64,000 nt of DNA from NCBI RefSeq assembly GCF_003367355.1, contig NZ_CP031413.1:434001-498000 (forward strand). The letters are read 5' to 3'. Made by a program: the position numbers and the translations under genes. Source of the stretch: Lysobacter sp. TY2-98. Lineage in GTDB: Bacteria; Pseudomonadota; Gammaproteobacteria; Xanthomonadales; Xanthomonadaceae. The notes below the pieces were generated by a model. That model did not search any database. It was given only the letters and a program-made list of their open reading frames with translations, and was not told the DNA's origin. Of the stretch, positions 1-64,000 are shown one piece after another; position 1 is the stretch's first letter; the number at the start of each line of letters is the position of its first letter.

Positions 1-97
1 CCGGCTCCATCGCGCGCGAGGCATGTTGCCTGCGCGGACCAACGCCCATGCAGTGAAACGCAGAACCCGCGCGTGACTGGGCGACGGCGTATCGCGC

Positions 98-838
98 CTA
101 GCGCCCCTGAACGCGAAGAATGCTTGTTCGCCTCTTGAGCGTGCGGAGGATCAGCCACGCAGCAAGCCCAACGAGAACTGCGATGGTCCAGATCGGCCCG
201 ACGGAGAGGCGTCCCTGCACGGTCGACTCGGACGCCACGTCAAGCACGAACATGGCGAGCGCCACGCTGAAGACGTTGTTGTATTCGCGACGCAATACGT
301 TGCGGATCGAGAAGGGCAGGCTTGGTTTGGACCAGTGGCGAAGGGTCGGGATAAGTGCTGGCGTCCGAGCAGCCCAGATCTCGTAAGCGCTACCGAAGCG
401 TTCCGCGAGGAATGCTTCCTCGGCCAGCATGATCCTCTCGTGGTAGAGCCAGAACCCGAGGATGCACACCGCGGATGGCCACGGGTCGTGCAGGAACGCG
501 ACGGTGCCGACGAAGATCAGGAAGTTACCGATGTAGAGCGGGTGCCGCACGAGCGAATACAGCCCGGTGGTATTCAGCGCCTCCGCTCGCTGTTCGCGTG
601 CGTTGCGGCCGGAGGTGTCCTTCGGGACATGCCCCACCACCAACGCGCGCACCAGCAGCCCCAGCGCGGCGAGCAGGGCACAGCAGAACTGCCAGACGTC
701 GTCGTCAAACTTGCTGCCGCCCAGGTAGTGGTAGTGCCCGACGCGGAGCAGCAACAGCGCCAGGGCCGCGACCGGTGGGTAGCTGCGCCACCGGAACAGC
801 CACGCACCCTGGCGCTCCATGGCGGCACGCAACATCAT
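98..838 (-). CDS. ICMT/PEMT-like membrane methyltransferase
   Basis: 246-residue integral membrane protein of the isoprenylcysteine carboxyl methyltransferase-like family, in which the C-terminal half binds S-adenosylmethionine. The family signature is visible: RHPLYIGN at residues 98-105, then YHERIMLAEE at 132-141 followed by a Phe/Tyr-rich stretch. Hydrophobic segments lie near 22-34, 50-68, 104-130 and 190-230. The substrate cannot be read from sequence; bacterial relatives methylate lipids or small molecules at the inner membrane. It sits 80 bases downstream of the LAB_N gene on the same strand, so cotranscription is plausible. Several Met codons (1, 2 and 7) could start it; residue 7 is the conservative choice. 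Confidence 0.75.
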   Translation of the reverse strand: MMLRAAMERQGAWLFRWRSYPPVAALALLLLRVGHYHYLGGSKFDDDVWQFCCALLAALGLLVRALVVGHVPKDTSGRNAREQRAEALNTTGLYSLVRHPLYIGNFLIFVGTVAFLHDPWPSAVCILGFWLYHERIMLAEEAFLAERFGSAYEIWAARTPALIPTLRHWSKPSLPFSIRNVLRREYNNVFSVALAMFVLDVASESTVQGRLSVGPIWTIAVLVGLAAWLILRTLKRRTSILRVQGR

Positions 839-917
839 GAGAACGTCGGATACCGCGCTCGACGTTGGACTTTCACCTCACGCCGTGTGTTCGCCGCGCA
901 CAGGGGCAGACCACTGC

Positions 918-1304
918 TCACGACGTCGCGTCTGCGGTGCCCTCGATCTGGAGGGTCGTTCGGCCGTCCCGGCTTCCTCCATCCGCCGCGTCCGTCGCGC
1001 GCTGCCGCGGTGATCGGATGTCGAGGTAGAGGCTGTAAACGGACGTCATCGCCGGGAACAGGTTCTGGAGTACGCCGACCGAATCCTGCTTGGCCGAGAG
1101 CGTGAAGTAGGCGAGCGAGAGTGCGCTGCCGGTAACGCTCATGATCCAGAAGAGCCGAGGGATGACCGGACGTCCGGCACGCCGTGACGCCAGAAGCTGT
1201 ACGGCCCAGCGCAGGCTGAACATGCCGGCGCCCAGCCAGCCGATCAGCTTCCATGGCGATGCGTGCAGTCCCGTCCATGCCAGGGCTGCAATGGGCGTGT
1301 TCAT
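918..1304 (-). CDS. LAB_N (lipid A biosynthesis N-terminal) domain membrane protein
   Basis: About 128 residues. The core KLIGWLGAGMFSLRW followed by SALSLAYFTL and the end LQNLFPAMTSVYSLYLDIR are typical of LAB_N proteins, short three-helix membrane proteins often next to lipid A or glycosyltransferase genes. A polar tail of about 25 residues after the last helix is extra. I chose ATG at 1304; a GTG at 1319 is in frame and neither has a clear Shine-Dalgarno sequence. The neighbouring sulfatase-fold transferase and methyltransferase fit an envelope-lipid role, but no enzyme activity is established for the domain. Confidence 0.7.
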   Translation of the reverse strand: MNTPIAALAWTGLHASPWKLIGWLGAGMFSLRWAVQLLASRRAGRPVIPRLFWIMSVTGSALSLAYFTLSAKQDSVGVLQNLFPAMTSVYSLYLDIRSPRQRATDAADGGSRDGRTTLQIEGTADATS

Positions 1305-1388
1305 CGCATCGTGAATCACGGACGGCCTCGCGGGTGGAGTGGAGAATGACGCCGAGCGCTCGTCCCGGCGCAGGTGTTCATCGCATGG

Positions 1389-3341
1389 CTAGCGCGCGGA
1401 TACAGCGGGGAGCGGTCGGAACGGTGTCCGCATCTGGCCGCTGTGGAACGCCGCAGCGGCTGACTCGTAGTAGCTGATGGCGTCCAACGTCAGAACCGGG
1501 TCGTCCGGCACGACCGGCTGGGATTCGTCCGCGGTCAGCGCAGGTTTCAACGTCGCGACGCGACGGTGCGGCGCCAACTGCACGAGGCGGTTCGGCGTCA
1601 GATAGCCGAGGAGCTGGTACGTTCCGATCAGCGCGCGCTCAGGACGCGACTGCGCGACGTCCACGCCGTAGAACCGGCTGCGATAGTCCATCCCGAGCAG
1701 GCCCAGCAGGGTGGGCGGCACGTCGATCTGGCTCATCAGGCCATCAACGCGACCCGGCGCGATATGCGCCGGCGAGTAGACCCACATGGGGATGTGATAG
1801 CGGAATGCAGGCAGGTCAGCCTTGCCGGCACTGAAAGCGCAATGGTCTGCCGTGATGACGAAGACCGTGTCGCGGAACCACGGGTGGGTGCGTGCACGTC
1901 GAAGAAAGTCTCCGACCGCCCAGTCGGTATACCGGACCGCGCCAATGCGGGACTTCTGTTTGAACGCGCCGCGACCTTCCGGGAACGTGTAGGGCCGATG
2001 GTTGGACGTGGTCATCACGTGCGCAAAGAACGGTCGTCCCGCTGCAGCGCTTCGATCGAACGTCTTCATCGCCATCGTGTACAGGTCTTCATCCGAGACG
2101 CCCCACACCGTGGCGTGGTGGACGGCGTCGCTCGGAACCTCGGCGCGGTCATGGATCGTGTAACCGTTGTGGCCGAAGAAGTAGTTCATGTTGTCGAAGG
2201 CGCCGTACCCGCCGTAAATGAACGATGAGTCGTACCCCTTCGCGTTGAAGACGCTTGCCAGCGAGAACAGATGTTCGTTGCCGGGACGCTTCACGATCGA
2301 CTCTCCGGGCGTGGGCGGCACGGAAAGCGATAGCGCCTCGAGACCACGGACGGTGCGCGTGCCCGTGGCATAGAGCTGGGTGAACAGCAGGCTTGCCGGT
2401 GTCAGTCGATCGAGATTGGGCGTGAGCGATTCCGCCCGCCCGTACGTGCCCGAGAATTCGGCCGAGAAGCTCTCGATGCTGATCAGGACGACATTGAGCC
2501 GCTGCTCCGGCGTCGCGTTGTGGATCGTGCGGTCCATGCCGGTCGGCGCGTCGAACGTCGCGTCAGGCGTTGCGACCGTCCTGCGAACGTGCGCGTCCGC
2601 ATCCGGCTGCGCGACCGTGCGGTAGTACTGGTCGTAATCCAGTGACGGATTGCGATACGCCGCGAAGAACTCGTAGATGCCGTTGCCTTGGAGCGCGTCT
2701 GCGTAGTGGTTTCCCGTCGGCCACCGTGTGTCGGCCGTGACCAGCCAGGTGCCCAGCGCAGCGGCGGCACCCCAGATCGCCAATACGGTCCAGCGCGTCC
2801 GCCACGGGGTGAGATCGTGTCCGCCTGCGCGCCAGCGCCGTGTCCCGACGAAGATCGCGAGCGTGGTGCCCGCGATGCCGGCGAGGATCGGGCCGACGGC
2901 ATAGGACTCCCGAATGTTGCCGAGGACTTCGGTGGTATAGACCAGGTAGTCGACGGCGATGAAGTTGAAGCGGCTCTGGAATTCTTCCCAGAACGTCCAT
3001 TCCGCAACGGCGACGAACACCAGCAGCGCCAGCAGGAGCAGACACAACGTACCGATCGCGGCCCGCCCGGGCCTCGATGCGCCCCAGCCCGCGGGAAGGA
3101 GCGTCAGCAGAAGCACGAGCGGGAGGCCGACGTAAAGACAGGTCAGCAGATCGAAGAAGAAGCCGATCGCGAAGACTTCCGCCACGACGGCTGGCGAATG
3201 GGGAATGTCGCCCCACGCGGCTGCGAGCAGGACGACTCGGGTCACCGTCGAAATGACCAGGAAGCAGCAGGCGAGCCAGAAGAGTGGGCGGAAGCGGCCC
3301 GCGAGCAGGTAGGACGGTGGTGCCAAAGGCAAAGACGGCAT
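1389..3341 (-). CDS. LTA synthase / OpgB-like sulfatase-fold transferase
   Basis: About 650 residues: five N-terminal membrane helices, then a periplasmic alkaline-phosphatase/sulfatase-fold domain. Family enzymes move phosphoglycerol or phosphoethanolamine head groups onto envelope glycans or lipids. Visible landmarks are VVLISIESFSAEFSGTYG with the metal-binding Glu, GTRTVRGLEAL with the expected catalytic Thr, TTSNHRPYTFP, and ITADHCAF with the metal Asp-His pair. The exact head group is not predictable. ATG at 3341 is preferred over ATG at 3371 because a regulator-like triple repeat at 3394-3420 and a -10-like TACGAA just downstream would put the transcription start at about 3372. It is divergent from the two-component genes. 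Confidence 0.82.
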   Translation of the reverse strand: MPSLPLAPPSYLLAGRFRPLFWLACCFLVISTVTRVVLLAAAWGDIPHSPAVVAEVFAIGFFFDLLTCLYVGLPLVLLLTLLPAGWGASRPGRAAIGTLCLLLLALLVFVAVAEWTFWEEFQSRFNFIAVDYLVYTTEVLGNIRESYAVGPILAGIAGTTLAIFVGTRRWRAGGHDLTPWRTRWTVLAIWGAAAALGTWLVTADTRWPTGNHYADALQGNGIYEFFAAYRNPSLDYDQYYRTVAQPDADAHVRRTVATPDATFDAPTGMDRTIHNATPEQRLNVVLISIESFSAEFSGTYGRAESLTPNLDRLTPASLLFTQLYATGTRTVRGLEALSLSVPPTPGESIVKRPGNEHLFSLASVFNAKGYDSSFIYGGYGAFDNMNYFFGHNGYTIHDRAEVPSDAVHHATVWGVSDEDLYTMAMKTFDRSAAAGRPFFAHVMTTSNHRPYTFPEGRGAFKQKSRIGAVRYTDWAVGDFLRRARTHPWFRDTVFVITADHCAFSAGKADLPAFRYHIPMWVYSPAHIAPGRVDGLMSQIDVPPTLLGLLGMDYRSRFYGVDVAQSRPERALIGTYQLLGYLTPNRLVQLAPHRRVATLKPALTADESQPVVPDDPVLTLDAISYYESAAAAFHSGQMRTPFRPLPAVSAR

Positions 3342-3393
3342 GAGAGCGATCCGAAACGACCGAAAAAGCATGGGTCGAGGTTCGTAAAAACCG

Positions 3394-3420
3394 CTCAGGC
3401 CAATCTCAACTCGCCGTTAA
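3394..3420 (-). promoter_or_regulatory. Triple direct repeat (11-bp period), putative response-regulator box A
   Basis: On the minus strand: TTAAC-N6-TTGAG-N6-CTGAG, repeats starting exactly 11 bases apart, followed after 6 bases by TTACGAA as a possible -10. The same architecture occurs at 5445 and 10499. An 11-bp direct repeat is typical of OmpR/PhoB-family binding. It lies upstream of the LTA-synthase-like gene and 72 bases before the response regulator start. Confidence 0.6.
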
Positions 3421-3491
3421 GACGCGCTCATGAAGGTACGGCGCCCGCGTTCGCGTGGATCGTCGTCGCGCTCGTGTGGCAGGCTTCGGCG

Positions 3492-4196
3492 ATGGCATCG
3501 ACTCCTTTCCCCACAGCGGCCGGGCTGCGTGTGCTGCTGGTCGAGGATCAGCACGATATCGCCGCCAACATCTGGGATTTCCTGGAACGGCGCGGTTACA
3601 AGGTCGACCATCGTGCAGACGGCGCGAGTGGGCTGCAGCGCGCGATGCACGACGATTTCGACGTCATCGTGCTCGACCTCGGCCTGCCGCGCATGGACGG
3701 CCTGGAACTGTGTCGTCGCCTGCGCGAAGCCGGGCGTGGCACGCCGATCCTCATGCTGACCGCCCGCGACACGCTCGAAGACAAGCTGCGCGGCTTTGCG
3801 GAGGGCGCGGACGACTACATGGTCAAGCCGTTCGAGCTGCGCGAGCTGGAGGCGCGCCTGCGCGCGTTGCATCGCGCCCGTCATCCGCGCCTCGGCGGGC
3901 CGCTCCTCGAATGCGGACCGTTGGCCTACGACCCGTCCGAAATGGTGGCCCTGCGTGAGGAGCGGCGCATTCCGCTGACGCGCCTGCAAGGCCTGTTGCT
4001 CTCCGTACTTCTCGAGGACGCGCCGAAGATCTCCACGCACACGCGCTTGCTCCAGGCGGCGTGGCCGAATGGAGACGGCGACGTCGCGGCACTGCATACA
4101 CAGATCTACGAGCTTCGCGGCCTCATCGATCGACCGTTCTCCACGCAGCTTCTGCAATCGATACGCGGCATCGGGTACCGAATCTGTTGTCCATGA
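3492..4196 (+). CDS. OmpR-family two-component response regulator
   Basis: 234 residues. Receiver domain about 12-125 with acidic pocket ED (18-19), phosphoacceptor Asp62 in LDLGLPRMDG, and the conserved Lys in MVKPFE; a winged-helix DNA-binding domain follows, ending in SIRGIGYRICC, the classic OmpR-family end. ATG at 3492 opens directly before the receiver; the frame is open further upstream but that sequence shows no receiver-like features. The stop overlaps the kinase start as ATGA, so the two are translationally coupled. Position between two box-bearing promoters suggests it controls the adjacent envelope genes (inference). Confidence 0.9.
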   Translation: MASTPFPTAAGLRVLLVEDQHDIAANIWDFLERRGYKVDHRADGASGLQRAMHDDFDVIVLDLGLPRMDGLELCRRLREAGRGTPILMLTARDTLEDKLRGFAEGADDYMVKPFELRELEARLRALHRARHPRLGGPLLECGPLAYDPSEMVALREERRIPLTRLQGLLLSVLLEDAPKISTHTRLLQAAWPNGDGDVAALHTQIYELRGLIDRPFSTQLLQSIRGIGYRICCP

Positions 4197-5404
4197 CGAC
4201 TCAACCATTGCCACTGCGGAGGCGGGTCACACTCGCCTTCATGCTGCTGGGCTTCATGCTCAGCCTGTCCTTTGCCCTCAGCACCGTCTTCATTACCGAA
4301 GACTACGAACAGTTGCTCGCAAGCGAGATCCTGCGTGGCCAGGCGGAGGACTACAGCCTACGTCTGTCCAACGGATTGCCCGCGCAGCTGCCGCAGACGC
4401 ATCGGCTTAGCGGATACCTCGGCCATCCGCCCGTTCGCTACGCCAACTTCGGGTTGGGTGTCCACGAGGATCCGCTGCAGGACGGCGTGCACGTCGGCGT
4501 GTTCGACATGCCCGCAGGCCGCATGTTCTTCGTCATCAACCTGGGCGACATCGAAACGCTGGAACAGCATCTCAATCTCGCGCTGGCGACCATTGTGGCT
4601 CTGGGCACGCTGATATCCGGCTGGCTGGGTTGGCTCCTGGCGCGACGCGCGCTCGCTCCCGTGTCCGCCTTGGCCGCTGCGGTCGACCGACTGCCCACCA
4701 CCGCCGTTGCCACGCAGCTCGCGGCGTCGGCGAGTCCGGATGATCTGGGGCGGCTGGCCGAAGCGATTGATCGCTACCAGGGACGATTGGTCGATGTTCG
4801 GGAGCAGCAGAAGGCTTTCTTTGCGGACGCGAGCCACGAGTTGCGAACGCCGGTCGCGGTCGTGCAGGGCGCGGCGGAACTCCTTCGCGAGGATGCGGTG
4901 GGATTTTCAGAACTCACGCCGCGGCTCGATCGGCTCGATCGTGGCATTGGCGACCTGATCGATCTCCTCGACGTGCTGCTGAGACTGGCGCGTGGCAAGC
5001 ACGACGAGCCCGAGGCGATCGAGGCGGTCGACTGGACGCGGGGCGTCGTTACGTCCGCGCTGTCGCGATTCGCCCCCGACCTCCACATCGAAGTCGCGGG
5101 CCCGGCGACCGTTACATGGACCGTTTCACGGCACGAAGCCGCCCTGCTGTTGCGGGCCATCGCACGCGACATCGTGCCGCCGGGCGCATCCGGGACGCTC
5201 AACGTCTCGATCGAGCCGGAAGGCCTCTCGCTATCGACGGTGGGCGAGCTCGGTACGTCCAATGCGCGCCGGCCGCGTGGGCCGGTCAGGAGCGATCGGG
5301 CGGTGGGCGGCGGGCTGGTGGGCCGACTCGCCGGCGCTCACGGATGGCGAATCGATGCCAAGCCGGGTCGCGCTCATGTCACGTGGGTGGACTCCGCCGT
5401 TTGA
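4193..5404 (+). CDS. Two-component sensor histidine kinase with atypical ATPase domain
   Basis: 403 residues: TM1 about 12-34, a periplasmic domain of about 95 residues, TM2 about 128-150, a HAMP-like linker, then a HisKA H-box with phosphorylatable His215 (ADASHELRTP). The catalytic domain is short and eroded: where an N-box Asn is expected (about 314-328) the sequence is RHEAALLLRAIARDIV, with no Asn at the metal-chelating position, while GGGLVGRLAGAHGWRI keeps a G2-like loop. It may be a weak kinase or mainly a phosphatase, or bind ATP unusually. It starts inside the response-regulator stop (ATGA). Confidence 0.85.
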   Translation: MTTQPLPLRRRVTLAFMLLGFMLSLSFALSTVFITEDYEQLLASEILRGQAEDYSLRLSNGLPAQLPQTHRLSGYLGHPPVRYANFGLGVHEDPLQDGVHVGVFDMPAGRMFFVINLGDIETLEQHLNLALATIVALGTLISGWLGWLLARRALAPVSALAAAVDRLPTTAVATQLAASASPDDLGRLAEAIDRYQGRLVDVREQQKAFFADASHELRTPVAVVQGAAELLREDAVGFSELTPRLDRLDRGIGDLIDLLDVLLRLARGKHDEPEAIEAVDWTRGVVTSALSRFAPDLHIEVAGPATVTWTVSRHEAALLLRAIARDIVPPGASGTLNVSIEPEGLSLSTVGELGTSNARRPRGPVRSDRAVGGGLVGRLAGAHGWRIDAKPGRAHVTWVDSAV

Positions 5405-5444
5405 ATCCGTGCGCGTCCCGGCAAAAGGTACTTCGCGCGCGCGG

Positions 5445-5471
5445 TTAACGGCCGCCTGAGATTCGCCTCAG
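5445..5471 (+). promoter_or_regulatory. Triple direct repeat (11-bp period), putative response-regulator box B
   Basis: TTAAC at 5445, CTGAG at 5456, CTCAG at 5467: three half-sites spaced exactly 11 bases, then CGCCCC and TTACGTT as a -10-like element. It aligns with box A over almost its full length (TTAACGGC, TGAGATT, GCCT, AGCG in common). It lies upstream of the PAP2 gene and just after the kinase gene. Confidence 0.6.
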
Positions 5472-5601
5472 CGCCCCTTACGTTCTGCTGGCGAGACTTG
5501 CGGCTCCATCGTCAGTGGATCATGCGTGCAAGTCATCGTCGACGTCCCGCCCGGAGGCGGCCCGGCACATCAGGTTCACGTTTCGACGTGCGGGCGCGGC
5601 A

Positions 5602-6345
5602 ATGCTGCATAACTTTGTGGAGGAAGGCGCCGAGCTGAGCGCCATCGTGATCGGCTCGTTCGCGGCGGTGTCCCTCTTCAGCCAACGTCACGTTCGTTGG
5701 GCGCGAGGGTTCCGGCATGGCTGGTTCCTGATCCTGCTGGTGATCGCCTCGATTGCCGTACTCACGCAGGTGCTCGAGGAAGTTCTCGGCCAGGAAAGCA
5801 CGGCGATCGATCGCGCCATCCTCGAATGGATACACGGGCGCGTTCCCGCTGGCGCGCTCGGCTTCTTCAATGCCCTGACGTGGACCGGCTCCTCGCGTGT
5901 CGTCGTGCCGGTCGCTTCGCTCCTTGTCGTGGTCGCCCTGTGGCGTAAGCAGCGGTTCGAGGCGCTGCAAGTCGCGTTGACGACCGCGCTCGCGGGCCTC
6001 GTCATCTACTTCGCCAAGACCGCCGTCGCGCGCCCGCGCCCCGATCTCTGGTCGACGCAGTGGTTCTGGGGCTCGAGCTTTCCGAGTGGTCACACCCTGA
6101 TCTCCGCGGCGCTCGCGACATCGCTTTGCCTTTGGATCGCTCGCCAGTGGCCGCGGGGACGCATTGCGGCCCTGGTTGCAGGCACGACATGGGTAGCGCT
6201 CGTCGGGTTGTCCCGTCTTGTGCTCGGCGTGCATTGGCCGACGGACGTCGTCGCCGCTGCATGTGCCGGCCTTCTCGTCGCCGCGGGCGTCAACGGCGCG
6301 CTGGCGTTGGTTGCAGTGCGCACCCGAAAGCCCCGCTCCGTCTAA
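5602..6345 (+). CDS. PAP2-family membrane phosphatase
   Basis: About 247 residues with six predicted helices. All three PAP2 motifs are intact: KTAVARPRP, FPSGHTLIS and GLSRLVLGVHWPTDV, giving the Lys/Arg, Ser-Gly-His and Arg/His/Asp catalytic residues. Such enzymes dephosphorylate lipid phosphates (undecaprenyl-PP, phosphatidic acid, phosphatidylglycerol-P or lipid A phosphates) at the periplasmic face. A GTG at 5515 would add 29 residues without membrane character; ATG at 5602 gives a more typical N-terminus. It is preceded by box B, suggesting control by the adjacent two-component system. Confidence 0.85.
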   Translation: MLHNFVEEGAELSAIVIGSFAAVSLFSQRHVRWARGFRHGWFLILLVIASIAVLTQVLEEVLGQESTAIDRAILEWIHGRVPAGALGFFNALTWTGSSRVVVPVASLLVVVALWRKQRFEALQVALTTALAGLVIYFAKTAVARPRPDLWSTQWFWGSSFPSGHTLISAALATSLCLWIARQWPRGRIAALVAGTTWVALVGLSRLVLGVHWPTDVVAAACAGLLVAAGVNGALALVAVRTRKPRSV

Positions 6346-6370
6346 CCCATTTGGCTTCCCACGACCCCGT

Positions 6371-7171
6371 ATGAACTCGACTGATCTGCGCGACACCCTC
6401 AGCAAAGTTCCCGCCATCACCTTCGGCTTCTGGATCATCAAGATCCTCGCCACGACGCTCGGTGAAATCGGCGGTGACGCGGTCACCATGTCGTGGCTGG
6501 GCGAAACCACGCCCAACGCCGCGGTCGGCATCCTGCATTCCGGCTATCTGGTCGGCACCGCGCTGTTCGCCGCCATTTTCGCGATCGCGGTTGCGCTGCA
6601 GATCCGCGCGCGCGACTTCAACCCGTGGATGTACTGGACGACGATCGTCGCCAGCACCACGGTGGGCACCACACTCGCGGATTTCGCCGATCGCTCGCTG
6701 GGCATCGGCTACACGGGCGGTTCGACGCTGCTCCTCGCGCTCCTGCTCGCCTCGCTGTTCACCTGGTATCGCACCACGGGCACCATCGCTGTCGACAGCG
6801 TTCGCGACGCTCGCAGCGAACTGTTCTACTGGCTGACGATCACGTTCTCGCAGACCCTCGGCACAGCGCTCGGTGACTGGGTCGCCGACACCCAGGGTCT
6901 CGGCTACGTGGGCGGCATCGCGATCTTCGGTGGATTGCTCACGCTGGTGGCGATCTTGTACTTCGCCACGAAGATTTCGCGCACCGCGCTCTTCTGGGCG
7001 GCGTTCGTGTTGACGCGACCGCTCGGCGCGGTCGTCGGTGACTTCCTCGACAAGCCCGTCGCCAAGGGCGGGCTGGAGCTCAGTCGCTATACCGGCTCGA
7101 TCGCGCTTCTGGTTGCGATCGGCCTGTGCATCGCGCTGTTCCCGCAACGACCGGCGACCCGATCGCACTGA
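6371..7171 (+). CDS. COG4705-like membrane protein with four internal repeats
   Basis: 266 residues, about eight hydrophobic segments arranged as four diverged repeats. Each repeat carries a Gly/Asp signature at the start of a helix pair: TLGEIGGDAV, TVGTTLADFAD, TLGTALGDWVAD and PLGAVVGDFLDKP; each of the first three is followed by a GxGYxGG-like or similar turn. I recognise the family only as an uncharacterised membrane protein group (COG4705-like). Conserved intramembrane Asp residues suggest ion or small-solute transport, but that is inference. It starts 25 bases after the PAP2 gene and ends one base before the next start, so this is an operon. Confidence 0.7.
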   Translation: MNSTDLRDTLSKVPAITFGFWIIKILATTLGEIGGDAVTMSWLGETTPNAAVGILHSGYLVGTALFAAIFAIAVALQIRARDFNPWMYWTTIVASTTVGTTLADFADRSLGIGYTGGSTLLLALLLASLFTWYRTTGTIAVDSVRDARSELFYWLTITFSQTLGTALGDWVADTQGLGYVGGIAIFGGLLTLVAILYFATKISRTALFWAAFVLTRPLGAVVGDFLDKPVAKGGLELSRYTGSIALLVAIGLCIALFPQRPATRSH

Positions 7172-7172
7172 C

Positions 7173-7904
7173 ATGGCGCGTGCGACGCGAATCGCGGTGG
7201 CACTGCTCCTGTCCGCCGTCGCGGCACAGGCCGAAGCCGGGCCTCCGCTCATCACGAACGATCCCGACACGCCCGGACCGGGCGTGTGGGAGATCAACCT
7301 GGCGGCCACGGGGATCAGCGGAGCCGGTGTGCTGGGGCTGGACGCGCCGGATCTCGATCTCAATCGCGGTGTCGGCGAACGCGTCCAGCTGTCGATGCAC
7401 GCGGCGTGGGCGCACGAGCGTGACGGGAACGGATGGCGGAGCGGCCTGGGCGACGTCGAGTTCGGCGTGCGCTATCGCTTCATGGACGCCGAAACGTCGG
7501 GCATGTCGCTGGCGATCCAGCCGCTGTACACCCGCAGCTGGTCTGCCGCCGCGCGGCGGCGCGGCCTCGCGTCGGAGCACCCCGAATGGGTCGTGCCGGT
7601 ACAGCTCGCTCGCCCCTTCGGGGCGTTCAATGCGGGCCTCGAGGTTTCGCGTCACTTCATCACGAGCGAACCCGATGCGTGGCAGGCCGGCGTTTTTGCT
7701 GGACACGACTGCTGGGGCGGGGAGTGCCTCGCCGAGATCAACTCGACGCGTGTCGACCATGCTGGAGCGCGCACGACGTTCAACCTGGGCAATCGCCACC
7801 CGATCGCCGATGGCGTGGACTTTCTCGGGTCGGTAGGGCGACAGTACGGAGGCCGGGAGGCCGCGGCAACGGTGTTTTATGTCGGCGTCCAAATCATCCG
7901 CTAG
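7173..7904 (+). CDS. Putative outer-membrane beta-barrel protein (MetA/phenol-degradation-like)
   Basis: 243 residues: cleavable signal peptide (hydrophobic 6-20, cut near AEAGPP), then GPPLITNDPDTPGPGVWEIN, a typical opening of transporter-like outer-membrane proteins once called 'MetA-pathway of phenol degradation', followed by alternating beta-strands and a terminal aromatic/hydrophobic strand. The substrate is unknown. The start ATG lies just after the previous stop. The last 26 bases overlap the glycosyltransferase gene in another frame, indicating translational coupling. Confidence 0.65.
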   Translation: MARATRIAVALLLSAVAAQAEAGPPLITNDPDTPGPGVWEINLAATGISGAGVLGLDAPDLDLNRGVGERVQLSMHAAWAHERDGNGWRSGLGDVEFGVRYRFMDAETSGMSLAIQPLYTRSWSAAARRRGLASEHPEWVVPVQLARPFGAFNAGLEVSRHFITSEPDAWQAGVFAGHDCWGGECLAEINSTRVDHAGARTTFNLGNRHPIADGVDFLGSVGRQYGGREAAATVFYVGVQIIR

Positions 7905-9369
7905 GTACGACTGGACGCGACACACTGCCGCGGTCGCGGCGGTGCTCGTCGTCCTTGCGCTCGCGTTCCTGGGCAGCCGCGGCTTGTGGGATCCGGACGA
8001 AGGCCGCTACACGAACGTCGCGTTGAACATGCTGGCCCGCGGCGATTGGCTGGTACCGCATCGCAGCTTCGAGGTGGCGCACTGGACCAAGCCGCCTCTC
8101 GCCTATTGGGCCATTGCGACCGGTTTCAGCATGCTGGGCGTCTCGACATGGGCGGCGCGCCTGGCGCCCGCACTGGCGTACCTCATCAGTGCGTTTGCAG
8201 TTGCGCGCATCGGACGGCGTCTGGTTCCGGGGCAGGGGCCGCGACCGGCACTCGTCTTCGGCACCTTGTTGCTGCCCGCCGTGGCCTCGCAGCTCGTCAC
8301 GACGGATATGGTGCTCACCGCGTGCGAGAGCCTCGCCATGTGGGGCTACGTCGAACGCCGGTGGGGCGACGGACGTCAGCGGTGGCTGCTCCTCATGTAC
8401 GCGGCGTTCGGGCTCGCGTTCCTGACGAAGGGTCCGCCCGGGCTGCTGCCCGCGCTGGCCATCATCGCCACCGAGTTCTTGGTGCCGCAGCCGCGACGGA
8501 TCCTGTCGGCATCCGGGATGGCAGTCTTCGCACTGGTCGCATTTCCGTGGTTCATCGCCGTTGTCGCCACGTCACCCGGGCTGTTGCACTACCTCCTCAC
8601 CCAGGAGGTCGTCGGTCGGGTTGCCAGCAACGACTTCGGGCGCCATGGCGAGTGGTACGGGTGGGCCGTGGTGTACGGCCCCGCGCTTGTTGTCGGCACC
8701 TCCCCCTGGCTCCTCCCATTGCTGAGATCGCTGCGGACGGCCCGCGCCGAATTCCGTGGCGAAATGCGGGACGGTCGACGCGTCCGCGACGACGTGGTGG
8801 TGTTCCTCGCGACGTGGATCCTGCTGCCGCTCATCGTGTTCTGCATTGCGCGATCGCGTTTGCCCTTGTACGTGCTGCCGATCATGGCGCCGATCGCGCT
8901 GCTCGTCGTGCGGACGTATGCGAACGGCGGCCGCGCCTTTCCCACGCGCCTCCTGATCGCCTGGTGCGTCGTGTTGTTCGCCATCCGCGCGGCGGGCGGC
9001 TTCATTCCGTCGAAACAGGACGCGCGCGCGCTGGCGAGTCAGATCCAGCAGCGTCTGGATGGCCCGGTGAGCCAGGTCGTCTTCGTCGATGACGTTCCAC
9101 GCTACGGGCTCCGACTCCATCTGGGTGTAGAGGTCGAGAGCGTCGCGCTACATGCCCCGGCCAATCACCCGAGTCCGGATGTTGACGAGACGATGGACCG
9201 TGAACTTGCCACCCGCGACGCGCTGGATGGAATCTGGTTGACGCCCGAGGCGCATTTCCCCGCAGTGCTGGCGCACCTGCGTGCGACGCACTTCGACGCC
9301 CGTCCCCTCGGCACGCCGCTTCAGGGGCGAGTGCTATTTCGCATCCAGCGACACGCGGCGCTGCCCTAG
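7879..9369 (+). CDS. ArnT-like GT39 family membrane glycosyltransferase
   Basis: 496 residues with about ten or eleven helices. The GT39/PMT_2 hallmark is clear near the N-terminus: GLWDPDEGRYTNVALNM (catalytic acidic pair in the first periplasmic loop) and HWTKPPLAYW. Family members use undecaprenyl-phosphate sugars; ArnT adds aminoarabinose to lipid A. The C-terminal periplasmic portion is shorter than classical ArnT (about 550 residues), so lipid A is only a candidate acceptor. No arnBCADEF genes are visible. It overlaps the upstream barrel gene by 26 bases and belongs to the operon starting at box B. Confidence 0.8.
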   Translation: MSASKSSARYDWTRHTAAVAAVLVVLALAFLGSRGLWDPDEGRYTNVALNMLARGDWLVPHRSFEVAHWTKPPLAYWAIATGFSMLGVSTWAARLAPALAYLISAFAVARIGRRLVPGQGPRPALVFGTLLLPAVASQLVTTDMVLTACESLAMWGYVERRWGDGRQRWLLLMYAAFGLAFLTKGPPGLLPALAIIATEFLVPQPRRILSASGMAVFALVAFPWFIAVVATSPGLLHYLLTQEVVGRVASNDFGRHGEWYGWAVVYGPALVVGTSPWLLPLLRSLRTARAEFRGEMRDGRRVRDDVVVFLATWILLPLIVFCIARSRLPLYVLPIMAPIALLVVRTYANGGRAFPTRLLIAWCVVLFAIRAAGGFIPSKQDARALASQIQQRLDGPVSQVVFVDDVPRYGLRLHLGVEVESVALHAPANHPSPDVDETMDRELATRDALDGIWLTPEAHFPAVLAHLRATHFDARPLGTPLQGRVLFRIQRHAALP

Positions 9370-9447
9370 AACGCTGAGCCCGAGCGAAGCAATCGGGACA
9401 TCGGGCGCTCGTCGACTTCCCATCCACGCATTCTTTCAGGAGCTCCC

Positions 9448-10485
9448 ATGCATCGCGCCTTGGCCCTCGCTTGCATCATCGCCCTCGGTGGCTGCGCCAC
9501 GTCCGCCGCACGCAACGACGCGTTGGGTGTGACCGCCACGTGGGCGGTATCCGGCGATGGTCGCTGGGATCTCCTGGATGTCGATTCGGGCGCACACCGC
9601 CTCTATGTCAGCCGAAGCAACCGAGTCCAGGTGTTCGACACGACCACGGGCGCCATGACCGGTGAAGTCGCGGATACGCCCGGCGTGCATGGCATCGCCA
9701 TCGTTCCGTCGCTCGGTCGCGGGTTCGCGACCGACGGCTCGGCCAATCGCGTCACGGAATTCGATCTCGCCTCGCTGGCGCAGGTGCGCTCGATCGCCGT
9801 GTCCGGCGCGTCCCCCGACGCCGTCATCTACGACACCGCGAGCAAGCACCTCTTCGCATTCAATGCGCACAGCAATAGCGCTTCGGTGCTCGACCCGGTC
9901 GCGGGCCGGGAAGTCGCCACGATCGCATTGGCCGGCAATCCCGAGCTCGCCGCCAGCGATGGCAGAGGTCACGTGTACGTCAATCTGGAGAGCCGCGGCG
10001 AGGTCGTCGACATCGACACGTCCACGTCAAAAATCGCGCACATCTGGGCGCTGCCGGATTGTGAGGAGCCGACCGGCCTCGCGATGGACGTGACGCACGC
10101 CCGCCTTTTTTCGGCGTGCGCCAACGGCCAGATGGCGGTCACCGATGCTCACGACGGTCACGCCGTTGCGCGGATTCCGATCGGCGATGGCCCCGACGGC
10201 CTGGTCTTCGACGCAGCGCTTGGCCGCATCCTCGTTCCGAACGGGCGCAGTGGCACGCTCACCGTGATCCAGGAGCTCGCTCCCGACCGTTACGAAGTCG
10301 CTCAAACCGTAACGACGGCGCAAAGCGCCCGCACCATCGCGCTGGATCCGGCAACGCACCGTGCCTACCTGCCCGCTGCCTCATTCGGGCCGAAGCCGGC
10401 GGGTGACGAACACGCGCGCCCTCCCATGCTGCCGGGAAGCTTCCGGATTGTCGTGGTGGCGCCGCTCGCGGCCGGTTCACCTTAA
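9448..10485 (+). CDS. YncE-like beta-propeller lipoprotein
   Basis: 345 residues. Signal peptide ends in a lipobox (IALGGC, Cys16), so it should be a lipoprotein. The remainder is a repeated WD/NHL-type propeller: DVDSGAHRLYVSRSN, GIAIVPSLGRGFATDGS, DAVIYDTASKHLFAFNAHS, each about 42-45 residues, as in YncE and surface-antigen-like propellers. No catalytic residues are evident; the role is probably binding or scaffolding. ATG at 9448 follows AGGAGCTCCC. It is separated from the glycosyltransferase by 78 bases. Confidence 0.75.
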   Translation: MHRALALACIIALGGCATSAARNDALGVTATWAVSGDGRWDLLDVDSGAHRLYVSRSNRVQVFDTTTGAMTGEVADTPGVHGIAIVPSLGRGFATDGSANRVTEFDLASLAQVRSIAVSGASPDAVIYDTASKHLFAFNAHSNSASVLDPVAGREVATIALAGNPELAASDGRGHVYVNLESRGEVVDIDTSTSKIAHIWALPDCEEPTGLAMDVTHARLFSACANGQMAVTDAHDGHAVARIPIGDGPDGLVFDAALGRILVPNGRSGTLTVIQELAPDRYEVAQTVTTAQSARTIALDPATHRAYLPAASFGPKPAGDEHARPPMLPGSFRIVVVAPLAAGSP

Positions 10486-10498
10486 TCGCGACCACACG

Positions 10499-10525
10499 CT
10501 AACGGGAGGCTGAGGCCCGCTTGAT
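10499..10525 (+). promoter_or_regulatory. Triple direct repeat (11-bp period), putative response-regulator box C
   Basis: CTAAC at 10499, CTGAG at 10510, TTGAT at 10521, again exactly 11 bases apart, 54 bases before the PepSY gene. It is the most diverged of the three boxes and its following -10 (TTTCCT region) is weak. Confidence 0.5.
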
Positions 10526-10578
10526 GCGGTGTTTCCTGAGCAGCGGTCATCGTGCCCGCTCACACTGGGAGCGAACCG

Positions 10579-10920
10579 ATGACGTTGAGATCCGTACAGA
10601 TTCTGGCCGCCGTGGTCGCGCTGCTGACGAGCGGCGTCGCCGCGGCGACCACGCACTCGACACCTGCGCTCATATCGAAGTCGCGCGCGGAACACTTTGC
10701 ACTCGGACGCGTGCACGACGGAAAGATCCGAAGCGCCGAACTCGAGACGGAAAAGCACCGCAAGGTGTGGTCCTTCGACATTGCGCGCGCCGGTCATGCG
10801 GGTATCACTGAAGTGCTCGTTGATGCGCACTCCGGGAAGATCGTCAGCGTCACGACCGAAACGCCCAAACAGGAACAAGACGAGAAACAGGCCGAGGCGA
10901 AGGAAACTTCGCATCACTGA
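10579..10920 (+). CDS. Small periplasmic PepSY-domain protein
   Basis: 113 residues: signal peptide (cleaved after VAAAT region), then a single PepSY-like domain with WSFDIAR...ITEVLVDAHSGKIVSV, the usual beta-hairpin with D-x-x-S-G-K-I/V. It ends in a charged, Gln/Glu/Lys-rich tail. PepSY proteins are thought to bind or inhibit peptidases or metals in the periplasm and are commonly regulated by PhoP- or PmrA-type systems, consistent with box C upstream. ATG at 10579 was preferred to 10552 because it starts the signal peptide and follows GGGAGCGAACCG. Confidence 0.75.
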   Translation: MTLRSVQILAAVVALLTSGVAAATTHSTPALISKSRAEHFALGRVHDGKIRSAELETEKHRKVWSFDIARAGHAGITEVLVDAHSGKIVSVTTETPKQEQDEKQAEAKETSHH

Positions 10921-10943
10921 TCCCGCAGCAGTCGGCTTTCCAT

Positions 10944-10975
10944 GGGCGCCGGCGACTGCGGCGCCCTTCCTGTTT
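10944..10975 (+). terminator. Probable rho-independent terminator
   Basis: Inverted repeat GGGCGCC (10944-10950) / GGCGCCC (10960-10966) with a 9-base loop, followed by TTCCTGTTT. It lies 24 bases after the PepSY stop. Confidence 0.6.
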
Positions 10976-11080
10976 GCGCATTCGCTCGACGGAACGACCG
11001 ATCAGCGGCGCACTTCGGCTTCTGCACGGGACGGGCGACTTGGGGTGGTGGCAACGACGACCGCCCAAGTGCGCGGGACT

Positions 11081-11704
11081 TTAGATCGGTTTGACATATC
11101 CGACCATCACGCCGTGCCCGGGCATCACGCTCATGATCAGCGGTGACTGCCGCCGGTGCGCCCAGGTTCCCCACGCCACTCCAACGCCGGCACCGACCAG
11201 TACATCGCTCTGCCAATGCCCGTGGACTTTGACTCGCGCAATGGTGTCGTAGACGGGTAGTGCGGCGAGTGCGTACACGGCGGGATGGTCATGCCCGTAC
11301 TCCGCGATGAAGGGCGTGACGACCGTCGATATCTCGGCGACTTCGCCGCTGGGAAAGCTCTGGTGACCGTGGCCGCTGAAGAACGCATTCGGGTCGTCGG
11401 TCTCGCTTGGGCGTTCCCGGCTGAAGGCGTATTTCATGACCGTCGTCGTGCCGGCGGTCAGAACCATTGCATCCAGGCTCTGCGCGAACGTGCGTCCGAT
11501 GCGCGAGTCGCGGTCGGCGACGAACGCGCCGCCGACCACCGTGAGTGCAGCGCCCATCGCCAACTTCTTCTGATAACTGCGGTCCCAGAGGCCCGAGTCG
11601 TCGTACGGAACCTTGTGGTCGATGCCGAACGGCCCGCCGCCCGCGACTGCGGCAGTGGACGTCATGGACAGCACGAGACCGAGCGCGAGATCGCGAAGCT
11701 TCAT
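11081..11704 (-). CDS. Periplasmic PAP2-family protein with SGE in place of SGH
   Basis: 207 residues with a signal peptide (cleaved near AAVAGG) and a PAP2 core: KYAFSRERP (motif 1), SFPSGEVAEIS (motif 2) and ARVKVHGHWQSDVL (motif 3). Motif 2 carries Glu where the catalytic His of PSGH normally sits; I believe this variant recurs in a subgroup of proteobacterial PAP2 proteins, so it may be an altered mechanism rather than decay. Membrane segments are short. It is convergent with the PepSY gene and unlinked to a box-type promoter. ATG at 11704 begins the signal peptide. Confidence 0.75.
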   Translation of the reverse strand: MKLRDLALGLVLSMTSTAAVAGGGPFGIDHKVPYDDSGLWDRSYQKKLAMGAALTVVGGAFVADRDSRIGRTFAQSLDAMVLTAGTTTVMKYAFSRERPSETDDPNAFFSGHGHQSFPSGEVAEISTVVTPFIAEYGHDHPAVYALAALPVYDTIARVKVHGHWQSDVLVGAGVGVAWGTWAHRRQSPLIMSVMPGHGVMVGYVKPI

Positions 11705-12258
11705 GGCAACCCTCCCGCTGTGCGCCGGCTGCAGTAATGCTTCGGCGTTCGCTCGCGAAATTCGCGCACGTGCTGCTATCGGCCCGTGAGTGGATCGCGA
11801 AGGCGATGCCATGTTGTCGTGCCGTCGTCCTGTCGAATCATGGCAACGGCCTGAACCATGCCGATTGCCAATCGGTGTCGACGGCTGCGGCCCACCCGTA
11901 GGCGATGCTGACGCCACTGTGCTCGACGCGTGACCGAGAACCTTCGACGCGAAAAAACATGGCGTCGCTGTTCCCCGCAGGCATCTGGGTCCAGGGCATC
12001 TCGGGCGCCGTCCATGCGGTCGGCGGCGTCGTGCTGCTTCTCGTTGATGCAAGCCTCATCACGTCCGCGGCGCTGTACATCAACGCTCCGAACTCGCCGA
12101 AGCTCCGCGCGACATCTCACGATGCTTCTGCGCCATTCCGCGGTCGGCCTGTCCACGCATCCGAGCTTCGCGTCGATGACCGCGCATGCGGACGGCTGGC
12201 TCGCCCATCCACGCGCGTCCTGCGGCTGGCGCACATCGTCCGCCAGGCGTGACGGCCG
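11705..12258. other. Intergenic stretch without a supported gene
   Basis: About 550 bases. Open frames exist on both strands (for example 11905-12252 plus and 11838-12083 minus), but they overlap one another, have no clear ribosome-binding site and no family resemblance I can see. It presumably includes the promoter of the PAP2 gene at its left end and the 3' end of the histone-fold gene at its right. Confidence 0.5.
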
Positions 12259-12702
12259 CTAAAGCAGCAGGTCGAACAGGCGATACGCCCGTTCCCACTC
12301 CTCGGTCGCCGGATTCTTGAGATCCTCGTCGATGACCTTGAAAGACTCTGCAAGCGCGACGCATAACGCTCCGGCGATGTCGGGAAAACTCGCCTCCGTT
12401 TCGTCTCCGATGGACAGGTCGCTCGGCGGCAATTGGATCAGCCCGCCCAGGTACTCCGTGAGCTGCAGCTCGGCGTTCATCAGCCGGAAACGGTGGATCG
12501 TCTCCTGGAGCCCCTTGGTGATCGGCAGATCCCAGGGCTCGACCACGTCGCGGTCATTGGCCTTGGCGTTGGCTTCCCCGCGTACGACAAGATCCACGAC
12601 CTTGTGACGGACAAACTCCTCGAGTCGTCGAACGTCAGTCTTGTCGAGATCGAGACCGCCCGCTCGGCGGAACAACTTCTCCAACCTGTGAATGGTCGCC
12701 AT
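12259..12702 (-). CDS. DUF1931 bacterial histone-fold protein
   Basis: 147 residues. The N-terminal half (MATIHRLEKLFRRAGGLDLDK to about residue 70) reads as one histone fold: short helix, long central helix FVRHKVVDLVVRGEANAKAN, strap with RDVVEPWDLPITKG. The C-terminal half, with DLSIGDETEASFPDIAGAL, is compatible with the second fold of a pseudodimer. DUF1931 proteins are structurally doublet histones; DNA binding is not assured. ATG at 12702 follows GAGGTGCGCC, a good Shine-Dalgarno sequence; an in-frame upstream start at 12756 is less likely. Confidence 0.78.
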   Translation of the reverse strand: MATIHRLEKLFRRAGGLDLDKTDVRRLEEFVRHKVVDLVVRGEANAKANDRDVVEPWDLPITKGLQETIHRFRLMNAELQLTEYLGGLIQLPPSDLSIGDETEASFPDIAGALCVALAESFKVIDEDLKNPATEEWERAYRLFDLLL

Positions 12703-12778
12703 GGCGCACCTCGCCTGCGAGACGGCCACCATGTACTCAACTGCCCGGCCCGGCATTGACGTTCGTCAAGGCAGCCCT

Positions 12779-13249
12779 CTAAAGCGCCTTCTCGACCCAG
12801 TCGATGATCGCCGACGTCGGCATCGCCCCCGAGGTGCGGGCGACCTCGCGCCCTTTCCTGAGCATCACCATGCTCGGAATGCCGCGAATGCCGTAGCGCC
12901 CGGCAATGGCAGGTTCCGCCTCGGTATCGAGTTTGCCGAGCCGCACGCGCGGCTCAAGCCGTGCCGCCGCCATCTCGAAATTGGGCGTCATCATCCGGCA
13001 CGGACCGCACCACGCCGCCCAGAAGTCGATCACGATGGGCAGGTCGCTCTTGAGCGCGTGCGATTCGAAGTTCGCGCCGTTGAGCTCGACGACTTTGCCC
13101 GCGAAGAGCGGGCTGTGGCACCTCCCGCATTTCGGGTGGCGGTCGAGACTGGCGCGCGGAACGCGGTTCAGCGATGCATCGGTCGGACAGGCGACGATCA
13201 GCATCTCGACAGCTGTCTGCGGGTCGCGATCGACGGTCGAATCCGACAT
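12779..13249 (-). CDS. trxC: TrxC-like thioredoxin 2 with incomplete zinc motif
   Basis: 156 residues. Thioredoxin fold with active site WCGPC (residues 80-84) and cis-Pro in GIRGIPSMVML. The N-terminal extension matches TrxC (ACP..ASLNRVPR, then HPKCGRC), which normally holds zinc with two CxxC pairs. Here the first pair is CPTD, so one ligand is missing and only Cys21, Cys41 and Cys44 remain. Family role: cytosolic disulfide reductase, induced by oxidative stress in enterics. The start follows AAGGAGACTCCG. It is transcribed in the same direction as the histone-fold gene, 76 bases upstream of it. Confidence 0.85.
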   Translation of the reverse strand: MSDSTVDRDPQTAVEMLIVACPTDASLNRVPRASLDRHPKCGRCHSPLFAGKVVELNGANFESHALKSDLPIVIDFWAAWCGPCRMMTPNFEMAAARLEPRVRLGKLDTEAEPAIAGRYGIRGIPSMVMLRKGREVARTSGAMPTSAIIDWVEKAL

Positions 13250-13740
13250 CGGAGTCTCCTTGCCGCTTCGCGGCAGGCGGGGCGCAACCGCAGCGGCTCC
13301 CTGGCTTGGCCAATCTGCAGCGGGGAGGCGCGTTTGTGCGCATCGACAACATGCGCCTTCCGCATCCAAACCGCCAGCGGCTGAGCTGCTCGCGCGTGCC
13401 GAAATCGCACATCCGGCGCAGCGGCCGAGTCCGAGCGGTGGCCCGCTGCGCGCGGCGCAGCCAGCCTGATGAAGGCAGCGGCATGCATCTGCGTTACTCG
13501 TCCTCCGAGTATTGCGGCGATGACGCAGACGGACGAGGAGGGGGCCTAGCCGAGGTCGCACGGTTGACCCACGTGCAGACGCTCGACGAGAACGCAAATT
13601 CGCTCGAGACCCGCAAGCGCCGCAGTTGCGAATGAAGGCGTCGACGACGACGCGAAGTTACTGGCGGAATTGCACTGTCGACCGCCAACGAAAAAGCCCG
13701 CGAATGCGCGGGCTCTCTTTCGATCACGCGGTCGCGGCGA
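13250..13740. other. Intergenic stretch between trxC and cheA
   Basis: About 490 bases with no supported gene; the open frames are Arg/Ser/Pro-rich mirrors. It carries the cheA terminator near its right end and presumably the trxC promoter near its left. Confidence 0.55.
13690..13716 (-). terminator. Rho-independent terminator of the chemotaxis/flagellar operon
   Basis: On the minus strand AGCCCGCGCATTCGCGGGCT forms a GC-rich hairpin followed by TTTTT. It lies 26 bases past the cheA stop. Confidence 0.85.
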
Positions 13741-15543
13741 TCAGCCGTTTACGACTGCGCGCCGCGTGCGCACGCCGGTGTCGTGCAGTGAATCGACGTC
13801 GAGGATCAACGCCATGCGGCCGTCGCCGATGAGGCTTGCGCCCGCGTAGCCGGCGAGGCCGCGCAGCGTGCGGGGCAGGGCCTTGATGACGACTTCCTCG
13901 CGGCCGCGCACGCGGTCGACGAGCAGCACGAAGCGCTGTTCGCCGGCCTGCAGGACCACGCCGGTCGCAGCGCCCTTTTCGGATGGGTCGAGGCCCAGCC
14001 AGGTGCGCAGGTCGAGTACCGGCGTCGGTTGTTCACGCAGGTCGAGCACGCTCTGGCCGTCGATCCACATGGCGTTGCCGCCGGTGTGCGCGAGCACTTC
14101 GACCACGCGCACCAGCGGGAGCGCGTAGACGTCGCCGTCGATCTCGACGAGCAGCGTCGGCAGGATGGCGAGCGTCAGCGGCACCTTGATCGCCATGCGC
14201 GTGCCGCGACCAATCTCGGACTGGATCTGCACGGTGCCGGCGAGTTCGCGGATCTTGCTCTGCACGACGTCCATGCCGACGCCGCGACCGGAAAGATCGC
14301 TGACTTCCGCCTTGGTCGAGAAGCCCGGCAGGAAGATCAGCTGCAGGCATTCGTCGGCGCTGAGGCGTGCAGCGGCTTCGGCGTCGATCAGGCCCTTGCG
14401 GATCGCGCTTTCGCGGATCTTGTCGGGATCGATGCCGGCGCCGTCGTCGCGCACTTCGATCATCACGTGATCGCCTTCCTGCTGCGCGGAAAGACGCACG
14501 TTGCCCTGTTCGTTCTTGCCCGCGGCGCGACGCACGTCCGGCGCTTCGATGCCGTGGTCGATCGCGTTGCGCACCAGGTGCACCAGCGGATCGGACAGGG
14601 CTTCGACGAGGTTGCGATCGAGTTCGGTTTCCGCACCGATGACTTCGAGTTCGACCGACTTCTTCACCTGACGCGCCACATCACGCGCCAGTTTCGGGAA
14701 GCGCGAGAACACGCGGCCGACCGGCTGCATGCGCGCCATCATGACCGCCGACTGCAGGCGCGATGTCGCGGCGTCGAGCGCGGTGACGGCGCGATCGAGG
14801 TCTTCGTCGCGAAGGCGCGGGCGGATCGTCTTCAGGCGATTGCGCGCCAGCACGAGTTCGCCGACGAGGTTGACCATCGCGTCGAGACGGCGCACGTCGA
14901 CGCGCACTGTGGTCTCGCCGGCATCGTTCGCCGCCGGGCTGCGACGACCGCCCGCAACGGGTTCGGGACGCGCGATCTGGGCAGGAGAGGGCGCAGGGGC
15001 GACCGCTGCCGGTGGCGGTGCTTCGGACACCTCCACGGCGCCGGGAAGCGCCCCCTTGCCATGGAACGCATCGAGCAGTGAATCGAAGTCGAGATCGTCG
15101 AGATTGTCGGGCAGATCACTCGCGGCGATGACCGTTGCAGCCGCGGCAGCGTGGCCGCGTCCATCGACATGCATGCTGTCGATCAGTCCCTGCGGAACGT
15201 CCGGCAGCGCGCGGCCCTGGCCGACGCATTCGAGCATGTCGGCGAGCAGGTCGATCGCCTGCTGCGCGCCGTCGAAGGCGAACGCATCGAGCGGCTGCGA
15301 ACCGTTGCGCGCGACATCGAGGCGATCCTCGACGGCGTGGCACAGCGTCACCATCGGCGGGAAGTCGAGGAAGCCCGCGCCGCCCTTGATGGTGTGGAAG
15401 CCGCGGAAGACGGTGTTGAGCGCGTCGCGATCCTCGGGCGAACGCTCGAGGACCACCATCTGTTCGCCGAGCTGATCGACGATCTCGCGGGCTTCGACGA
15501 GGAAGTCCGCGCAGATCTCGGTCATGCCTTCGGTTGCGCTCAT
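13741..15543 (-). CDS. cheA: Chemotaxis histidine kinase CheA
   Basis: 600 residues. P1 Hpt domain with phosphorylated His50 (FRGFHTIKGGAGF), a Pro/Ala-rich linker, P3 dimerisation (TTVRVDVRRLDAMVNLVGEL), P4 ATPase with N-box LVRNAIDHGIE, G1 DDGAGI and G2 GRGVGMDV, then P5 CheW-like domain to the end. The P2 CheY-binding domain is short or absent, compatible with direct phosphotransfer to CheY/CheB. It autophosphorylates under receptor control at the cell pole. Last gene of the flagellar stretch; ATG 18 bases after cheZ. Confidence 0.93.
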   Translation of the reverse strand: MSATEGMTEICADFLVEAREIVDQLGEQMVVLERSPEDRDALNTVFRGFHTIKGGAGFLDFPPMVTLCHAVEDRLDVARNGSQPLDAFAFDGAQQAIDLLADMLECVGQGRALPDVPQGLIDSMHVDGRGHAAAAATVIAASDLPDNLDDLDFDSLLDAFHGKGALPGAVEVSEAPPPAAVAPAPSPAQIARPEPVAGGRRSPAANDAGETTVRVDVRRLDAMVNLVGELVLARNRLKTIRPRLRDEDLDRAVTALDAATSRLQSAVMMARMQPVGRVFSRFPKLARDVARQVKKSVELEVIGAETELDRNLVEALSDPLVHLVRNAIDHGIEAPDVRRAAGKNEQGNVRLSAQQEGDHVMIEVRDDGAGIDPDKIRESAIRKGLIDAEAAARLSADECLQLIFLPGFSTKAEVSDLSGRGVGMDVVQSKIRELAGTVQIQSEIGRGTRMAIKVPLTLAILPTLLVEIDGDVYALPLVRVVEVLAHTGGNAMWIDGQSVLDLREQPTPVLDLRTWLGLDPSEKGAATGVVLQAGEQRFVLLVDRVRGREEVVIKALPRTLRGLAGYAGASLIGDGRMALILDVDSLHDTGVRTRRAVVNG

Positions 15544-15561
15544 ACCGTCAGGTTCCGTGCG

Positions 15562-16179
15562 TTACAGGCCGAGCGACGACAGCAGCTCGTCGGCGTTGTC
15601 CTGCGTCGCGGGCGACGGGTCGATGCCCGTCACGGCGGGGCCGTGGCCGCGATTGGTGTTGAGATGCAGTGGCTCATGTGTGCCGACGATGTCGCCGAGA
15701 CCGACGTGCACCGCGCGAACGAGTTCGACCACGCGCAGAATGATCTGCCCCGTGAGGTCCTGATACCCCTGAGCGATCGACATCTCGGAGAAGCGCGAAC
15801 GCAGGCCGGCGAGCGCGGTGCGCTGGTCGTCGGTTTGCGGCTCGGGCAGCGCGTTGAGCAGGCGGCCGCATTCGTCGATCAGGTCGAGCGTGCGCATGCT
15901 CGAGGATTCTGTGAGCTGCACGACGTGCTCGAGACGCGCGCAGGCGTCGGGCAGCGATGCCGCGCCGGCGCCCCGACCGTCGTCGCCAAGGGCGACGGCG
16001 AGTTCACGCGCGAGACGCACGATGCCCTGCACCAGCGGCTGCGTGCGCCACGAAACGAGACCATCGATGGCAGCGCGGCAGGCCGCATCGTCACCGCTCT
16101 CGATCGCGCGTAGCGCCGACTGCAGCGTTTCGACGATGGCGTCGCGCTCGGGCGAAACGACCGCGACCGCGGCGTTCAT
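15562..16179 (-). CDS. cheZ: CheY-P phosphatase CheZ
   Basis: 205 residues, mostly helical. The catalytic helix [18 protein letters not shown] contains the Asp-x-x-x-Gln pair that dephosphorylates CheY-P, and the C-terminal peptide [11 protein letters not shown] is the CheY-tethering helix. The region between them is low-complexity, as usual. The start overlaps the cheY stop (ATGA), so CheY and its phosphatase are translationally coupled. Confidence 0.92.
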
Positions 16180-16568
16180 GCCGCGGCCTCGATGCGCTCG
16201 AAGATCTTCGCCAGCTTGTCCTGCAGCGCACCGGCGGTGAACGGCTTGATGACGTAACCGTTCACGCCCGCCTGCGCGGCTTCGATGATCTGCTCGCGCT
16301 TGGCTTCCGCGGTGACCATGAGCACCGGGATCTTCTGCAGCGCGGCGTCGGCGCGGATGTGCTTGAGCAGGTCGATGCCCGGCATGCCCGGCATGTTCCA
16401 GTCAGTGATCACGAGGTCGAACTTGGCCTTGCGCAACTCGACGAGCGCGCTGTTGCCGTCTTCGGCTTCGGTGGTGTCGAAAAAGCCGAGGTCGTTGAGC
16501 AGGTTCTTGACGATACGGCGCATCGTCGAGAAATCGTCGACGATCAAAATCTTGATGTTCTTGTCCAT
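16176..16568 (-). CDS. cheY: Chemotaxis response regulator CheY
   Basis: 130 residues, single receiver domain. Acidic pair Asp11-Asp12, phosphoacceptor Asp56 in [12 protein letters not shown], conserved Thr in VTAEA and Lys in GYVIKPF. Phosphorylated CheY binds FliM at the motor switch and reverses rotation. ATG at 16568; a sigma-28-type promoter starts 29 bases upstream, matching the late-class regulation of chemotaxis genes. Confidence 0.95.
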
Positions 16569-16596
16569 GGACGGGTTCCGGGCGGTCCTTGGGGAG

Positions 16597-16623
16597 CTAT
16601 CGGCTCGTGGGGGAAGTTCTTGA
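16597..16623 (-). promoter_or_regulatory. Sigma-28 (FliA) promoter of cheYZA
   Basis: Minus strand: TCAAGAAC, 11-base spacer, GCCGATAG; compare consensus TAAAGTTT-N11-GCCGATAA. The -10 half differs from consensus only in its last base. Confidence 0.75.
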
Positions 16624-16750
16624 ATCGCGCCGCGCCGACTTTGAGGGGCGGGGCGCTGCAGCGCTTCGCAGTCCGAAGGGGGTGCGCTCGCGCAACTGCG
16701 AAGCGCATCACACCGCGGCGGCCGGACGTCGACGCCGGCCCGCACAGCGC

Positions 16751-17530
16751 TTACGCGTCGACGTGCTCCGACGCCGTATCACGCCAGTCGCCGAGGCGAC
16801 CGCGCAGGCGCAGCATCGCCTGGCCGTGGATCTGGCAGACGCGCGATTCGCTGATGCCGAGCACCGCGCCGATCTCGCGCAGGTTCATCTCCTGCTCGTA
16901 GTAGAGCGACAGCACCAGCTGCTCGCGCTCGGGCAGGTTGCCGATCGCCTCGCCGAGCGCCTGGCGGAACACGGTGTGCTCGAGTTCGCGCGCCGGGGTG
17001 ACGTTGCAGCTGGCCGCGAGGCGCGGTTCGCCGTCGAAGTCTTCCATCTGCTCGTCCAGCGAGAGCAGCTGGCCGCGCGAGGCGTCTTCGAGCATGTGGT
17101 GGTAGTCGTCGACCGACACGCCGAGCACTTCGGCGATCTCCGCCGAATTCGCCGCGCGACCGTTCGCCTGTTCGACCTGGCGCGTCGCCGCGACCACGTC
17201 GCGATAGCGGCGATGCACGCTGCGGGGCACCCAGTCGCCGCGACGGATCTCGTCGATCATCGAGCCGCGGATACGGATCGAGGCGTAGGTCTCGAACGCG
17301 GCACCCTGGTCGGCCTGGAAGTTCTTGGCGGCCTCGATCAGGCCGAGCATGCCGGCCTGGATCAGATCGTCGACTTCCACGCTCGCCGGCAGTCGCGCCG
17401 CGAGGTGGTGCGCGATGCGGCGCACGAGTTCACCGTGGCGCACGACAATGGCGTTGGCGTCGAACCCGTCGCTCGCGCTGCGGGTCTGCTTGTAGGCGTT
17501 GGCCTTCACTGCAGTGGCGGTCATGCTCAT
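16751..17530 (-). CDS. fliA: Flagellar sigma factor FliA (sigma-28)
   Basis: 259 residues with sigma regions 2 ([45 protein letters not shown]), 3 ([21 protein letters not shown]) and 4 ([24 protein letters not shown] split over helix-turn-helix SESRVCQIH). It directs late flagellar and chemotaxis transcription, including the promoter just downstream at 16597. Start ATG at 17530 overlaps the flhG stop; a second Met two codons later is possible. Confidence 0.95.
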
Positions 17531-18402
17531 GCGGTCGCGCTCCGCGCCGTCGGAATCAGGCGTTCCATGAAGAATTCGACGTGGCCGCGCGGGCCCGCCG
17601 GCGTCTGCCACTTCTCGGCGCGCTTGGCGATTTCGCGGAAGGCCATCGCCGAGGGCGCGGCGGGGAACGCGTCGACCACCGCTTCCTGGCGCTGGATCGC
17701 GCGTCGCAGCCATTCGTCGCGCGGAATCGCGCCGAGGTAGTTCATCGTCACGTCGAGGAACTTCGACGTCACGCGTTCGAGCTTGTCGTACAGCTGGCGG
17801 CCTTCGCTCGGATGACCGACCTGGTTGGCCAGCACCTGCACGCGGGTGACACCGCGCTCGCGCGACAGCACCTTGATCAGCGCGTAGGCATCGGTGACCG
17901 ATGCGGGTTCGTCGCAGACGACGACCACCACATCCTGCGCGGCCTGGCAGAACGTCAGCACGCTGTCGGCGATGCCGGCGGCGTTGTCGACCACCATCAC
18001 GTCGATCGGCATGTCGAGCTGCGAGAACGCGTGCACCAGGCCGATGTGCTGCGCGGGCGTGAGTTCGGTCATGTGGCGCTTGCCGCTGGCGGCGGGCACC
18101 ACGAGCAGGCCGTTCGGACCTTCGATCAGCGTGTCGGCGAGTTCGCAGCGGCCGGCGAACACGTCGCTCAGCGTGAAGCGGGGCGACAGGCCGAGCATCA
18201 CGTCGACGTTGGCGAGACCGAGGTCGGTGTCGAGCAGCAACACGCGCTGACCCGAGTTCTGGAGCGACATCGCGAGGTTGACGCTCACCGACGTCTTGCC
18301 GACGCCGCCCTTGCCACTCGCGACCGCGATAACGCGGACCGGACCGGCGGGATCGTTGGCGGAGGCCATGCGCGTGGCGGCGATGGGATCAGGCGACGAC
18401 AT
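17527..18402 (-). CDS. flhG: Flagellar number regulator FlhG (MinD-like ATPase)
   Basis: 291 residues. MinD/ParA-type deviant Walker A SGKGGVGKTSVSVNLA (29-44), Asp of switch I in LLLDTDLGLANVDVMLG and DNAAGIADSV as Walker B. An N-terminal DQAxxLR-like motif seen in some FlhG proteins is not evident; the N-terminus is Ala/Ser/Pro-rich. FlhG limits polar flagellum number by acting on FlhF and FleQ. It overlaps flhF by 14 bases and fliA by 4. Confidence 0.9.
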   Translation of the reverse strand: MSSPDPIAATRMASANDPAGPVRVIAVASGKGGVGKTSVSVNLAMSLQNSGQRVLLLDTDLGLANVDVMLGLSPRFTLSDVFAGRCELADTLIEGPNGLLVVPAASGKRHMTELTPAQHIGLVHAFSQLDMPIDVMVVDNAAGIADSVLTFCQAAQDVVVVVCDEPASVTDAYALIKVLSRERGVTRVQVLANQVGHPSEGRQLYDKLERVTSKFLDVTMNYLGAIPRDEWLRRAIQRQEAVVDAFPAAPSAMAFREIAKRAEKWQTPAGPRGHVEFFMERLIPTARSATA

Positions 18403-20299
18403 GGCGTTCCTCGGTGGCGAGCGGGTTGTCGGCGGCGCGACGGAGTTTTTCGATCTGGAGCACGAGTCGCGAGGCATCCGCGGCTTCGAGGTCGGCCGGC
18501 ACCTGCTGGCCTGCCGTCGTATATGCAAGGGACAGACCATGCTTGATCGCGACGGACACCGCACCGCCGAGGCGACCGGTTTCATCGAGCTTGGTCAGCA
18601 CGACGGCTTCCGGCGCGGCCATGCGGTAGCGGCGGACCGCTTCCGACATGTCCTGCTGCTGCAGGTTGGCCGGCAGCACGAGCAGCGAGCGCAGGTTGCG
18701 CGTCGCGCGCAGCCAGGTGACCTGGCCGAGCAGCGCCTTGTCGCGCGCCGCGTAGCCCGCGGTGTCGACGAGCACGAGCGGGTAGTCGACGAGCTGGTCG
18801 AGCGCGTCGGTCAGGCCTTCGGGGCCTTCCGCTTCGCAGACGGTGATGCCGAGCTTGCGACCGAGCGCGTGCAACTGCTCGCGCGCACCCGGACGTTCGA
18901 CATCGGTGGTGACGAGCGCGACGTCGCGGGCGCGATGGCGCTGCGCGAAACGTGCGGCGAGCTTGGCGAGCGTCGTCGTCTTGCCGGCGCCGGTCGGGCC
19001 GATCAGCGCGAACACGCCGCCGTCTTCGAGCGGTTCCGAACGCGAAATGGTGAGCATGCGCGCGAGTTCGGCGAGCAGCGGCGCCTTGACCTTCGCCGGC
19101 TCGAGCTTGGGATCGATGCGCGACGCGATGGTCTGCGCGAGCGTGTCGTCGATGCCGTAGGCCTGCAGTGTTTCGAACGCGAGCGCACGCGCCGGCGAAC
19201 CGCGCAGGCGCTCGAGGCCGAACTGGCCCATCTGGCGCTCGATCATCTGGCGCATCGAGGCGAGCTCGTTGCGCATCGCGACGATGGTCGGATCTTCGGA
19301 CTGGTTGACGACGAGCTGCAGCGTCGGCGGCGCAGCGACAGTGACGATCCGCTGCGGCGCAGCGGCGACGACCGGAGCCGGCGCCTGCACCGCGGCCATC
19401 TCGGCGAGTGGATCGAACGCGTCGACAAAGTTTTGCGGTTGGCGGGGCACGGCAACCGGTGCGGTGGTGACGAGTTCGGCGAAGGTCGGCTCGGAGGTCG
19501 CGATGGTTTCGATGATCGGCGTGACGACCGCGACCGGCTCGACGGCCGGGGCCGGCGTCGCGGCGACGGGCGCCGGGATCTCGACGATCTCGGCGTCGAT
19601 CGGTGCCGCCGTTTCGACGGCGGCGACCGGCACTTCGATCACGTCGTCGAGCGATGCGGCGGCTTCGACGTGCGCCTGGGCGCGCGTCTGCACGTATTCG
19701 GCTTCGGCCTGCGCCATCTCGGTGGCGCGCGCACTGAAGGTGGCGGTCGCTTCCTCTTCGTCGGTGAGGCGACGGAGCAGGGCGCGGAAGTCGTCGCCGG
19801 CGCGGGGGGCTTCGACGTGCTCGGGCTTCGGCAGCGGTGCGGCTTCGACGGCGGGCGTCGACTTGCGCAGGAAGGCCGACAGTGCGGGCGCCGGCTTTTC
19901 GGCGTCGGCCATCGCCGTGCGCGCGCGCTCGGCCAGGGCGCTGCGCGTGGCCGCAGCCTGCGGCGTGTTGCCGGCGAGCGCGGCGATCATCGCGTCGGCG
20001 CGGGAGATTGATTTCGGCTCGGCCGGCGCGGCGGCGACCGCTTCGAGCGCGCGGGTCGGCAGGGACGCCGTGGCGAAGGCGGGCAGCGCGTCGAGCGCGG
20101 TAGCCGGACGCTCCGGTTCCTCGGCGGCGTTGCGCAGCGCCTGCTGCACCAGCGCCTCGTCGTAATCGGTAGCGGCGACGATCTCGATGCCACCGTGCAC
20201 CGGCTTGTTCGACAGGATGACGGCGTCGGGGCCGTGCTCCTCGCGCACCATCTTGAGCGCGGTGCGCATGTCGGGGGCTACGAAACGCTTGATTCTCAT
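18389..20299 (-). CDS. flhF: Flagellar SRP-type GTPase FlhF
   Basis: 636 residues. Short basic N-terminus MRIKRFVAPDMRTALKMVRE, then a long Ala/Pro/Glu-rich low-complexity B domain (about 90-340), then NG GTPase domain: G1 GPTGAGKTTT, VTTDVERPGAREQL, DTAGYAARD (G3), VLTKLDETGRLGG (G4). FlhF places the flagellum at the cell pole. It is much longer than the E. coli-size SRP GTPases because of the B domain, as in xanthomonads. ATG at 20299 lies 48 bases downstream of a sigma-54 site. Confidence 0.93.
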   Translation of the reverse strand: MRIKRFVAPDMRTALKMVREEHGPDAVILSNKPVHGGIEIVAATDYDEALVQQALRNAAEEPERPATALDALPAFATASLPTRALEAVAAAPAEPKSISRADAMIAALAGNTPQAAATRSALAERARTAMADAEKPAPALSAFLRKSTPAVEAAPLPKPEHVEAPRAGDDFRALLRRLTDEEEATATFSARATEMAQAEAEYVQTRAQAHVEAAASLDDVIEVPVAAVETAAPIDAEIVEIPAPVAATPAPAVEPVAVVTPIIETIATSEPTFAELVTTAPVAVPRQPQNFVDAFDPLAEMAAVQAPAPVVAAAPQRIVTVAAPPTLQLVVNQSEDPTIVAMRNELASMRQMIERQMGQFGLERLRGSPARALAFETLQAYGIDDTLAQTIASRIDPKLEPAKVKAPLLAELARMLTISRSEPLEDGGVFALIGPTGAGKTTTLAKLAARFAQRHRARDVALVTTDVERPGAREQLHALGRKLGITVCEAEGPEGLTDALDQLVDYPLVLVDTAGYAARDKALLGQVTWLRATRNLRSLLVLPANLQQQDMSEAVRRYRMAAPEAVVLTKLDETGRLGGAVSVAIKHGLSLAYTTAGQQVPADLEAADASRLVLQIEKLRRAADNPLATEERHVVA

Positions 20300-20688
20300 T
20301 GCGTCGGTCTCGAAACGTGTGGCCGGTGGCTGACGTGAGGAGATGTGCAATGGCCGTGCCAGAGGGCTACGACGGGAAAGCGTCGGACTTGAGCGGCAGT
20401 CGCAGACGATTTGTGCGACGTGGGTTGCGGTTTTCGGGCGCAAGGGGCGGCTGCCTCGCTGACTGCGCGCCGCGGCAAGGGATCGTCGCCGTGCGGGTGC
20501 TCGCGGAATCGGACGGTCGCCGCCAGCGTTCGTGACGCGACGTCTCTGCCCGTCAGCCCAGCGTCGGGAGTCCTATGTGACGGGGTGGCTCATCGGCGGT
20601 CGTGCCGCCGACTTCCGCGCCTGTTCGAATTCCCGCCCGCCGCGGAACGGCGACGCCCACGCGGCGGTGCCGCGTAAGCGCGCACTGC
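20300..20688. other. Intergenic region flhA-flhF
   Basis: Nearly 390 bases without a supported gene. It holds the flhF sigma-54 promoter near its left end. Such a gap is unusual within an otherwise tightly overlapping cluster, and makes flhF the head of its own transcription unit (flhFG-fliA). Confidence 0.6.
20347..20361 (-). promoter_or_regulatory. Sigma-54 promoter upstream of flhF
   Basis: Minus strand TGGCACG-GCCA-TTGC, a perfect match to the -24/-12 consensus TGGCACG-N4-TTGC. Confidence 0.88.
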
Positions 20689-22752
20689 TCAGCCGATGGA
20701 ACCGACCAGCCGGAGACGCTTGTCTTCCGGTACCTCGCCATACGCCAGCACCGCGAGCTGCGGGACGCTGTGGCGAACCAGCCGGGCGATCGACGTGCGG
20801 ATGGTCGACGGCACCAACAGCACGGCCGGCTCGCCTTTGCCCTCCTGACGACTGACACAGTCGCTGAGGTTCTGATGCAGGCGCTCGGCCAGGCCGGGTT
20901 CCAGCGCGGCGCCCTGGCCGCTCACCGAATCCTGCAGCACGCGCTCGAGTTGCGGCGCCAGCGTGAACACCGGCAACTCCGCGTTGAGTCCGTTGAGTTC
21001 CTGCACGATGAAGCGGCCGAGCGCGGTGCGGACGACGCCGACCAGCTGCGCGGGATCCTGCGTCATCGCGCCGTGCTCCAGCAGCGCTTCCACGATCTGC
21101 CGCATCTGCCGCAACGGCACCTTCTCGAGCAGCAGCGACTGCAGCACGCGCACGATGGTCGAGAGCGGCAGCAGTTTCGGCGTCAATTCCTCGACGAGCT
21201 TCGGCGACTGCTTGGCGACGTTCGCCAGCAGCTGCTGCACTTCGTCGTGACCCAGCAGTTCCGACGCCTTCTCGCGCACGAGGTGCGAGAGATGCGTCGC
21301 AACGACGGTCGCGGGATCGACGACCGTGTAGCCCAGCGACTCGGCATGCGCGCGCTGCGTCGGCGCGATCCACACCGCGTCGAGCCCGAACGCGGGATCG
21401 CGCGTGGGAATGCCTTCGAGCTGTCCGAACACGCGGCCCGGGTCGAGCGCCATTTCGCGATCGGGTTGCAGCTCGCCATTCGCGACCGGCACACCGTGCA
21501 CCATGATCCGGTACGCGTTCGGCGCGAGTTCGAGGTTGTCGCGCACGTGCACCGCGGGAATCAGGAAGCCGAGGTCCTGCGTGAGCTTGCGACGCACGCC
21601 CTTGAGGCGCGCGAGCAGTTCGCCACCCTGCGTCTTGTCCACCAGCGGAATCAGGCGATAGCCGACCTCCAGCTGCAGCGGCTCGACCGGGCGCAGTTCG
21701 TCCCAGGTGAGTTCCGCATTCGGGGACGGCGCCGGCGCATTGCCGAGTGCGTCTTCAACCGGCGGCGCGACCTCGGCCTGCTTCGCGTTCTTGTTCATGC
21801 GCCATGCGACGTAGCCCATGCCGGCGGCCGCGATCAGGAAGAACATCGGCATGCCCGGCACGAGACCGACGAGACCGAGGATGGCCGCGGAAACGGTGAG
21901 CGCGCGATGGTGACCGAACACCTGCTTCTTCACCGTGTCGCCCATTTCCTGCTCGGTGGTCGCACGCGTGACGAGCATGGCCGTCGCAGTGGACACCAGC
22001 AGCGCCGGCAACTGCGCGACCAGGCCGTCGCCGATCGCCAGAAGCGAATACGTGCTCGCGGCCTGACCGAAACCCAGGCCGTGCTGCAGGATGCCGATCA
22101 GCATGCCGCCGACGAGATTGATGCCGAGGATGAGCAGGCCGGCGACGGCGTCGCCGCGCACGAACTTGCCGGCACCATCCATCGAGCCGTAGAAGTCGGC
22201 CTCGTTACGCACGTCCTCGCGACGCGCCTTCGCTTCCTCGCGCGTGAGCAGGCCGGCGTTGAGGTCGGCGTCGATCGCCATCTGCTTGCCGGGCATCGCG
22301 TCGAGGATGAAGCGCGCCGACACTTCGGAAATGCGGCCCGCGCCCTTCGTCACGACGACGAAGTTGATGATGGTGAGGATCGCGAACACGACCAGGCCGA
22401 CGGCGTAGCTGCCGCCGATCACGAACTGGCCGAACGATTCGATGACGTGGCCCGCGGCGGCTTCGCCTTCGTGGCCGTGCAGCAGCACCACGCGCGTCGA
22501 CGCGACGTTCAGCGCGAGGCGCAGCAGCGTCACCATCAGCAGCACGCTGGGGAAGATCGAGAACTCGAGCGGACGCTTGACGTAGACGACCGCCAACAGC
22601 ACCACCAGCGACAGCGCGATGTTGATGGTGAAGAAGGCGTCCAGCACGATCGGCGACAGCGGCACCGTCACCATCGCCAGCATGCCCAGCACCACCAGCG
22701 GTGCACCGGCGCCACCTTTCAACGCCTGCATGATTCCAGCAGCGCGACTCAT
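20689..22752 (-). CDS. flhA: Flagellar type III export gate protein FlhA
   Basis: 687 residues: eight membrane helices to about residue 320 with the FHIPEP-type loop (SARFILDAMPGKQMAIDADLNAG, RREADFYGSMDGAGKFV-like segment), then the cytosolic nonamer-ring domain that docks chaperone-substrate complexes. Start ATG overlaps the flhB stop by 4 bases. Essential for export of rod, hook and filament subunits. Confidence 0.95.
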   Translation of the reverse strand: MSRAAGIMQALKGGAGAPLVVLGMLAMVTVPLSPIVLDAFFTINIALSLVVLLAVVYVKRPLEFSIFPSVLLMVTLLRLALNVASTRVVLLHGHEGEAAAGHVIESFGQFVIGGSYAVGLVVFAILTIINFVVVTKGAGRISEVSARFILDAMPGKQMAIDADLNAGLLTREEAKARREDVRNEADFYGSMDGAGKFVRGDAVAGLLILGINLVGGMLIGILQHGLGFGQAASTYSLLAIGDGLVAQLPALLVSTATAMLVTRATTEQEMGDTVKKQVFGHHRALTVSAAILGLVGLVPGMPMFFLIAAAGMGYVAWRMNKNAKQAEVAPPVEDALGNAPAPSPNAELTWDELRPVEPLQLEVGYRLIPLVDKTQGGELLARLKGVRRKLTQDLGFLIPAVHVRDNLELAPNAYRIMVHGVPVANGELQPDREMALDPGRVFGQLEGIPTRDPAFGLDAVWIAPTQRAHAESLGYTVVDPATVVATHLSHLVREKASELLGHDEVQQLLANVAKQSPKLVEELTPKLLPLSTIVRVLQSLLLEKVPLRQMRQIVEALLEHGAMTQDPAQLVGVVRTALGRFIVQELNGLNAELPVFTLAPQLERVLQDSVSGQGAALEPGLAERLHQNLSDCVSRQEGKGEPAVLLVPSTIRTSIARLVRHSVPQLAVLAYGEVPEDKRLRLVGSIG

Positions 22753-23894
22753 GCGTTATCTCCGACCGGATCCGGCGCACCATCGGCGCCCACGTCGACC
22801 TGCACCAGCTGCGGCATCGGCCCGCGCGACGGGTGCCACTTGCGCAACTGGAAGATGTAGGTGAGCACCTGCGCCACCGCGGCGTAGAGCTTCACCGGAA
22901 TTTCCTCGTCGACCTTGCACTGGCGATACAGCGCACGCGCGAGCGGCGGCGCTTCGACCAGCGACACCTTGTGCTGGCCCGCGAGTTCGCGGATGCGCAG
23001 CGCCATTTCGTCCACGCCCTTGGCGACGACCTTCGGTGCGCGCATGCCGCCGGCTTCGTACTTCAACGCGACGGCGTAGTGCGTCGGGTTGGTGATGATC
23101 ACGTCGGCCGTCGGCACCGCATCCATCATGCGGCGGTTCGCCATCTCGCGCGCCGCGTGGCGCATGCGCGCCTTCACTTCCGGGTTGCCGTCGGATTCCT
23201 TCGCTTCGTCGCGAAGTTCCTGCTTGGTCATCTTGAGCTTGGCGCGCCAGGCGAAGCGCTGGTAGGGCACGTCGATCGCGGCCAGTGCCGCGAGCGCGAT
23301 GATCAGCGCCAGGAACAGGCCGAGCACGGTGTCGACGCCGTTGGCGACGGCCATTTCGAGCGACTGCTTCGGCATGTCCATCAGCCGCGACATCGAACCC
23401 TTGATGACGATCGCCGCGATGCCGCCGATCAGCAGCAGGCGCAGCAGCGCGCGCCCGAGTTCGGTGAGCGACTCCTTGCCGTACATGCGCGACAGGCCCG
23501 CCATCGGATTCAGGCGGGTGAGGTCGGCCTTGAACGCGGCGCCGGAAAAGCGCAGGCCGCTCATCAACGCCGGTGCGACGAAGCAACCGGCGAGCGCGGC
23601 GAGGATCAGGGGCGACACCTGCATCAGCAGGGCCGCACCTGTCTTCGCGGCGTATACCGGCAGGCGATTCGGATCGTTGATCAGGCTCGGATCGAACTGC
23701 AGCGCGTTGCGCATCCAGTCGCGCGAAGCCGCGCCGATGTGCGGACCGGTGATCTTCAGCGCCAGCGTCGCGCAGCCCAGCACCGCCACGTTCGCGAGTT
23801 CCTTGGAGCGCGGCACATCTCCGCGCTCACGGGCTTCCCGCAATCGCTTTTCTGATGGGGCTTCGGTGCGGTCTTCGTTGTCGGTCTCGGACAT
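22749..23894 (-). CDS. flhB: Flagellar export switch protein FlhB
   Basis: 381 residues: basic N-terminus, four membrane helices, and a cytosolic domain with the autocleavage motif NPTH at 269-272 (VIITNPTHYAVALKY). Cleavage changes export from rod/hook to filament substrates together with FliK. Ten bases separate it from the fliR stop and it overlaps flhA, so fliR-flhB-flhA are cotranscribed. Confidence 0.95.
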   Translation of the reverse strand: MSETDNEDRTEAPSEKRLREARERGDVPRSKELANVAVLGCATLALKITGPHIGAASRDWMRNALQFDPSLINDPNRLPVYAAKTGAALLMQVSPLILAALAGCFVAPALMSGLRFSGAAFKADLTRLNPMAGLSRMYGKESLTELGRALLRLLLIGGIAAIVIKGSMSRLMDMPKQSLEMAVANGVDTVLGLFLALIIALAALAAIDVPYQRFAWRAKLKMTKQELRDEAKESDGNPEVKARMRHAAREMANRRMMDAVPTADVIITNPTHYAVALKYEAGGMRAPKVVAKGVDEMALRIRELAGQHKVSLVEAPPLARALYRQCKVDEEIPVKLYAAVAQVLTYIFQLRKWHPSRGPMPQLVQVDVGADGAPDPVGDNA

Positions 23895-23903
23895 CGGAGC
23901 AGG

Positions 23904-24692
23904 TCAGCCGGTGAGGGCCCGGGCCGCCTCGAAGGCGTCGCCGAACAGTCGTTGGACAGGACCCTGCAATTCCCTTGCCAGCGCCATCAGCAGCACCAGC
24001 CCGACCAGCAGCGCGACCGGGAAACCCAGCGACATCGGGCTCAGCTGCTGTGCCGCCTTGGAGAGCACGCCGATGGCCACGTTCACCGCCAGCAGCGCCA
24101 TCATCACCGGCAGTGCGAGCAGCAGGCCGGCACGCAGCGCGACGCCGAAGAATTCCGGCACGGCCTGCACGAACGCGCCCCAGTCGGGAATCGGCGCACC
24201 GACCGGCATCGAGTGGTAGCTGTCGAACAGCAGCTGGATCAGCGCGAGGTGGCCGTCGGTGGTGAAGAACACCAGGCCGAAGCTCAGGAAGAACCACTGG
24301 GAAATGACGGGCGACGCCGTGCCGCTGAGCGGGTTCGCCATCGTGGCGGACGCCAGTCCCATGCCTTGGCTGACCAGTTCACCCGCGACCTCGCCCGCCT
24401 CGAACGCGATGCGCAGCATCAGGCCGATCGCGACGCCCGTCGCGAATTCACGCCCGACCGCGAGGAACGTCGCCGCATTGACACCCGCCGGGGGCGGCGC
24501 GGGCAGCATCTGCGCCAGTGCGGCGGAAATCGCGATCGCGAGCACGAGTCGCGCCCGCGCCGGCACGCCGTGCCCACCCACCATCGGCAGCACCTGGATC
24601 GCCGCGCCAATGCGCAGCGCATACCAGAGCACGCTCGAAAGCATGCCGAACAGGTTCAGCCCGTCGGCCGTGGTGAGGGTGACAGCATCCAT
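23904..24692 (-). CDS. fliR: Flagellar export gate protein FliR
   Basis: 262 residues, six membrane helices, with the conserved FAxGxxxGL-type segment (ATGVAIGLMLRIAFEAGEVAGELV) and LPVMMALLAVNVAIGVLSKAA. Together with FliP and FliQ it forms the export gate core. ATG at 24692 starts the first hydrophobic segment after a short polar leader; frames open further upstream are not FliR-like. Unusually it is not adjacent to fliQ. Confidence 0.93.
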   Translation of the reverse strand: MDAVTLTTADGLNLFGMLSSVLWYALRIGAAIQVLPMVGGHGVPARARLVLAIAISAALAQMLPAPPPAGVNAATFLAVGREFATGVAIGLMLRIAFEAGEVAGELVSQGMGLASATMANPLSGTASPVISQWFFLSFGLVFFTTDGHLALIQLLFDSYHSMPVGAPIPDWGAFVQAVPEFFGVALRAGLLLALPVMMALLAVNVAIGVLSKAAQQLSPMSLGFPVALLVGLVLLMALARELQGPVQRLFGDAFEAARALTG

Positions 24693-24759
24693 CGCGGACG
24701 TTGGATGCAAGGCGTGTTCCGCGGGTGCGCGGGTGGGCCGGATGAGCGGCCGTTTGGGG

Positions 24760-25143
24760 CTAGGGCTTCGTGAGCATCTCGACCACGACGGGATACCGCG
24801 CCTGACCCGGGACAAGCGGCGGCGGACGGAGCGTCAGTGCGGCGAAGGTGCGTGCAAAGCAGCGAGCGAGGGGGCTCGCCGGGCGGACGTCGATATTTGA
24901 CGCACGGCCGCTTCGGTCGACATCCGCAACGAGCACGAAGTCACCGCCGCGTGCGGGGTCATTTCCCTTCGGCACACACGGCACGAGCGCGTGATGAATC
25001 GCTGGCACCATCGCGGTGTCGTAGATGAAGCCGGGGCGCGTGGCGACGGCTGCTTTTGCGGCGGTGATCCGCGCATCGAAGTCGGGCGCGGCAATCGCGG
25101 CGTTGCAAGCAAGCAGCGTGGAGCACAGCAGTAGCGTCTTCAT
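24760..25143 (-). CDS. Small secreted protein inserted between fliQ and fliR
   Basis: 127 residues with a clear signal peptide (KTLLLCSTLLACNAAIAAPD) and a mature domain of about 105 residues: FDARITAAKAAVATRPG, DFVLVADVDRSGRASNIDVRP and PVVVEMLTKP, a pattern reminiscent of TonB-C-like or energy-transducer periplasmic domains but not assignable. It contains three Cys in the mature region. The same-strand position in the flagellar cluster, with 55-67-base gaps on each side, suggests insertion of an unrelated gene. Met4 (25143) begins the signal peptide. Confidence 0.6.
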   Translation of the reverse strand: MKTLLLCSTLLACNAAIAAPDFDARITAAKAAVATRPGFIYDTAMVPAIHHALVPCVPKGNDPARGGDFVLVADVDRSGRASNIDVRPASPLARCFARTFAALTLRPPPLVPGQARYPVVVEMLTKP

Positions 25144-25207
25144 CGGCGTCACCGAATGGAGTCGCGGCAGAGTGGCGTGTCGCAGCTGAATCGGCCTGCG
25201 ACGAAGG

Positions 25208-25477
25208 TCAACCGATGAGCTGCGGAATCCGCGAAAACAGATCCGCCGTAAACGACACCAACCGCCCCAGCAGGAAGTGCCCCATCACCGCGATCGTCGC
25301 GGTCAAGGCAATCGCCTTGACCACGAAACCGATCGTCTGCTCGTTGATCTGCGTCGCAGCCTGCACCACACCCACTGCGACACCCACGCCGAGCACGGCG
25401 AGCAGCGGCGGCGCGCCCAGGACGAGGGCCATCTCCAGTCCCCGCGTGATTTCCGACATTGCGACTTCAGGCGTCAT
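25208..25477 (-). CDS. fliQ: Flagellar export gate protein FliQ
   Basis: 89 residues, two membrane helices, with family features GAPPLLAVLGVGVAVGVVQA and ATQINEQTIGFVVKA. Start ATG two bases after the fliP stop. Forms the gate with FliP and FliR. Confidence 0.95.
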   Translation of the reverse strand: MTPEVAMSEITRGLEMALVLGAPPLLAVLGVGVAVGVVQAATQINEQTIGFVVKAIALTATIAVMGHFLLGRLVSFTADLFSRIPQLIG

Positions 25478-25479
25478 GG

Positions 25480-26340
25480 CTAACCCACCGGATTGAAGGA
25501 GCCGGCGAGCGAGCCGACCACGAGCACCCAGCCGTCGACGAGCACGAACAGCAGGATCTTGAAGGGGGCCGACACGATCATCGGCGACATCATCATCATG
25601 CCCATCGACATCAGCACGCTGGCGACGACAAGGTCGATGATCACGAACGGGATGTAGATCAGGAACGCGATCTCGAACGCCGTCTTGAGCTCGCTGGTGA
25701 GGAACGACGCGGCGAGCACGCTGAACGGCACGTCGTTCGGCGTCGCGTACGGGCCGGTGTGCGACAGGCCCGCGAACGTCATGAGGTCGGTGTCGCGCAC
25801 CTGCGCCAGCATGAAGGCGCGGAACGGTTGCGACGCCGCGCCCCAGGCGGATTTGAAATCCATGTGGCCGTCGAGGTACGGCGCGATGCCGGCCGTCCAT
25901 GCGTGATCGAACGTCGGCGTCATCACCATGAAGGTGAGGAACAGCGCGAGCGCGAGCAGTACCTGGTTGCTCGGCGTCTGACCGGTGCCGAGCGCCTGCC
26001 GCAGCAGGCCCAGCACGATGATGATGCGGGTGAATGCGGTGATGCCCATCAGCGCTGCCGGCAGCAGCGTGATGCCGGTCATCAGCAGCAGCACCTGCAG
26101 CGGCATGCTCACCGGCTGGCCGCCGACCTGGCCGACATTGATCGACGGTAGCGGCTTCGATGGCGTTGTGGCAGTGGCTGCCGATTGCGCGGTAGCGGCC
26201 GGCGCCTGCGTCGCAGCAGCGACCTGCGCGGTCGGTGCAGCCTGCGCGTGTGCGGTGTTGCCGAGCAGCGCGAACGCGAGACCGACGACGAGGGCGAGTG
26301 CGCACAGCGCGCGCATCAGGCGTTCGAGCGTGACGCTCAT
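25480..26340 (-). CDS. fliP: Flagellar export gate protein FliP
   Basis: 286 residues: cleavable signal sequence, an Ala/Thr-rich periplasmic stretch longer than usual (about 30-65), then the conserved core MTGITLLPAALMGITAFTRI, TPSNQVLLALALFLTFMVMTP and the methionine-rich loop SMGMMMMSP that plugs the pore. It overlaps fliO (ATGA type) and is followed immediately by fliQ. Confidence 0.95.
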   Translation of the reverse strand: MSVTLERLMRALCALALVVGLAFALLGNTAHAQAAPTAQVAAATQAPAATAQSAATATTPSKPLPSINVGQVGGQPVSMPLQVLLLMTGITLLPAALMGITAFTRIIIVLGLLRQALGTGQTPSNQVLLALALFLTFMVMTPTFDHAWTAGIAPYLDGHMDFKSAWGAASQPFRAFMLAQVRDTDLMTFAGLSHTGPYATPNDVPFSVLAASFLTSELKTAFEIAFLIYIPFVIIDLVVASVLMSMGMMMMSPMIVSAPFKILLFVLVDGWVLVVGSLAGSFNPVG

Positions 26341-26945
26341 GACTTCTTACCGAAATGCTGCGCCAGCACCTGTGCGAACACGGACGGTGCCGTCGATTCG
26401 GCGACGGGCAGCGGATGCTCCAACGTGTGCAAGGTCCGTACCCCGCCCTGACCGACGCCGACCAGCAGCTGCTGGCCGCCGACGTCAAGCACCACTGCGC
26501 GCTCGCGCGGGCCGAGCGCGACGCTCGCCACCACCTTGAGTTGCGACGACTGGGTGCCGCGGTTCATGCCGGGCATGCGCTTGGCGAGCCAGCCGAGGCC
26601 GAGAATCAGGCCGATGACGAGCAGCAGCGAAAACACCGCGCCACCAATACTGCCGGCGTCCGTCGATGAATGCGTTGCGGGATGCGCGACCTGCGCGGTC
26701 GTGGTCGTGCGCAGGGGGAATGCGACCTTGTGCGGTGCATCGACGACCGGCGCCGAGGTCGTTGCTGCGGGCACCGTCACCGCTGCGCGTGTCGCAGGCG
26801 GCGTCGTTGCATTCACGGCCGTCGCATCCTTGGGCGTGGCTGCGGCCGTCGTCGGCTTCGCATCCGTCGCCTGCACGTTCGCCGCCGCCTGCACGGGCGC
26901 TGCGACTGTCACGAGCTCGTCCATGGCCGGTCCCACACCGCTCAC
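26337..26945 (-). CDS. fliO: Flagellar export accessory protein FliO
   Basis: 202 residues: a long Ala/Thr/Pro-rich N-terminus, one membrane helix (SIGGAVFSLLLVIGLILGLGW) and a basic cytosolic FliO domain with LKVVASVALGPRERAVVLDV and LLVGV. FliO assists FliP ring assembly. A GTG at 26945 overlaps the fliN stop; ATG at 26924 is an equally acceptable start. Confidence 0.88.
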   Translation of the reverse strand: MSGVGPAMDELVTVAAPVQAAANVQATDAKPTTAAATPKDATAVNATTPPATRAAVTVPAATTSAPVVDAPHKVAFPLRTTTTAQVAHPATHSSTDAGSIGGAVFSLLLVIGLILGLGWLAKRMPGMNRGTQSSQLKVVASVALGPRERAVVLDVGGQQLLVGVGQGGVRTLHTLEHPLPVAESTAPSVFAQVLAQHFGKKS

Positions 26946-27271
26946 TTGAGGCGCTTGATGCGCTCGGACGGGCTCACCACGTCGGTGAGGCGAACACCGA
27001 AGCGGTCGTTGACCACCACGACTTCGCCCTGCGCGATCAGCGTGCCGTTGACGTAGACGTCCAGCGGCTCGCCTGCGGCGCGCTCGAGTTCCACGACCGA
27101 ACCCTGGTTGAGCTGCAGCAGGTTGCGGATCGGAATGCGCGCGCGGCCCACTTCCAGTGACAGCGTCACGTTGACGTCGAGGATGACGTCGAGATTGAGG
27201 TCGGCGCCCACACCGCCTTCGGCGGTGAGCGTTTCGAAAGCCGCGGGCGCGGCAGCGTCGGAAGGCATCAT
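26942..27271 (-). CDS. fliN: Flagellar motor switch protein FliN
   Basis: 109 residues, SpoA-type domain with DVNVTLSLEVGRARIPIRNL, GSVVELERAAGEPLDVYVNG and VVVNDRFGVRLTDV. Part of the C-ring with FliG and FliM. It lies four bases after fliM and overlaps fliO. Confidence 0.95.
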   Translation of the reverse strand: MMPSDAAAPAAFETLTAEGGVGADLNLDVILDVNVTLSLEVGRARIPIRNLLQLNQGSVVELERAAGEPLDVYVNGTLIAQGEVVVVNDRFGVRLTDVVSPSERIKRLK

Positions 27272-27275
27272 GGTG

Positions 27276-28271
27276 TTAGCCTAGGGAATCGAGGGGAATC
27301 AGCGACCGCGGCTGGTTCACGTGGGTGATCTTGATGGCGTTCTTACCGTTGTGCGTGCCGAATTCGCCGGCGAACAGCGACGTGCCTTCGACTTCCAGCG
27401 ACAACTGCTTGGGCAGGTCGATCGGAATGACGTCGCCGACCTTGAGCTTGCTCAGCGCGCGCAGCGAAATCTGGCGTTCGGCAAGGTTGCTGCTGATTTC
27501 GACGTCGGCGTCCTGCAGCTGGTTGCGCAGTGCACGCGTCCAGTTCTCGTCCTTCTCGATGCGGTCGCTCTGCACGCCGGCGTCGAGGAGTTCGCGGATC
27601 GGCTCCAGCATCGAATAGGGCAGGGCGACATGCAGCTCGCCGCCGCCGCCTTCGAGTTCGACATGGAAACGGCTGACCGCGATGTACTCGCGCGGCGAAA
27701 TGATGTTGGCGAAGTGCGGGTTGACCTCGGAGTTCACGTATTCGAACTCGACCGGCATCACCGGCGCCCACGCTTCGGTGAGGTCGGCGAAGGTCTGCTT
27801 GAGCAGGAGCTGGATCACGCGCATTTCGGTCGGCGTGAACTCGCGGCCTTCGATGCGCGTGTGGTACTTGCCCAGGCCGCCGAAGAAGTTGTCGACGGTG
27901 GTGAACACTAGGCGCGGTTCGAACACGATGATGCCGGTGCCACGCAGCGGCTTCATCTTGATCAGGTTGAGGTTGTTCGGCACCTGCAGCGAATGCATGT
28001 ACTCGCCGAAGCGGATCAGGTCGATGCCGCGCACCGAGAGATCCGCGGAGCGACGCAGCAGGTTGAACAGGCCGATGCGCCACGTGCGTGCGAAGCGCTC
28101 GTTGATCATCTCGAGCGTCGGCAGCCGGCCGCGGACGATCTTGTCCTGGCTGGCGAAATCGTAATTGCGCGCCTCGCCCGGTGCGGCCGGCGGCTCGACT
28201 TCGATCGCACCCGCATCCACGCCGTGGAGGAGGGCATCGATCTCGTCTTGTGAAAGCAGGTCGGAGCTCAT
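27276..28271 (-). CDS. fliM: Flagellar motor switch protein FliM
   Basis: 331 residues. N-terminal CheY-P-binding peptide LLSQDEIDALL, middle CheC-like domain with the GGLG segment, and C-terminal SpoA domain. Translates CheY-P binding into rotation reversal. ATG at 28271, 12 bases after the fliL stop. Confidence 0.95.
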   Translation of the reverse strand: MSSDLLSQDEIDALLHGVDAGAIEVEPPAAPGEARNYDFASQDKIVRGRLPTLEMINERFARTWRIGLFNLLRRSADLSVRGIDLIRFGEYMHSLQVPNNLNLIKMKPLRGTGIIVFEPRLVFTTVDNFFGGLGKYHTRIEGREFTPTEMRVIQLLLKQTFADLTEAWAPVMPVEFEYVNSEVNPHFANIISPREYIAVSRFHVELEGGGGELHVALPYSMLEPIRELLDAGVQSDRIEKDENWTRALRNQLQDADVEISSNLAERQISLRALSKLKVGDVIPIDLPKQLSLEVEGTSLFAGEFGTHNGKNAIKITHVNQPRSLIPLDSLG

Positions 28272-28282
28272 GCGCGGATCCC

Positions 28283-28783
28283 TTACTGGGTGACCAGGCT
28301 CGTGAAGATCACGGCGTCGACCTTGCCGGGCACGCCTTCGGTCTTGAGCACGCTGCGCACTTCGGCGAGCGCCTTTTCCTGCAGGCGTTCCTTGCCGCTG
28401 CGCTGCGCGAGCTGGTCGGCGGTCTGCTGGCCGAACAGCAGCAGCAGGCGATTGCGGATGGCGGGCGCCTGTTCCTGCAGCGCGGCCAGCGTTTCCGGGT
28501 CGCGCGTGGCGAGCTGCACGTCGGCCTGCAGGTAACGCACGGTGTCGGTGTCGGCGAGGTTGACGACGAAGGAGGGATCCATCGCGAAGTACTGCGTCGG
28601 CAGCTTCTTGATGTCGGCCTTCTTCGCGTGCGCGGCGCTGGCGGTCCACCACCACGCACCCGCGCCACCGCCGCCGAGCAGCAGCACGGTGGCGGCGACG
28701 ATGACGATCAGCTTCTTCTTGCTCTTCTTGGGCGCGTCGGCGGCTTCGGGGGCGGCGGCCGGGGCTGGGGCTTTGGCGGACAC
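28283..28783 (-). CDS. fliL: Flagellar basal body protein FliL
   Basis: 166 residues from a GTG start at 28783, preceded by CTGGAGTCTCGAC. Lys-rich cytosolic leader, one membrane helix (KKLIVIVAATVLLLGGGGAGA), periplasmic stomatin-like domain with FVVNLADTDTVRYLQADVQL. An in-frame ATG at 28810 is unlikely, because the sigma-54 promoter at 28814-28828 would place the transcript start near 28802, downstream of it. FliL modulates the motor stator. First gene of the fliLMNOPQ unit. Confidence 0.9.
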   Translation of the reverse strand: MSAKAPAPAAAPEAADAPKKSKKKLIVIVAATVLLLGGGGAGAWWWTASAAHAKKADIKKLPTQYFAMDPSFVVNLADTDTVRYLQADVQLATRDPETLAALQEQAPAIRNRLLLLFGQQTADQLAQRSGKERLQEKALAEVRSVLKTEGVPGKVDAVIFTSLVTQ

Positions 28784-28813
28784 GTCGAGACTCCAGGGGT
28801 ACGCCCGCATCGT

Positions 28814-28828
28814 GCAAGGGGCGTGCCG
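28814..28828 (-). promoter_or_regulatory. Sigma-54 promoter upstream of fliL
   Basis: Minus strand CGGCACG-CCCC-TTGC: one mismatch from TGGCACG-N4-TTGC, with GG and GC elements at the correct spacing. It decides the fliL start. Confidence 0.8.
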
Positions 28829-29022
28829 GGACGCTGGAGGCGATCTTGACGAGGTTTTGACGCCGGCCTGAATGGGCTCGCGTCGGAGAGTCGACGGGGC
28901 GCGTTCAGCCGGTGGCGAGCAGTGTCGGCCAGTCCGCCGCTCCGCGCTGCTCACGCTCGCTAAGTGCCGTGTAACTGCCCAGCGTTGCTAGGAACGGCTT
29001 CGAACGTGCCGCTATCGACGAC

Positions 29023-30411
29023 CTACGCGTATTCGTCGATCAACCCACGCGCCCGCAGCGTGCGGACGGTCGTCACCTGCGGCTGCGCATCCCCACCGAG
29101 TTCGGTGCCCGCGCCGAACGGTGCCGAGCCTCCGTTCGAGCGGCTGTCGCCCGACTGGCGACTGCCTGCGCCGACCTCGGCATGGCCGAGTTCCATGCCC
29201 TGACGGCCGAGCAGGTCGCGCAGACGGTCCATGCCGGACTCCAGCGCCTGGCGGACGTCGGGATGGGCGGCGTGGAACTGGGCGTTCACGCGGTGCCCGT
29301 CCATCTGCAGGCGGATATCGATCGGGCCGAGGCCGTCCGGCGTCACGCGCACTTCGGCGTGGTCGAGGCGCTGGTCGGCCATCCACGTGATGCGCTGGCT
29401 CATGCCGTCGTCGAAATCGGCGTCGAGCGCGAGCGGCGCGGCGGTCGGCATCGCGACGATGACATCGCGCACCGCGGCCAGTGGCGCGTCGGCGCCCTTG
29501 GTCATGAGCGGGTTGAAGGCGATCGACGGTGTAGCACTCGATGCGCTGTCGGTGGACGCCCCGCTGCTGCCGCGATCGCTCTTGGACTCGGCAAGTGCGG
29601 CCAGCGCGGCGAAGGCGTCGGCCGCGGGTGTTGCAGTGGCGGGCAGGCTCGACGCGGCGTCGGCGTCGGCGCCGGGCATCGACAGCGCCTGCAGCAGTGC
29701 CGCACCGGACGCGATCGGCGATGCGGCATTTGTCGTAATCGCAGTGCCCGCGGTCGGATCGGCAGGCGTCACCGCGGTGGCGGCGGTCGCCGTCGCGGCG
29801 AGCGCGGCATTCGGTCGCGACACCGCGGCAGTCAACGCAGACAACGCGGCGTCGCCCGAGGCGGAGTCAGCGGCGACGGCGGTCGGCTTCGGCGCCGCCG
29901 CGGCCCAGTCGCCGGTCAACAGCGCGAGCATGCGATCGGGCAGGAAGTCCGCGGGTGTGGCGGTGTCGCTTGCCGGCGGCGTGGCGGCGTCAGTGGACGT
30001 CGTGGTCGCGGCGGTCGATTGGGTGTCCGTCGCTGTCGCGTCGGCAGCGGTGTCCGCATCGCCGTCACGTCGTGCACCGCGACGCGCGGCGGCGGCGTTC
30101 GCGCCGTCATGCGCTTTCGCGTGTGCGGGCGTGCGTGCTGCGCGGTCGCCCTGCGCGGTATCGCGCGTATGTGGCGTGTTGTCGTCGTGCGCGGTCTCGT
30201 GCGACTTCGGGTGGTGGTCGAGCGGGCGCGATGCATGCGCGTCGTCGGCTCGCTGCGCGCGCGGGGCGTCGTGGCGCATCTCCGCGTTCGCCTTCGGCGC
30301 CTCGCCCGTGTCGAACGAGAATTCCGGCGCATCCTGCGACGTCGCCTTTGACGGCGTGCGCGCGGATGCGGCGCCGGCAACGGCCTGCATCGCGGAACGA
30401 TCGATATTCAT
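29023..30411 (-). CDS. fliK: Flagellar hook-length control protein FliK
   Basis: 462 residues. Most of the protein (about 1-320) is low-complexity Ala/Thr/Asp, typical of the FliK ruler; the conserved C-terminal domain has DQRLDHAEVRVTPDGLGPID, IRLQMDGHRVNAQFHAAHPDVR and LRDLLGRQGMELGHAEV. It interacts with FlhB to end hook growth. ATG at 30411 overlaps the fliJ stop. The end of the early operon. Confidence 0.92.
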   Translation of the reverse strand: MNIDRSAMQAVAGAASARTPSKATSQDAPEFSFDTGEAPKANAEMRHDAPRAQRADDAHASRPLDHHPKSHETAHDDNTPHTRDTAQGDRAARTPAHAKAHDGANAAAARRGARRDGDADTAADATATDTQSTAATTTSTDAATPPASDTATPADFLPDRMLALLTGDWAAAAPKPTAVAADSASGDAALSALTAAVSRPNAALAATATAATAVTPADPTAGTAITTNAASPIASGAALLQALSMPGADADAASSLPATATPAADAFAALAALAESKSDRGSSGASTDSASSATPSIAFNPLMTKGADAPLAAVRDVIVAMPTAAPLALDADFDDGMSQRITWMADQRLDHAEVRVTPDGLGPIDIRLQMDGHRVNAQFHAAHPDVRQALESGMDRLRDLLGRQGMELGHAEVGAGSRQSGDSRSNGGSAPFGAGTELGGDAQPQVTTVRTLRARGLIDEYA

Positions 30412-30869
30412 CGCGATTCGCCTTCCGCAGCGCCGAGCGCCGGCGCGCGACGGCGGCCGGCCAGGTCGTCGAGTTCCTTCTGCGTGCGCTTGTCGGCGAC
30501 ACGCGATTCCTCGGTGCGATAGCTCGCCGCGAGCTTCTGCAGCACGTGCGTCTCGCGGCTGGCGAGCATCAGGCGCGCGCGTTCGACTTCGGTCGCCTCG
30601 CGCGAGCGGTCGACGATCTGCATCTGCTGCGCGACCGCCTGCTGCAACTTCGACTGGAACGCGACCCGGTTCGCGAGCAGCGCAGGATTGAGCGTCGCGC
30701 CCTGTTCCGGCGTCGATGAATATTCGGCGGCGTAGCGCTGCAGGGCTTCGAGTCGCGCCTTCTGCTCGACGTGCGAGGCCTCGCGCGCGGCAACCTGCTG
30801 CGCGACTTCGTCCTGCTGGCGCTGCTTGATCTGGATGATCGGATCGAGGCGTTGGGAACGCGGTGCCAT
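30408..30869 (-). CDS. fliJ: Flagellar export chaperone FliJ
   Basis: 153 residues, essentially one long coiled coil with heptads rich in Gln/Ala/Arg (IIQIKQRQQDEVAQQVAARE). FliJ couples the FliI ATPase ring to FlhA. Start 12 bases after fliI. Confidence 0.92.
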   Translation of the reverse strand: MAPRSQRLDPIIQIKQRQQDEVAQQVAAREASHVEQKARLEALQRYAAEYSSTPEQGATLNPALLANRVAFQSKLQQAVAQQMQIVDRSREATEVERARLMLASRETHVLQKLAASYRTEESRVADKRTQKELDDLAGRRRAPALGAAEGESR

Positions 30870-30881
30870 GGGGGAGTCCGG

Positions 30882-32264
30882 TTAAAGCGGAAGGCCGTTG
30901 CCGTCGTCGAGCAACCGCATCAGCGCGGCCTTGCTCTGCTCGACGTTCGATGCGTCGCGGACATCCTGTCCCAGGAATTCCATGATCGCCGGCCAGCGCG
31001 CGAGCGCTTCGTCGACGGTCGGGTCGCTGCCGCGCTGGTAGGCGCCGATCGCGATGAGGTCGCGCTGCGTCGAGTAGGCCGACATCAGGCGCTTGAGCTT
31101 GCGGATCTGTTCGCGCCACGGCGCGTCGGTGATGTCCTGCATCACGCGCGACACCGACACTTCGACGTCGATCGCGGGGTACTGGCCGGCATCGGCGATG
31201 CGACGCGACAGCACGATGTGGCCGTCGAGAATCGCGCGCGCGGCGTCGGCGATCGGCTCCTGCTGGTCGTCGCCTTCGGTCAGCACCGTGTAGAACGCGG
31301 TGATCGAGCCGCGGCCATCGGCGCCGTTGCCCGCGCGCTCGACCAGCGCCGGGAGCTTGGCGAACACGCTGGGCGGATAGCCGCGCGTGGTCGGCGGCTC
31401 GCCGACCGACAGGCCGATCTCGCGTTGCGCCTGGGCGTAGCGGGTGAGGGAGTCCATCAGCAGCAGGACATGCAAGCCCTGGTCCCGGTAGTACTCGGCG
31501 ATCGCCGTCGCGCGCAGGGCGCCGTGTAGGCGCGCGAGCGGCGGGCGGTCGGCCGGCGCCGCGACGACGACGGAGCGGCGCAGGCCTTCCTCGCCCAGGG
31601 TCGCTTCGACGAAATCGCGGACTTCGCGGCCTCGCTCACCGATTAGGCCGACCACGATCACGTCGGCCGCGGTGAAGCGGGTCATCATGCCGAGCAGCGT
31701 CGATTTACCGACACCAGAGCCGGCGAACAGGCCGACGCGCTGACCGCGACCGATCGGCAGCAGCGCGTTGATCGCGCGCACGCCGACGTCGAGCGAATGC
31801 GTGATCGGCTCGCGCATCAGCGGATTGATGGAGTGGCCGGCGAGGCCCATGTGGCCTTCGGCACGGATGGGGCCGCGACCGTCGAGCGGCACGCCGTCCG
31901 AATCGATGACGCGGCCGAGCAGGCCTTCGCCCACCGCGACCTCGCCCTGCTGGCGGCTGGGCACCACGCGCGCGTTGGGCAGCAGGCCCTCAAGATGCGC
32001 GGTCGGCATGAGGAAGGTGCGGTCACCGGCGAAGCCAACAACTTCCGCATCGACCCAGCGACCGCCGGCGACTTCCACGCGGCAGCGCGAGCCCATCGGC
32101 GCGGAACACCCGCTGGCTTCGAGCGTCAGGCCGACCGCCCGGCGCAGCACGCCTTCGCGCGCGAGACCCGCATTCGCGACGACCAGGTCGGTGTTCGAAA
32201 GGCGCGCGGCAAGCCGCAGGTTGCGCGCTTCTTCCCACTGCGCGGCGGCGATGCTGGCGGTCAT
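30882..32264 (-). CDS. fliI: Flagellum-specific export ATPase FliI
   Basis: 460 residues. F1-ATPase beta-like domain with Walker [28 protein letters not shown], Walker [19 protein letters not shown] and the arginine-rich PPSVFAKLP region. Hydrolyses ATP at the export gate. It overlaps fliH by 4 bases. Confidence 0.95.
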
Positions 32265-32851
32265 GCGGCGTCACCCTTCGGTGCATCAAGCATGGCGTTG
32301 AGGCAGGCCTTGAGCCGCGCGTCGAGCGTGCCGTCGATGCGCATGCTTTCGCTGTGGAGGCGAAGCTCGCCGCGGGCGAGGGTGGTGTCGCCGGTGAGGC
32401 GCGTGCCGTCGAGCGTCATCAGGTGCGGCATCAGCACACCGAGATCATCCGGATGAAGGCGCAGTTCGACGTCGCGCGAGCTGCTCCCCACCGCGTCGAG
32501 CGCATCGCGCACGAGGTCGGCCAGCAGCGTGGGATCGAGGCGGTACGCGTGTCCGACCAGCGTGCCAGCGACACGCGTGGCGAGATCGATCAATGCATCG
32601 CTCACTTCGCCATCGAGGCGCGCGAGCGGACGCGTGAAGCTGTCGAGGATGCCTTCGATCTGCGCGATCTGCCGACGGATTTCCGACTGGCCGGTCGCGT
32701 AACCGTCCGCCTGCCCACGACGGAAACCGTCCTGGTAGGCGGCGTCGGTGATCGCCTGCAGCTCTTCGACGCTCGGCGGCTGCGGCACGTCGGCCGCGAC
32801 CACCGGCTCGAAGCCCGGTGCGATCCAACGCAGCACCGCGGCCTCGCTCAT
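32261..32851 (-). CDS. fliH: Flagellar export ATPase regulator FliH
   Basis: 196 residues. N-terminal Trp-containing segment (RWIAPGFEP) that docks on FlhA/FliN, a GxxxG-like helix ([20 protein letters not shown]) and a C-terminal FliI-binding domain. The start overlaps the fliG stop. Confidence 0.93.
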
Positions 32852-33855
32852 ACGAACGTCTCCGCCTTGGCGATGAGCTGGATCGTGCCGTCTTCCGCCA
32901 TCTTGCGGACGATCTGCAGGATTTCCTTCTGCGCGGCTTCGACATCGGCAAGACGCACGGGGCCGCGCGCTTCCATGTCGTCCTTGAGGATTTCCGCCGC
33001 GCGCTGCGACATGTTGCCGATGATCTTGTCCTTGACCTTGGTGTCGGCGCCGCGCAGGGCGACCGCGAGCTTCTCGTTCGGCACCTCGCGCAGGATGCTC
33101 TGCATCGCGCGGTCGTCGATGTCGCCGAGGTTGTCGAAGACGAACATCAGGTCGCGGATCTGCGTGGACAGCGTCTCGTCCATCTGGCCGATGGCGCCGA
33201 GGATGGCTTCGTCCTGACCGCTGTCCATGAAGTTGAGGATGTTCGCCGCGCACTTCACGCCACCGAGCGCGGACGACTTGATGTTCTGGCTGCCGGCGAA
33301 CTGCTTGGCCATCACGTCGTTCAATTCGTTGAGTGCGTGCGGCGGCACGCCATCGAGCGTGGCGATGCGCACCAGAACGTCGCTCTTGACGCGCTCGGGG
33401 AAGCACTTGAGCACTTCGGCGCCCTGGTCGGGATCGAGGTGCGACATCACGATCGCGATGATCTGTGGATGTTCATTGCGGACGAGTTCCGCGATCGCGC
33501 GCGGCTCCATCCACTTCAGCGTGTCGAGGCCGGACGTATTGCGGCCGAGCAGGATGCGATCGATCAGGCTCGACGCGCGATCCTCGCCCAGCGCCTGCAC
33601 GAGCACCGCGCGCACGTATTCGTCCGCGCCGGAACCCAGCCCCGACGGCTGCTGCAGCGTGTCGACGAAGTCGTCGACCACGTCCACCACCTGGTTGCGC
33701 GTCACGCCGCCCACGGACGTCATGGCGACGCCAAGCTTCTGCACTTCCTTCGCGGACATGTGCTTGAGCACTTCGGCCGCCTGCTGTTCGCCCAGCGTGA
33801 GCAGGACGATCGCGGCCTTCTGCGTGCCGGTGAGTTGTTGCTGCTGATCAGCCAT
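32848..33855 (-). CDS. fliG: Flagellar motor switch protein FliG
   Basis: 335 residues with N, middle (EHPQIIAIVMSHLDPDQGAEV) and C-terminal torque-generating (LMFVFDNLGDIDDRAMQSIL) domains, the last with the charged residues that face MotA. It overlaps fliF by 8 bases, the usual coupling of rotor and MS-ring genes. Confidence 0.96.
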   Translation of the reverse strand: MADQQQQLTGTQKAAIVLLTLGEQQAAEVLKHMSAKEVQKLGVAMTSVGGVTRNQVVDVVDDFVDTLQQPSGLGSGADEYVRAVLVQALGEDRASSLIDRILLGRNTSGLDTLKWMEPRAIAELVRNEHPQIIAIVMSHLDPDQGAEVLKCFPERVKSDVLVRIATLDGVPPHALNELNDVMAKQFAGSQNIKSSALGGVKCAANILNFMDSGQDEAILGAIGQMDETLSTQIRDLMFVFDNLGDIDDRAMQSILREVPNEKLAVALRGADTKVKDKIIGNMSQRAAEILKDDMEARGPVRLADVEAAQKEILQIVRKMAEDGTIQLIAKAETFV

Positions 33856-35527
33856 CGGACGCCACCATGTCGCGCACGACCTGGGCCACGCGCTTTGGAT
33901 CGTTGGTTACGGCGGCGCGCGCCGTGGTGATCTTTTCATCGAAATGCATCGCCGCGGTCGGCAACGCCGGATCGCCCCCACGCGCGGCGCGCGGATTCGA
34001 CGCCTGCTCGAGTTCTTCGGCAACGATCGTCGCCACCGTCGACTGCGCCGGAATCACCGGCTTGGGCTGCAGCATCTGGCGGAACGCCGGGCGCAGCACG
34101 GTGAAGATGAGCACGATGACCGCGATGCCGCCCAGGATCGTGCGCAGCAGGTCACGTGCATGCGGGTCCTGCCAGATCGGCGTGGAATCGCCGGCATCGC
34201 TGCCAACATCGCGAGCGAACGGCGAGTTGACTACCGACACCGCGTCGCCGCGCGCCTGGTCGAAACCGATCGCCTGCTGCACCAGTGTCTGGATGCGCTG
34301 CTGCTCGGCCGGCGTCAGCGCGCGCAGCTTCTGCTTGCCGTCCTTGTCGGGCTGGCCGGCCGGCACGTTGTCGACCAGCACCGCCGCGGTGACGCGACGG
34401 ATCTTGCCCGGCGCCTGGCGGGTATGCGTCAGCGTGCGGTCGACTTCGTAATTGCGGACTTCGTTGCGCGTGCCCTGCGCGCCGGCCGGAATGTTCGGCT
34501 TGGCGGCGGTGTTCTGCGCGGTGTTCGGCGCGGTGCCGGCCGGGGTCGGCGTATTGCTCGCGCTGCCCGGCACGCCCTGCGCCGGTGCGCCATTGCCGTT
34601 CGCCGCGGCCATCGCACCGATGTCGCCGCTCTGCGACAGCTGTTCGCTGCGCACCTGCGCGTCGGGACCGTAGGTTTCCTTCGCTTCCTCGGTCTCGTTG
34701 AAATCCATGTCGACGCTGACCTGCGCGCTCACGCGGCCCGGGCCCGTCATCGGCTCGAGCAGCTGCTCGATGCGCTGCACGTAGACGGCTTCCTGGCGGT
34801 GCTGCTGGTCGAACTGCTGCTGGCCGATCGCTTCGGCCGAGGTCGGATCGCGCGAGGTGAGCATGCGACCGAACTGGTCGACGACGGTGACCCGGTTGGT
34901 GGGCAGGTCCGGAATGCTGGTCGAGACCAGATTGACGATGGCATCGACCTGGTTCTGTTCGAGCGTCGCGCCCGTGCGCAGCTGCAGCACGACGGACGCG
35001 CTCGCGCTTTCCTTGTCACGCGTGAATGCGCTCGGCTTGGGCAGCGCGAGGTGCACGCGCGCCTCGCGCACCGGGCGCAGGTTCGAGATGGTGCGGGCGA
35101 GTTCGATTTCCTGGGCGTGCTGGTAGCGCGCGTTCTCGACGAACTGGCTGGTGCCGAAGCCCTGGTCGCCTTCCATCGCCTCGAAACCCTTGTCGCCGCC
35201 CGCGGGCAGGCCGGCGGACGCGAGCGCCATCTTCGCTTCGCCGATCTTGTCGGTCGGCACGGCGAGCGCACCGGTCGTGGTGTCGATCTTGAACGGGATC
35301 TGCGCGGTGGTGAGCAGTTGCGAGGCGTCTTCGGTCGACTTCGCGTCGAGGCCCGCATACACCGGCACGTAGTTCGGCTTCTGCGTCCAGAAAAACAGCC
35401 AGAGGCCGGCCGCGATCGCCGCCGCGACCAGCGCGATCATGCCCACCTGGCGGATGGCCGGGATGTCCTGCAGACGACCCAGCTTCTGCAGGTTTTCGGA
35501 GGATTTAGGTAGCGCGATCACGGACAT
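33848..35527 (-). CDS. fliF: Flagellar MS-ring protein FliF
   Basis: 559 residues: TM1 about 25-46, ring-building motifs with the YscJ/FliF signature (PNYVPVYAGLDAKSTEDASQ), an Ala/Pro-rich loop at about 300-350, TM2 near 458-480 and a cytosolic C-terminal FliG-binding tail ending RVAQVVRDMVASDG. The base of the flagellum. Confidence 0.95.
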   Translation of the reverse strand: MSVIALPKSSENLQKLGRLQDIPAIRQVGMIALVAAAIAAGLWLFFWTQKPNYVPVYAGLDAKSTEDASQLLTTAQIPFKIDTTTGALAVPTDKIGEAKMALASAGLPAGGDKGFEAMEGDQGFGTSQFVENARYQHAQEIELARTISNLRPVREARVHLALPKPSAFTRDKESASASVVLQLRTGATLEQNQVDAIVNLVSTSIPDLPTNRVTVVDQFGRMLTSRDPTSAEAIGQQQFDQQHRQEAVYVQRIEQLLEPMTGPGRVSAQVSVDMDFNETEEAKETYGPDAQVRSEQLSQSGDIGAMAAANGNGAPAQGVPGSASNTPTPAGTAPNTAQNTAAKPNIPAGAQGTRNEVRNYEVDRTLTHTRQAPGKIRRVTAAVLVDNVPAGQPDKDGKQKLRALTPAEQQRIQTLVQQAIGFDQARGDAVSVVNSPFARDVGSDAGDSTPIWQDPHARDLLRTILGGIAVIVLIFTVLRPAFRQMLQPKPVIPAQSTVATIVAEELEQASNPRAARGGDPALPTAAMHFDEKITTARAAVTNDPKRVAQVVRDMVASDG

Positions 35528-35570
35528 GGTGCGGGTCTCTTACGGTTCGATCGTCGGGTCGTGGAGGCCG

Positions 35571-35933
35571 TCAGATCGGCATGTTCATGACGTCCTGGTA
35601 CGCCTGCACCAGCCGGTTTCGAACCTCGACCGTGGCGCGGAAGGCGACCTGGGACTGCTGCATGGCGACCATCACGCGGGCAAGGTCGGCCTTGGGATCG
35701 CCCATTTCGAAGGCCTGCTGCAGCTGGCTGGCGTCGTTCTGGACCTTGCTGACGTTGTCGATGGCGTTCGACATCGCCGACTTGAAGCCGCCGCCGGACG
35801 CACCCTCGACGCCACCGGCCGCGGTACCGGCGGTAGGCGCGATGCCGTTGCCCGAGGCGACGTCCGACATCCCGCGCATCCGCGTCTCGTGGGCGCGGAT
35901 CTGGGAGAGGATCGAGGAAATCGCGTCGGTCAT
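35571..35933 (-). CDS. fliE: Flagellar hook-basal body protein FliE
   Basis: 120 residues; FliE family C-terminal half with DPKADLARVMVAMQQSQVAF and RNRLVQAYQDVMNMPI. Connects the MS ring to the rod. ATG at 35933 is preferred over GTG at 35951; either lies downstream of the sigma-54 site. First gene of fliEFGHIJK. Confidence 0.93.
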   Translation of the reverse strand: MTDAISSILSQIRAHETRMRGMSDVASGNGIAPTAGTAAGGVEGASGGGFKSAMSNAIDNVSKVQNDASQLQQAFEMGDPKADLARVMVAMQQSQVAFRATVEVRNRLVQAYQDVMNMPI

Positions 35934-35970
35934 GGCTTGGCGGCTCGTCACGGGGACTCGACCGGCTCAG

Positions 35971-35985
35971 GCAAACGCCGTGCCA
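35971..35985 (-). promoter_or_regulatory. Sigma-54 promoter upstream of fliE
   Basis: Minus strand TGGCACG-GCGT-TTGC, perfect match to the consensus; 38 bases before the fliE ATG. Confidence 0.9.
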
Positions 35986-36753
35986 CGACGCCGCCGGGAA
36001 ACCGGCGGTGGGTGGAAGAGGGAGTGCTGCGGGCGCTGCCGCGACAGCCAGTTACTGCACCTGAGCGGCCGTGGCGGCGCGGCGGCGGCGCGGGTCGGCG
36101 CGCCGGAGTTAGTAACGGCAGCGCGCGGGACGTGGTGAAGCGGCAGTTGCGACGACGGTTGCCTGACGCCGACTAGGCCGCGGGGTGCGCGGCACGGGCA
36201 AGCGGGTCGGCAGTGGCCGGTAGAACGGAAGCACTCGACCAGTTCAGCCTGCCGGGCGGGATCCTGACGGCCCGGTGTTGGCTCCTGTCGTCCCCGCGGG
36301 CGCCGCCCCGGGCGAGCGGGGCAGGGACTTGCGGCCGGCGTCAGGGATCGGAGACCCGAAAGTCGCCAAGTCCCCAGGTCGCCACGTCCGAGTATCGGGT
36401 TGGGGCGGCTCGGGCGCAGCGCAACTATCCATGCAACGCATCGCTGAGGCGTCAGGTCGAGCAGAGCCGCGGTGTCGCAAGGTGGCGAGCCGCATCTTAA
36501 GCGTGCCGGCCGGCTTAGCGACGAGTACGCAGCCCAGTTCACGCGTCTTCGCCGCAACGGCGGCGTGCCAGTCCGAGCGTGTCCACTCAGCCCAGTCGCC
36601 TCAGGCGCGGCATTGGGGCGGACGAAGCCAGCCACGTGGTGACTGCCGCCATGCGTGCGAGCGTCGATTTGCCGGCGCCGGCCGGGACCGATCGACAGAA
36701 CGCACCGCATCGCGACAGACGCATCCGGATTCGCAGCCGCGTCCCGAGCGGGA
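35986..36753. other. Intergenic region upstream of fliE
   Basis: Nearly 770 bases without a supported gene. Apparent frames on either strand are Arg/Pro/Ser-rich. It contains a GC-rich inverted repeat region around 36285-36330 with GTCCC/GGGAC arms. The fleQ/fliS/fliD genes that often precede fliE in relatives are not here. Confidence 0.5.
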
Positions 36754-37134
36754 TCACTTCCCCTGCGGCGGCTCCCACAACTCGACCTTGTTGCCTTCCG
36801 GGTCGATCACCCAACCGAACTTGCCGTACTCGGAATCGTCGGTGCGATCGAGCACGTTGCAGCCGTTCGCGCGCAGCGCGGCGAGCAGCGCATCGAGATC
36901 GTCGACGCGGTAATTGATCATGAAGGGCGCATCGCTGGGCGCGAAGTGCGTCGTGTCGGCCGAGAACAGGCTCCACGCCGTGGTGCCCGACGGATTCTCC
37001 GGCGTGCCCCAGCGCAGCGCTGCGCCGCCCCAAGACTGCACGTCGATGCCGAGGTTGTCGCGATACCACGCGCCCAGTGCCTTCGGGTCACGCGCCTTGA
37101 AGAACACACCACCGATTCCCGTTACGCCTGCCAT
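36754..37134 (-). CDS. VOC (glyoxalase/bleomycin resistance-like) family protein
   Basis: 126 residues, paired beta-alpha-beta-beta-beta modules: GIGGVFFKARDPKALGAWYR and FMINYRVDDLDALLAALRAN, closing with FGWVIDPEGNKVELWEP where the metal-site Glu is expected. Substrate unknown; this subgroup is common as a stand-alone gene. ATG at 37134 follows GGGAGACGGTCC. Confidence 0.85.
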   Translation of the reverse strand: MAGVTGIGGVFFKARDPKALGAWYRDNLGIDVQSWGGAALRWGTPENPSGTTAWSLFSADTTHFAPSDAPFMINYRVDDLDALLAALRANGCNVLDRTDDSEYGKFGWVIDPEGNKVELWEPPQGK

Positions 37135-37183
37135 GGACCGTCTCCCTTCTTTTCCGTTAAATGGATCACGCCGACGTGCGGGT

Positions 37184-37603
37184 TTAGCGCAGCGCCTTGC
37201 GCCTGACAAGCTTCAGCGCCGACCACGTCGCATCGACCGCACACACCTTGACGTCGACTAGGCCGAGCGGGAACGCGAGTTCGCGCACGCGATCCTCGCT
37301 CAGATCGGTCGCAACGCGTGACGCCTTCTTCGGCCATGACACCCAGAGCATGGCGTCGGGCGCGAGAGTGGGCGCGATATTCGTTACCCACAGCTTCAGC
37401 GCATCGAATGACGTCGCGAATACATGGACGAGCGACGTGCGGGCGTTCGGTGTCGTATCGAAGACAACACCAACGGGCAATTCACCGAGCAGCTCAACGT
37501 AGTTCGACGGCGCCGAGTGCACGTGCGCAACCATGCCGGCTTTGTAGCCGAGCTTTGCGGCAAGGGACTTGCCGGAATAGCCGGTCGAGGATGTCGCCGT
37601 CAT
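37184..37603 (-). CDS. DUF3052 family protein
   Basis: 139 residues; matches the DUF3052 pattern: GYSGKSLAAKLGYKAGM at the N-terminus, VHVFATSFDALKLWVTN in the middle, DAMLWVSWPKKASRVATDLS and a basic end. Function unknown. It is the last ordinary chromosomal gene before the integron array, same strand as the VOC gene 49 bases away. Confidence 0.8.
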   Translation of the reverse strand: MTATSSTGYSGKSLAAKLGYKAGMVAHVHSAPSNYVELLGELPVGVVFDTTPNARTSLVHVFATSFDALKLWVTNIAPTLAPDAMLWVSWPKKASRVATDLSEDRVRELAFPLGLVDVKVCAVDATWSALKLVRRKALR

Positions 37604-37782
37604 GGGGAAGGGCGCGCACGGTGCGAGAACGGTTGTTGTATCGCGCTACGTCGTCGCTCGAACTTGGAAGTCTGCCTGTTGCCGGTCACACAAGCGCATG
37701 TTGCATCGCTCGATGCGAAGCGAAGGACAAGCGCATCGCGTACGTCGCGTGCGGGTCGTGCGCTGATCTTCAACCGACGCAC

Positions 37783-37844
37783 ACTCAACGCGTCGTGCAT
37801 GCGTCGTCCCGCGAAGCGGTATCGGCTTGCACGAATCGTCAGGC
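37783..37844 (-). repeat. Degenerate terminal attC
   Basis: 62 bases; minus-strand R'' GCCTGAC and R' GTTGAGT. One arm keeps CGCGAAGCGG and CGGCTTG, the other arm is scrambled, though GTGCA/TGCAC can pair. Marks the decayed distal end of the array. Confidence 0.6.
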
Positions 37845-38210
37845 CTAAGGCGGCGCAATCACGAACGACAACAGATGCGCCGAGCCCTGAACGGCCTGGG
37901 CGCCCATGCTCTCATACAGGCGGATCGCACGAACGTTGGCGGGCCGAACGCCCTGAATGACGAACTCGCGACAGCCCTTCTCGCGTGCTTTGGCTCGAAG
38001 CTGCTCAATCACCCGCGTGCCGTAGCCCTTTGATCGGTGCGCTTTGTCCACTTCAATCTTTTCCAGAACGAACCGCTCCCCAGGCTCGAACCAGCCATAG
38101 GCCCGCCCGGCGAACTTGCCATCGATGAGCGCCTCGATGACGTAGTGCCGGCGTTGCCCACTTTCCTCAAAGCGCCAGTCCGCTTGGAGATGAAGCTCGT
38201 TCGTTTTCAA
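37845..38210 (-). CDS. GNAT-family N-acetyltransferase (last cassette)
   Basis: 121 residues, GNAT fold: LEKIEVDKAHRSKGYGTRVI supplies beta4 and the acetyl-CoA pyrophosphate loop (R-S-K-G-Y-G-T), followed by FVIQGVRPANVRAIRLYESM, the usual beta5/alpha4 end. The acceptor is unknown. Its TAG stop abuts the degenerate attC at 37783-37844 and its start lies 30 bases from the second degenerate attC at 38240. It is therefore read as the terminal, probably fixed cassette. Confidence 0.85.
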   Translation of the reverse strand: MKTNELHLQADWRFEESGQRRHYVIEALIDGKFAGRAYGWFEPGERFVLEKIEVDKAHRSKGYGTRVIEQLRAKAREKGCREFVIQGVRPANVRAIRLYESMGAQAVQGSAHLLSFVIAPP

Positions 38211-38239
38211 ATTCGTTTGCCTTGATGATGGCTGCTGAA

Positions 38240-38298
38240 ACCTAACAGCTGAGTTCAGCCGCTCCGCGAAGCGGTGTCGGCTGGGCCAATTGTGAGGC
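38240..38298 (-). repeat. Degenerate attC of the LtrA cassette
   Basis: 59 bases; minus R'' GCCTCAC, R' GTTAGGT. The stem is preserved (CCGCTCCGC / GCGGTGTCGG) but several positions differ from the array consensus. Confidence 0.75.
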
Positions 38299-38359
38299 CA
38301 GAGCTCACGCCCGCCGAGCTATACCTCGGTGGCCGTGTCCGACGACCTACGGTGGCCGC

Positions 38360-39490
38360 ATGAAGGACCTCAAATATTTCGATGCGCACCGGCGGGCGAC
38401 CTGGCTGGAGCTGTTCTTCGACCTGATCTTCGTCGTCGCCCTGACCGATGTCAGCGAACTCCTGAGCGAAGCGCACGAACGCCACATCACGGCGCAGCAG
38501 TTCCTGCACTTCGTGCTGATGTTCCTGCCGCTTTGGTGGATCTGGGCGGGCCACACGATCTACGCCAACCGCTTCGACACCGACAGCCGCCAGCACCGCC
38601 TGTCGACACTGCTGATCATGTTCCTGCTGATCGTGATCTCCGCGCAGGTGTCGGCCGGCGTCCAAGACCATTACGCGCTGGCCGTGGCCTGCTACTGCGG
38701 GGCGCGGCTGATCATCGCCGGGATGTATTTCGCTTCCAAGCGCAAGCACCACGACCGGGGTGGCATCGCAACAACGGTGGGCACCGTGTTCGCGGTCGGC
38801 GCCGCGATCAGCCTTTGCTCGGTCCTGCTGGAGCCGCCGTGGAGCTACCTGATCTTCTATGCCGGGATCGTGTTCGACATGGCGGCCCTGGTGCTGCTGA
38901 ACCGGCGGCTGCACGTCGTGCCGGCGCACACGCCGCACCTGATCGAGCGGGTCGGCCTGCTGACCATCATCATGCTGGGCGAATCGGTGATTGGTATCTC
39001 CGCGGCGCTGGCGGGCATCGCCTGGGATCGCTCCAACGTCATCGCCGCGGTCAGCGGCTTCGTCATGGTGTCGGCCATCTGGTGGATCTACTACGACAGC
39101 TTCCACCTGCTGGAACACCGCAAGCTGGCGACCGGGCACTCGATCCTCTATTCGCACTTCTTCCTGTTCATCGGCCTGGCGATCCTGGCCTCGCTGATCC
39201 GGCACGCGATCCTGGACGACCTCGACCCGCGCGACTTCCGCGAGCTGGCCGCCGCAGGCACCGTGCTGTTCTTCCTGGGCAAGCAATACGGCTACTACAT
39301 GGAGGTGCCCGAGCTGCGGCCTTACCTGCTGACCAACACCGCGGCCGTGTTCGCCCTGACGGCCGTCGTGTTGGTGTTGCCGCTCGGGCTCGACAGCATG
39401 CTGGTGGGCCTCACAGCGACGATGATCTGTTATGTGCTGCTCAACTTGCGCTACCGCCACCTGGTGGGCGGCGGGCAGGCGCCCGCCTGA
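38360..39490 (+). CDS. Low-temperature requirement protein A (LtrA) family, reversed cassette gene
   Basis: 376 residues with about ten membrane helices. N-terminal signature RATWLELFFDLIFVVAL is diagnostic of LtrA; GLLTIIMLGESVIGI and the helix-rich C-terminus agree. The family is of unknown biochemical function, named for growth at low temperature in Listeria. This is the only cassette gene in the window on the plus strand, against the array direction. At about 1.3 kb the cassette is the longest here, and its codon use is chromosome-like (GC-rich third positions). Transcription from a distant Pc cannot express it; it needs its own promoter. Confidence 0.88.
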   Translation: MKDLKYFDAHRRATWLELFFDLIFVVALTDVSELLSEAHERHITAQQFLHFVLMFLPLWWIWAGHTIYANRFDTDSRQHRLSTLLIMFLLIVISAQVSAGVQDHYALAVACYCGARLIIAGMYFASKRKHHDRGGIATTVGTVFAVGAAISLCSVLLEPPWSYLIFYAGIVFDMAALVLLNRRLHVVPAHTPHLIERVGLLTIIMLGESVIGISAALAGIAWDRSNVIAAVSGFVMVSAIWWIYYDSFHLLEHRKLATGHSILYSHFFLFIGLAILASLIRHAILDDLDPRDFRELAAAGTVLFFLGKQYGYYMEVPELRPYLLTNTAAVFALTAVVLVLPLGLDSMLVGLTATMICYVLLNLRYRHLVGGGQAPA

Positions 39491-39560
39491 GCCGCTGCCT
39501 GCGGTCTTGTCAGATGTGGAAGGATTTATTGATCGTGCGGTGCATACGTATCGGCGGTGC

Positions 39561-39619
39561 GCCTGACACCTGAGTTAGCCGCGCCGCAAAGCGGCGTGGG
39601 CTTGGACGAATTGTTAGGC
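39561..39619 (-). repeat. attC of the Imm70-like cassette
   Basis: 59 bases (one A missing in the TTAAG arm); R'' GCCTAAC, R' GTCAGGC, with GCAAAGC replacing GCGAAGC in the loop. Confidence 0.9.
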
Positions 39620-40115
39620 CTTGCCCCGGAACAACTCAGGCAACGACCCATAGGTAAAGATCTCGACGGCGTGGCCGAATTCGACTGCACTTTCTACCGA
39701 CCAGATTAGACCGCCCCGCAGAAGGTTCTGCCCGTTGATGGTGACGAAGAACTCCGCGGCGTTCTGCGCATTTGCTCCGAGTGTGTAGTGCGGACTCGGC
39801 GGCAAATGTGGCTTTTCGATATCCCACACAACCCGAGACACCGGGAGGGCGGTGAGTTCCCGATCGATCGTGTGCAACTCGTCGAGTGCGGCGCGAGATT
39901 CGTCGGACGGCAGGAAGCCTTGGTAGAGGTTGCCCATACACACGGAATCGTGAGCCCCAACCGGCAGGTTCCAGATTGGCGGCGACGGTGGAGAAGAGCC
40001 CGTACAGCACCGTATTGGCCCCGACTTCTGTAACGACGCGTTCGGCGCGAATGGCTACGCGATCCGGAAGCGATGCAGCCGGCCGGTTTTTGCGCAGGAA
40101 GCTAAATAGTTTCAT
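39614..40115 (-). pseudogene. Imm70-like immunity protein gene with frameshift
   Basis: Two overlapping frames together spell one protein of about 166 residues. The first (from ATG 40115) reads MKLFSFLRKNRPAA to LFSTVAANLEPAGWGSRF; the second continues VCMGNLYQGFLPSDESRAAL, ELTALPVSRVVWDIEKPHL, FFVTINGQNLLRGG to the stop at 39614. Joined, it resembles the Imm70 family (FFSTI..LE..WGS.FP..LYQG...VWDIE). The switch between frames lies near 39951-39956, after TTCC. Stop TAA lies in the attC. Without correction the product ends after a scrambled tail. Whether this is a real lesion or a base-call error cannot be told here. Confidence 0.6.
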
Positions 40116-40120
40116 GCAAG

Positions 40121-40180
40121 GCCTAACACCTGAGTTAAGCCGCGCCGCGAAGCGGCGTCGGCTTGGACGAATTGTCAGGC
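40121..40180 (-). repeat. attC of the DUF7079-like cassette
   Basis: 60 bases; R'' GCCTGAC, R' GTTAGGC. Confidence 0.95.
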
Positions 40181-40516
40181 GTGTGAGCCGAGGTGTTCAA
40201 GCACCTTCTCCCAGCATCCCTCGACTTCTTGGACGATCCAAGCCGGACCAACTTTACGCGCGGGGCCTTCCGACGGCCGGATGTGCGCGACTAGCCATTC
40301 CCGTGGTCGTCCAGCCCACTCACCCGCCACAGACTGCGGGTTCCAGTAAAGAACCGGGAAGACTTCGTTCCACAGCACGCCTTCCGCCTCATCCCGGGTC
40401 GCGCCCGATCGGCGCACGACTCGAGCTGCGTGCTGAAACGTTATTTCGTCGAGCTCCGTATCCAGGAAGAAATCGGAAAACGCTTCCCACAGGTCCATCC
40501 GAGCACGTGCATCCAT
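40175..40516 (-). CDS. DUF7079-like small acidic protein
   Basis: 113 residues, acidic, helical. DLWEAFSDFFLDTELDE, EGVLWNEVFPVLYWN and SVAGEWAGRPREWL match what I recall of the DUF7079 family, common in proteobacterial accessory regions and integrons and often near immunity-type genes. No function is established. The TGA stop is formed by the attC (GCCTGAC). The ATG lies 20 bases from the upstream attC, with a second ATG six codons in. Confidence 0.6.
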   Translation of the reverse strand: MDARARMDLWEAFSDFFLDTELDEITFQHAARVVRRSGATRDEAEGVLWNEVFPVLYWNPQSVAGEWAGRPREWLVAHIRPSEGPARKVGPAWIVQEVEGCWEKVLEHLGSHA

Positions 40517-40532
40517 CGCTGCTTCCCGAACC

Positions 40533-40592
40533 GCCTAACACCTGAGTTAAGCCGCGCCGCAAAGCGGCGTCGGCTTGGACGAATTGTTAGGC
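40533..40592 (-). repeat. attC of the zinc-ribbon membrane protein cassette
   Basis: 60 bases; R'' GCCTAAC, R' GTTAGGC; loop GCAAAGC. Confidence 0.95.
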
Positions 40593-40910
40593 GTCATCCG
40601 CCCACCTTGGCAACTTGCTCAGCCTGCCGAAATAGTAGGCGAGAAAAGCGCCAGCGACGCCGCCGAGGACTGCCGCAAGGGTGAGGGCGACCGTGCACAT
40701 TAGCGCGCTGGCCGGGTGCAGCTTGAACCAGTGATTTGTAGCAAACGCTGCTGCGATTAGCGGCAAAAGAGAGAGGAGCCAGACCGCCACCCCGACGATG
40801 TTCTTTTGGCCGCATGCGGTGCACGTAATCGGATAAGACGTGCCGAAGAAGTGCCAAGGGCTAAGCTCAATTGGCGCTTTGCACGACGCACATGCGAAGA
40901 ACTTTGCCAT
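40587..40910 (-). CDS. Zinc-ribbon-like two-helix membrane protein
   Basis: 107 residues. N-terminal Cys pairs CASC (7-10) and CTAC (30-33) form a probable zinc ribbon, followed by two hydrophobic segments at about 38-58 and 70-93 and a short charged tail. No family assigned. The ATG lies exactly 9 bases after attC-borne AGGTG; the stop TAA is the attC GCCTAAC. Confidence 0.7.
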   Translation of the reverse strand: MAKFFACASCKAPIELSPWHFFGTSYPITCTACGQKNIVGVAVWLLSLLPLIAAAFATNHWFKLHPASALMCTVALTLAAVLGGVAGAFLAYYFGRLSKLPRWADDA

Positions 40911-40913
40911 GAC

Positions 40914-40973
40914 GCCTAACACCTGAGTTAAGCCGCGCCGCGAAGCGGCGTCGGCTTGGACGAATTGTTAGGC
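40914..40973 (-). repeat. attC of the lipoprotein cassette at 40975
   Basis: 60 bases; R'' GCCTAAC, R' GTTAGGC. Confidence 0.97.
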
Positions 40974-40974
40974 G

Positions 40975-41478
40975 TTACCCATTGATCTGGTTAACGCACG
41001 CCGGTCTGACTTGTTTGGCTGTGGTGACAGGCTCGTACTTGCCTGCGACATCGCGCAGGACGGCAACCCGGCACATTGAGCCGTTCTGACTGAAGGCCAC
41101 TCGATAGCTCGCGCCCGACTCGGGAACGAAGCTTTCGGTCAGGGTGCATGTCTCGGCATCGGTGATTCCGATCGCGCCCGCCTGATACGCAAAAGTAACG
41201 ACCGCCGGGTTGCCCGCTTGCATGGTGCGGCTGACCCCGGAGTGCGGATCGCCTTTGCCTTGCACCGCTGTGGTGGTGAATGTTGCCAGACGCGTGCCGT
41301 TGGGGCTGGCTTCGCAACTCTCGGAGGCGAAATTCTGCACGAGCACCCAGGCACCCATGGGAATGCCTGACGCCGAGAAAGTGACAGTGGCCGTCTCGCC
41401 CGACGTGGGCGATGCGTAGTGCGTGGCACAGCCGGTTAGGAGAGCCAATCCGGTCGCGAATACTGCTTTTCTCATCAC
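40975..41478 (-). CDS. Putative lipoprotein
   Basis: 167 residues. Lipobox LLTGC (Cys17) after a short hydrophobic leader (MMRKAVFATGLA). The mature part is Ser/Thr/Gly-rich with four more Cys (SESCEASPN, AETCTLTES, GSMCRVAV and VRPACV), so probably two disulfides in a beta-rich periplasmic fold. Function unknown. Start at 41478 or 41475; CAAACTTTCAGGGGGAGTG gives AGGGGGAGTG before ATG. Confidence 0.7.
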   Translation of the reverse strand: MMRKAVFATGLALLTGCATHYASPTSGETATVTFSASGIPMGAWVLVQNFASESCEASPNGTRLATFTTTAVQGKGDPHSGVSRTMQAGNPAVVTFAYQAGAIGITDAETCTLTESFVPESGASYRVAFSQNGSMCRVAVLRDVAGKYEPVTTAKQVRPACVNQING

Positions 41479-41501
41479 TCCCCCTGAAAGTTTGATGTAA
41501 C

Positions 41502-41561
41502 GCCTAACACCTGAGTTAAGCCGCGCCGCGAAGCGGCGTCGGCTTGGACGAATTGTTAGGC
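41502..41561 (-). repeat. attC of the membrane protein cassette at 41568
   Basis: 60 bases; R'' GCCTAAC, R' GTTAGGC. Confidence 0.97.
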
Positions 41562-41567
41562 GGCAGC

Positions 41568-41927
41568 TTACTCAGCGAACCAGTGCGGTGGGTAGTAGCT
41601 CAGGAAAATTGCCCGCAGCGCCGCGCGAAAGGAGATTTGGCTGAGCGCAGCGAGGGCGACACAGAGCACGAAGGCGCCGAGAGCTATGCCGAGCAGGCCG
41701 CCACCCAGCAGGACCGCGAGCGCGAGAAATAGGAATTGGACGCTGCCCGGCTCAGACCCGAGAGGTGCGCCGGGAGTTAAACCCCGCGCTAGCTGCGCTT
41801 CGTGCGCCCATGCAACCGCGGGCCAGAAGCCGAGAAGCAGACCAGCGAGTAGGAACGCGGCGATCAGATGCCGATAGCCCGCCCTCAGACGGTAGATATC
41901 CAGCGAACGGGACCAAAGTGAGCTCAC
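41568..41927 (-). CDS. Small membrane protein, unknown
   Basis: 119 residues. Two hydrophobic regions: HLIAAFLLAGLLLGFWPAVA (20-40, could also be a signal anchor with AWA cleavage) and FLFLALAVLLGGGLLGIALG (66-95, long enough for a hairpin). A Pro/Gly loop separates them and the tail ends YYPPHWFAE. ATG follows the attC by 8 bases, so AGGTG of the neighbouring attC could serve as ribosome-binding site. Confidence 0.6.
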   Translation of the reverse strand: MSSLWSRSLDIYRLRAGYRHLIAAFLLAGLLLGFWPAVAWAHEAQLARGLTPGAPLGSEPGSVQFLFLALAVLLGGGLLGIALGAFVLCVALAALSQISFRAALRAIFLSYYPPHWFAE

Positions 41928-41934
41928 ATCTGCC

Positions 41935-41994
41935 GCCTAACACCTGAGTTAAGCCGCGCCGCGAAGCGGCGTCGGCTTGGACGAATTGTTAGGC
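41935..41994 (-). repeat. attC of the Excalibur cassette
   Basis: 60 bases; R'' GCCTAAC, R' GTTAGGC. Confidence 0.97.
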
Positions 41995-42001
41995 CTTGCG
42001 C

Positions 42002-42289
42002 TCAGCGACACCACTGCTGCTCGCAAGGCACACCATCGCCGTCCCCATCCATTTGTGTATTGGGGCAATGTTGCGAAAAAAATGTTGCTTCCTCGCACGA
42101 ATGCATCTGAGGACAACGCGTTCGACCATTGCAGGCGTAGCGCGAATCCTTCTTTTCTTGGGCTGACGTGACTGAATCCGCAGCCGGCGCTGCGGTTGGC
42201 GCATGGGTAGCGAAACGGCCGCGTTTGATTTCGCGATAGCCATAGGCCGCTACGACAGCGAGTAAGAGTACGAGCAGCATATTCTTCAA
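42002..42289 (-). CDS. Excalibur calcium-binding domain protein
   Basis: 95 residues: N-terminal membrane anchor (MLLVLLLAVVAAYGY), a linker, and a C-terminal Excalibur domain with RYACNGRTRCPQM, CEEATFF and NTQMDGDGDGVPCE, the D-x-D-x-D-G-x-x-C-E calcium loop. Such domains are extracellular, often attached to nucleases, but here it stands alone. Six Cys are present. The start lies 24 bases from the attC. Confidence 0.82.
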   Translation of the reverse strand: MKNMLLVLLLAVVAAYGYREIKRGRFATHAPTAAPAADSVTSAQEKKDSRYACNGRTRCPQMHSCEEATFFSQHCPNTQMDGDGDGVPCEQQWCR

Positions 42290-42313
42290 AGTGCTTCACT
42301 CCTGCCTCGCACG

Positions 42314-42373
42314 GCCTAACACCTGAGTTAAGCCGCGCCGCGAAGCGGCGTCGGCTTGGACGAATTGTTAGGC
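42314..42373 (-). repeat. attC of ORF-less cassette 1
   Basis: 60 bases; R'' GCCTAAC, R' GTTAGGC. Confidence 0.97.
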
Positions 42374-42707
42374 CAAGCTTGAACCCGCCGAGAACCGTGA
42401 GCAACCCGGCGCGAAATGACGTCCGAAGCGAGAGCCGCGGTCTGGAGTCTGGACACGCGACGGCGAGCTTTTCCCGCGTTCGTCCGAAGCCGAGGCGCAT
42501 TCCGCCCGCGAGCTGGAGATGCGGTTCGGGGCAAATCGGTACTTTAGGGAGAATCAGTATCCGACCGCGCACGACTCGGAGAGTGAGGAAACGGTCGCGG
42601 CAGAGCGAGCGCGGCGAGACGCTTCCGGAGCGAGCTGTGCGACGCGATGTAGTTGCCGAAGCAGCAGGCGTCACATTGCGATGCCGCGCTTACGACAACC
42701 GACCGAG
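42374..42707 (-). other. ORF-less cassette 1 (homologous to the one at 57986)
   Basis: 334 bases with no credible coding frame on either strand. It aligns with 57986-58318 over its length: shared ends (CCAAGCTTGAAC next to attC, CAACCGACCGAG at the other side), shared core CGGTACTTTAGGGAGAATCA (42537-42556), and interrupted matches elsewhere. Conservation without a reading frame suggests an RNA or regulatory element. Confidence 0.7.
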
Positions 42708-42767
42708 GCCTAACACCTGAGTTAAGCCGCGCCGCGAAGCGGCGTCGGCTTGGACGAATTGTTAGCG
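42708..42767 (-). repeat. attC of the membrane protein cassette at 42722
   Basis: 60 bases; R'' CGCTAAC, R' GTTAGGC. Confidence 0.96.
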
Positions 42768-43162
42768 CCCAGCCGTGACCAAGGCCAGCGTGGTTGTGCG
42801 AAGAAATGGGTGGCAAGCCCACTGAAGACGCCGTACGCCAGTATCAGCCAGTCACCGGCGTACGCCAGAAACACGAGCCCCGGCGCTGCCCCGATAACGC
42901 CTGCGATGAAATATGAAGCACGACCCGCACGCTGCGCGGCTGCATACAGAGGAGCACCGTAAAGGAGCGCTGGTAACAGGCCGAGCACAAAGGCGTATAA
43001 GGCGAACAGCAGCCACAGGGAAAAGGCGGCGGCTACCAAAGAAAAAGTGTTTGGCATAAATCGGGCGAGCGCCAACAGCCCGCTCGCAAACACACTGCCC
43101 GTAGCCAGCCCACCCACCGTGGGAGCAACCAGTCTTGCCCAGCTGCGGAGGAACTTGCCCAT
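42722..43162 (-). CDS. Four-helix membrane protein with attC-encoded tail
   Basis: 146 residues, about four helices (GGLATGSVFASGLLALA, LVAAAFSLWLLFALYAF, YFIAGVIGAAPGLVF, WLILAYGVFSG). The last 13 residues (NNSSKPTPLRGAA) are read from the attC, ending at its internal TAA. ATG at 43162 is 9 bases after AGGTG of the upstream attC. Family unknown. Confidence 0.65.
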   Translation of the reverse strand: MGKFLRSWARLVAPTVGGLATGSVFASGLLALARFMPNTFSLVAAAFSLWLLFALYAFVLGLLPALLYGAPLYAAAQRAGRASYFIAGVIGAAPGLVFLAYAGDWLILAYGVFSGLATHFFAQPRWPWSRLGANNSSKPTPLRGAA

Positions 43163-43165
43163 GGG

Positions 43166-43225
43166 CGCTAACACCTGAGTTAAGCCGCGCCGCGAAGCGG
43201 CGTCGGCTTGGACGAATTGTTAGGC
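43166..43225 (-). repeat. attC of ORF-less cassette 2
   Basis: 60 bases; R'' GCCTAAC, R' GTTAGCG. Confidence 0.96.
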
Positions 43226-43513
43226 CACGCCCCGGATTCGAGAACTGCGCGAGCGAAACCTAACTGCCAGCCGCGATAGTACGACGCCCCGAGATAAGGA
43301 TGCGAAGGCCGGCGCACGGCCGAAGTTGACAGTGGCGAGCGCGACGTGTGGACGCGGCTGCTACACGAAAGCCACGCGGCGGAGCGAACCAGCGCAGCGG
43401 GGACGACAGATGCGAGAAGCTCGCATGGTGTGGTTGCCGGAAGCCGATCAGCTGGCGAGAGACAAGGCCGGCTTTGCCAACGATTTGCACGCTGCTTGGA
43501 ATCGCAGTGCGTG
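43226..43513 (-). other. ORF-less cassette 2
   Basis: 288 bases; no minus-strand frame of useful length independent of the attC. The only plus frame (43326-43526) runs into the attC and has no ribosome-binding site. No similarity to cassette 1 that I can see. It contains a possible hairpin GCCGGCGCACGGCC near 43311. Confidence 0.6.
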
Positions 43514-43573
43514 GCCTAACACCTGAGTTAAGCCGCGCCGCGAAGCGGCGTCGGCTTGGACGAATTGTTAGGC
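43514..43573 (-). repeat. attC of the membrane protein cassette at 43528
   Basis: 60 bases; R'' GCCTAAC, R' GTTAGGC. Confidence 0.97.
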
Positions 43574-43866
43574 CGCGTACGGGTGACGAGCAACCACCCA
43601 AGGCAAGCCGGCACACCAACAGCATATCCAGCACAGAACAGGATCCCGGCTGTAGCCCAGTCTATGACTCGCTCACCTGTAGCCAGCGCCCATGCTGAGA
43701 CGGCTATAGCGAAAACAGCACCAACGAACGTGCCTGCGGCTGCGGCGCGCACTGCGAAACCTCGCCAGTGCGCGGAAAGTGCGAGGACGACGTTCGCAAG
43801 TAGGACGATCGGGCTCACGAGGGACAAGCCGACGATGAATATGACAAGAAGCAAGCCAGCACTCAT
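43528..43866 (-). CDS. Three-helix membrane protein with attC-encoded tail
   Basis: 112 residues: helices at about 3-27, 38-62 and 71-94, then TRTR and the attC-encoded NNSSKPTPLRGAA. No charged loop or motif suggests a function. ATG at 43866, 10 bases after AGGTG of the upstream attC, is the only reasonable start. Confidence 0.65.
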   Translation of the reverse strand: MSAGLLLVIFIVGLSLVSPIVLLANVVLALSAHWRGFAVRAAAAGTFVGAVFAIAVSAWALATGERVIDWATAGILFCAGYAVGVPACLGWLLVTRTRPNNSSKPTPLRGAA

Positions 43867-43870
43867 AGCG

Positions 43871-43930
43871 GCCTAACACCTGAGTTAAGCCGCGCCGCGA
43901 AGCGGCGTCGGCTTGGACGAATTGTTAGGC
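43871..43930 (-). repeat. attC of the DUF7336-like cassette
   Basis: 60 bases; R'' GCCTAAC, R' GTTAGGC. Confidence 0.97.
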
Positions 43931-43931
43931 C

Positions 43932-44183
43932 TCAGACCGAGACGAATCCGGCTGCCCAACCTTGCTCATCCGAGTCTACTTGGTACTCGGTCGCATGAAA
44001 CCCGGGCTCGTCGCCACAGCCATTGAGGTTGACCTGCGGTTGCTCGCAGAAGCCAGGCTGCGCGCGAAACCGGTTGGCGGCCATAACCGCAGCTGCTTTA
44101 GAGCTGTACACGCCCAACACCTTTACGTTACCGACGCCGGGCTCAAGGGCGTGGACATGCTGCAGCAACCAGACACTTCGCAT
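43932..44183 (-). CDS. DUF7336-like small protein
   Basis: 83 residues. The pattern SVWLLQHVHALEPG, VKVLGVYSSKAAAVMAANRF, QPGFCEQP and ATEYQVDSDEQGWAAGFVSV matches DUF7336 proteins (Y/WLL.H.HE...D.KLIGVYSS...A...I......GF.......Y.LD...W.EGF). Cytosolic, function unknown, frequent in accessory DNA. ATG 9 bases after attC AGGTG. Confidence 0.72.
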   Translation of the reverse strand: MRSVWLLQHVHALEPGVGNVKVLGVYSSKAAAVMAANRFRAQPGFCEQPQVNLNGCGDEPGFHATEYQVDSDEQGWAAGFVSV

Positions 44184-44186
44184 GAG

Positions 44187-44246
44187 GCCTAACACCTGAG
44201 TTAAGCCGCGCCGCGAAGCGGCGTCGGCTTGGACGAATTGTTAGCC
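44187..44246 (-). repeat. attC of the cassette at 44241
   Basis: 60 bases; R'' GGCTAAC, R' GTTAGGC. Confidence 0.97.
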
Positions 44247-44756
44247 CTTGACCGGCGGGCGGTGGGAGCCTGCATTCACGTGTGCCGACGAATAGAACTC
44301 TTCGCCGTACAGTGACCGGTACTTCACGTGCACGTTCAAGGCGCCGTACGCTGTTCCGTAAAGATCATGCCCTTCGTAAGGCTCTACTTCCGTGAGTTCG
44401 ACGAGTACTAACTCCGACCCCGGGGCAAAAAAGTCGCCTGGCGTCATCCGCACGAATGTGCCGATCTTGCAGCCATTGATTCCTGACGCTTTCAGCAGTG
44501 GAGCGATGTCGGATTCTTGTTCGAACTGCTGAACACGGCCGTTCACCGAATAAGAAAGGTTCAAGATTTCGGCCGGGCCCAATCCATTGTTGAAAAGAGT
44601 GATGCGTATTCCGCTCGGACTGGAGTTGCGCTTGAAAGCCAAGTGGGGACGCACTGACATCCGGCGGTCTCTCGCAGCGCCGCGTGCTTGAGTGACCGAC
44701 AGCCCGAACGACGATAGGGCGATGATCAAGGCGGCTGCGTCGATGGCATCACTCAT
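44241..44756 (-). CDS. Membrane-anchored hypothetical protein
   Basis: 171 residues: one N-terminal helix (DAAALIIALSSFGLSVTQA) followed by basic RDRRMSVRPHLAFKRN and a beta-rich domain (IRITLFNNGLGPAEILNLSY), a layout seen in many small bacterial proteins with a single anchor and an Ig-like cytosolic or periplasmic domain. Function unknown. ATG lies 7 bases after AGGTG; stop TAG is in attC-adjacent GGGCTAAC. Confidence 0.65.
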   Translation of the reverse strand: MSDAIDAAALIIALSSFGLSVTQARGAARDRRMSVRPHLAFKRNSSPSGIRITLFNNGLGPAEILNLSYSVNGRVQQFEQESDIAPLLKASGINGCKIGTFVRMTPGDFFAPGSELVLVELTEVEPYEGHDLYGTAYGALNVHVKYRSLYGEEFYSSAHVNAGSHRPPVKG

Positions 44757-44757
44757 G

Positions 44758-44817
44758 GGCTAACACCTGAGTTAAGCCGCGCCGCGAAGCGGCGTCGGCT
44801 TGGACGAATTGTTAGGC
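44758..44817 (-). repeat. attC of the DUF6869 cassette
   Basis: 60 bases; R'' GCCTAAC, R' GTTAGCC. Confidence 0.97.
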
Positions 44818-44821
44818 GCCA

Positions 44822-45205
44822 CTACCACGCGGCACCCCGGCACTTTTCTACCCGACTCCAAATTTCCTCCGGCGATTGATTTCGCCAGACGCCACCGAGC
44901 AGATCCTTAAACGCGGGATTCTGGCGGGCCATGAGCTCGATGCGATCGATGAAGTATTTCCCATCGTATGCGATGAGATCTTCCAGTGGGCCTGCAGCGA
45001 GGCACGAAAGAACCCGGTCGTTCGGCGCCTTGCCCAGCACCACAAGTACGAACTCCCACAGCTCCTCGGCGAAGTCTCGACGAAGACAATGCATCGTTCT
45101 TTCGGTGGCCCACCAAAGCGGGTGATCAGTGTCGATCTCTTGTTCCACCGAGTGCAGCTCGATGTATGCGTCTGCCCAGGTTTCGACCTCTACGGAATCT
45201 TCCAT
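44822..45205 (-). CDS. DUF6869-like protein
   Basis: 127 residues, acidic. The core LAAGPLEDLIAYDGKYFIDRI followed by ARQNPAFKDLLGGVW is characteristic of DUF6869 (LAAGPLEDLL...G..FID.....A...P.F...LGGVW). Upstream, HPLWWATERT and ELWEFVLVVLGKAPND also fit. Cytosolic, unknown role. ATG 11 bases after AGGTG. Confidence 0.75.
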   Translation of the reverse strand: MEDSVEVETWADAYIELHSVEQEIDTDHPLWWATERTMHCLRRDFAEELWEFVLVVLGKAPNDRVLSCLAAGPLEDLIAYDGKYFIDRIELMARQNPAFKDLLGGVWRNQSPEEIWSRVEKCRGAAW

Positions 45206-45210
45206 GTGGC

Positions 45211-45270
45211 GCCTAACACCTGAGTTAAGCCGCGCCGCGAAGCGGCGTCGGCTTGGACGAATTGTTAGGC
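45211..45270 (-). repeat. attC of the cassette at 45265
   Basis: 60 bases; R'' GCCTAAC, R' GTTAGGC. Confidence 0.97.
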
Positions 45271-45525
45271 CCCAGACGATTTGCGAGTGGGCCCGCCGAG
45301 CCAGATCCTACGCCCGCTGAAGACGGTCAGTGCGAGCGCTACGAGGCCGATTGCAGCCCACACCTTGGCCCAGCGGAGATGGAGTGCTGTCTCGTACGGT
45401 GGTACGTAAGCCGCCCAGCCATGGAACACGACTAGATTGAGGGACCAAAGCGCAAGCGCGAAAGACAGAAGGAACGCCACCCAGAGAGCGGCATATCGCG
45501 CCACGTTTTTGGGCTCAAGTCGCAT
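45265..45525 (-). CDS. Two-helix membrane protein, unknown
   Basis: 86 residues with helices at about 11-33 and 51-68; N-terminal MRLEPKNVARY and C-terminal RRIWLGGPTRKSS are basic, so both ends are probably cytosolic. TAA stop is attC GCCTAAC. The ATG is 22 bases from attC; AGTAGAAGCGACG precedes it. Confidence 0.6.
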   Translation of the reverse strand: MRLEPKNVARYAALWVAFLLSFALALWSLNLVVFHGWAAYVPPYETALHLRWAKVWAAIGLVALALTVFSGRRIWLGGPTRKSSGA

Positions 45526-45541
45526 CGTCGCTTCTACTGGG

Positions 45542-45601
45542 GCCTAACACCTGAGTTAAGCCGCGCCGCGAAGCGGCGTCGGCTTGGACGAATTGTTAGG
45601 T
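45542..45601 (-). repeat. attC of the cassette at 45556
   Basis: 60 bases; R'' ACCTAAC, R' GTTAGGC. Confidence 0.97.
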
Positions 45602-46002
45602 GCGCGACCGGTGATCTTCACGCACAGCCAGACGTCGGCAAGTAATGCAGCGGCGGGGGACAGGGCAAGAAGTACGCCAAGTATCCCGGTATGGGAGGAA
45701 GGAGACCCGACTAGGACTGCTGAGGTTGCGACCAGACTTAAACACGCGAGAAAGGTGTCACGCCAAGGGTGCGCGGTACCGAGCACCCGGAGTAGCAGAG
45801 CAAGCGGGAGAAGTAGAACCATGGACACGAGGAAATCGCCGACATGCACGGCGGAGAGCAAGCCTTCGCCGCGCAGGCCAGTAGCCCATAGCGGATGGAA
45901 GACTAGTCCTGCGGCGGCGATGTGAGGCCACGCGTAGAGCAGGCCGACTGCAGCAAGAGCGCCGCCGACGACAGCAGTGATGGACTTGAATAGCGGATGC
46001 AT
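45556..46002 (-). CDS. Four-helix membrane protein with attC-encoded tail
   Basis: 148 residues, four helices (SITAVVGGALAAVGLLYAW, VGDFLVSMVLLLPLALLL, FLACLSLVATSAVLV, ILGVLLALSPAAALLADVW). C-terminus NNSSKPTPLRGAA is attC-encoded. It has its own Shine-Dalgarno: GAGGAGAGAAAA before ATG at 46002; in-frame starts further upstream are less likely. Confidence 0.65.
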   Translation of the reverse strand: MHPLFKSITAVVGGALAAVGLLYAWPHIAAAGLVFHPLWATGLRGEGLLSAVHVGDFLVSMVLLLPLALLLRVLGTAHPWRDTFLACLSLVATSAVLVGSPSSHTGILGVLLALSPAAALLADVWLCVKITGRAPNNSSKPTPLRGAA

Positions 46003-46018
46003 TTTTCTCTCCTCGCGC

Positions 46019-46078
46019 ACCTAACACCTGAGTTAAGCCGCGCCGCGAAGCGGCGTCGGCTTGGACGAATTGTTAGGC
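46019..46078 (-). repeat. attC of the cassette at 46033
   Basis: 60 bases; R'' GCCTAAC, R' GTTAGGT. Confidence 0.97.
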
Positions 46079-46521
46079 CCCGACAGCGGAAAGCAGGGGT
46101 TCGTATTCTTCCAGCCTTGCTCCCTTTCGGCAGCGGATGCGGCGTGATCTCTAAGCAACAGTTCAAGGGGCACTTCGAATCGTTCGGCCGAGTAGCGAAG
46201 AGCTAAGTTCCAGTGCGGCCCGGAATCATTGAAGCCCCGGTACGTTTCGTAGAGGTCAAACCGCGATGGCGCGAAACCGACGGCGCGACGGACCACTTCG
46301 GCTTGTTCCTTGCTAAGGCGGAACACGTACGGCGTGTAGATGTTCGTTTCTCGGAAATGCGCGAGATGGCATGTGCGGAATCGATCCGCGGCAGCGCGCT
46401 GCTCAGGCGTGAGCGAGAAAGTCAGTACCTTTCCCGCGTAGCGCCCATTCTTGAGTGGCACGCCGTCGGCCAGCACAACGCCGGGAACTACCAACGCCAT
46501 CAAGCAGATGAGAATTCTCAT
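46033..46521 (-). CDS. Secreted hypothetical protein with attC-encoded tail
   Basis: 162 residues: signal peptide (RILICLMALVVPGVVLADG), mature domain with LTPEQRAAADRFRTCHLAHF and FDLYETYRGFNDSGPHWN, two Cys. Tail NNSSKPTPLRGAA read from attC. Unknown family; periplasmic. ATG 11 bases after AGGTG of the upstream attC. Confidence 0.65.
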   Translation of the reverse strand: MRILICLMALVVPGVVLADGVPLKNGRYAGKVLTFSLTPEQRAAADRFRTCHLAHFRETNIYTPYVFRLSKEQAEVVRRAVGFAPSRFDLYETYRGFNDSGPHWNLALRYSAERFEVPLELLLRDHAASAAEREQGWKNTNPCFPLSGPNNSSKPTPLRGAA

Positions 46522-46526
46522 TCGGG

Positions 46527-46586
46527 GCCTAACACCTGAGTTAAGCCGCGCCGCGAAGCGGCGTCGGCTTGGACGAATTGTTAGGG
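46527..46586 (-). repeat. attC of the cassette at 46581
   Basis: 60 bases; R'' CCCTAAC, R' GTTAGGC. Confidence 0.97.
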
Positions 46587-46877
46587 CGCATATATCTGAC
46601 TATTGCGGTCGGGGCAATGTGGAGCAGCCTCTCGGTAACGCCGGTTGAGGACCTCAAGCCAGTAGCGCTTGTAAGCGTTGTCGCTTGCCATGCGAGTAAA
46701 CGGATATACGACCGGCATGACGCGATTGACCATTCGCGGAGGGTGACACTGGACCAGGGCCGGTATCAGTAGAAACGGCGCAGCCAGGTACGCAGCGGCG
46801 AGAAGTAGAGCGATCAGTAGGAGACCACGCCCTGAGAGCCTACGCTTCTTGCTTGCACTCGCGGAACTCTTACCCAT
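46581..46877 (-). CDS. Single-helix anchored hypothetical protein
   Basis: 98 residues: basic Ser/Lys/Arg leader (SSASASKKRRLSGRG), one helix (LLLIALLLAAAYLAAPFLLI), then a periplasmic tail of about 60 residues with Cys in VQCHPPR and PHCPDRN. Unknown. ATG 9 bases after AGGTG; TAA stop in attC. Confidence 0.6.
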   Translation of the reverse strand: MGKSSASASKKRRLSGRGLLLIALLLAAAYLAAPFLLIPALVQCHPPRMVNRVMPVVYPFTRMASDNAYKRYWLEVLNRRYREAAPHCPDRNSQIYAP

Positions 46878-46880
46878 GCG

Positions 46881-46940
46881 CCCTAACACCTGAGTTAAGC
46901 CGCGCCGCGAAGCGGCGTCGGCTTGGACGAATTGTTAGGG
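46881..46940 (-). repeat. attC of the cassette at 46895
   Basis: 60 bases; R'' CCCTAAC, R' GTTAGGG. Confidence 0.97.
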
Positions 46941-47326
46941 CCCGGGCTGCGACCCACGGAACCTGCTAGCAAGACTGCGCCCAGCGCTGCCACGGCAGCG
47001 ATGACCGGGCGCCATTCGCTCTCGCTTGGGAGTGCGATGGCTCCGACTGCGACAGCAAGAACACCTGCGCCCAAGCCGAGCCGAATGGCAGTGCGCGCCG
47101 CCGCTGATACAGAAAAGAACCTGCCACCCAACAGAAGCCTGGCCAAGCCGGCAACCAGCCCGGCCAAAGCTGCCGCGCCGATGGCACCAAGCACGGGCTC
47201 GTGAAGGGTGACCGACAACAGGGCGAGCACGGGCAGCACGAGAACAAGGCTGGCGCAAATCGCTACCAGCCCGAGCAGGCAGCGGACTGCTGTTTGGTCC
47301 ATCAAGGTAGCGATCTTGTTCAACAC
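46895..47326 (-). CDS. Four-helix membrane protein with attC-encoded tail
   Basis: 143 residues, Ala/Leu/Gly-rich, four helices, with a basic segment RLLLGGRFFSVSAAARTAIR between helices 2 and 3. NNSSKPTPLRGAA tail from attC. Start is either GTG at 47326, very close to the attC, or ATG at 47302 (MDQTAVRC); no strong ribosome-binding site for either. The upstream attC has a mutated core. Confidence 0.58.
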   Translation of the reverse strand: MLNKIATLMDQTAVRCLLGLVAICASLVLVLPVLALLSVTLHEPVLGAIGAAALAGLVAGLARLLLGGRFFSVSAAARTAIRLGLGAGVLAVAVGAIALPSESEWRPVIAAVAALGAVLLAGSVGRSPGPNNSSKPTPLRGAA

Positions 47327-47329
47327 GGG

Positions 47330-47389
47330 GCCTAATACCTGAGTTAAGCCGCGCCGCGAAGCGGCGTCGGCTTGGACGAATTGTTAGGG
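47330..47389 (-). repeat. attC with mutated core, cassette at 47384
   Basis: 60 bases; R'' CCCTAAC but R' is ATTAGGC: the G of the G^TT crossover is A. Unique among the canonical sites here and expected to impair recombination. Confidence 0.95.
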
Positions 47390-47929
47390 CTCAAGACGCT
47401 GAGCCCACGGGAGCCGTGCTGCGAGCGCGAAACCAGCAGCCATGGCGGCATGCGATACCAGAAAGGTAAGGACCAGCTCGCCGAACCTAACGTTGCTGGA
47501 CCAATGCATAGCCAAATACGCGAGAACGCCGAAGATCAGCGAGATGCCGGCTGACGCCAGGAGCAAGTTAGGAGCAGTGGCGAGCCTGCGGTGATGGAGG
47601 TAAACGAGCGCTGGCACCCCGACCAGAGAGATTCCAAGCACAGCCATAAAGGCTGCCGCCACCCAAGTATTTAGAAGATCTCGTAGTAGCACAGCCCAAT
47701 AGCGCGCCGGAGCGATATGCCAGACGCGGGACGCTTCCTCCGGTGATACGTAGCCCGTAGCGGCTACCAACACTCCGAGGACGGCGAGGGCGCCGACGTA
47801 GCCTGCCGCCAGACGCCAAGCCGACAGCCCGGGCTGCCGCGCAAGCGCAATGGCGATGGCAGGCAGCCCGAGAAAAAATAATAGTCCGGGGATTGTCGTG
47901 ACTGCCGCAGCGAGGAACATTGTTTCCAT
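47384..47929 (-). CDS. Five-helix membrane protein, unknown
   Basis: 181 residues. Helices near 5-27, 37-58, 81-107, 118-140 and 151-172; a loop GYVSPEEASRVWHIAPARYW between helices 2 and 3 is the only polar stretch. The protein ends WAQRLEP at an attC-supplied TAA. ATG 9 bases after AGGTG, but the attC core there is altered outside the AGGT part (GGTATTAGG). Confidence 0.6.
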   Translation of the reverse strand: METMFLAAAVTTIPGLLFFLGLPAIAIALARQPGLSAWRLAAGYVGALAVLGVLVAATGYVSPEEASRVWHIAPARYWAVLLRDLLNTWVAAAFMAVLGISLVGVPALVYLHHRRLATAPNLLLASAGISLIFGVLAYLAMHWSSNVRFGELVLTFLVSHAAMAAGFALAARLPWAQRLEP

Positions 47930-47932
47930 GAG

Positions 47933-47992
47933 CCCTAACACCTGAGTTAAGCCGCGCCGCGAAGCGGCGTCGGCTTGGACGAATTGTTAGGC
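47933..47992 (-). repeat. attC of the lipoprotein cassette at 47987
   Basis: 60 bases; R'' GCCTAAC, R' GTTAGGG. Confidence 0.97.
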
Positions 47993-48391
47993 GCCACCCG
48001 CTGATTTCCATGTGGCCACCTTGACAGCAACAGAAGTAACGATGCCCGACGGCGCGATTGTGAAAGTTGCGACATAACCCTTCAGCGTGTGATCGCGAGC
48101 CCAGACGGCCCATTTGCATTCGGAGCCGGTCCCTGTGGGCTTACATGCCTGTGGGTTGCCTGCCGAAGGCAACGTGTTCGCAGACGCCCTCGTGCCCACC
48201 AGGCGCTCCGCGGAGGCTTCCACCCGTTCGAGTGTTAGGTCTTCTGCGTCGTTGATGCCTTCCAGCTGCAAAGCCGCTGCTAGGTTGAACCACGCTGGAG
48301 TGCACGCACAAATGTCTGAGCTCCACGTTGATCCGGCAACGCTGCAGGCGGAGAGAGCGGCGACGAGCGGTAAGGAGAGCTTGGAAGTCAT
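47987..48391 (-). CDS. Putative lipoprotein, unknown
   Basis: 134 residues: leader MTSKLSLPLVAALSACSV with Cys16 as lipidation site (A-L-S-A-C), then a mature domain with four Cys (DICACTP, PQACKPT, SECKWAVW) and ATFTIAPSGIVTSVAVKVAT at the end. No family recognised. Stop TAA in attC; ATG 13 bases after AGGTG. Confidence 0.62.
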   Translation of the reverse strand: MTSKLSLPLVAALSACSVAGSTWSSDICACTPAWFNLAAALQLEGINDAEDLTLERVEASAERLVGTRASANTLPSAGNPQACKPTGTGSECKWAVWARDHTLKGYVATFTIAPSGIVTSVAVKVATWKSAGGA

Positions 48392-48398
48392 GTGTGGC

Positions 48399-48458
48399 GC
48401 CTAACACCTGAGTTAAGCCGCGCCGCGAAGCGGCGTCGGCTTGGACGAATTGTTAGGC
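48399..48458 (-). repeat. attC of the MazG-like cassette
   Basis: 60 bases; R'' GCCTAAC, R' GTTAGGC. Confidence 0.97.
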
Positions 48459-48467
48459 GGCTACCAG

Positions 48468-48794
48468 TTACTTGGCGAGCTCGCCTTCTACGTATTCACA
48501 GATCTCGCGAGTGTTCCTGATGAACTGCTCTTCAAGATCGACGCCACACTTGTTGGCCAGAACCATGATTGACCACAAGCAGTCGGACAACTCGTGGCCG
48601 AGCTTGGCCTGATGGTCCTCGATCGTGCGGACGCCCGCGTGCGCCTGGACCAACTTCGCGAGATCGCCGACGTCTCCCATGAAGCCGAGCGCCAATTCCT
48701 GAGTGGTCCACACGCGACCCCAGCGCTTGACCTCGAGTTGTTCGTAGAGGGCGTTGAGCTTAAGGGCTTGTTGTTGGAGGTCGCTGAAGTTCAT
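48468..48794 (-). CDS. MazG-like nucleotide pyrophosphohydrolase
   Basis: 108 residues, all-helical. The MazG pattern is present: WTTQELALGFMGDVGDLAKL (first Glu/Asp cluster) and KLGHELSDCLWSIMVLANK (E-x-x-D). Family enzymes hydrolyse (d)NTPs to monophosphates, with metal bound by these acids; small cassette-borne versions may act in nucleotide housekeeping or phage/stress responses. The ATG used at 48794 overlaps a tiny ATGAAATGA upstream frame, perhaps coupling initiation. Confidence 0.82.
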   Translation of the reverse strand: MNFSDLQQQALKLNALYEQLEVKRWGRVWTTQELALGFMGDVGDLAKLVQAHAGVRTIEDHQAKLGHELSDCLWSIMVLANKCGVDLEEQFIRNTREICEYVEGELAK

Positions 48795-48802
48795 TTCATG
48801 CC

Positions 48803-48862
48803 GCCTAACACCTGAGTTAAGCCGCGCCGCGAAGCGGCGTCGGCTTGGACGAATTGTTAGGC
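48803..48862 (-). repeat. attC of the cassette at 48867
   Basis: 60 bases; R'' GCCTAAC, R' GTTAGGC. Confidence 0.97.
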
Positions 48863-48866
48863 AGCA

Positions 48867-49136
48867 TTATCGCCACCATCGGGCTGCGGGCTCTACCAGT
48901 TCTCGCTCGGCGGGATCTGTAGGCCCGTGAAGACGGATTTCCCATGCCTCGGACGGTGTAAGCAAGCGGAGGCCGCCTAAGTGTTGATCACAGCTTCGCG
49001 GATGTGACCCGTCGACGAGCGAGATGCCGTACACGAGTCCATCTTCGACTCCGACGCAAAGGCACGGATGGAAAAAGCCATCCTCGTAGATCTGGCCAGG
49101 CGCGATCTGAAACTCCACCGGCGTGTCACTTTCCAT
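48867..49136 (-). CDS. Small cytosolic hypothetical protein
   Basis: 89 residues, beta-rich: GQIYEDGFFHPCLCVGVEDG, VYGISLVDGSHPRSCDQHLG, LLTPSEAWEIRLHGP. Reminiscent of small SH3-like or immunity-type folds found in accessory regions, but not assignable. ATG 9 bases after AGGTG. Confidence 0.58.
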   Translation of the reverse strand: MESDTPVEFQIAPGQIYEDGFFHPCLCVGVEDGLVYGISLVDGSHPRSCDQHLGGLRLLTPSEAWEIRLHGPTDPAERELVEPAARWWR

Positions 49137-49139
49137 GCT

Positions 49140-49199
49140 GCCTAACACCTGAGTTAAGCCGCGCCGCGAAGCGGCGTCGGCTTGGACGAATTGTTAGGC
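49140..49199 (-). repeat. attC of the cassette at 49206
   Basis: 60 bases; R'' GCCTAAC, R' GTTAGGC. Confidence 0.97.
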
Positions 49200-49205
49200 G
49201 GCAGC

Positions 49206-49517
49206 TTAGCCAATGACGAGCTCTACGCCCATGAGGTGTAGGAACTCTGCGCCATTTGGCCTCAGGACTTCCGGACCAGCCAGCTTGCACGCACAGGTGA
49301 TGTGAGCACCTTCGGCCTGGAGCTTCGCCAGCGGCCGACGGGAGCCCTTGAGCGCTCCCCAGAGCCACACCAGCTGATCATTGAGGCCCGTTCCCACTCC
49401 AGGAGGACACACCAGCACAACGTCCTCTCCGTCGAGACGGCTGAAGGGCACAAGCGCCTTTGTACTCTCGCTGCGAGCGCCTAGGTTTGATATCCGGAGT
49501 TCGACTTGACTGCCCAT
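49206..49517 (-). CDS. Hypothetical protein, paralogue of 53248-53559
   Basis: 103 residues, beta-rich, no signal: SQVELRISNLGARSESTKAL, VPFSRLDGEDVVLVCPPGVG, LNDQLVWLWGALKGSRRPLA and the end NGAEFLHLMGVELVIG. About two thirds of residues are identical to the cassette at 53248, with substitutions spread through the middle. Function unknown. ATG 9 bases after AGGTG. Confidence 0.65.
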   Translation of the reverse strand: MGSQVELRISNLGARSESTKALVPFSRLDGEDVVLVCPPGVGTGLNDQLVWLWGALKGSRRPLAKLQAEGAHITCACKLAGPEVLRPNGAEFLHLMGVELVIG

Positions 49518-49520
49518 GCC

Positions 49521-49580
49521 GCCTAACACCTGAGTTAAGCCGCGCCGCGAAGCGGCGTCGGCTTGGACGAATTGTTAGGC
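49521..49580 (-). repeat. attC of the DUF3592-like cassette
   Basis: 60 bases; R'' GCCTAAC, R' GTTAGGC. Confidence 0.97.
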
Positions 49581-49586
49581 CCCAGG

Positions 49587-50033
49587 CTAGCGAGCCAGAC
49601 GCGGTAAGAACGACGTATCCATGTAGTACCGCTTGGAAGATGCTCGATCGACATACACGGTGATCTCGCCTGTACCCAGAAATTCACTTGGGTCGAACCC
49701 AATGCTCCAGCTCTTGTAAACGTGCATTTCTTTGCTAGAGGGGTCCTGCGCTTGAGCGACGATGCGGAATGGGTTCCTGCCGTTCACCTCGAGGGACGTG
49801 TCTAGCTGCACTTGAATGACTCTGGCTTTTACACGGCGGCCAGTTCGCATCATCTCACCGATGAATACGATGCGGCGATAGCGGAAGATGGCCATACCAA
49901 CGCCAATGGCTACAAAGACGAGACCGACCATCGGCCCAATCCAGCTGCCGGTTGCAACGCCCGAGACTAGGGCAACGGCTAAGCCACCTCCCACGAAAAT
50001 GAGTGTCGAGCGGTCGATTACGTCGTCTACCAC
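49587..50033 (-). CDS. DUF3592-like membrane protein
   Basis: 148 residues: two N-terminal helices (LIFVGGGLAVALVSGVATG, MVGLVFVAIGVGMAIFRY), then GRRVKARVIQVQLDTSLEVNG, PFRIVAQAQDPSSKEMHVY, WSIGFDPSEFLGTGEITVYV, the beta-domain layout of DUF3592 (G..v.A.V...). Start GTG at 50033 preceded by GAGGACATCGCGGC. Role unknown. Confidence 0.7.
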   Translation of the reverse strand: MVDDVIDRSTLIFVGGGLAVALVSGVATGSWIGPMVGLVFVAIGVGMAIFRYRRIVFIGEMMRTGRRVKARVIQVQLDTSLEVNGRNPFRIVAQAQDPSSKEMHVYKSWSIGFDPSEFLGTGEITVYVDRASSKRYYMDTSFLPRLAR

Positions 50034-50055
50034 GCCGCGATGTCCTCGGTCTGGG

Positions 50056-50115
50056 GCCTAACACCTGAGTTAAGCCGCGCCGCGAAGCGGCGTCGGCTTG
50101 GACGAATTGTTAGGT
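50056..50115 (-). repeat. attC of EamA cassette, copy 1
   Basis: 60 bases; R'' ACCTAAC, R' GTTAGGC. Confidence 0.97.
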
Positions 50116-50541
50116 TGCCGGCCGATATGCGACGACGAGCAACCCGGAACCCACTAGTACGCAGCCAAGAATAACGCGCGGTGTGATCTGTTCCTTGAGT
50201 ATGAGCCAGGCCAGCAGAACCGCGACGATGAAGCTCGCTTTATCAATAAGCGCGATGGTTGAGACCTCGCCTTGCTTTAGGGCCTTGTAGTAGAAGATCC
50301 ACGACAAAGACGTGGTGACGCCGGAAACACCAAGCCAGAAGAGATTGTGCGGAGCCAGAGACTTCAGCTCCGCAGGCGCGACGAACAGCGCCGCGAAACC
50401 GATGACGAATACCGCGACGAACATGGTTCGAACAGCGAGCCCAAGTTCGCCCGAAATTCCGGCAAGGCCCATCTTGGCGATCACGGAAGTGAAGCCAGCG
50501 AAGATCATGGAGATGACGGCGTATGTAACCCACTTGTCCAT
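50110..50541 (-). CDS. Small EamA-family transporter, copy 1
   Basis: 143 residues, five helices, a single EamA module (full-size DMT transporters have two): WVTYAVISMIFAGFTSVIAK at the start and TSLSWIFYYKALKQGEVST, the signature end of the module. Probably functions as a homodimer exporting small metabolites or drugs. It has its own Shine-Dalgarno GAGGAGAGAGC before ATG 50541. The sequence, including flanks, is identical to 55477-55908. Confidence 0.85.
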   Translation of the reverse strand: MDKWVTYAVISMIFAGFTSVIAKMGLAGISGELGLAVRTMFVAVFVIGFAALFVAPAELKSLAPHNLFWLGVSGVTTSLSWIFYYKALKQGEVSTIALIDKASFIVAVLLAWLILKEQITPRVILGCVLVGSGLLVVAYRPAT

Positions 50542-50556
50542 GCTCTCTCCTCGGCA

Positions 50557-50616
50557 ACCTAACACCTGAGTTAAGCCGCGCCGCGAAGCGGCGTCGGCTT
50601 GGACGAATTGTTAGGC
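50557..50616 (-). repeat. attC of the cassette at 50623
   Basis: 60 bases; R'' GCCTAAC, R' GTTAGGT. Confidence 0.97.
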
Positions 50617-50622
50617 CAACAG

Positions 50623-51234
50623 CTACGTGAGTAGCAGTAGCGTTGGAGCAGCTTGAAAGGTCCAAGAAAATGCAGACCCAATCGAGCTAAAGAGCCGTTG
50701 AGTCGCTTCGGGCGCAAATGCCGCAGATACACACAGCGAAGTGATCGATCCTGCGAAGTATTGGATCCAATCCTTTCGACCCATGCGGCGCGCGCCCTCC
50801 TTGATCTCATCAAGACGCCGATGAATTGCTTCAAGTTGATGCGGGGTGAATTCGCCGCCCTGAGCAATATCGCTCTTGACCGCTTCAACGCTCGCATCGA
50901 TCTTGAGCAATTCTTCCTCGGTGAACGGCGAGTTCAGCGGGTCGCTTGATGTGAAGGCCGCTGCTAACTTGGGTTCGGGACCCAGCCGCGTTAGTAGCAG
51001 CTCGGCCCGATTAACGGCGAGCGACATTGCGCGGACTTCGTATGTGTCGCCGGCGGGCGCTTGGTAAAGGCCGGCATCGCCCGTTCGCAATTCAAATTCA
51101 GCATTGGGATGCCCTGGGTAGCCTACGACGATCTCGGCTTGTCCCTGGAACAGCGAGCGAGCGCTCACGACAATGTCTCCGATATCCGGAAGAACACTCG
51201 TATTTGCTGCGAGAACAACTTTCGTGCGCTGCAT
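50623..51234 (-). CDS. Hypothetical protein with C-terminal hydrophobic region
   Basis: 203 residues. N-terminal half beta-rich (TKVVLAANTSVLPDIGDIVV, AEIVVGYPGHPNAEFELRTG); middle helical and acidic (FTEEELLKIDASVEAVKSDI, HQLEAIHRRLDEIKEGARRM), end hydrophobic (SITSLCVSAAFAPE, FSWTFQAAPTLLLLT), possibly a tail anchor. ATG at 51234 was chosen because sequence upstream of it lies in the attC in the open third frame. No family recognised. Confidence 0.6.
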   Translation of the reverse strand: MQRTKVVLAANTSVLPDIGDIVVSARSLFQGQAEIVVGYPGHPNAEFELRTGDAGLYQAPAGDTYEVRAMSLAVNRAELLLTRLGPEPKLAAAFTSSDPLNSPFTEEELLKIDASVEAVKSDIAQGGEFTPHQLEAIHRRLDEIKEGARRMGRKDWIQYFAGSITSLCVSAAFAPEATQRLFSSIGSAFSWTFQAAPTLLLLT

Positions 51235-51248
51235 AACTATCCCGGTTG

Positions 51249-51308
51249 GCCTAACACCTGAGTTAAGCCGCGCCGCGAAGCGGCGTCGGCTTGGACGAAT
51301 TGTTAGGC
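51249..51308 (-). repeat. attC of the cassette at 51263
   Basis: 60 bases; R'' GCCTAAC, R' GTTAGGC. Confidence 0.97.
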
Positions 51309-51685
51309 CCCGGCCGGCTGTTGCGCTGCAACCAGCTGGCGGGAAGCAACGCCACGAGCTCCAACGTGCCGCGACCGGTGTCGAGCCAGCCCCAATGTGC
51401 GAGCACTGACCACACCATGCGGCATGCGAGTGCCAGCAACAGAATGCGGAAAGCGCGGCGGTAATGGCCAAAGCCCAGCGCGGTGCCGGCCCAAAGGTCT
51501 ACGACTGCCGACACAAGAATCGGAACCGCTCGAGGCGCACTTGCGTGCCATTCAAGCGGGTGGAAGCCGAGTTCTCCAACACCGACGGCGACACCGAAAA
51601 TACCGGCAAGGGTCAGCAGGGTGCTAACGAGAACCGTGAACGGACCGTTCGGCGTAGCGGGCGGGCGTTCGACCTGAGCTTCCAT
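51263..51685 (-). CDS. Membrane protein with attC-encoded tail
   Basis: 140 residues, about four helices (FTVLVSTLLTLAGIFGVAV, VPILVSAVVDLWAGTALGF, AFRILLLALACRMVWSVLA, a weaker LELVALLPASWL). Tail NNSSKPTPLRGAA. Own ribosome-binding site GAGGAGTC directly before ATG 51685. Unknown. Confidence 0.62.
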   Translation of the reverse strand: MEAQVERPPATPNGPFTVLVSTLLTLAGIFGVAVGVGELGFHPLEWHASAPRAVPILVSAVVDLWAGTALGFGHYRRAFRILLLALACRMVWSVLAHWGWLDTGRGTLELVALLPASWLQRNSRPGPNNSSKPTPLRGAA

Positions 51686-51718
51686 GACTCCTCGCGGCTG
51701 CCTGAGATTACCTGCGGG

Positions 51719-51778
51719 GCCTAACACCTGAGTTAAGCCGCGCCGCGAAGCGGCGTCGGCTTGGACGAATTGTTAGGG
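51719..51778 (-). repeat. attC of the cassette at 51773
   Basis: 60 bases; R'' CCCTAAC, R' GTTAGGC. Confidence 0.97.
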
Positions 51779-52156
51779 CTCAACCGAGACTTTGCCCGAC
51801 TTGTCCACAAGCACGTTCACCGTGCCTTCCTTCTGTGTGGACAGTACCCAGACCTTGAAGGCGAGCACCGTGGTGTCACCCTCGCACAGCGGCTCGACGT
51901 ACTGAATATTCTTGCCAGCGAGCGACTTCTGCACAGCGGCATCCTGATCAATCTGAGCACCGTTGACCCAAGCACGGAGTGTAGATGTGAACTGCGGCTC
52001 GCGGTTCTTCTCGATCTGTATCTGGCCCGACAGACCGCCCGGGCACGCATAGCTGAAGGTGGTCTGGGAGTGCACCGCACCCTTGATTCCGGTAGCGGCA
52101 GCCGCGCCAGTGAGGGCGAGTAGCAGGGCTGTGGCAACAATCTGCTTCGACTGCAT
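51773..52156 (-). CDS. Secreted hypothetical protein
   Basis: 127 residues with signal peptide (KQIVATALLLALTGAAAATG); mature domain of about 105 residues with two Cys (YACPGGLSG, VEPLCEGDT), beta-rich, ending KSGKVSVEP. The region KEGTVNVLVDKSGKVSVEP looks like a closing beta-hairpin. Start ATG at 52156 follows AAAGGAGAGCTCCG. TAA stop from attC. Confidence 0.65.
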   Translation of the reverse strand: MQSKQIVATALLLALTGAAAATGIKGAVHSQTTFSYACPGGLSGQIQIEKNREPQFTSTLRAWVNGAQIDQDAAVQKSLAGKNIQYVEPLCEGDTTVLAFKVWVLSTQKEGTVNVLVDKSGKVSVEP

Positions 52157-52173
52157 CGGAGCTCTCCTTTGAG

Positions 52174-52233
52174 CCCTAACACCTGAGTTAAGCCGCGCCG
52201 CGAAGCGGCGTCGGCTTGGACGAATTGTTAGGC
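52174..52233 (-). repeat. attC of the cassette at 52188
   Basis: 60 bases; R'' GCCTAAC, R' GTTAGGG. Confidence 0.97.
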
Positions 52234-52799
52234 CTGCCCGAGTGGGACATCCACATGCCGCACTCGGTCTTGCTGCGCGCCCAGCCATGTGGAGTGCGCT
52301 CGAGCATCACGGTGCCACCGTTACCGCAGAGCCGGCCGCAGACAAACGAGTAGTTGAGCGCAGCGCGCTGGCCGGACCGCTCGAAGGTGACTGTGGAAAG
52401 CGTGAGCAATGCGTGGGAGAAGCCCTTCTCTACAGCTTCGTCGACGGGCACGCCCCGCGCAATCAGCTTGCCTGGATCCATTGCTCGCAACTCCCCAGGC
52501 TTGATGAGACGAACCTGCCGTAGCGCGCGAAGCTGGACAGCGAGCGGCGCGCTGGTTTCTGCCACCTCCCACTCGCCGCCGCCACAGGACGAAATGTCTT
52601 TCAGATCTTGTGGCGATAGTGGTTTAGCGCTTGCTGCCACGTTGAGGGGCGCTTTGCTCTTGCCGTCCCACGAAGCCAAGAATGCTTCATACACCTTGGC
52701 CGTTTCGGCCTCCCGGTTGGCATCGTGGGCGTACGTTGAGGGACTCAGCGCAAAGGTCATGGCAATCGCCGCGATGGCTCGCCGCAGTTGAATATCCAT
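52188..52799 (-). CDS. Secreted hypothetical protein with attC-encoded tail
   Basis: 203 residues: signal peptide (LRRAIAAIAMTFALSPSTYAHD), mature domain with ISSCGGGEWEVAETSAPLAV, KLIARGVPVDEAVEKGFSHA, NYSFVCGRLCGNGGTVMLER and KTECGMWM. The two segments SFVCGRLCGNGGTV and RTPHGW resemble periplasmic proteins I cannot name. Tail NNSSKPTPLRGAA. One of the larger cassette products here. Confidence 0.63.
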   Translation of the reverse strand: MDIQLRRAIAAIAMTFALSPSTYAHDANREAETAKVYEAFLASWDGKSKAPLNVAASAKPLSPQDLKDISSCGGGEWEVAETSAPLAVQLRALRQVRLIKPGELRAMDPGKLIARGVPVDEAVEKGFSHALLTLSTVTFERSGQRAALNYSFVCGRLCGNGGTVMLERTPHGWARSKTECGMWMSHSGRPNNSSKPTPLRGAA

Positions 52800-52826
52800 A
52801 CACGACTCCGTTGATGTCGCTGGCAG

Positions 52827-52886
52827 GCCTAACACCTGAGTTAAGCCGCGCCGCGAAGCGGCGTCGGCTTGGACGAATTGTTAGGC
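52827..52886 (-). repeat. attC of the cassette at 52888
   Basis: 60 bases; R'' GCCTAAC, R' GTTAGGC. Confidence 0.97.
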
Positions 52887-52887
52887 C

Positions 52888-53178
52888 TCAGACAGCTAAG
52901 GCCACGAGTTGCAGCAGCATTCCGAGCGTAATCATGGCAAAGCCGAGCCGGTTGAAGAACTTGGCTCTCCACTTGAACGCGTTGAACTGCGGCTCCCACT
53001 CTTCTCGGGGGACGGCGCGTTCGCCATCCACCGGCGACGACTCCATGGCCAAGTTCCCGTAGAAGAAGACGTTTCCGACCTTTTTGGCAGGAAAGCCATA
53101 GAAGAACAGTAGAAATGAGCCAATGAGCGACAGGATGAGCGCGATGACGTTCAAGCACGCAGCCATGTGACTTCCCAT
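52888..53178 (-). CDS. Two-helix membrane protein, unknown
   Basis: 96 residues: helix CLNVIALILSLIGSFLLFFYG, a loop with AMESSPVDGERAVPREEWEP, basic RAKFF, then helix GFAMITLGMLLQLVALAV at the very end. The architecture (helix, polar loop, terminal helix) resembles small phage/plasmid membrane proteins. ATG 9 bases after AGGTG; a second Met four codons in. Confidence 0.6.
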   Translation of the reverse strand: MGSHMAACLNVIALILSLIGSFLLFFYGFPAKKVGNVFFYGNLAMESSPVDGERAVPREEWEPQFNAFKWRAKFFNRLGFAMITLGMLLQLVALAV

Positions 53179-53181
53179 GAG

Positions 53182-53241
53182 GCCTAACACCTGAGTTAAG
53201 CCGCGCCGCGAAGCGGCGTCGGCTTGGACGAATTGTTAGGC
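53182..53241 (-). repeat. attC of the cassette at 53248
   Basis: 60 bases; R'' GCCTAAC, R' GTTAGGC. Confidence 0.97.
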
Positions 53242-53247
53242 GGCAGC

Positions 53248-53559
53248 TTAGCCAACGACAAGCTCCACGCCCATCAGGTGGAGAAACTCCGCGCCATTGG
53301 GCTTGAGGATGAAATGCGACGGGCCGCTGTAGTGACACGTAATCACTGCGCCTTCTGATTGCAGCTTGGCCAATGCCCGACGCCCGGGCTTGAGTGCGCT
53401 CCAGAGCCACACCAGTTGGTCATTCAGGCTTTCGCCAACGCCGGGTGGACAAGTGACCACCACTTCGTCGCGCTCGACGCGGCTAAACGGCACAAGCTCC
53501 TTCGTGCTCTGAACGCGAGAGCGGAGATTTGCTATTCGGACGGTGACCAAACTTTCCAT
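53248..53559 (-). CDS. Hypothetical protein, paralogue of 49206-49517
   Basis: 103 residues: SLVTVRIANLRSRVQSTKEL, VPFSRVERDEVVVTCPPGVG, LNDQLVWLWSALKPGRRALA and NGAEFLHLMGVELVVG. The ends and the PPGVG...LNDQLVWLW core are nearly identical to the cassette at 49206, the middle diverged (TCHYSGPSHFILK versus a Cys-rich variant). Same ATG spacing (9 bases from AGGTG). Confidence 0.65.
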   Translation of the reverse strand: MESLVTVRIANLRSRVQSTKELVPFSRVERDEVVVTCPPGVGESLNDQLVWLWSALKPGRRALAKLQSEGAVITCHYSGPSHFILKPNGAEFLHLMGVELVVG

Positions 53560-53562
53560 GCC

Positions 53563-53622
53563 GCCTAACACCTGAGTTAAGCCGCGCCGCGAAGCGGCGT
53601 CGGCTTGGACGAATTGTTAGGC
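53563..53622 (-). repeat. attC of the cassette at 53617
   Basis: 60 bases; R'' GCCTAAC, R' GTTAGGC. Confidence 0.97.
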
Positions 53623-54063
53623 CTCACCGGGAAGGCGGTAGATGACCAGTTCGGTACTGTGAGCGGTTTGGCCGACACACTCGGCGCGGTACTGCACGCC
53701 CGGCTCCACGAGAACGACGGTTTCACGGGTCATCGTGAACGGAAACAGGTAGCACTTTGCTGCGACGTGATAGTTGCCCGCCGGGACGACGACCGAACCG
53801 AAATCTTTGAGATTCTCAGAGCGCGAGGGTTGATCTGCCCAGATGCGAATCAGCGTAGCCACAGAGCCTTGACCTGCGGGATTTACAAAGGCGCGAACCA
53901 CCCCGCTTGCCTTTTGCTCCTGCTTCTCATCCTTCGAGGCAGCACGGATGGTGCCGGTGCTTTCCGCGGCAACATCCGGGCTCCAGACGAGCGCGGGTTT
54001 GTCTGCCGCGAGAGAAGTTCCGACTACTGCGCCTGCGAGCAATGCAACGAATCGCTTCACCAC
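53617..54063 (-). CDS. Secreted hypothetical protein
   Basis: 148 residues from GTG (54063, or the next GTG at 54060), preceded by AAGGGGAAC. Signal peptide KRFVALLAGAVVGTSLAAD; mature domain beta-rich (VATLIRIWADQPSRSENLKD, FGSVVVPAGNYHVAAKCYLF, ETVVLVEPGVQYRAECVG) with one Cys pair, suggesting a disulfide-stabilised periplasmic beta sandwich. TAA from attC. Unknown role. Confidence 0.65.
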   Translation of the reverse strand: MVKRFVALLAGAVVGTSLAADKPALVWSPDVAAESTGTIRAASKDEKQEQKASGVVRAFVNPAGQGSVATLIRIWADQPSRSENLKDFGSVVVPAGNYHVAAKCYLFPFTMTRETVVLVEPGVQYRAECVGQTAHSTELVIYRLPGEA

Positions 54064-54086
54064 GTTCCCCTTGAAATTTGAGTGAG

Positions 54087-54146
54087 GCCTAACACCTGAG
54101 TTAAGCCGCGCCGCGAAGCGGCGTCGGCTTGGACGAATTGTTAGGG
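54087..54146 (-). repeat. attC of the cassette at 54101
   Basis: 60 bases; R'' CCCTAAC, R' GTTAGGC. Confidence 0.97.
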
Positions 54147-54538
54147 CTCATGAGCCGGTGGCCGACCCAGAAGCCCAGCGAGGCGCTCGCACCGAGCAAT
54201 GAGCTCACGCATATAGCGCCCGCGGAAAAGGCCCATTCAAAGCGTGAAGCACCAGGATGACCTGGCAGGGTGAGTATTGCTGCAACTAAAGCACCCGACG
54301 CCGTGCCGTAGCCGACCAGCGATCGAAAGCGATAACGCGAGCGACGTTGGAGCGAAGCTACGATGCGTAGACCCACGCTCAAGATCAAGACGAGTGAAGC
54401 CAGGAAGAAGACAGCGAATACGGGCAAGCCACCAATCTTAGGCGCCATAGGGAGCCAAGGAAGTACCAGCGTACCCACCCCGGCTGAGCTCGCTGAGCCG
54501 AGGAGCACACCTGCAGGCACCGAAAGTCTTTCCCACAT
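54101..54538 (-). CDS. Four-helix membrane protein with attC-encoded tail
   Basis: 145 residues: helices near 6-30, 36-58, 78-95 and 104-128; a basic stretch SLQRRSRYRFRSL lies between the second and third. Tail NNSSKPTPLRGAA. ATG 9 bases after AGGTG. Family unknown. Confidence 0.62.
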   Translation of the reverse strand: MWERLSVPAGVLLGSASSAGVGTLVLPWLPMAPKIGGLPVFAVFFLASLVLILSVGLRIVASLQRRSRYRFRSLVGYGTASGALVAAILTLPGHPGASRFEWAFSAGAICVSSLLGASASLGFWVGHRLMSPNNSSKPTPLRGAA

Positions 54539-54541
54539 GAG

Positions 54542-54601
54542 CCCTAACACCTGAGTTAAGCCGCGCCGCGAAGCGGCGTCGGCTTGGACGAATTGTTAGG
54601 G
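54542..54601 (-). repeat. attC of the cassette at 54596
   Basis: 60 bases; R'' CCCTAAC, R' GTTAGGG. Confidence 0.97.
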
Positions 54602-55018
54602 CGCACCCGCGGAAACGAGACGTAACGCGCCCACGGTGTTCATGCGCTGCTGCAGCGTATCCGCCGGGACGCCAGGCACGAACACATGCATCTTGTAACC
54701 AGTTCGCTCATTGAGCACGAGAAGCGCGTGCCGGGTTGCACTGCCGCGTGCAACGGACCACATGACCGGCTTACCTGCCGCGATCCCGGGCTGGAGCGGG
54801 CTGAGCTTTGAATGGCTGAGCGGGTTGTCAGTGCCGAGGTATAGCCCGAATGCCACCGTGCCGGAAGTTCGGAGCGCATAGCACACGTCGTAGCCTGGGC
54901 CAGAGTCGTGCCGCCAGTGGAGTGCCGAGCCCGCGGGCAAGTCCGGGCAGGAAGACTTCGCCTGCACTGGCAAGTGGAGGGCTGCTATCAGTGCGGCTGC
55001 GAGTACGATTTTCTTCAT
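54596..55018 (-). CDS. Secreted hypothetical protein
   Basis: 140 residues; signal peptide KKIVLAAALIAALHLPVQAK, then a beta-rich domain with one Cys pair (SSCPDLPAG, YDVCYALR) and NERTGYKMHVFVPGVPADTL. Resembles a small periplasmic beta-barrel or lectin-like fold only in outline. TAA from attC; ATG 11 bases after AGGTG. Confidence 0.62.
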   Translation of the reverse strand: MKKIVLAAALIAALHLPVQAKSSCPDLPAGSALHWRHDSGPGYDVCYALRTSGTVAFGLYLGTDNPLSHSKLSPLQPGIAAGKPVMWSVARGSATRHALLVLNERTGYKMHVFVPGVPADTLQQRMNTVGALRLVSAGAP

Positions 55019-55023
55019 GTGCG

Positions 55024-55083
55024 CCCTAACACCTGAGTTAAGCCGCGCCGCGAAGCGGCGTCGGCTTGGACGAATTGTTAGGC
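55024..55083 (-). repeat. attC of the cassette at 55172
   Basis: 60 bases; R'' GCCTAAC, R' GTTAGGG. Confidence 0.97.
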
Positions 55084-55171
55084 CCTAGAGCCCGCCATTT
55101 GCAACTGTTGAACCTATTACACTCGAGTCTGCCATGCAGGCGCCGTAAGAAGCTCGACGGGACTCGGTGCG

Positions 55172-55417
55172 CTACAGTTCGCTGCACATTCGCCCTTTGA
55201 AGACACGCTTGGCCGGGCAGCTGCCGAGACGCTTGATAAGCGCCTGCCCACGGTCCGCACACTTCATGACGCCCGGGTGCAGGCCATCATCCGTTTCGAA
55301 GTGGCCCATACATGCGTCGTAAGCCCAGTGCACGGCGCTGCCAGGTATTTCGCATTGAGTCGCGGCCTGAGCAGGTGCTGCCGTAAGAAGAAACGCGAGT
55401 GCTAAGAGAACTCTCAT
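55172..55417 (-). CDS. Small secreted Cys-rich protein
   Basis: 81 residues: signal peptide MRVLLALAFLLTAAPAQA, mature part about 62 residues with five Cys (TQCEIPGS, DACMGHFETDD, MKCADRG, GSCPAKRV, MCSEL). Basic C-terminal half (KRLG, KRVFKGR). Could be a disulfide-stabilised inhibitor or small periplasmic factor. An 88-base 3' stretch between its stop and attC is the longest trailer in the array and holds nothing obvious. Confidence 0.6.
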   Translation of the reverse strand: MRVLLALAFLLTAAPAQAATQCEIPGSAVHWAYDACMGHFETDDGLHPGVMKCADRGQALIKRLGSCPAKRVFKGRMCSEL

Positions 55418-55422
55418 CTAGG

Positions 55423-55482
55423 GCCTAACACCTGAGTTAAGCCGCGCCGCGAAGCGGCGTCGGCTTGGACGAATTGTTAGGT
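55423..55482 (-). repeat. attC of EamA cassette, copy 2
   Basis: 60 bases; R'' ACCTAAC, R' GTTAGGC; same as the site at 50056. Confidence 0.97.
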
Positions 55483-55908
55483 TGCCGGCCGATATGCGAC
55501 GACGAGCAACCCGGAACCCACTAGTACGCAGCCAAGAATAACGCGCGGTGTGATCTGTTCCTTGAGTATGAGCCAGGCCAGCAGAACCGCGACGATGAAG
55601 CTCGCTTTATCAATAAGCGCGATGGTTGAGACCTCGCCTTGCTTTAGGGCCTTGTAGTAGAAGATCCACGACAAAGACGTGGTGACGCCGGAAACACCAA
55701 GCCAGAAGAGATTGTGCGGAGCCAGAGACTTCAGCTCCGCAGGCGCGACGAACAGCGCCGCGAAACCGATGACGAATACCGCGACGAACATGGTTCGAAC
55801 AGCGAGCCCAAGTTCGCCCGAAATTCCGGCAAGGCCCATCTTGGCGATCACGGAAGTGAAGCCAGCGAAGATCATGGAGATGACGGCGTATGTAACCCAC
55901 TTGTCCAT
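55477..55908 (-). CDS. Small EamA-family transporter, copy 2
   Basis: Identical in every base I compared to 50110-50541, including upstream GAGGAG and the flanking attC sequences (offset 5367 bases). No substitutions means a recent cassette duplication or gene conversion. Both copies keep the module intact, so both should be functional if transcribed. Confidence 0.87.
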   Translation of the reverse strand: MDKWVTYAVISMIFAGFTSVIAKMGLAGISGELGLAVRTMFVAVFVIGFAALFVAPAELKSLAPHNLFWLGVSGVTTSLSWIFYYKALKQGEVSTIALIDKASFIVAVLLAWLILKEQITPRVILGCVLVGSGLLVVAYRPAT

Positions 55909-55923
55909 GCTCTCTCCTCGGCA

Positions 55924-55983
55924 ACCTAACACCTGAGTTAAGCCGCGCCGCGAAGCGGCGTCGGCTTGGACGAATTGTTAGGC
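55924..55983 (-). repeat. attC of the cassette at 55978
   Basis: 60 bases; R'' GCCTAAC, R' GTTAGGT. Confidence 0.97.
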
Positions 55984-56295
55984 CTCATCTTCGCGGGGCT
56001 CATAGGGCTCTTGGATCCACTCGCAGCCAGATTCCTGCCGAGTCGCACACCAGCTCGGCGGCATTTCCGCCAGCTCGCCAATGGTCGGGTCATTCTCGAC
56101 CATGCAGCCCAGGCAGACGAGCTTGAGATCCTTCGCATCGAGCGTGGTGCCGCACAGGAACTGCCAATCACCGTCGGGGTCGTGATAGACCTCGCGGATT
56201 GGCTCTAGGCCCTCTAGAACCTGGCGAGTGGTGAATACGCCAGTTTCGACGGGAAGACTGAAGGGCCAAGACTGGAATGCGTGAGGGTGGCTCAT
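55978..56295 (-). CDS. Small acidic hypothetical protein
   Basis: 105 residues, cytosolic: PFSLPVETGVFTTRQVLEGL, PIREVYHDPDGDWQFLCGTT, LVCLGCMVENDPTIGELAEM and PPSWCATRQ. I recognise this as a recurring uncharacterised family (F.TT..V..G.PI..V.HD.DG.WQFL) but cannot name it with confidence. Ends in an acidic tail EPREDEA, stop from attC. ATG 9 bases after AGGTG. Confidence 0.65.
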   Translation of the reverse strand: MSHPHAFQSWPFSLPVETGVFTTRQVLEGLEPIREVYHDPDGDWQFLCGTTLDAKDLKLVCLGCMVENDPTIGELAEMPPSWCATRQESGCEWIQEPYEPREDEA

Positions 56296-56298
56296 GAG

Positions 56299-56358
56299 GC
56301 CTAACACCTGAGTTAAGCCGCGCCGCGAAGCGGCGTCGGCTTGGACGAATTGTTGGCC
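56299..56358 (-). repeat. attC of the lipoprotein cassette at 56368
   Basis: 60 bases; R'' GGCCAAC, R' GTTAGGC. Confidence 0.96.
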
Positions 56359-56367
56359 GGCCAGCGA

Positions 56368-56751
56368 CTACTTGAGGGCAGCCGACTCAATGGTAAGTGC
56401 AAACGGATCAGGCTGACCCGGAGCAGGCGTTACTCGCCCGGTAACAGTGACGGAAGCGCCGGTACCCAGCAGCCTCACCACCTGGTTGAGGAACACAATA
56501 TTGGGCGTGGAAACGTGGTGGGCCGACTTGAAAGTATCTTCCGGCCCCATTGCAAGAAGCAACGCTTGCGATGGGCACGCCTGGCTGTAGAGACCGACCC
56601 TCTGCTTGTACATGCGCGCGGTGCCGCTGAGCGTGACGCTCTTGCCGACATAAGACGATGGGTTTGCGACCACTGCGCACAGCGGATCTTCGGGTGCGCG
56701 AGCGCAGCCGGTGAGCAAGATTCCTACTGCAATTGCAAGAACACTTTTCAT
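56368..56751 (-). CDS. Putative lipoprotein, OB-fold-like
   Basis: 127 residues: lipobox LLTGC (Cys16) after KSVLAIAVGI, then CAVVANPSSYVGKSVTLSGT, VYSQACPS-type loop and GASVTVTGRVTPAPGQPDPF. The pattern (V.NP..YVGK.V.L.G........G..V.V.GR) recalls small periplasmic OB-fold proteins, inferred only. ATG 10 bases after the upstream attC GGTG. Confidence 0.65.
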   Translation of the reverse strand: MKSVLAIAVGILLTGCARAPEDPLCAVVANPSSYVGKSVTLSGTARMYKQRVGLYSQACPSQALLLAMGPEDTFKSAHHVSTPNIVFLNQVVRLLGTGASVTVTGRVTPAPGQPDPFALTIESAALK

Positions 56752-56755
56752 GGCC

Positions 56756-56815
56756 GGCCAACACCTGAGTTAAGCCGCGCCGCGAAGCGGCGTCGGCTTG
56801 GACGAATTGTTAGCC
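56756..56815 (-). repeat. attC of the DUF421 cassette
   Basis: 60 bases; R'' GGCTAAC, R' GTTGGCC. Confidence 0.96.
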
Positions 56816-57316
56816 CTCGCTTCGGGCGATGCTATCCGGCGCGGTGGATTTGGGTTCGCGCTTAACCACGCTAATGACGCCGTTGTTTTCCAGGACAGCG
56901 TAGTGCACATCTTCCACCGAGGTGCATCCCGCCTGACGCAGCGCGCTGTGCAGCTCGTGGCTGGTCAAGTGAGCCTTCGCGGCGAAGTCTTCGTATAGCT
57001 TGCCGTTATGGATGATCACCAGCGGGCGCCCCTCGATAAGAGCCTCGAGCCGCTTGCTCTTGAAGGTTACGAGTCCCACCAAGTAATTCGCGGCAACCAG
57101 AGTGACGGTAGAAATTAGCCCGCCCAAGAGAGAGCTATCGCCACCCACCATGGAATTTTGGACGGCGTTGGACAGTACAAGCAAAAGCACGAGATCGAAC
57201 GGCGCGAGCTGGCCAATTTGACGCTTGCCGCTAATACGGATGATTGCGAGCAGAAACGCGTAGACCGCTACTCCCCGCACGACGAATTCCCACCACGGGA
57301 GTGTCAAATCAAACAT
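56810..57316 (-). CDS. DUF421 (YetF/YcaP-like) membrane protein
   Basis: 168 residues: two or three N-terminal helices (WEFVVRGVAVYAFLLAII, FDLVLLLVLSNAVQNSMVGG, LLGGLISTVTLVAANYLVGL) and the cytosolic DUF421 domain RLEALIEGRPLVIIHNGKLY, LTSHELHSALRQAGC, EDVHYAVLENNGVISVV. The motif GKRQIGQLAPFDLVLL is diagnostic. YetF-type proteins are linked to sporulation/germination or envelope stress in Bacillus; the proteobacterial role is unknown. TAA from attC. Confidence 0.85.
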   Translation of the reverse strand: MFDLTLPWWEFVVRGVAVYAFLLAIIRISGKRQIGQLAPFDLVLLLVLSNAVQNSMVGGDSSLLGGLISTVTLVAANYLVGLVTFKSKRLEALIEGRPLVIIHNGKLYEDFAAKAHLTSHELHSALRQAGCTSVEDVHYAVLENNGVISVVKREPKSTAPDSIARSEG

Positions 57317-57349
57317 GGCTTTCGGTTCCCAGTAGAAGTTCGGTGCGTG

Positions 57350-57409
57350 GGCTAACACCTGAGTTAAGCCGCGCCGCGAAGCGGCGTCGGCTTGGACGAA
57401 TTGTTAGAG
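57350..57409 (-). repeat. attC of the cassette at 57412
   Basis: 60 bases; R'' CTCTAAC, R' GTTAGCC. Confidence 0.96.
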
Positions 57410-57411
57410 GG

Positions 57412-57921
57412 CTAGCCGAAAAGCCCGTTTGCATAGGCTTCCTTGGCCCGCCCCATCTGGCTGTTGAACTCTGCCGTGCACTTTAGCGCCATTTCGTGGG
57501 CGACCCGATCGTTCTCGATGGACGCCCGAAAACGAGGAGCGTGGTGCGCGAATCCGCTGCGCCCAGACTTGTCGCGCCACTCGAAGATCTCCTGCCAGAG
57601 AGAATTTGCATTCCTTTCCGCGCCAATGAGGTTTGGAAGGAACTCTGTGAAAAGCCCGTGGTATGAGCTAAGCGCCTGTTGCACTTCGGGCGGCTCGTGC
57701 GACAGCACGAATTGCGCGAGTTCGATTTCTCTACGAGCTGAAGAAAAGAGGTTCCGACTCTGCTCGATGTAAGAAAGGAGTTCTGACTTGTCACGCTCAA
57801 ACGCGAGAGTGGTTTCCAGTTGGTGGGCATTGACCGTGTGGGCATAGGCCTTCCAGCTGATCGCGGCGGCAACCAGGCTGATCAACAATGCTAGTGCTGC
57901 AATGACGTTTGAAGCGTCCAT
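57412..57921 (-). CDS. Anchored coiled-coil hypothetical protein
   Basis: 169 residues: helix NVIAALALLISLVAAAISWKA then long helical segment (HQLETTLAFERDKSELLSYI, SRNLFSSARREIELAQFVLS) and a C-terminal region with GAERNANSLWQEIFEWRDK. One-helix anchor plus coiled coil is typical of inner-membrane accessory proteins. Function unknown. ATG 10 bases after AGGTG. Confidence 0.62.
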   Translation of the reverse strand: MDASNVIAALALLISLVAAAISWKAYAHTVNAHQLETTLAFERDKSELLSYIEQSRNLFSSARREIELAQFVLSHEPPEVQQALSSYHGLFTEFLPNLIGAERNANSLWQEIFEWRDKSGRSGFAHHAPRFRASIENDRVAHEMALKCTAEFNSQMGRAKEAYANGLFG

Positions 57922-57925
57922 AGCC

Positions 57926-57985
57926 CTCTAACACCTGAGTTAAGCCGCGCCGCGAAGCGGCGTCGGCTTGGACGAATTGTTAGGC
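57926..57985 (-). repeat. attC of ORF-less cassette 3
   Basis: 60 bases; R'' GCCTAAC, R' GTTAGAG. Confidence 0.97.
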
Positions 57986-58318
57986 CAAGCTTGAACGGGC
58001 CGACGGCGGCGAGCAACCCGGCACGGGATAACGGCCGAAGCGAGAACCGCGAGCTGGAGCCAAGACGTTCGGCGGCGAGCTGTTTCGCACTGGCACAAAG
58101 CCAAGGCGCATTCCACCCGTCAGCTCGGCAAGCGGATCGGGGATGTCGGTACTTTAGGGAGAATCAGGAGCCGACCGCGCACGAATCGGAGAGCGAGGCA
58201 ACGGTGACGGCAGAGCGAGCGCGGCGAGTCGCGTACCGAAGCGAGCTGTTGACCGCGAGCGACTCAGCAACGCAATGAACTGGCCGGCGCAAAAGCGCGA
58301 TTACAACAACCGACCGAG
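57986..58318 (-). other. ORF-less cassette 3 (homologue of cassette 1)
   Basis: 333 bases. Shares CGGTACTTTAGGGAGAATCA at 58147-58166, GCAACCCGGCACGG near its left end and CAACCGACCGAG next to the right attC with the cassette at 42374. No frame is conserved between the two. Confidence 0.7.
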
Positions 58319-58378
58319 GCCTAACACCTGAGTTAAGCCGCGCCGCGAAGCGGCGTCGGCTTGGACGAATTGTTAGGC
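58319..58378 (-). repeat. attC of the cassette at 58333
   Basis: 60 bases; R'' GCCTAAC, R' GTTAGGC. Confidence 0.97.
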
Positions 58379-58773
58379 GCCAGTCCAGCGACGCCCTGCA
58401 GCAAAGCAATATAGCGGGCCGGCTGCATTTCATAGAAGTCGATTGCGACGACGTAGGCCTTGCCACAGTTGCCACACCGAGCAGTCGAAAAGTATCCGGA
58501 GCGACCATTCGGGAATGCCGCCCAGGCAAGCGCCTTAGGCCCGACGAACTCCAGCGTGCACGAAAAGGTAGAGGCGATGTGCCGCTGGTCTTCGAGCGGT
58601 AACGACCTAAACCATTCGGTGCCAGCGCTGACCGCCGACAGTACATTGCGTTCAACGGTGTGGCCGCACGCTTCGCATTGGAAGGCGAGGCATGCATGTT
58701 TCTCGCGCATGCCGTCATGGAACGGATGACGGTCTTGCGAGTAGACGAGAAGTGGCGGCTCGAGATCTATCAT
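58333..58773 (-). CDS. Zinc-ribbon-like protein with attC-encoded tail
   Basis: 146 residues, cytosolic. Cys pairs CEAC (33-36) and CGNC (100-103), with nearby His residues, suggest a split zinc ribbon; GYFSTARCGNCGKAYVVAID looks like the second knuckle. Tail NNSSKPTPLRGAA. Could bind nucleic acid or protein; no family known. ATG 13 bases after AGGTG. Confidence 0.68.
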   Translation of the reverse strand: MIDLEPPLLVYSQDRHPFHDGMREKHACLAFQCEACGHTVERNVLSAVSAGTEWFRSLPLEDQRHIASTFSCTLEFVGPKALAWAAFPNGRSGYFSTARCGNCGKAYVVAIDFYEMQPARYIALLQGVAGLAPNNSSKPTPLRGAA

Positions 58774-58780
58774 GGCTGGC

Positions 58781-58840
58781 GCCTAACACCTGAGTTAAGC
58801 CGCGCCGCGAAGCGGCGTCGGCTTGGACGAATTGTTAGGT
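58781..58840 (-). repeat. attC of the cassette at 58835
   Basis: 60 bases; R'' ACCTAAC, R' GTTAGGC. Confidence 0.97.
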
Positions 58841-59182
58841 TGCAGAGGAATGCAGAGCTGCAACCAGCGATGCCGCCGATGCTAGCGTGATTGGCTCGGT
58901 GGTGATGGGATTTGCGAGCTGGAACACCGCGCGCTCAACAGGCGCTCCCGCAAGAGCGATGTCTTCCCGACACTCGATAGCATTAGCCCAGTCCTCGACG
59001 TCTTCGGCAGCGATCTCGCCAGCGCAGAAACGCGCGAGCACACCTGCAATGTGCTCGGGGAGCAGCGTGACTAGCTCCACCTCTGAGTCCCACGGGTATC
59101 GCGCGAGCCGAGCACCCACAGCCGCCAGCGGTTGCCGGAGAGTGATGAGATCTTCTAGTGCGGCGCGCCTTGAATCTTCCAC
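58835..59182 (-). CDS. Small helical acidic hypothetical protein
   Basis: 115 residues from GTG at 59182. LARYPWDSEVELVTLLPEHI, AGVLARFCAGEIAAEDVEDW, ANAIECREDIALAG and AVFQLANPITTEPIT match a widespread uncharacterised family with a conserved A.DVE.WAN..E.REDI core. Cytosolic, unknown. TAA stop in attC (CAACCTAAC). Confidence 0.65.
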   Translation of the reverse strand: MEDSRRAALEDLITLRQPLAAVGARLARYPWDSEVELVTLLPEHIAGVLARFCAGEIAAEDVEDWANAIECREDIALAGAPVERAVFQLANPITTEPITLASAASLVAALHSSAT

Positions 59183-59186
59183 TGCA

Positions 59187-59246
59187 ACCTAACACCTGAG
59201 TTAAGCCGCGCCGCGAAGCGGCGTCGGCTTGAACGAATTGTTAGGC
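59187..59246 (-). repeat. attC of GFA cassette, copy 1
   Basis: 60 bases; R'' GCCTAAC, R' GTTAGGT; TTGAACG instead of TTGGACG in the outer arm. Confidence 0.97.
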
Positions 59247-59292
59247 GGCACCTGCGATATTGCGGGCGCCACCCGCGGGAAGCTGCACTGTT

Positions 59293-59673
59293 TCAATCCA
59301 GGAATTTCCACGTATCGGCGCCATCGAATCGCCGGACAGTGACTGACGCTAGCAGCGCGGGTTCAAAGTTGCGAAGGTTCACCCCGTGGCGAGCGCCGGG
59401 CGTGGGTTCGATAGGTTCCCAGTGGGTGGCGATGCCGCAGTTCTTGCAGCGGAAATTGCTCAGGCTGCGATCACCCCACACGTAGCTCTCCGTATTCTCC
59501 GGATGCCCTTGGATAGAGACGGTGCCGAGCTCGTAATAGGCCCAGATGCCTCCCGTGCGCCTGCACAAGGAGCAATTGCAACTCGTGGCGGTTTCTGGCG
59601 CCGCCGGAAGGCTGAGGCGCACAGCGCCACAGTGGCACGAACCACTCAGCGAAAGAGGCTGTTCGTTGCTCAC
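59293..59673 (-). CDS. GFA-family (CENP-V-like) zinc protein, copy 1
   Basis: 126 residues. Cys ligands CHC (13-15), CNCSLC (32-37) and CKNC are those of the glutathione-dependent formaldehyde-activating fold; LCRRTGG and FRCKNCGIATHW complete it. Most cassette members are probably small zinc hydrolases or binding proteins, not true Gfa. GTG start at 59673 preceded by AAAGGAGACGCGTCGC. Nearly identical to 60635-61015. Confidence 0.85.
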   Translation of the reverse strand: MSNEQPLSLSGSCHCGAVRLSLPAAPETATSCNCSLCRRTGGIWAYYELGTVSIQGHPENTESYVWGDRSLSNFRCKNCGIATHWEPIEPTPGARHGVNLRNFEPALLASVTVRRFDGADTWKFLD

Positions 59674-59697
59674 GCGACGCGTCTCCTTTCCTGTGCC

Positions 59698-59757
59698 GCC
59701 TAACACCTGAGTTAAGCCGCGCCGCGAAGCAGCGTCGGCTTGGACGAATTGTTAGGT
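59698..59757 (-). repeat. attC of the lipoprotein cassette at 59764
   Basis: 60 bases; R'' ACCTAAC, R' GTTAGGC; one stem substitution (GCAGCG). Confidence 0.96.
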
Positions 59758-59763
59758 GGCGAT

Positions 59764-60195
59764 TTAGAGATCTTCAATAGTCCGCTCCAAGTCCCGCTGC
59801 ATGTGATCCAAGGCCGGTGCCACAGAGCGAACCAGTGCTTCGCCGCGAACATTGCCGCGGACGATCCAAACCTCACGATCCTCGTGGAGGACGGCGGTGA
59901 CGCCCTCGGCATTCTGCAATGCCTGAGTCACTGCCTCGTGGAGCATGGACTGGGTTGGCTCTTCGCGCGCGAATTCCGCCGCGTTCACGAAGACTTGCCA
60001 CTCTTCTTGAGCGCCTTCTAGCCTACTCGCGCTAACACCGAGCACGTCCTCCTCGGTTGTAACGCGGTGCCACTCTTCAAGAACCGAGCTGTCAGCCGGC
60101 GCGATCTTCTCGACCTTAATGTCTCCGCAAGACGACGCAGCCGCGCACCCGGCAAAAAGTAGAGGCACTAGCAATGAAGCGAAAAATCTAAGCAT
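59764..60195 (-). CDS. Putative lipoprotein, unknown
   Basis: 143 residues: lipobox region LLFAGCAAASSC (Cys17), then an acidic helical domain: VLEEWHRVTTEEDVLGVSAS, RLEGAQEEWQVFVNAAEFAR, MLHEAVTQALQNAEGVTAVL and a C-terminal HEDREVWIVRGNV segment. Unknown family. ATG 60195; a longer frame begins in the attC. Confidence 0.62.
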   Translation of the reverse strand: MLRFFASLLVPLLFAGCAAASSCGDIKVEKIAPADSSVLEEWHRVTTEEDVLGVSASRLEGAQEEWQVFVNAAEFAREEPTQSMLHEAVTQALQNAEGVTAVLHEDREVWIVRGNVRGEALVRSVAPALDHMQRDLERTIEDL

Positions 60196-60219
60196 GTCGA
60201 GCGAAGTACTCCTTGAGCC

Positions 60220-60279
60220 ACCTAACACCTGAGTTGACCCGCGCCGCGAAGCGGCGTCGGGTTGAACGAGTTGTTAGAG
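60220..60279 (-). repeat. Variant attC of ORF-less cassette 4
   Basis: 60 bases; R'' CTCTAAC, R' GTTAGGT. Outer stem changed on both arms (GACCCG / CGGGTT instead of AAGCCG / CGGCTT), pairing retained. Same subtype at 62903. Confidence 0.95.
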
Positions 60280-60528
60280 CCCACACGGAGATGCCGAGCC
60301 GGCTCCAACTTATGAGCGAAGAATGCCACGGCCGGCGACCGCGAGTGGCTCGCGCACGCTGGCAGCTAAGGGCGGGGCGCGGAAATGGACGAGTGCTAGA
60401 GCGAGGCACGCGGCTGGCGATAGGGATGCGGCACGCAAGCCGTGATGGAGCAGGGCGCCGCTGGGTGGAGCGAGAAGCGTCGAGCCGCCAGACAACCACT
60501 ACGACCTCTAAGAAGAGTCGGTGGTGGG
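60280..60528 (-). other. ORF-less cassette 4
   Basis: 249 bases, no supported gene. A minus frame from 60499 crosses into the next cassette through the open attC frame and is Arg/Ser/Pro-rich; I treat it as spurious. Its 5' end (TTAGCG) and own R'' (CTCTAAC) are not complementary. Confidence 0.6.
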
Positions 60529-60588
60529 CGCTAACACCTGAGTTAAGCCGCGCCGCGAAGCGGCGTCGGCTTGAACGAATTGTTAGGC
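60529..60588 (-). repeat. attC of GFA cassette, copy 2
   Basis: 60 bases; R'' GCCTAAC, R' GTTAGCG; shares the TTGAACG variant with the site at 59187. Confidence 0.96.
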
Positions 60589-60634
60589 GGCACCTGCGAT
60601 ATTGCGAGCGCCACCCGCGGGAAGCTGCATTGTT

Positions 60635-61015
60635 TCAATCCAGGAATTTCCACGTATCGGCGCCATCGAATCTCCGGACAGTGACTGACGCTAGCAGCGC
60701 GGGTTCAAAGTTGCGAAGGTTCACCCCGTGGCGAGCGCCGGGCGTGGGTTCGATAGGTTCCCAGTGGGTGGCGATGCCGCAGTTCTTGCAGCGGAAATTG
60801 CTCAGGCTGCGATCACCCCACACGTAGCTCTCCGTATTCTCCGGATGCCCTTGGATAGAGACGGTGCCGAGCTCGTAATAGGCCCAGATGCCTCCCGTGC
60901 GCCTGCACAAGGAGCAATTGCAACTCGTGGCGGTTTCTGGCGCCGCCGGAAGGCTGAGGCGCACAGCGCCACAGTGGCACGAACCACTCAGCGAAAGAGG
61001 CTGTTCGTTGCTCAC
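60635..61015 (-). CDS. GFA-family (CENP-V-like) zinc protein, copy 2
   Basis: Same 126-residue protein as at 59293, offset by 1342 bases; the coding sequence differs only by a silent change near the 3' end, with a few more differences between stop and attC. Zinc ligands intact, same GTG start context. Confidence 0.87.
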   Translation of the reverse strand: MSNEQPLSLSGSCHCGAVRLSLPAAPETATSCNCSLCRRTGGIWAYYELGTVSIQGHPENTESYVWGDRSLSNFRCKNCGIATHWEPIEPTPGARHGVNLRNFEPALLASVTVRRFDGADTWKFLD

Positions 61016-61039
61016 GCGACGCGTCTCCTTTCCTGTGCC

Positions 61040-61099
61040 GCCTAACACCTGAGTTAAGCCGTGCCGCGAAGCGGCATCGGCTTGGACGAATTGTTAGAT
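61040..61099 (-). repeat. attC with compensatory stem change
   Basis: 60 bases; R'' ATCTAAC, R' GTTAGGC. Inner stem GTGCCGC / GCGGCAT replaces GCGCCGC / GCGGCGT: C-G to T-A on both arms. Confidence 0.95.
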
Positions 61100-61101
61100 G
61101 A

Positions 61102-61686
61102 CTACCAGAGATCCCCGTCGTATAGCCGAACACTTCTAGGCTGGCTCCGAGGAAGCAACTCTATTTCGTGATCAGTGTATTTCTGCGTAGTCCGTATATG
61201 CGTCGCTATACGGCCGTCAATTGACCATGGCTTCTTGTGTTCCTTCCCGAGCTTTTCTTCAATGAGAAAGCAGTTGGCCATGGCGAAGCTGGAAGCTTTT
61301 ATAACAATGGCCCGAGGCTGATCGGCAATCTGACCGTCGAATATAGCCGGGCGGAAATGATCTAGCTCAGGAAATGTCTTCCCTTTAACCGCAATGGCGT
61401 AGCACCTTCCTATTCTGTCGATCTTCTTCTTAAGCTCGTTCGCCTCTCGAATAATGCCGTCTGCATTCGTTAAGTGTTCATCTGCATACGCAAGAAGAAG
61501 GACGGAATCATTCCACAGGTATGTGTGAGCGTGGAGAGGCATCATGTGCGATGCGTAATTGGAAGCGAGCGCGTGCAATTCGCGCATCTTTTGTGCTGCT
61601 GAGCCGTCGTCCTTCGATGCCAAGGACTTAATCCCAATAACATCGATTAGTGTCACAACGCAACGCCGCCAATCTGCCATAGTCAT
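61102..61686 (-). CDS. Hypothetical protein, possible nucleotidyl-cyclase-like fold
   Basis: 194 residues and the most A+T-rich gene in the window. WRRCVVTLIDVIGIKSLASK and LWNDSVLLLAYAD resemble the two acidic beta-strands of class III cyclase/GGDEF-like palm domains, and AFAVKGKTFPE-type strands follow (CYAIAVKGKTFPELDHF). This is a weak structural guess. The start ATG at 61686 overlaps the upstream attC core (GTTAGATG); ATG at 61680 is an alternative. Confidence 0.55.
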   Translation of the reverse strand: MTMADWRRCVVTLIDVIGIKSLASKDDGSAAQKMRELHALASNYASHMMPLHAHTYLWNDSVLLLAYADEHLTNADGIIREANELKKKIDRIGRCYAIAVKGKTFPELDHFRPAIFDGQIADQPRAIVIKASSFAMANCFLIEEKLGKEHKKPWSIDGRIATHIRTTQKYTDHEIELLPRSQPRSVRLYDGDLW

Positions 61687-61744
61687 CTAACACCTGAGTT
61701 AAGCCGCGCCGCGAAGCGGCGTCGGCTTGGACGAATTGTTAGCG
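61685..61744 (-). repeat. attC of the cassette at 61746
   Basis: 60 bases; R'' CGCTAAC, R' GTTAGAT. Confidence 0.96.
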
Positions 61745-61745
61745 C

Positions 61746-62120
61746 TCAGCCTACAACGGCGCCGAGCTTAAAGATCGGCAGGTAAAGCGCAATGACGCAA
61801 GCCGGCACGAGGACGAACAGGCTGACGACGCCCAAGATGAGCGCCCGGCGTGCACGGCTGAGAGGCGCGCCGCGAAACGCGATTGCTGCAACGGCAGCGG
61901 GCACCAGCCACAACCAGTTGTGGTGCGCGAAAAGGAGTTTGGTTAGAGCCGGAAGATCAGCCCCGAACGCCGCAAGTGCATCGCGAAAATGCCCGACGAC
62001 AAGAGAGGACACCGCGGCAGGAAACGCAGACAGTACGACTCCGACGAAGACGAGCCCGAGAGACGGCGCGGGTGCCGTCGCGGCTGGAAAGGTTTCGGGG
62101 GAGCGATACGGATTGTTCAT
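61746..62120 (-). CDS. Three-helix membrane protein, unknown
   Basis: 124 residues: Pro-rich leader (NNPYRSPETFPAATAPAPS, as in many small membrane proteins with an NPY motif), helices near 21-42, 63-84 and 94-115. ATG 9 bases after AGGTG. Unknown function. Confidence 0.62.
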   Translation of the reverse strand: MNNPYRSPETFPAATAPAPSLGLVFVGVVLSAFPAAVSSLVVGHFRDALAAFGADLPALTKLLFAHHNWLWLVPAAVAAIAFRGAPLSRARRALILGVVSLFVLVPACVIALYLPIFKLGAVVG

Positions 62121-62123
62121 GAG

Positions 62124-62183
62124 CGCTAACACCTGAGTTAAGCCGCGCCGCGAAGCGGCGTCGGCTTGGACGAATCGTTAGGG
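62124..62183 (-). repeat. attC of the cassette at 62178
   Basis: 60 bases; R'' CCCTAAC, R' GTTAGCG; CGAATCG in place of CGAATTG. Confidence 0.96.
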
Positions 62184-62522
62184 GGCAAGCTGACAGACCG
62201 CCACGGGCAATGGCCCGTACACCTTTTGTGTTCCCGCAAAGCCGCCCCGCTCGATGACATATGCCGATCGCGTTTCGGTACTGAGAACAAGCCAGTGCGC
62301 ATAGCCATCCGCCACGTTGCCCTGATCTGACAACAGGCGGCCTGAGCGTTCGGCGAGCTCTCCGGGGAGCGACGCCGCTACCGGCCAAGCTTGATTCACA
62401 CCGGTAGGGTGAACGAATGGCTGCAACCGGGCCGCTGTGCACTCGAGATACGGCGACGGCTCCGGGGACCTGCCAAGCTGGGTCGCCAAAACGAGTGCCA
62501 CAAGTGCGTTGATCATATCCAT
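62178..62522 (-). CDS. Secreted hypothetical protein
   Basis: 114 residues: short signal-like leader (MINALVALVLATQLG), then YLECTAARLQPFVHPTGVNQ, HWLVLSTETRSAYVIERGGF and VYGPLPVAVCQLAP with two Cys. Periplasmic; role unknown. ATG 9 bases after AGGTG, stop TAA from attC. Confidence 0.6.
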   Translation of the reverse strand: MDMINALVALVLATQLGRSPEPSPYLECTAARLQPFVHPTGVNQAWPVAASLPGELAERSGRLLSDQGNVADGYAHWLVLSTETRSAYVIERGGFAGTQKVYGPLPVAVCQLAP

Positions 62523-62525
62523 GCC

Positions 62526-62585
62526 CCCTAACACCTGAGTTAAGCCGCGCCGCGAAGCGGCGTCGGCTTGGACGAATTGTTAGGC
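62526..62585 (-). repeat. attC of the cassette at 62580
   Basis: 60 bases; R'' GCCTAAC, R' GTTAGGG. Confidence 0.97.
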
Positions 62586-62897
62586 CCCACCGATTCTGGA
62601 GCCTTCGTAGGCCGCTGCCCACGCCCGCCAACGCAGCTTGCTGGACAGCAACAGATACATCGGCGGAAGTATCGCTGGCACTAGGCCGAACACCCAAGGG
62701 CTAAGCCCGAAATCGCGTGCCGCGCGGGACATGTACCAACAGGCCGCCCAGTGAAATGGCAGGAATACAGCGAACGACGTAGCGGCGCCGGAATGCGCGA
62801 CAAGAATGACAGCAATGACTGCGAGCCAGCCAAGTAGCCACAGACGCGCACCGAGGATCAGCGGTTTGCTCTGAATTCGAAGACTGGAAAGCTTCAT
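62580..62897 (-). CDS. Three-helix membrane protein, unknown
   Basis: 105 residues: LWLLGWLAVIAVILVAHSG, FAVFLPFHWAACWYMSRAA, WVFGLVPAILPPMYLLL; basic loops (SKLRWRAWAAAYEGSRIG) at the C-terminus. ATG at 62897 is 11 bases after attC AGGTG (here the attC reads CCGGTG); a longer frame exists only by reading through the attC. Confidence 0.62.
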   Translation of the reverse strand: MKLSSLRIQSKPLILGARLWLLGWLAVIAVILVAHSGAATSFAVFLPFHWAACWYMSRAARDFGLSPWVFGLVPAILPPMYLLLSSKLRWRAWAAAYEGSRIGGA

Positions 62898-62902
62898 GTG
62901 GG

Positions 62903-62962
62903 GCCTAACACCGGAGTTGACCCGCGCCGCGAAGCGGCGTCGGGTTGAACGACTAGTTAGGC
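62903..62962 (-). repeat. Variant attC of ORF-less cassette 5
   Basis: 60 bases; R'' GCCTAAC, R' GTTAGGC; the same GACCCG / CGGGTT stem variant as at 60220, plus CTAGTT and CCGGAG differences. Confidence 0.95.
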
Positions 62963-63343
62963 GCAACGATACCGCCGCGGAGCACGATCTAGAAGCCACG
63001 ATAGAGGAGGGCGCCGCGACGGTGCCTACCTGAGCCTTCCGGGGCAGAGAGGCCCGCAACAGAAATCGTTGGCGCCAGCGACTTGGCGGCAGAGGCGATC
63101 ACGGAGCAAGAAGGTATCGGGCGCTGCGATCGTGCCTGCCACTGATGCAAGCCGCGAAGGCGCCGACTGACAACTGGGCGCGATCGGAAGGAGCCGAAGA
63201 CAGCTTGGAATCGGTGAGCTGCGCGCGAGAGCGGGCAGCGATGCGATGAGCTTGAGATGCATGGCCGCGCGGGAGACATGAGTGAAGCCGCGTGCAACGC
63301 AGGCGGCGCAACGCGCCGAACTCTCAAAGCATTTTCAGCTGAT
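62963..63343 (-). other. ORF-less cassette 5
   Basis: 381 bases. A minus frame at 62989-63327 is open but its composition (Arg/Ser/Ala/Pro) and lack of a ribosome-binding site argue against coding. No clear similarity to the other ORF-less cassettes. Confidence 0.55.
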
Positions 63344-63403
63344 GCCTAACACCTGAGTTAAGCCGCGCCGCGAAGCGGCGTCGGCTTGGACGAATTGTTA
63401 GGT
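63344..63403 (-). repeat. attC of the cassette at 63418
   Basis: 60 bases; R'' ACCTAAC, R' GTTAGGC. Confidence 0.97.
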
Positions 63404-63417
63404 GCCACGCCTGACAC

Positions 63418-63945
63418 CTACCGAATTAAGCCAGCCAAAGTTTCGCGAAGATCCCAGGATCGCTCGTACACCTCTTCCGCGAATTTCAACAAATCAATCT
63501 TGCAGCGCCACCGCTTGCCGCCCAAAAAGCCATTGAGCTCCACGGACGACTCCTTTACCGGGTTACGGAATGGCTCCGTGCCTTCGTAAGTTGAGTGGTA
63601 CACGGCGTAAGAAAACGTCAGATGATCAGCATGGATAAGCTTGTTCGCGCATTCGCGCAAGGTCCTTCTCCCATGACCTTCGAGCATCTCGATGCAGGTA
63701 GTAGGGAGATCCGCCGGGTCATCGAGCATGTATCCGCTAGCTCTATCAAGGAGCAGGCGAAAGTTGACGGCCAGTTCAATAGATTTTGTAGAAAGCGTGT
63801 CTTCGAAGTGTTCGTCAAAGTCCACATAGAGTGTTGGGCGGCCTTTGCCAGAAACTGTTGCCGCGACGTGGTAATTGGCGTGTATCGCCGTCGCGAGTTC
63901 GATGCAAAGCTTTTGAATACCTGAAACGCTATGACCTAGCTCCAT
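63418..63945 (-). CDS. Hypothetical helical protein, possibly HEPN-like
   Basis: 175 residues, mostly helical, no signal. LCIELATAIHANYHVAATVS, RPTLYVDFDEHFEDTLSTKS and TLRECANKLIHADHLTFSYA; the segment RECANKLIHAD resembles the basic helix of HEPN-type domains (N-K-x-x-H) found in RNases and abortive-infection proteins, only a hint. Related uncharacterised proteins occur in accessory DNA. ATG 9 bases after AGGTG. Confidence 0.55.
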   Translation of the reverse strand: MELGHSVSGIQKLCIELATAIHANYHVAATVSGKGRPTLYVDFDEHFEDTLSTKSIELAVNFRLLLDRASGYMLDDPADLPTTCIEMLEGHGRRTLRECANKLIHADHLTFSYAVYHSTYEGTEPFRNPVKESSVELNGFLGGKRWRCKIDLLKFAEEVYERSWDLRETLAGLIR

Positions 63946-63948
63946 GGC

Positions 63949-64000
63949 ACCTAACACCTGAGTTAAGCCGCGCCGCGAAGCGGCGTCGGCTTGGACGAAT
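63949..64000 (-). repeat. attC cut by the window edge
   Basis: 52 of about 60 bases; R' GTTAGGT present, R'' lies beyond 64000. Shows the array continues to the right. Confidence 0.95.

What the first reader, a model, noticed from the sequence alone, without database searches (positions are those of the whole stretch)
37783..64000. Large sedentary integron array read right to left, integrase outside the window
Seen: 56 attC sites with almost identical 60-base sequence separate 55 short cassettes, nearly all coding on the minus strand. Known: an attC ending in GTTRRRY lies 3' of its gene, and a run of near-identical attCs indicates a resident integron that builds its own cassettes. The young, platform-proximal end must be at higher coordinates. 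The cassette products are overwhelmingly unknown, so the array is a reservoir of undescribed small proteins.
Basis: partly seen in the sequence, partly recalled or inferred. Interest (0 to 1): 0.85.

Follow-up and report, generated by a model that had tools for sequence, protein, structure and literature searches.

The report
Giant gene-cassette library with private ends
A Lysobacter-like bacterium carries a chromosomal library of about 95 small gene cassettes joined by nearly identical 60-base sites, and each cassette has its own matching pair of short ends that are predicted to pair only while it is a free circle, which likely favours storing genes over losing them.

Summary
The finding is real and larger than reported. 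A covariance model built only from attC sites of other genera finds 95 attC sites in the whole 3.16-Mb genome, all on one strand in one block (window 38240 to 83874, running 20 kb past the window), ending at an attI-like site and an intact integron integrase gene: a sedentary chromosomal integron. New points: (1) the inner 54 bases are identical in 76 of 91 well-kept sites, yet each cassette has its own ~8-bp terminal inverted repeat beside that core. These ends match within a cassette, not across a site. The edge is sharp and recurs over 384 Xanthomonadaceae cassettes. Pairing beyond the R box was noted in print in 2009. (2) Start codons cluster 3-5 bases after attC; 50 of 89 minus-strand genes stop at one of two TAA codons in attC. 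(3) attC bottom strands lie on the lagging-strand template, where published sedentary integrons had at most 22 cassettes; no PADLOC match and no toxin-antitoxin family was found among longest ORFs. (4) The attC is identical to that of the clinical aadB cassette, whose ends obey the same rule. That private ends bias capture over excision is inferred, untested.

The parts
37783..37844 (-). Very degenerate attC-like site at the far (old) end; marginal
   Evidence: E 0.0087 with a model from other genera; 38 of 60 to consensus
37848..38210 (-). GNAT acetyltransferase gene at the far edge; its homologue sits alone beside intI in the 'empty' platform of G005, so it may be flank or an ancestral last cassette
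   Evidence: Pfam PF00583 66 bits; 74% over 362 bases at L166:16173-16534
38240..38298 (-). Worn attC, far end of the array
   Evidence: 50.6 bits, E 3.7e-10
38300..39559 (+). Longest interval (1260 bp), LtrA-like gene coded against the array
   Evidence: Pfam PF06772 239 bits
39561..39619 (-). Worn attC
   Evidence: 63.3 bits
40121..64000 (-). Near-uniform part of the cassette array inside the window (53 well-kept attC sites, the last cut by the window end); continues outside the window to coordinate 83874, with the attI-like site at about 84272-84301 and intI at about 84873-85853 on the plus strand
   Evidence: integrase
40914..40973 (-). Example of the consensus attC (top strand on minus; recombining bottom strand on plus)
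   Evidence: 88.2 bits; 60 of 60 identical to the aadB cassette attC
40590..40597 (.). Example private end (GGCGTCAT) of the cassette 40593-40913
   Evidence: read; complementary to 40909-40916
40909..40916 (.). Partner private end (ATGACGCC) of the same cassette
   Evidence: read
40590..40910 (-). Example cassette gene: ATG 3 bases after the upstream attC, stop in the R-box TAA of its own attC
43528..43866 (-). Example gene that runs through its attC to the inner TAA and ends in the shared tail PNNSSKPTPLRGAA
50116..50556 (-). EamA-like cassette, identical copy at 55483-55923
   Evidence: 100% over 441 bases; Pfam

Best explanation
This is a large sedentary chromosomal integron of about 95 cassettes with an intact integrase gene, in which each cassette joins a near-invariant attC core to its own matching pair of ~8-bp ends that are predicted to pair only in the free circle and so likely favour capture over excision. 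Shown: 95 attC on one strand at one locus; an intact IntI gene and an attI-like site at the high-coordinate end; private ends that match within a cassette and not across a site; [quoted passage not shown] Inferred: IntI inserts circles at attI by recombining the folded bottom strand (established for integrons in general, not tested here); the private arm completes a duplex half-site of about 11 bp outward from the crossover (the Xer-type half-site length is recalled); in the array each attC is a hybrid of two cassettes' ends, so the arm is mostly unpaired and excision would be weaker. Also inferred: attC supplies a ribosome-binding segment (AGGTG, TTAGG) to the next gene and stop codons to the one before, so neighbours may be translated in a coupled way.
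For: attC and platform. Inner 54 bases identical in 76 of 91 well-kept sites; outer three bases match within a cassette in 85 of 88 (32 of 35 non-GGC) but across a site in 4 of 58 non-GGC. Positions 1-5 outside attC complementary in 78, 71, 76, 75, 53 of 81 unique cassettes, shuffle means 36, 23, 55, 35, 21; position 6 at chance, 20 against 17. Same edge in G007, G003, G004, G027 and over 384 unique family cassettes: 350, 341, 345, 297, 227, then 101 against 95. Predicted folding -28.0 kcal/mol as circle, -21.5 in the array, -21.5 with random ends; circle more stable in 81 of 88, equal in 4, less in 3. In homologous cassettes whose genes are 65-90% identical, 136 of 144 compared end positions are the same at both ends and 2 are compensatory (24 of 25 pairs). 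ATG exactly 3, 4, 5 bases after attC in 19, 9, 9 of 85 unique cassettes against 0.85 per offset. Orientation.
Against: No experiment. Pairing beyond the R box to 9-11 nt was already described (PMC2727003, passages), and unmatched R-box bases in arrays are noted in PMC5371416 (passages), so ends may be an ordinary folding requirement without effect on stability. Ends show no decay with distance from attI (p 0.67). A strand-specific mismatch signature was inconclusive (10 against 6). 22 of 88 cassettes have at least one mismatch in the first seven pairs. In 85 filtered cassettes of other groups (of 108) the extension fades after about position 3. No sigma-70-like promoter or LexA-like pattern was found at intI, so integrase expression is unknown. 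Homologous pairs are not independent; 6 of 144 positions changed without keeping both pairs.
Confidence: 0.6

Rival explanations
1. An ordinary sedentary integron that is large because its integrase is rarely or never expressed; the private ends are only the hairpin requirement at insertion and do not affect stability.
For: No promoter-like or LexA-like match at intI; pairing beyond the R box is known.
Against: The integrase frame is intact; sister species share the platform but only 7 of 96 intervals are found in nine G007 contigs, so arrays turn over; ends are kept in diverged cassettes.
Confidence: 0.4
2. The private ends are fossils of how cassettes are made: a copying step writes the same ~8 bases at both ends, and nothing selects for them later.
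For: Sharp edge: a perfect run of 8 goes on to 9 in 30 of 161, near chance; the edge is the same in five genomes.
Against: Ends stay matched although the genes have diverged by 10-35%; two positions changed on both ends together in one pair; end bases are strongly G/C, for example 231 of 244 at position 1.
Confidence: 0.2
3. The near-identical attC cores reflect a recent local burst or gene conversion within this one array.
For: 76 of 91 identical cores; no wear gradient; a few identical cassette copies.
Against: The same 54 bases occur exactly at 93 of the 100 listed G007 sites (107 counted), whose flank is about 81% identical, and within one mismatch in 73 of 395 family genomes.
Confidence: 0.15

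Closest known systems
Vibrio cholerae superintegron (sedentary chromosomal integron with VCR sites)
   Same: Integrase, attI and a very large homogeneous attC array of mostly unknown small genes
   Different: 60-bp Xanthomonadales-type attC instead of ~120 bp; bottom strands on the lagging template (leading in Vibrio, PMC5371416 and PMC11023631, passages); no toxin-antitoxin family found among longest ORFs
Xanthomonas chromosomal integrons at ilvD
   Same: Same family, near-related integrase type, attC bottom strand on the lagging template in the five cases of PMC5371416
   Different: Those had at most 22 cassettes and sit at ilvD (PMC12444791, passages); here about 95, beside ORFs that look like a sigma-54 regulator and flagellar genes (read by eye, not searched)
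Lysobacter oculi chromosomal integron (PMC8352920, passages)
   Same: Lysobacter, Xanthomonadales-like attC, holds cassettes also known from mobile integrons (catB3, qacI)
   Different: Array size not stated in the passages seen; no resistance cassette was named here by Pfam over cut-off, apart from a general GNAT family hit
aadB cassette of class 1 mobile integrons
   Same: attC identical over 60 of 60 bases in the best record, ATG at offset 3, ends GGCCGCAT/ATGCGGCC, stop in the R box
   Different: Mobile, on plasmids; no aadB gene was found in this array by the Pfam scans

Membership tests
Integron | IntI-type tyrosine recombinase with the IntI insert | tested here: met
   TIGR02249 488.5 bits over cut-off 265; aligned to 2A3V over residues 9-325
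Integron | attC sites with conserved hairpin structure | tested here: met
   95 sites with a model from other genera; structure supported by covariation, 0 of 500 shuffles as high on the main score
Integron | attI next to intI | tested here: inconclusive
   attI-like core GAGAATCGGTG/TTAGGC shared with G007 at the array end; recombination not tested
Integron | Pc promoter | tested here: inconclusive
   No sigma-70-like match in L009:3200-4000; other promoter types not covered
Sedentary chromosomal integron | Large homogeneous array at a fixed chromosomal place shared by relatives | tested here: met
   About 95 cassettes; intI and right flank together in G004, G005, G006, G007
Sedentary chromosomal integron (large, Vibrio type) | attC bottom strand on the leading-strand template | tested here: not met
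   dnaA at 2.779 Mb, GC skew, octamer polarity
Sedentary chromosomal integron (large, Vibrio type) | Toxin-antitoxin cassettes | tested here: not met
   No such family in Pfam (90 of 96 products) or NCBIfam (95 of 96); only the longest ORF of each interval was scanned, and NCBIfam lists 25 families at most (21 found)
Xanthomonadales-like attC clade | Sequence and structure of the attC type | tested here: met
   Model from other Xanthomonadaceae genera; identity to the aadB attC, which PMC8352920 assigns to Xanthomonadales

The most novel reading that the evidence does not exclude
Cassette ends act as a state sensor. A private ~8-bp arm, matched only within its own cassette, makes the recombination hairpin complete when the cassette is free and incomplete once it is stored between strangers. 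This one-way bias lets an array with its recombining strands on the lagging template grow to about 95 cassettes without toxin-antitoxin guards. The same attC also serves as start signal for the next gene and stop signal for the one before, so any cassette can be slotted in and be read.
Probability: 0.3. Interest if true: 0.8.

Novelty: new variant of a known kind. Interest (0 to 1): 0.62.

Why it matters
How very large cassette arrays stay stable is an open question. Two published stabilisers, bottom strands on the leading template and toxin-antitoxin cassettes, were not found by the tests made here, yet the array holds about 95 cassettes beside an intact integrase gene. It is a natural counter-example to the size rule for inverse orientation (at most 22, PMC5371416) and offers a simple, testable sequence feature that tells 'free' from 'stored' sites. 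The exact attC and end-rule match also places the clinical aadB cassette within this cassette style, in line with its published assignment to Xanthomonadales.

Tried and rejected
Rfam at gathering thresholds found nothing in the window. Host codon usage did not tell the coding strand of cassettes well, so the longest ORF was used. A strand-specific mismatch signature (bottom-strand T.G against C.A) was inconclusive, 10 against 6. A gradient of wear along the array was not seen. A gammaproteobacterial dif pattern gave no match, so the terminus rests on GC skew and KOPS-like octamers (motif recalled). Generic attC finders on Pseudomonas and Rhodocyclaceae loci gave few or noisy sites; 85 of 108 cassettes of other groups were kept after filtering. 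The attC-coded tail as a degron was considered and dropped: one-mismatch attC variants in relatives change its residues (read by eye). Paper searches for the tail peptide found 0 papers; searches for attC-borne translation signals gave listings in which I saw none on an array-wide start or stop rule, and I read passages of two of them only. These searches cover one open-access library.
Full report
What is there. The window is C1:434001-498000 of a single-contig 3,156,619-base genome. The array runs on past the window: with the next 32 kb 96 attC-like sites are found, all in one orientation. A covariance model built only from 43 attC sites of other genera of the family (96.9% of cells paired, 8 pairs with changes on both sides, 0 of 500 shuffles as high on either) finds 95 sites in the whole genome, all within C1:472240-517874 and on one strand. 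The 96th, at window 37783, is marginal. That makes about 95 cassettes in 46 kb (median interval 396 bp over 96 intervals), at G+C 0.60 against 0.67-0.69 in the immediate flanks.

Platform. An integron integrase lies at about window 84.9-85.9 kb on the plus strand, its exact start uncertain: TIGR02249 at 488.5 bits, 304 bits to the V. cholerae IntI structure 2A3V, aligned through the IntI insert and the conserved C-terminal motifs. Between it and the first cassette is an attI-like core shared with a sister species. No sigma-70-like promoter and no simple LexA-like pattern was found. The five closest integrases in named genomes are 87-93% identical, all labelled Lysobacter. The right flank and intI occur together in all four. 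In G005 the left flank ends about 900 bp before intI; between them lies only a homologue of the GNAT gene at window 37848-38210, and no attC-like site was found in the 30 kb taken there or within one mismatch in its genome. This is a nearly empty platform at the same place. G007 holds 107 sites within 3 mismatches of the core, but only 7 of this array's 96 intervals have a match in the nine G007 contigs taken.

Core and ends. Of 91 well-kept sites (of 96), 76 have the same inner 54 bases. The outer three bases vary, and they match between the two ends of one cassette (85 of 88; 32 of 35 when not GGC) but not across one attC (4 of 58 non-GGC). The match goes on outside the attC: positions 1-5 are complementary in 78, 71, 76, 75 and 53 of 81 unique cassettes, against shuffle means of 36, 23, 55, 35 and 21, and position 6 is at chance (20; mean 17). 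G007, G003, G004 and G027 show the same edge. Over 384 unique Xanthomonadaceae cassettes the counts are 350, 341, 345, 297, 227, then 101 against 95; the commonest perfect run, counted from the RRY, is 8 (131 of 384). In 85 of 108 cassettes of other groups, kept after filtering, the extension is weaker and fades after about position 3. Bouvier et al. 2009 (PMC2727003, passages) already state that pairing can extend beyond the 7-nt R boxes to 9-11 nt in all; counted that way, 235 of 384 here reach 11 or more and 161 reach 12 or more, with a sharp edge.

What the ends may do. In the array each attC joins the ends of two different cassettes. Predicted folding of the bottom strand gives a mean of -28.0 kcal/mol for circle sites and -21.5 for array sites; random ends give -21.5; the circle form is more stable in 81 of 88, equal in 4, less stable in 3 (88 of 95 intervals had both sites well kept). 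In homologous cassettes 136 of 144 compared positions are unchanged at both ends and 2 are compensatory, although the genes are 65-90% identical; 6 changed otherwise (24 of 25 pairs; the one above 97% was left out; pairs are not independent). I read this as selection for pairing in the free state, and so for repeated passage through it. A bias of capture over excision follows as an inference. Against it: ends show no decay with distance from attI, and 22 of 88 cassettes have some mismatch in the first seven pairs.

Orientation. dnaA lies at 2.779 Mb. GC skew is positive in all samples from 320 kb to 1.04 Mb and negative in 8 of 9 from 1.2 to 2.5 Mb; it is near zero or mixed from 2.6 Mb through 160 kb. 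KOPS-like octamers agree: 5 to 0 in the window flanks, 14 to 3 in the samples up to 1.04 Mb, 3 to 23 from 1.2 to 2.5 Mb. Forks therefore cross the array in the plus direction, and the plus strand, the attC bottom strand, is the lagging-strand template. The aadB match confirms that the minus strand is the top strand. In the 30 sedentary integrons of Loot et al. 2017 (PMC5371416, passages) the five with this orientation, all Xanthomonas, had at most 22 cassettes. Work on an inverted V. cholerae array (PMC11023631, passages) ties that orientation to more excision, integrase inactivation and toxin-antitoxin effects.

Genes. By longest ORF 89 of 96 intervals code on the minus strand. Their stops fall before attC (35), in the R-box TAA (29), in an inner TAA after the shared tail PNNSSKPTPLRGAA (19) or ANNSSKPTPLRGAA (2), or elsewhere in attC (4). 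ATG lies exactly 3 bases after attC in 19 of 85 unique cassettes, and at 4 and 5 in 9 each, against 0.85 per offset (p about 2e-20 and 2e-7); over the family 55, 26 and 37 of 384 against 4.3. The 85 cassettes of other groups show no such peak (1 each). attC thus likely supplies a ribosome-binding segment in this family. attC hairpins, short ORFs in attC and coupling are known influences on cassette translation (PMC8876359, PMC4670013, passages). Pfam was run on 90 of 96 products; left out were the gene across the window edge, two near-copies and three others. 14 pass a cut-off: GNAT, LtrA, DUF7079, DUF6869, EamA twice, YetF, GFA twice, Rce1-like, 4-fold beta flower, pentapeptide, a hydrolase and an HSP70 fragment. 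PADLOC gave 0 of 95. NCBIfam gave 21 families over 95 members, mostly weak, among them the phage-defence effector HalA in one member at E 1.2e-4.

Link to clinical cassettes. The 60-base site matches the attC of the aadB cassette base for base in a Sphingobium plasmid and over 58 bases in other listed records (capped at 5000 records). That cassette also has ATG at offset 3, ends GGCCGCAT/ATGCGGCC and a stop in the R box. Ghaly et al. 2021 (PMC8352920, abstract and passages) had already assigned aadB and 18 other cassettes to Xanthomonadales. The same core, within one mismatch, occurs in 73 of 395 family genomes and 25 of 54 genera, so this species is not singled out as the donor.

Verdict. Identity as a sedentary integron is secure. 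The private ends and attC as translational punctuation are well founded as anatomy and untested as mechanism. A search for Cognatilysobacter with integron gave 0 papers (that genus name for these Lysobacter species is recalled), and one for integron, Lysobacter, gene cassettes and attC together gave 4 (listing).

Noticed in passing
window:40914-40973 and the other consensus sites: The attC is identical to that of the clinical aadB cassette, and that cassette obeys the same end and start rules.
   Followed up: partly
cassette ends, 244 cassettes pooled from five genomes: Where the start codon's T falls at position 4 or 5 of the private arm, the partner base is C (18 of 34 and 28 of 69) about as often as the matching A (15 and 28). 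Unexplained; it may avoid a false ATG at the gene end.
   Followed up: no
L008:10279-10390 (window coordinate 74279-74390, outside the window): An attC of 112 bases that looks like the standard site with about 50 extra bases inside.
   Followed up: no
window:38300-39559: The longest interval holds an LtrA gene coded against the array direction, between two worn attC sites.
   Followed up: no
L008:19015-19452 (window coordinate 83015-83452, outside the window): A cassette codes a 146-residue protein that matches only part of HSP70.
   Followed up: no
L158-L160 (G003:C1:1405468 and 1514567): One genome placed in the same genus has two intI genes about 109 kb apart in opposite orientation, with attC sites near both.
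   Followed up: no
L149-L157 (G007): The G007 array of at least 107 sites is broken over many short contigs, several of which begin or end at an attC; draft assemblies likely hide the size of such arrays.
   Followed up: partly
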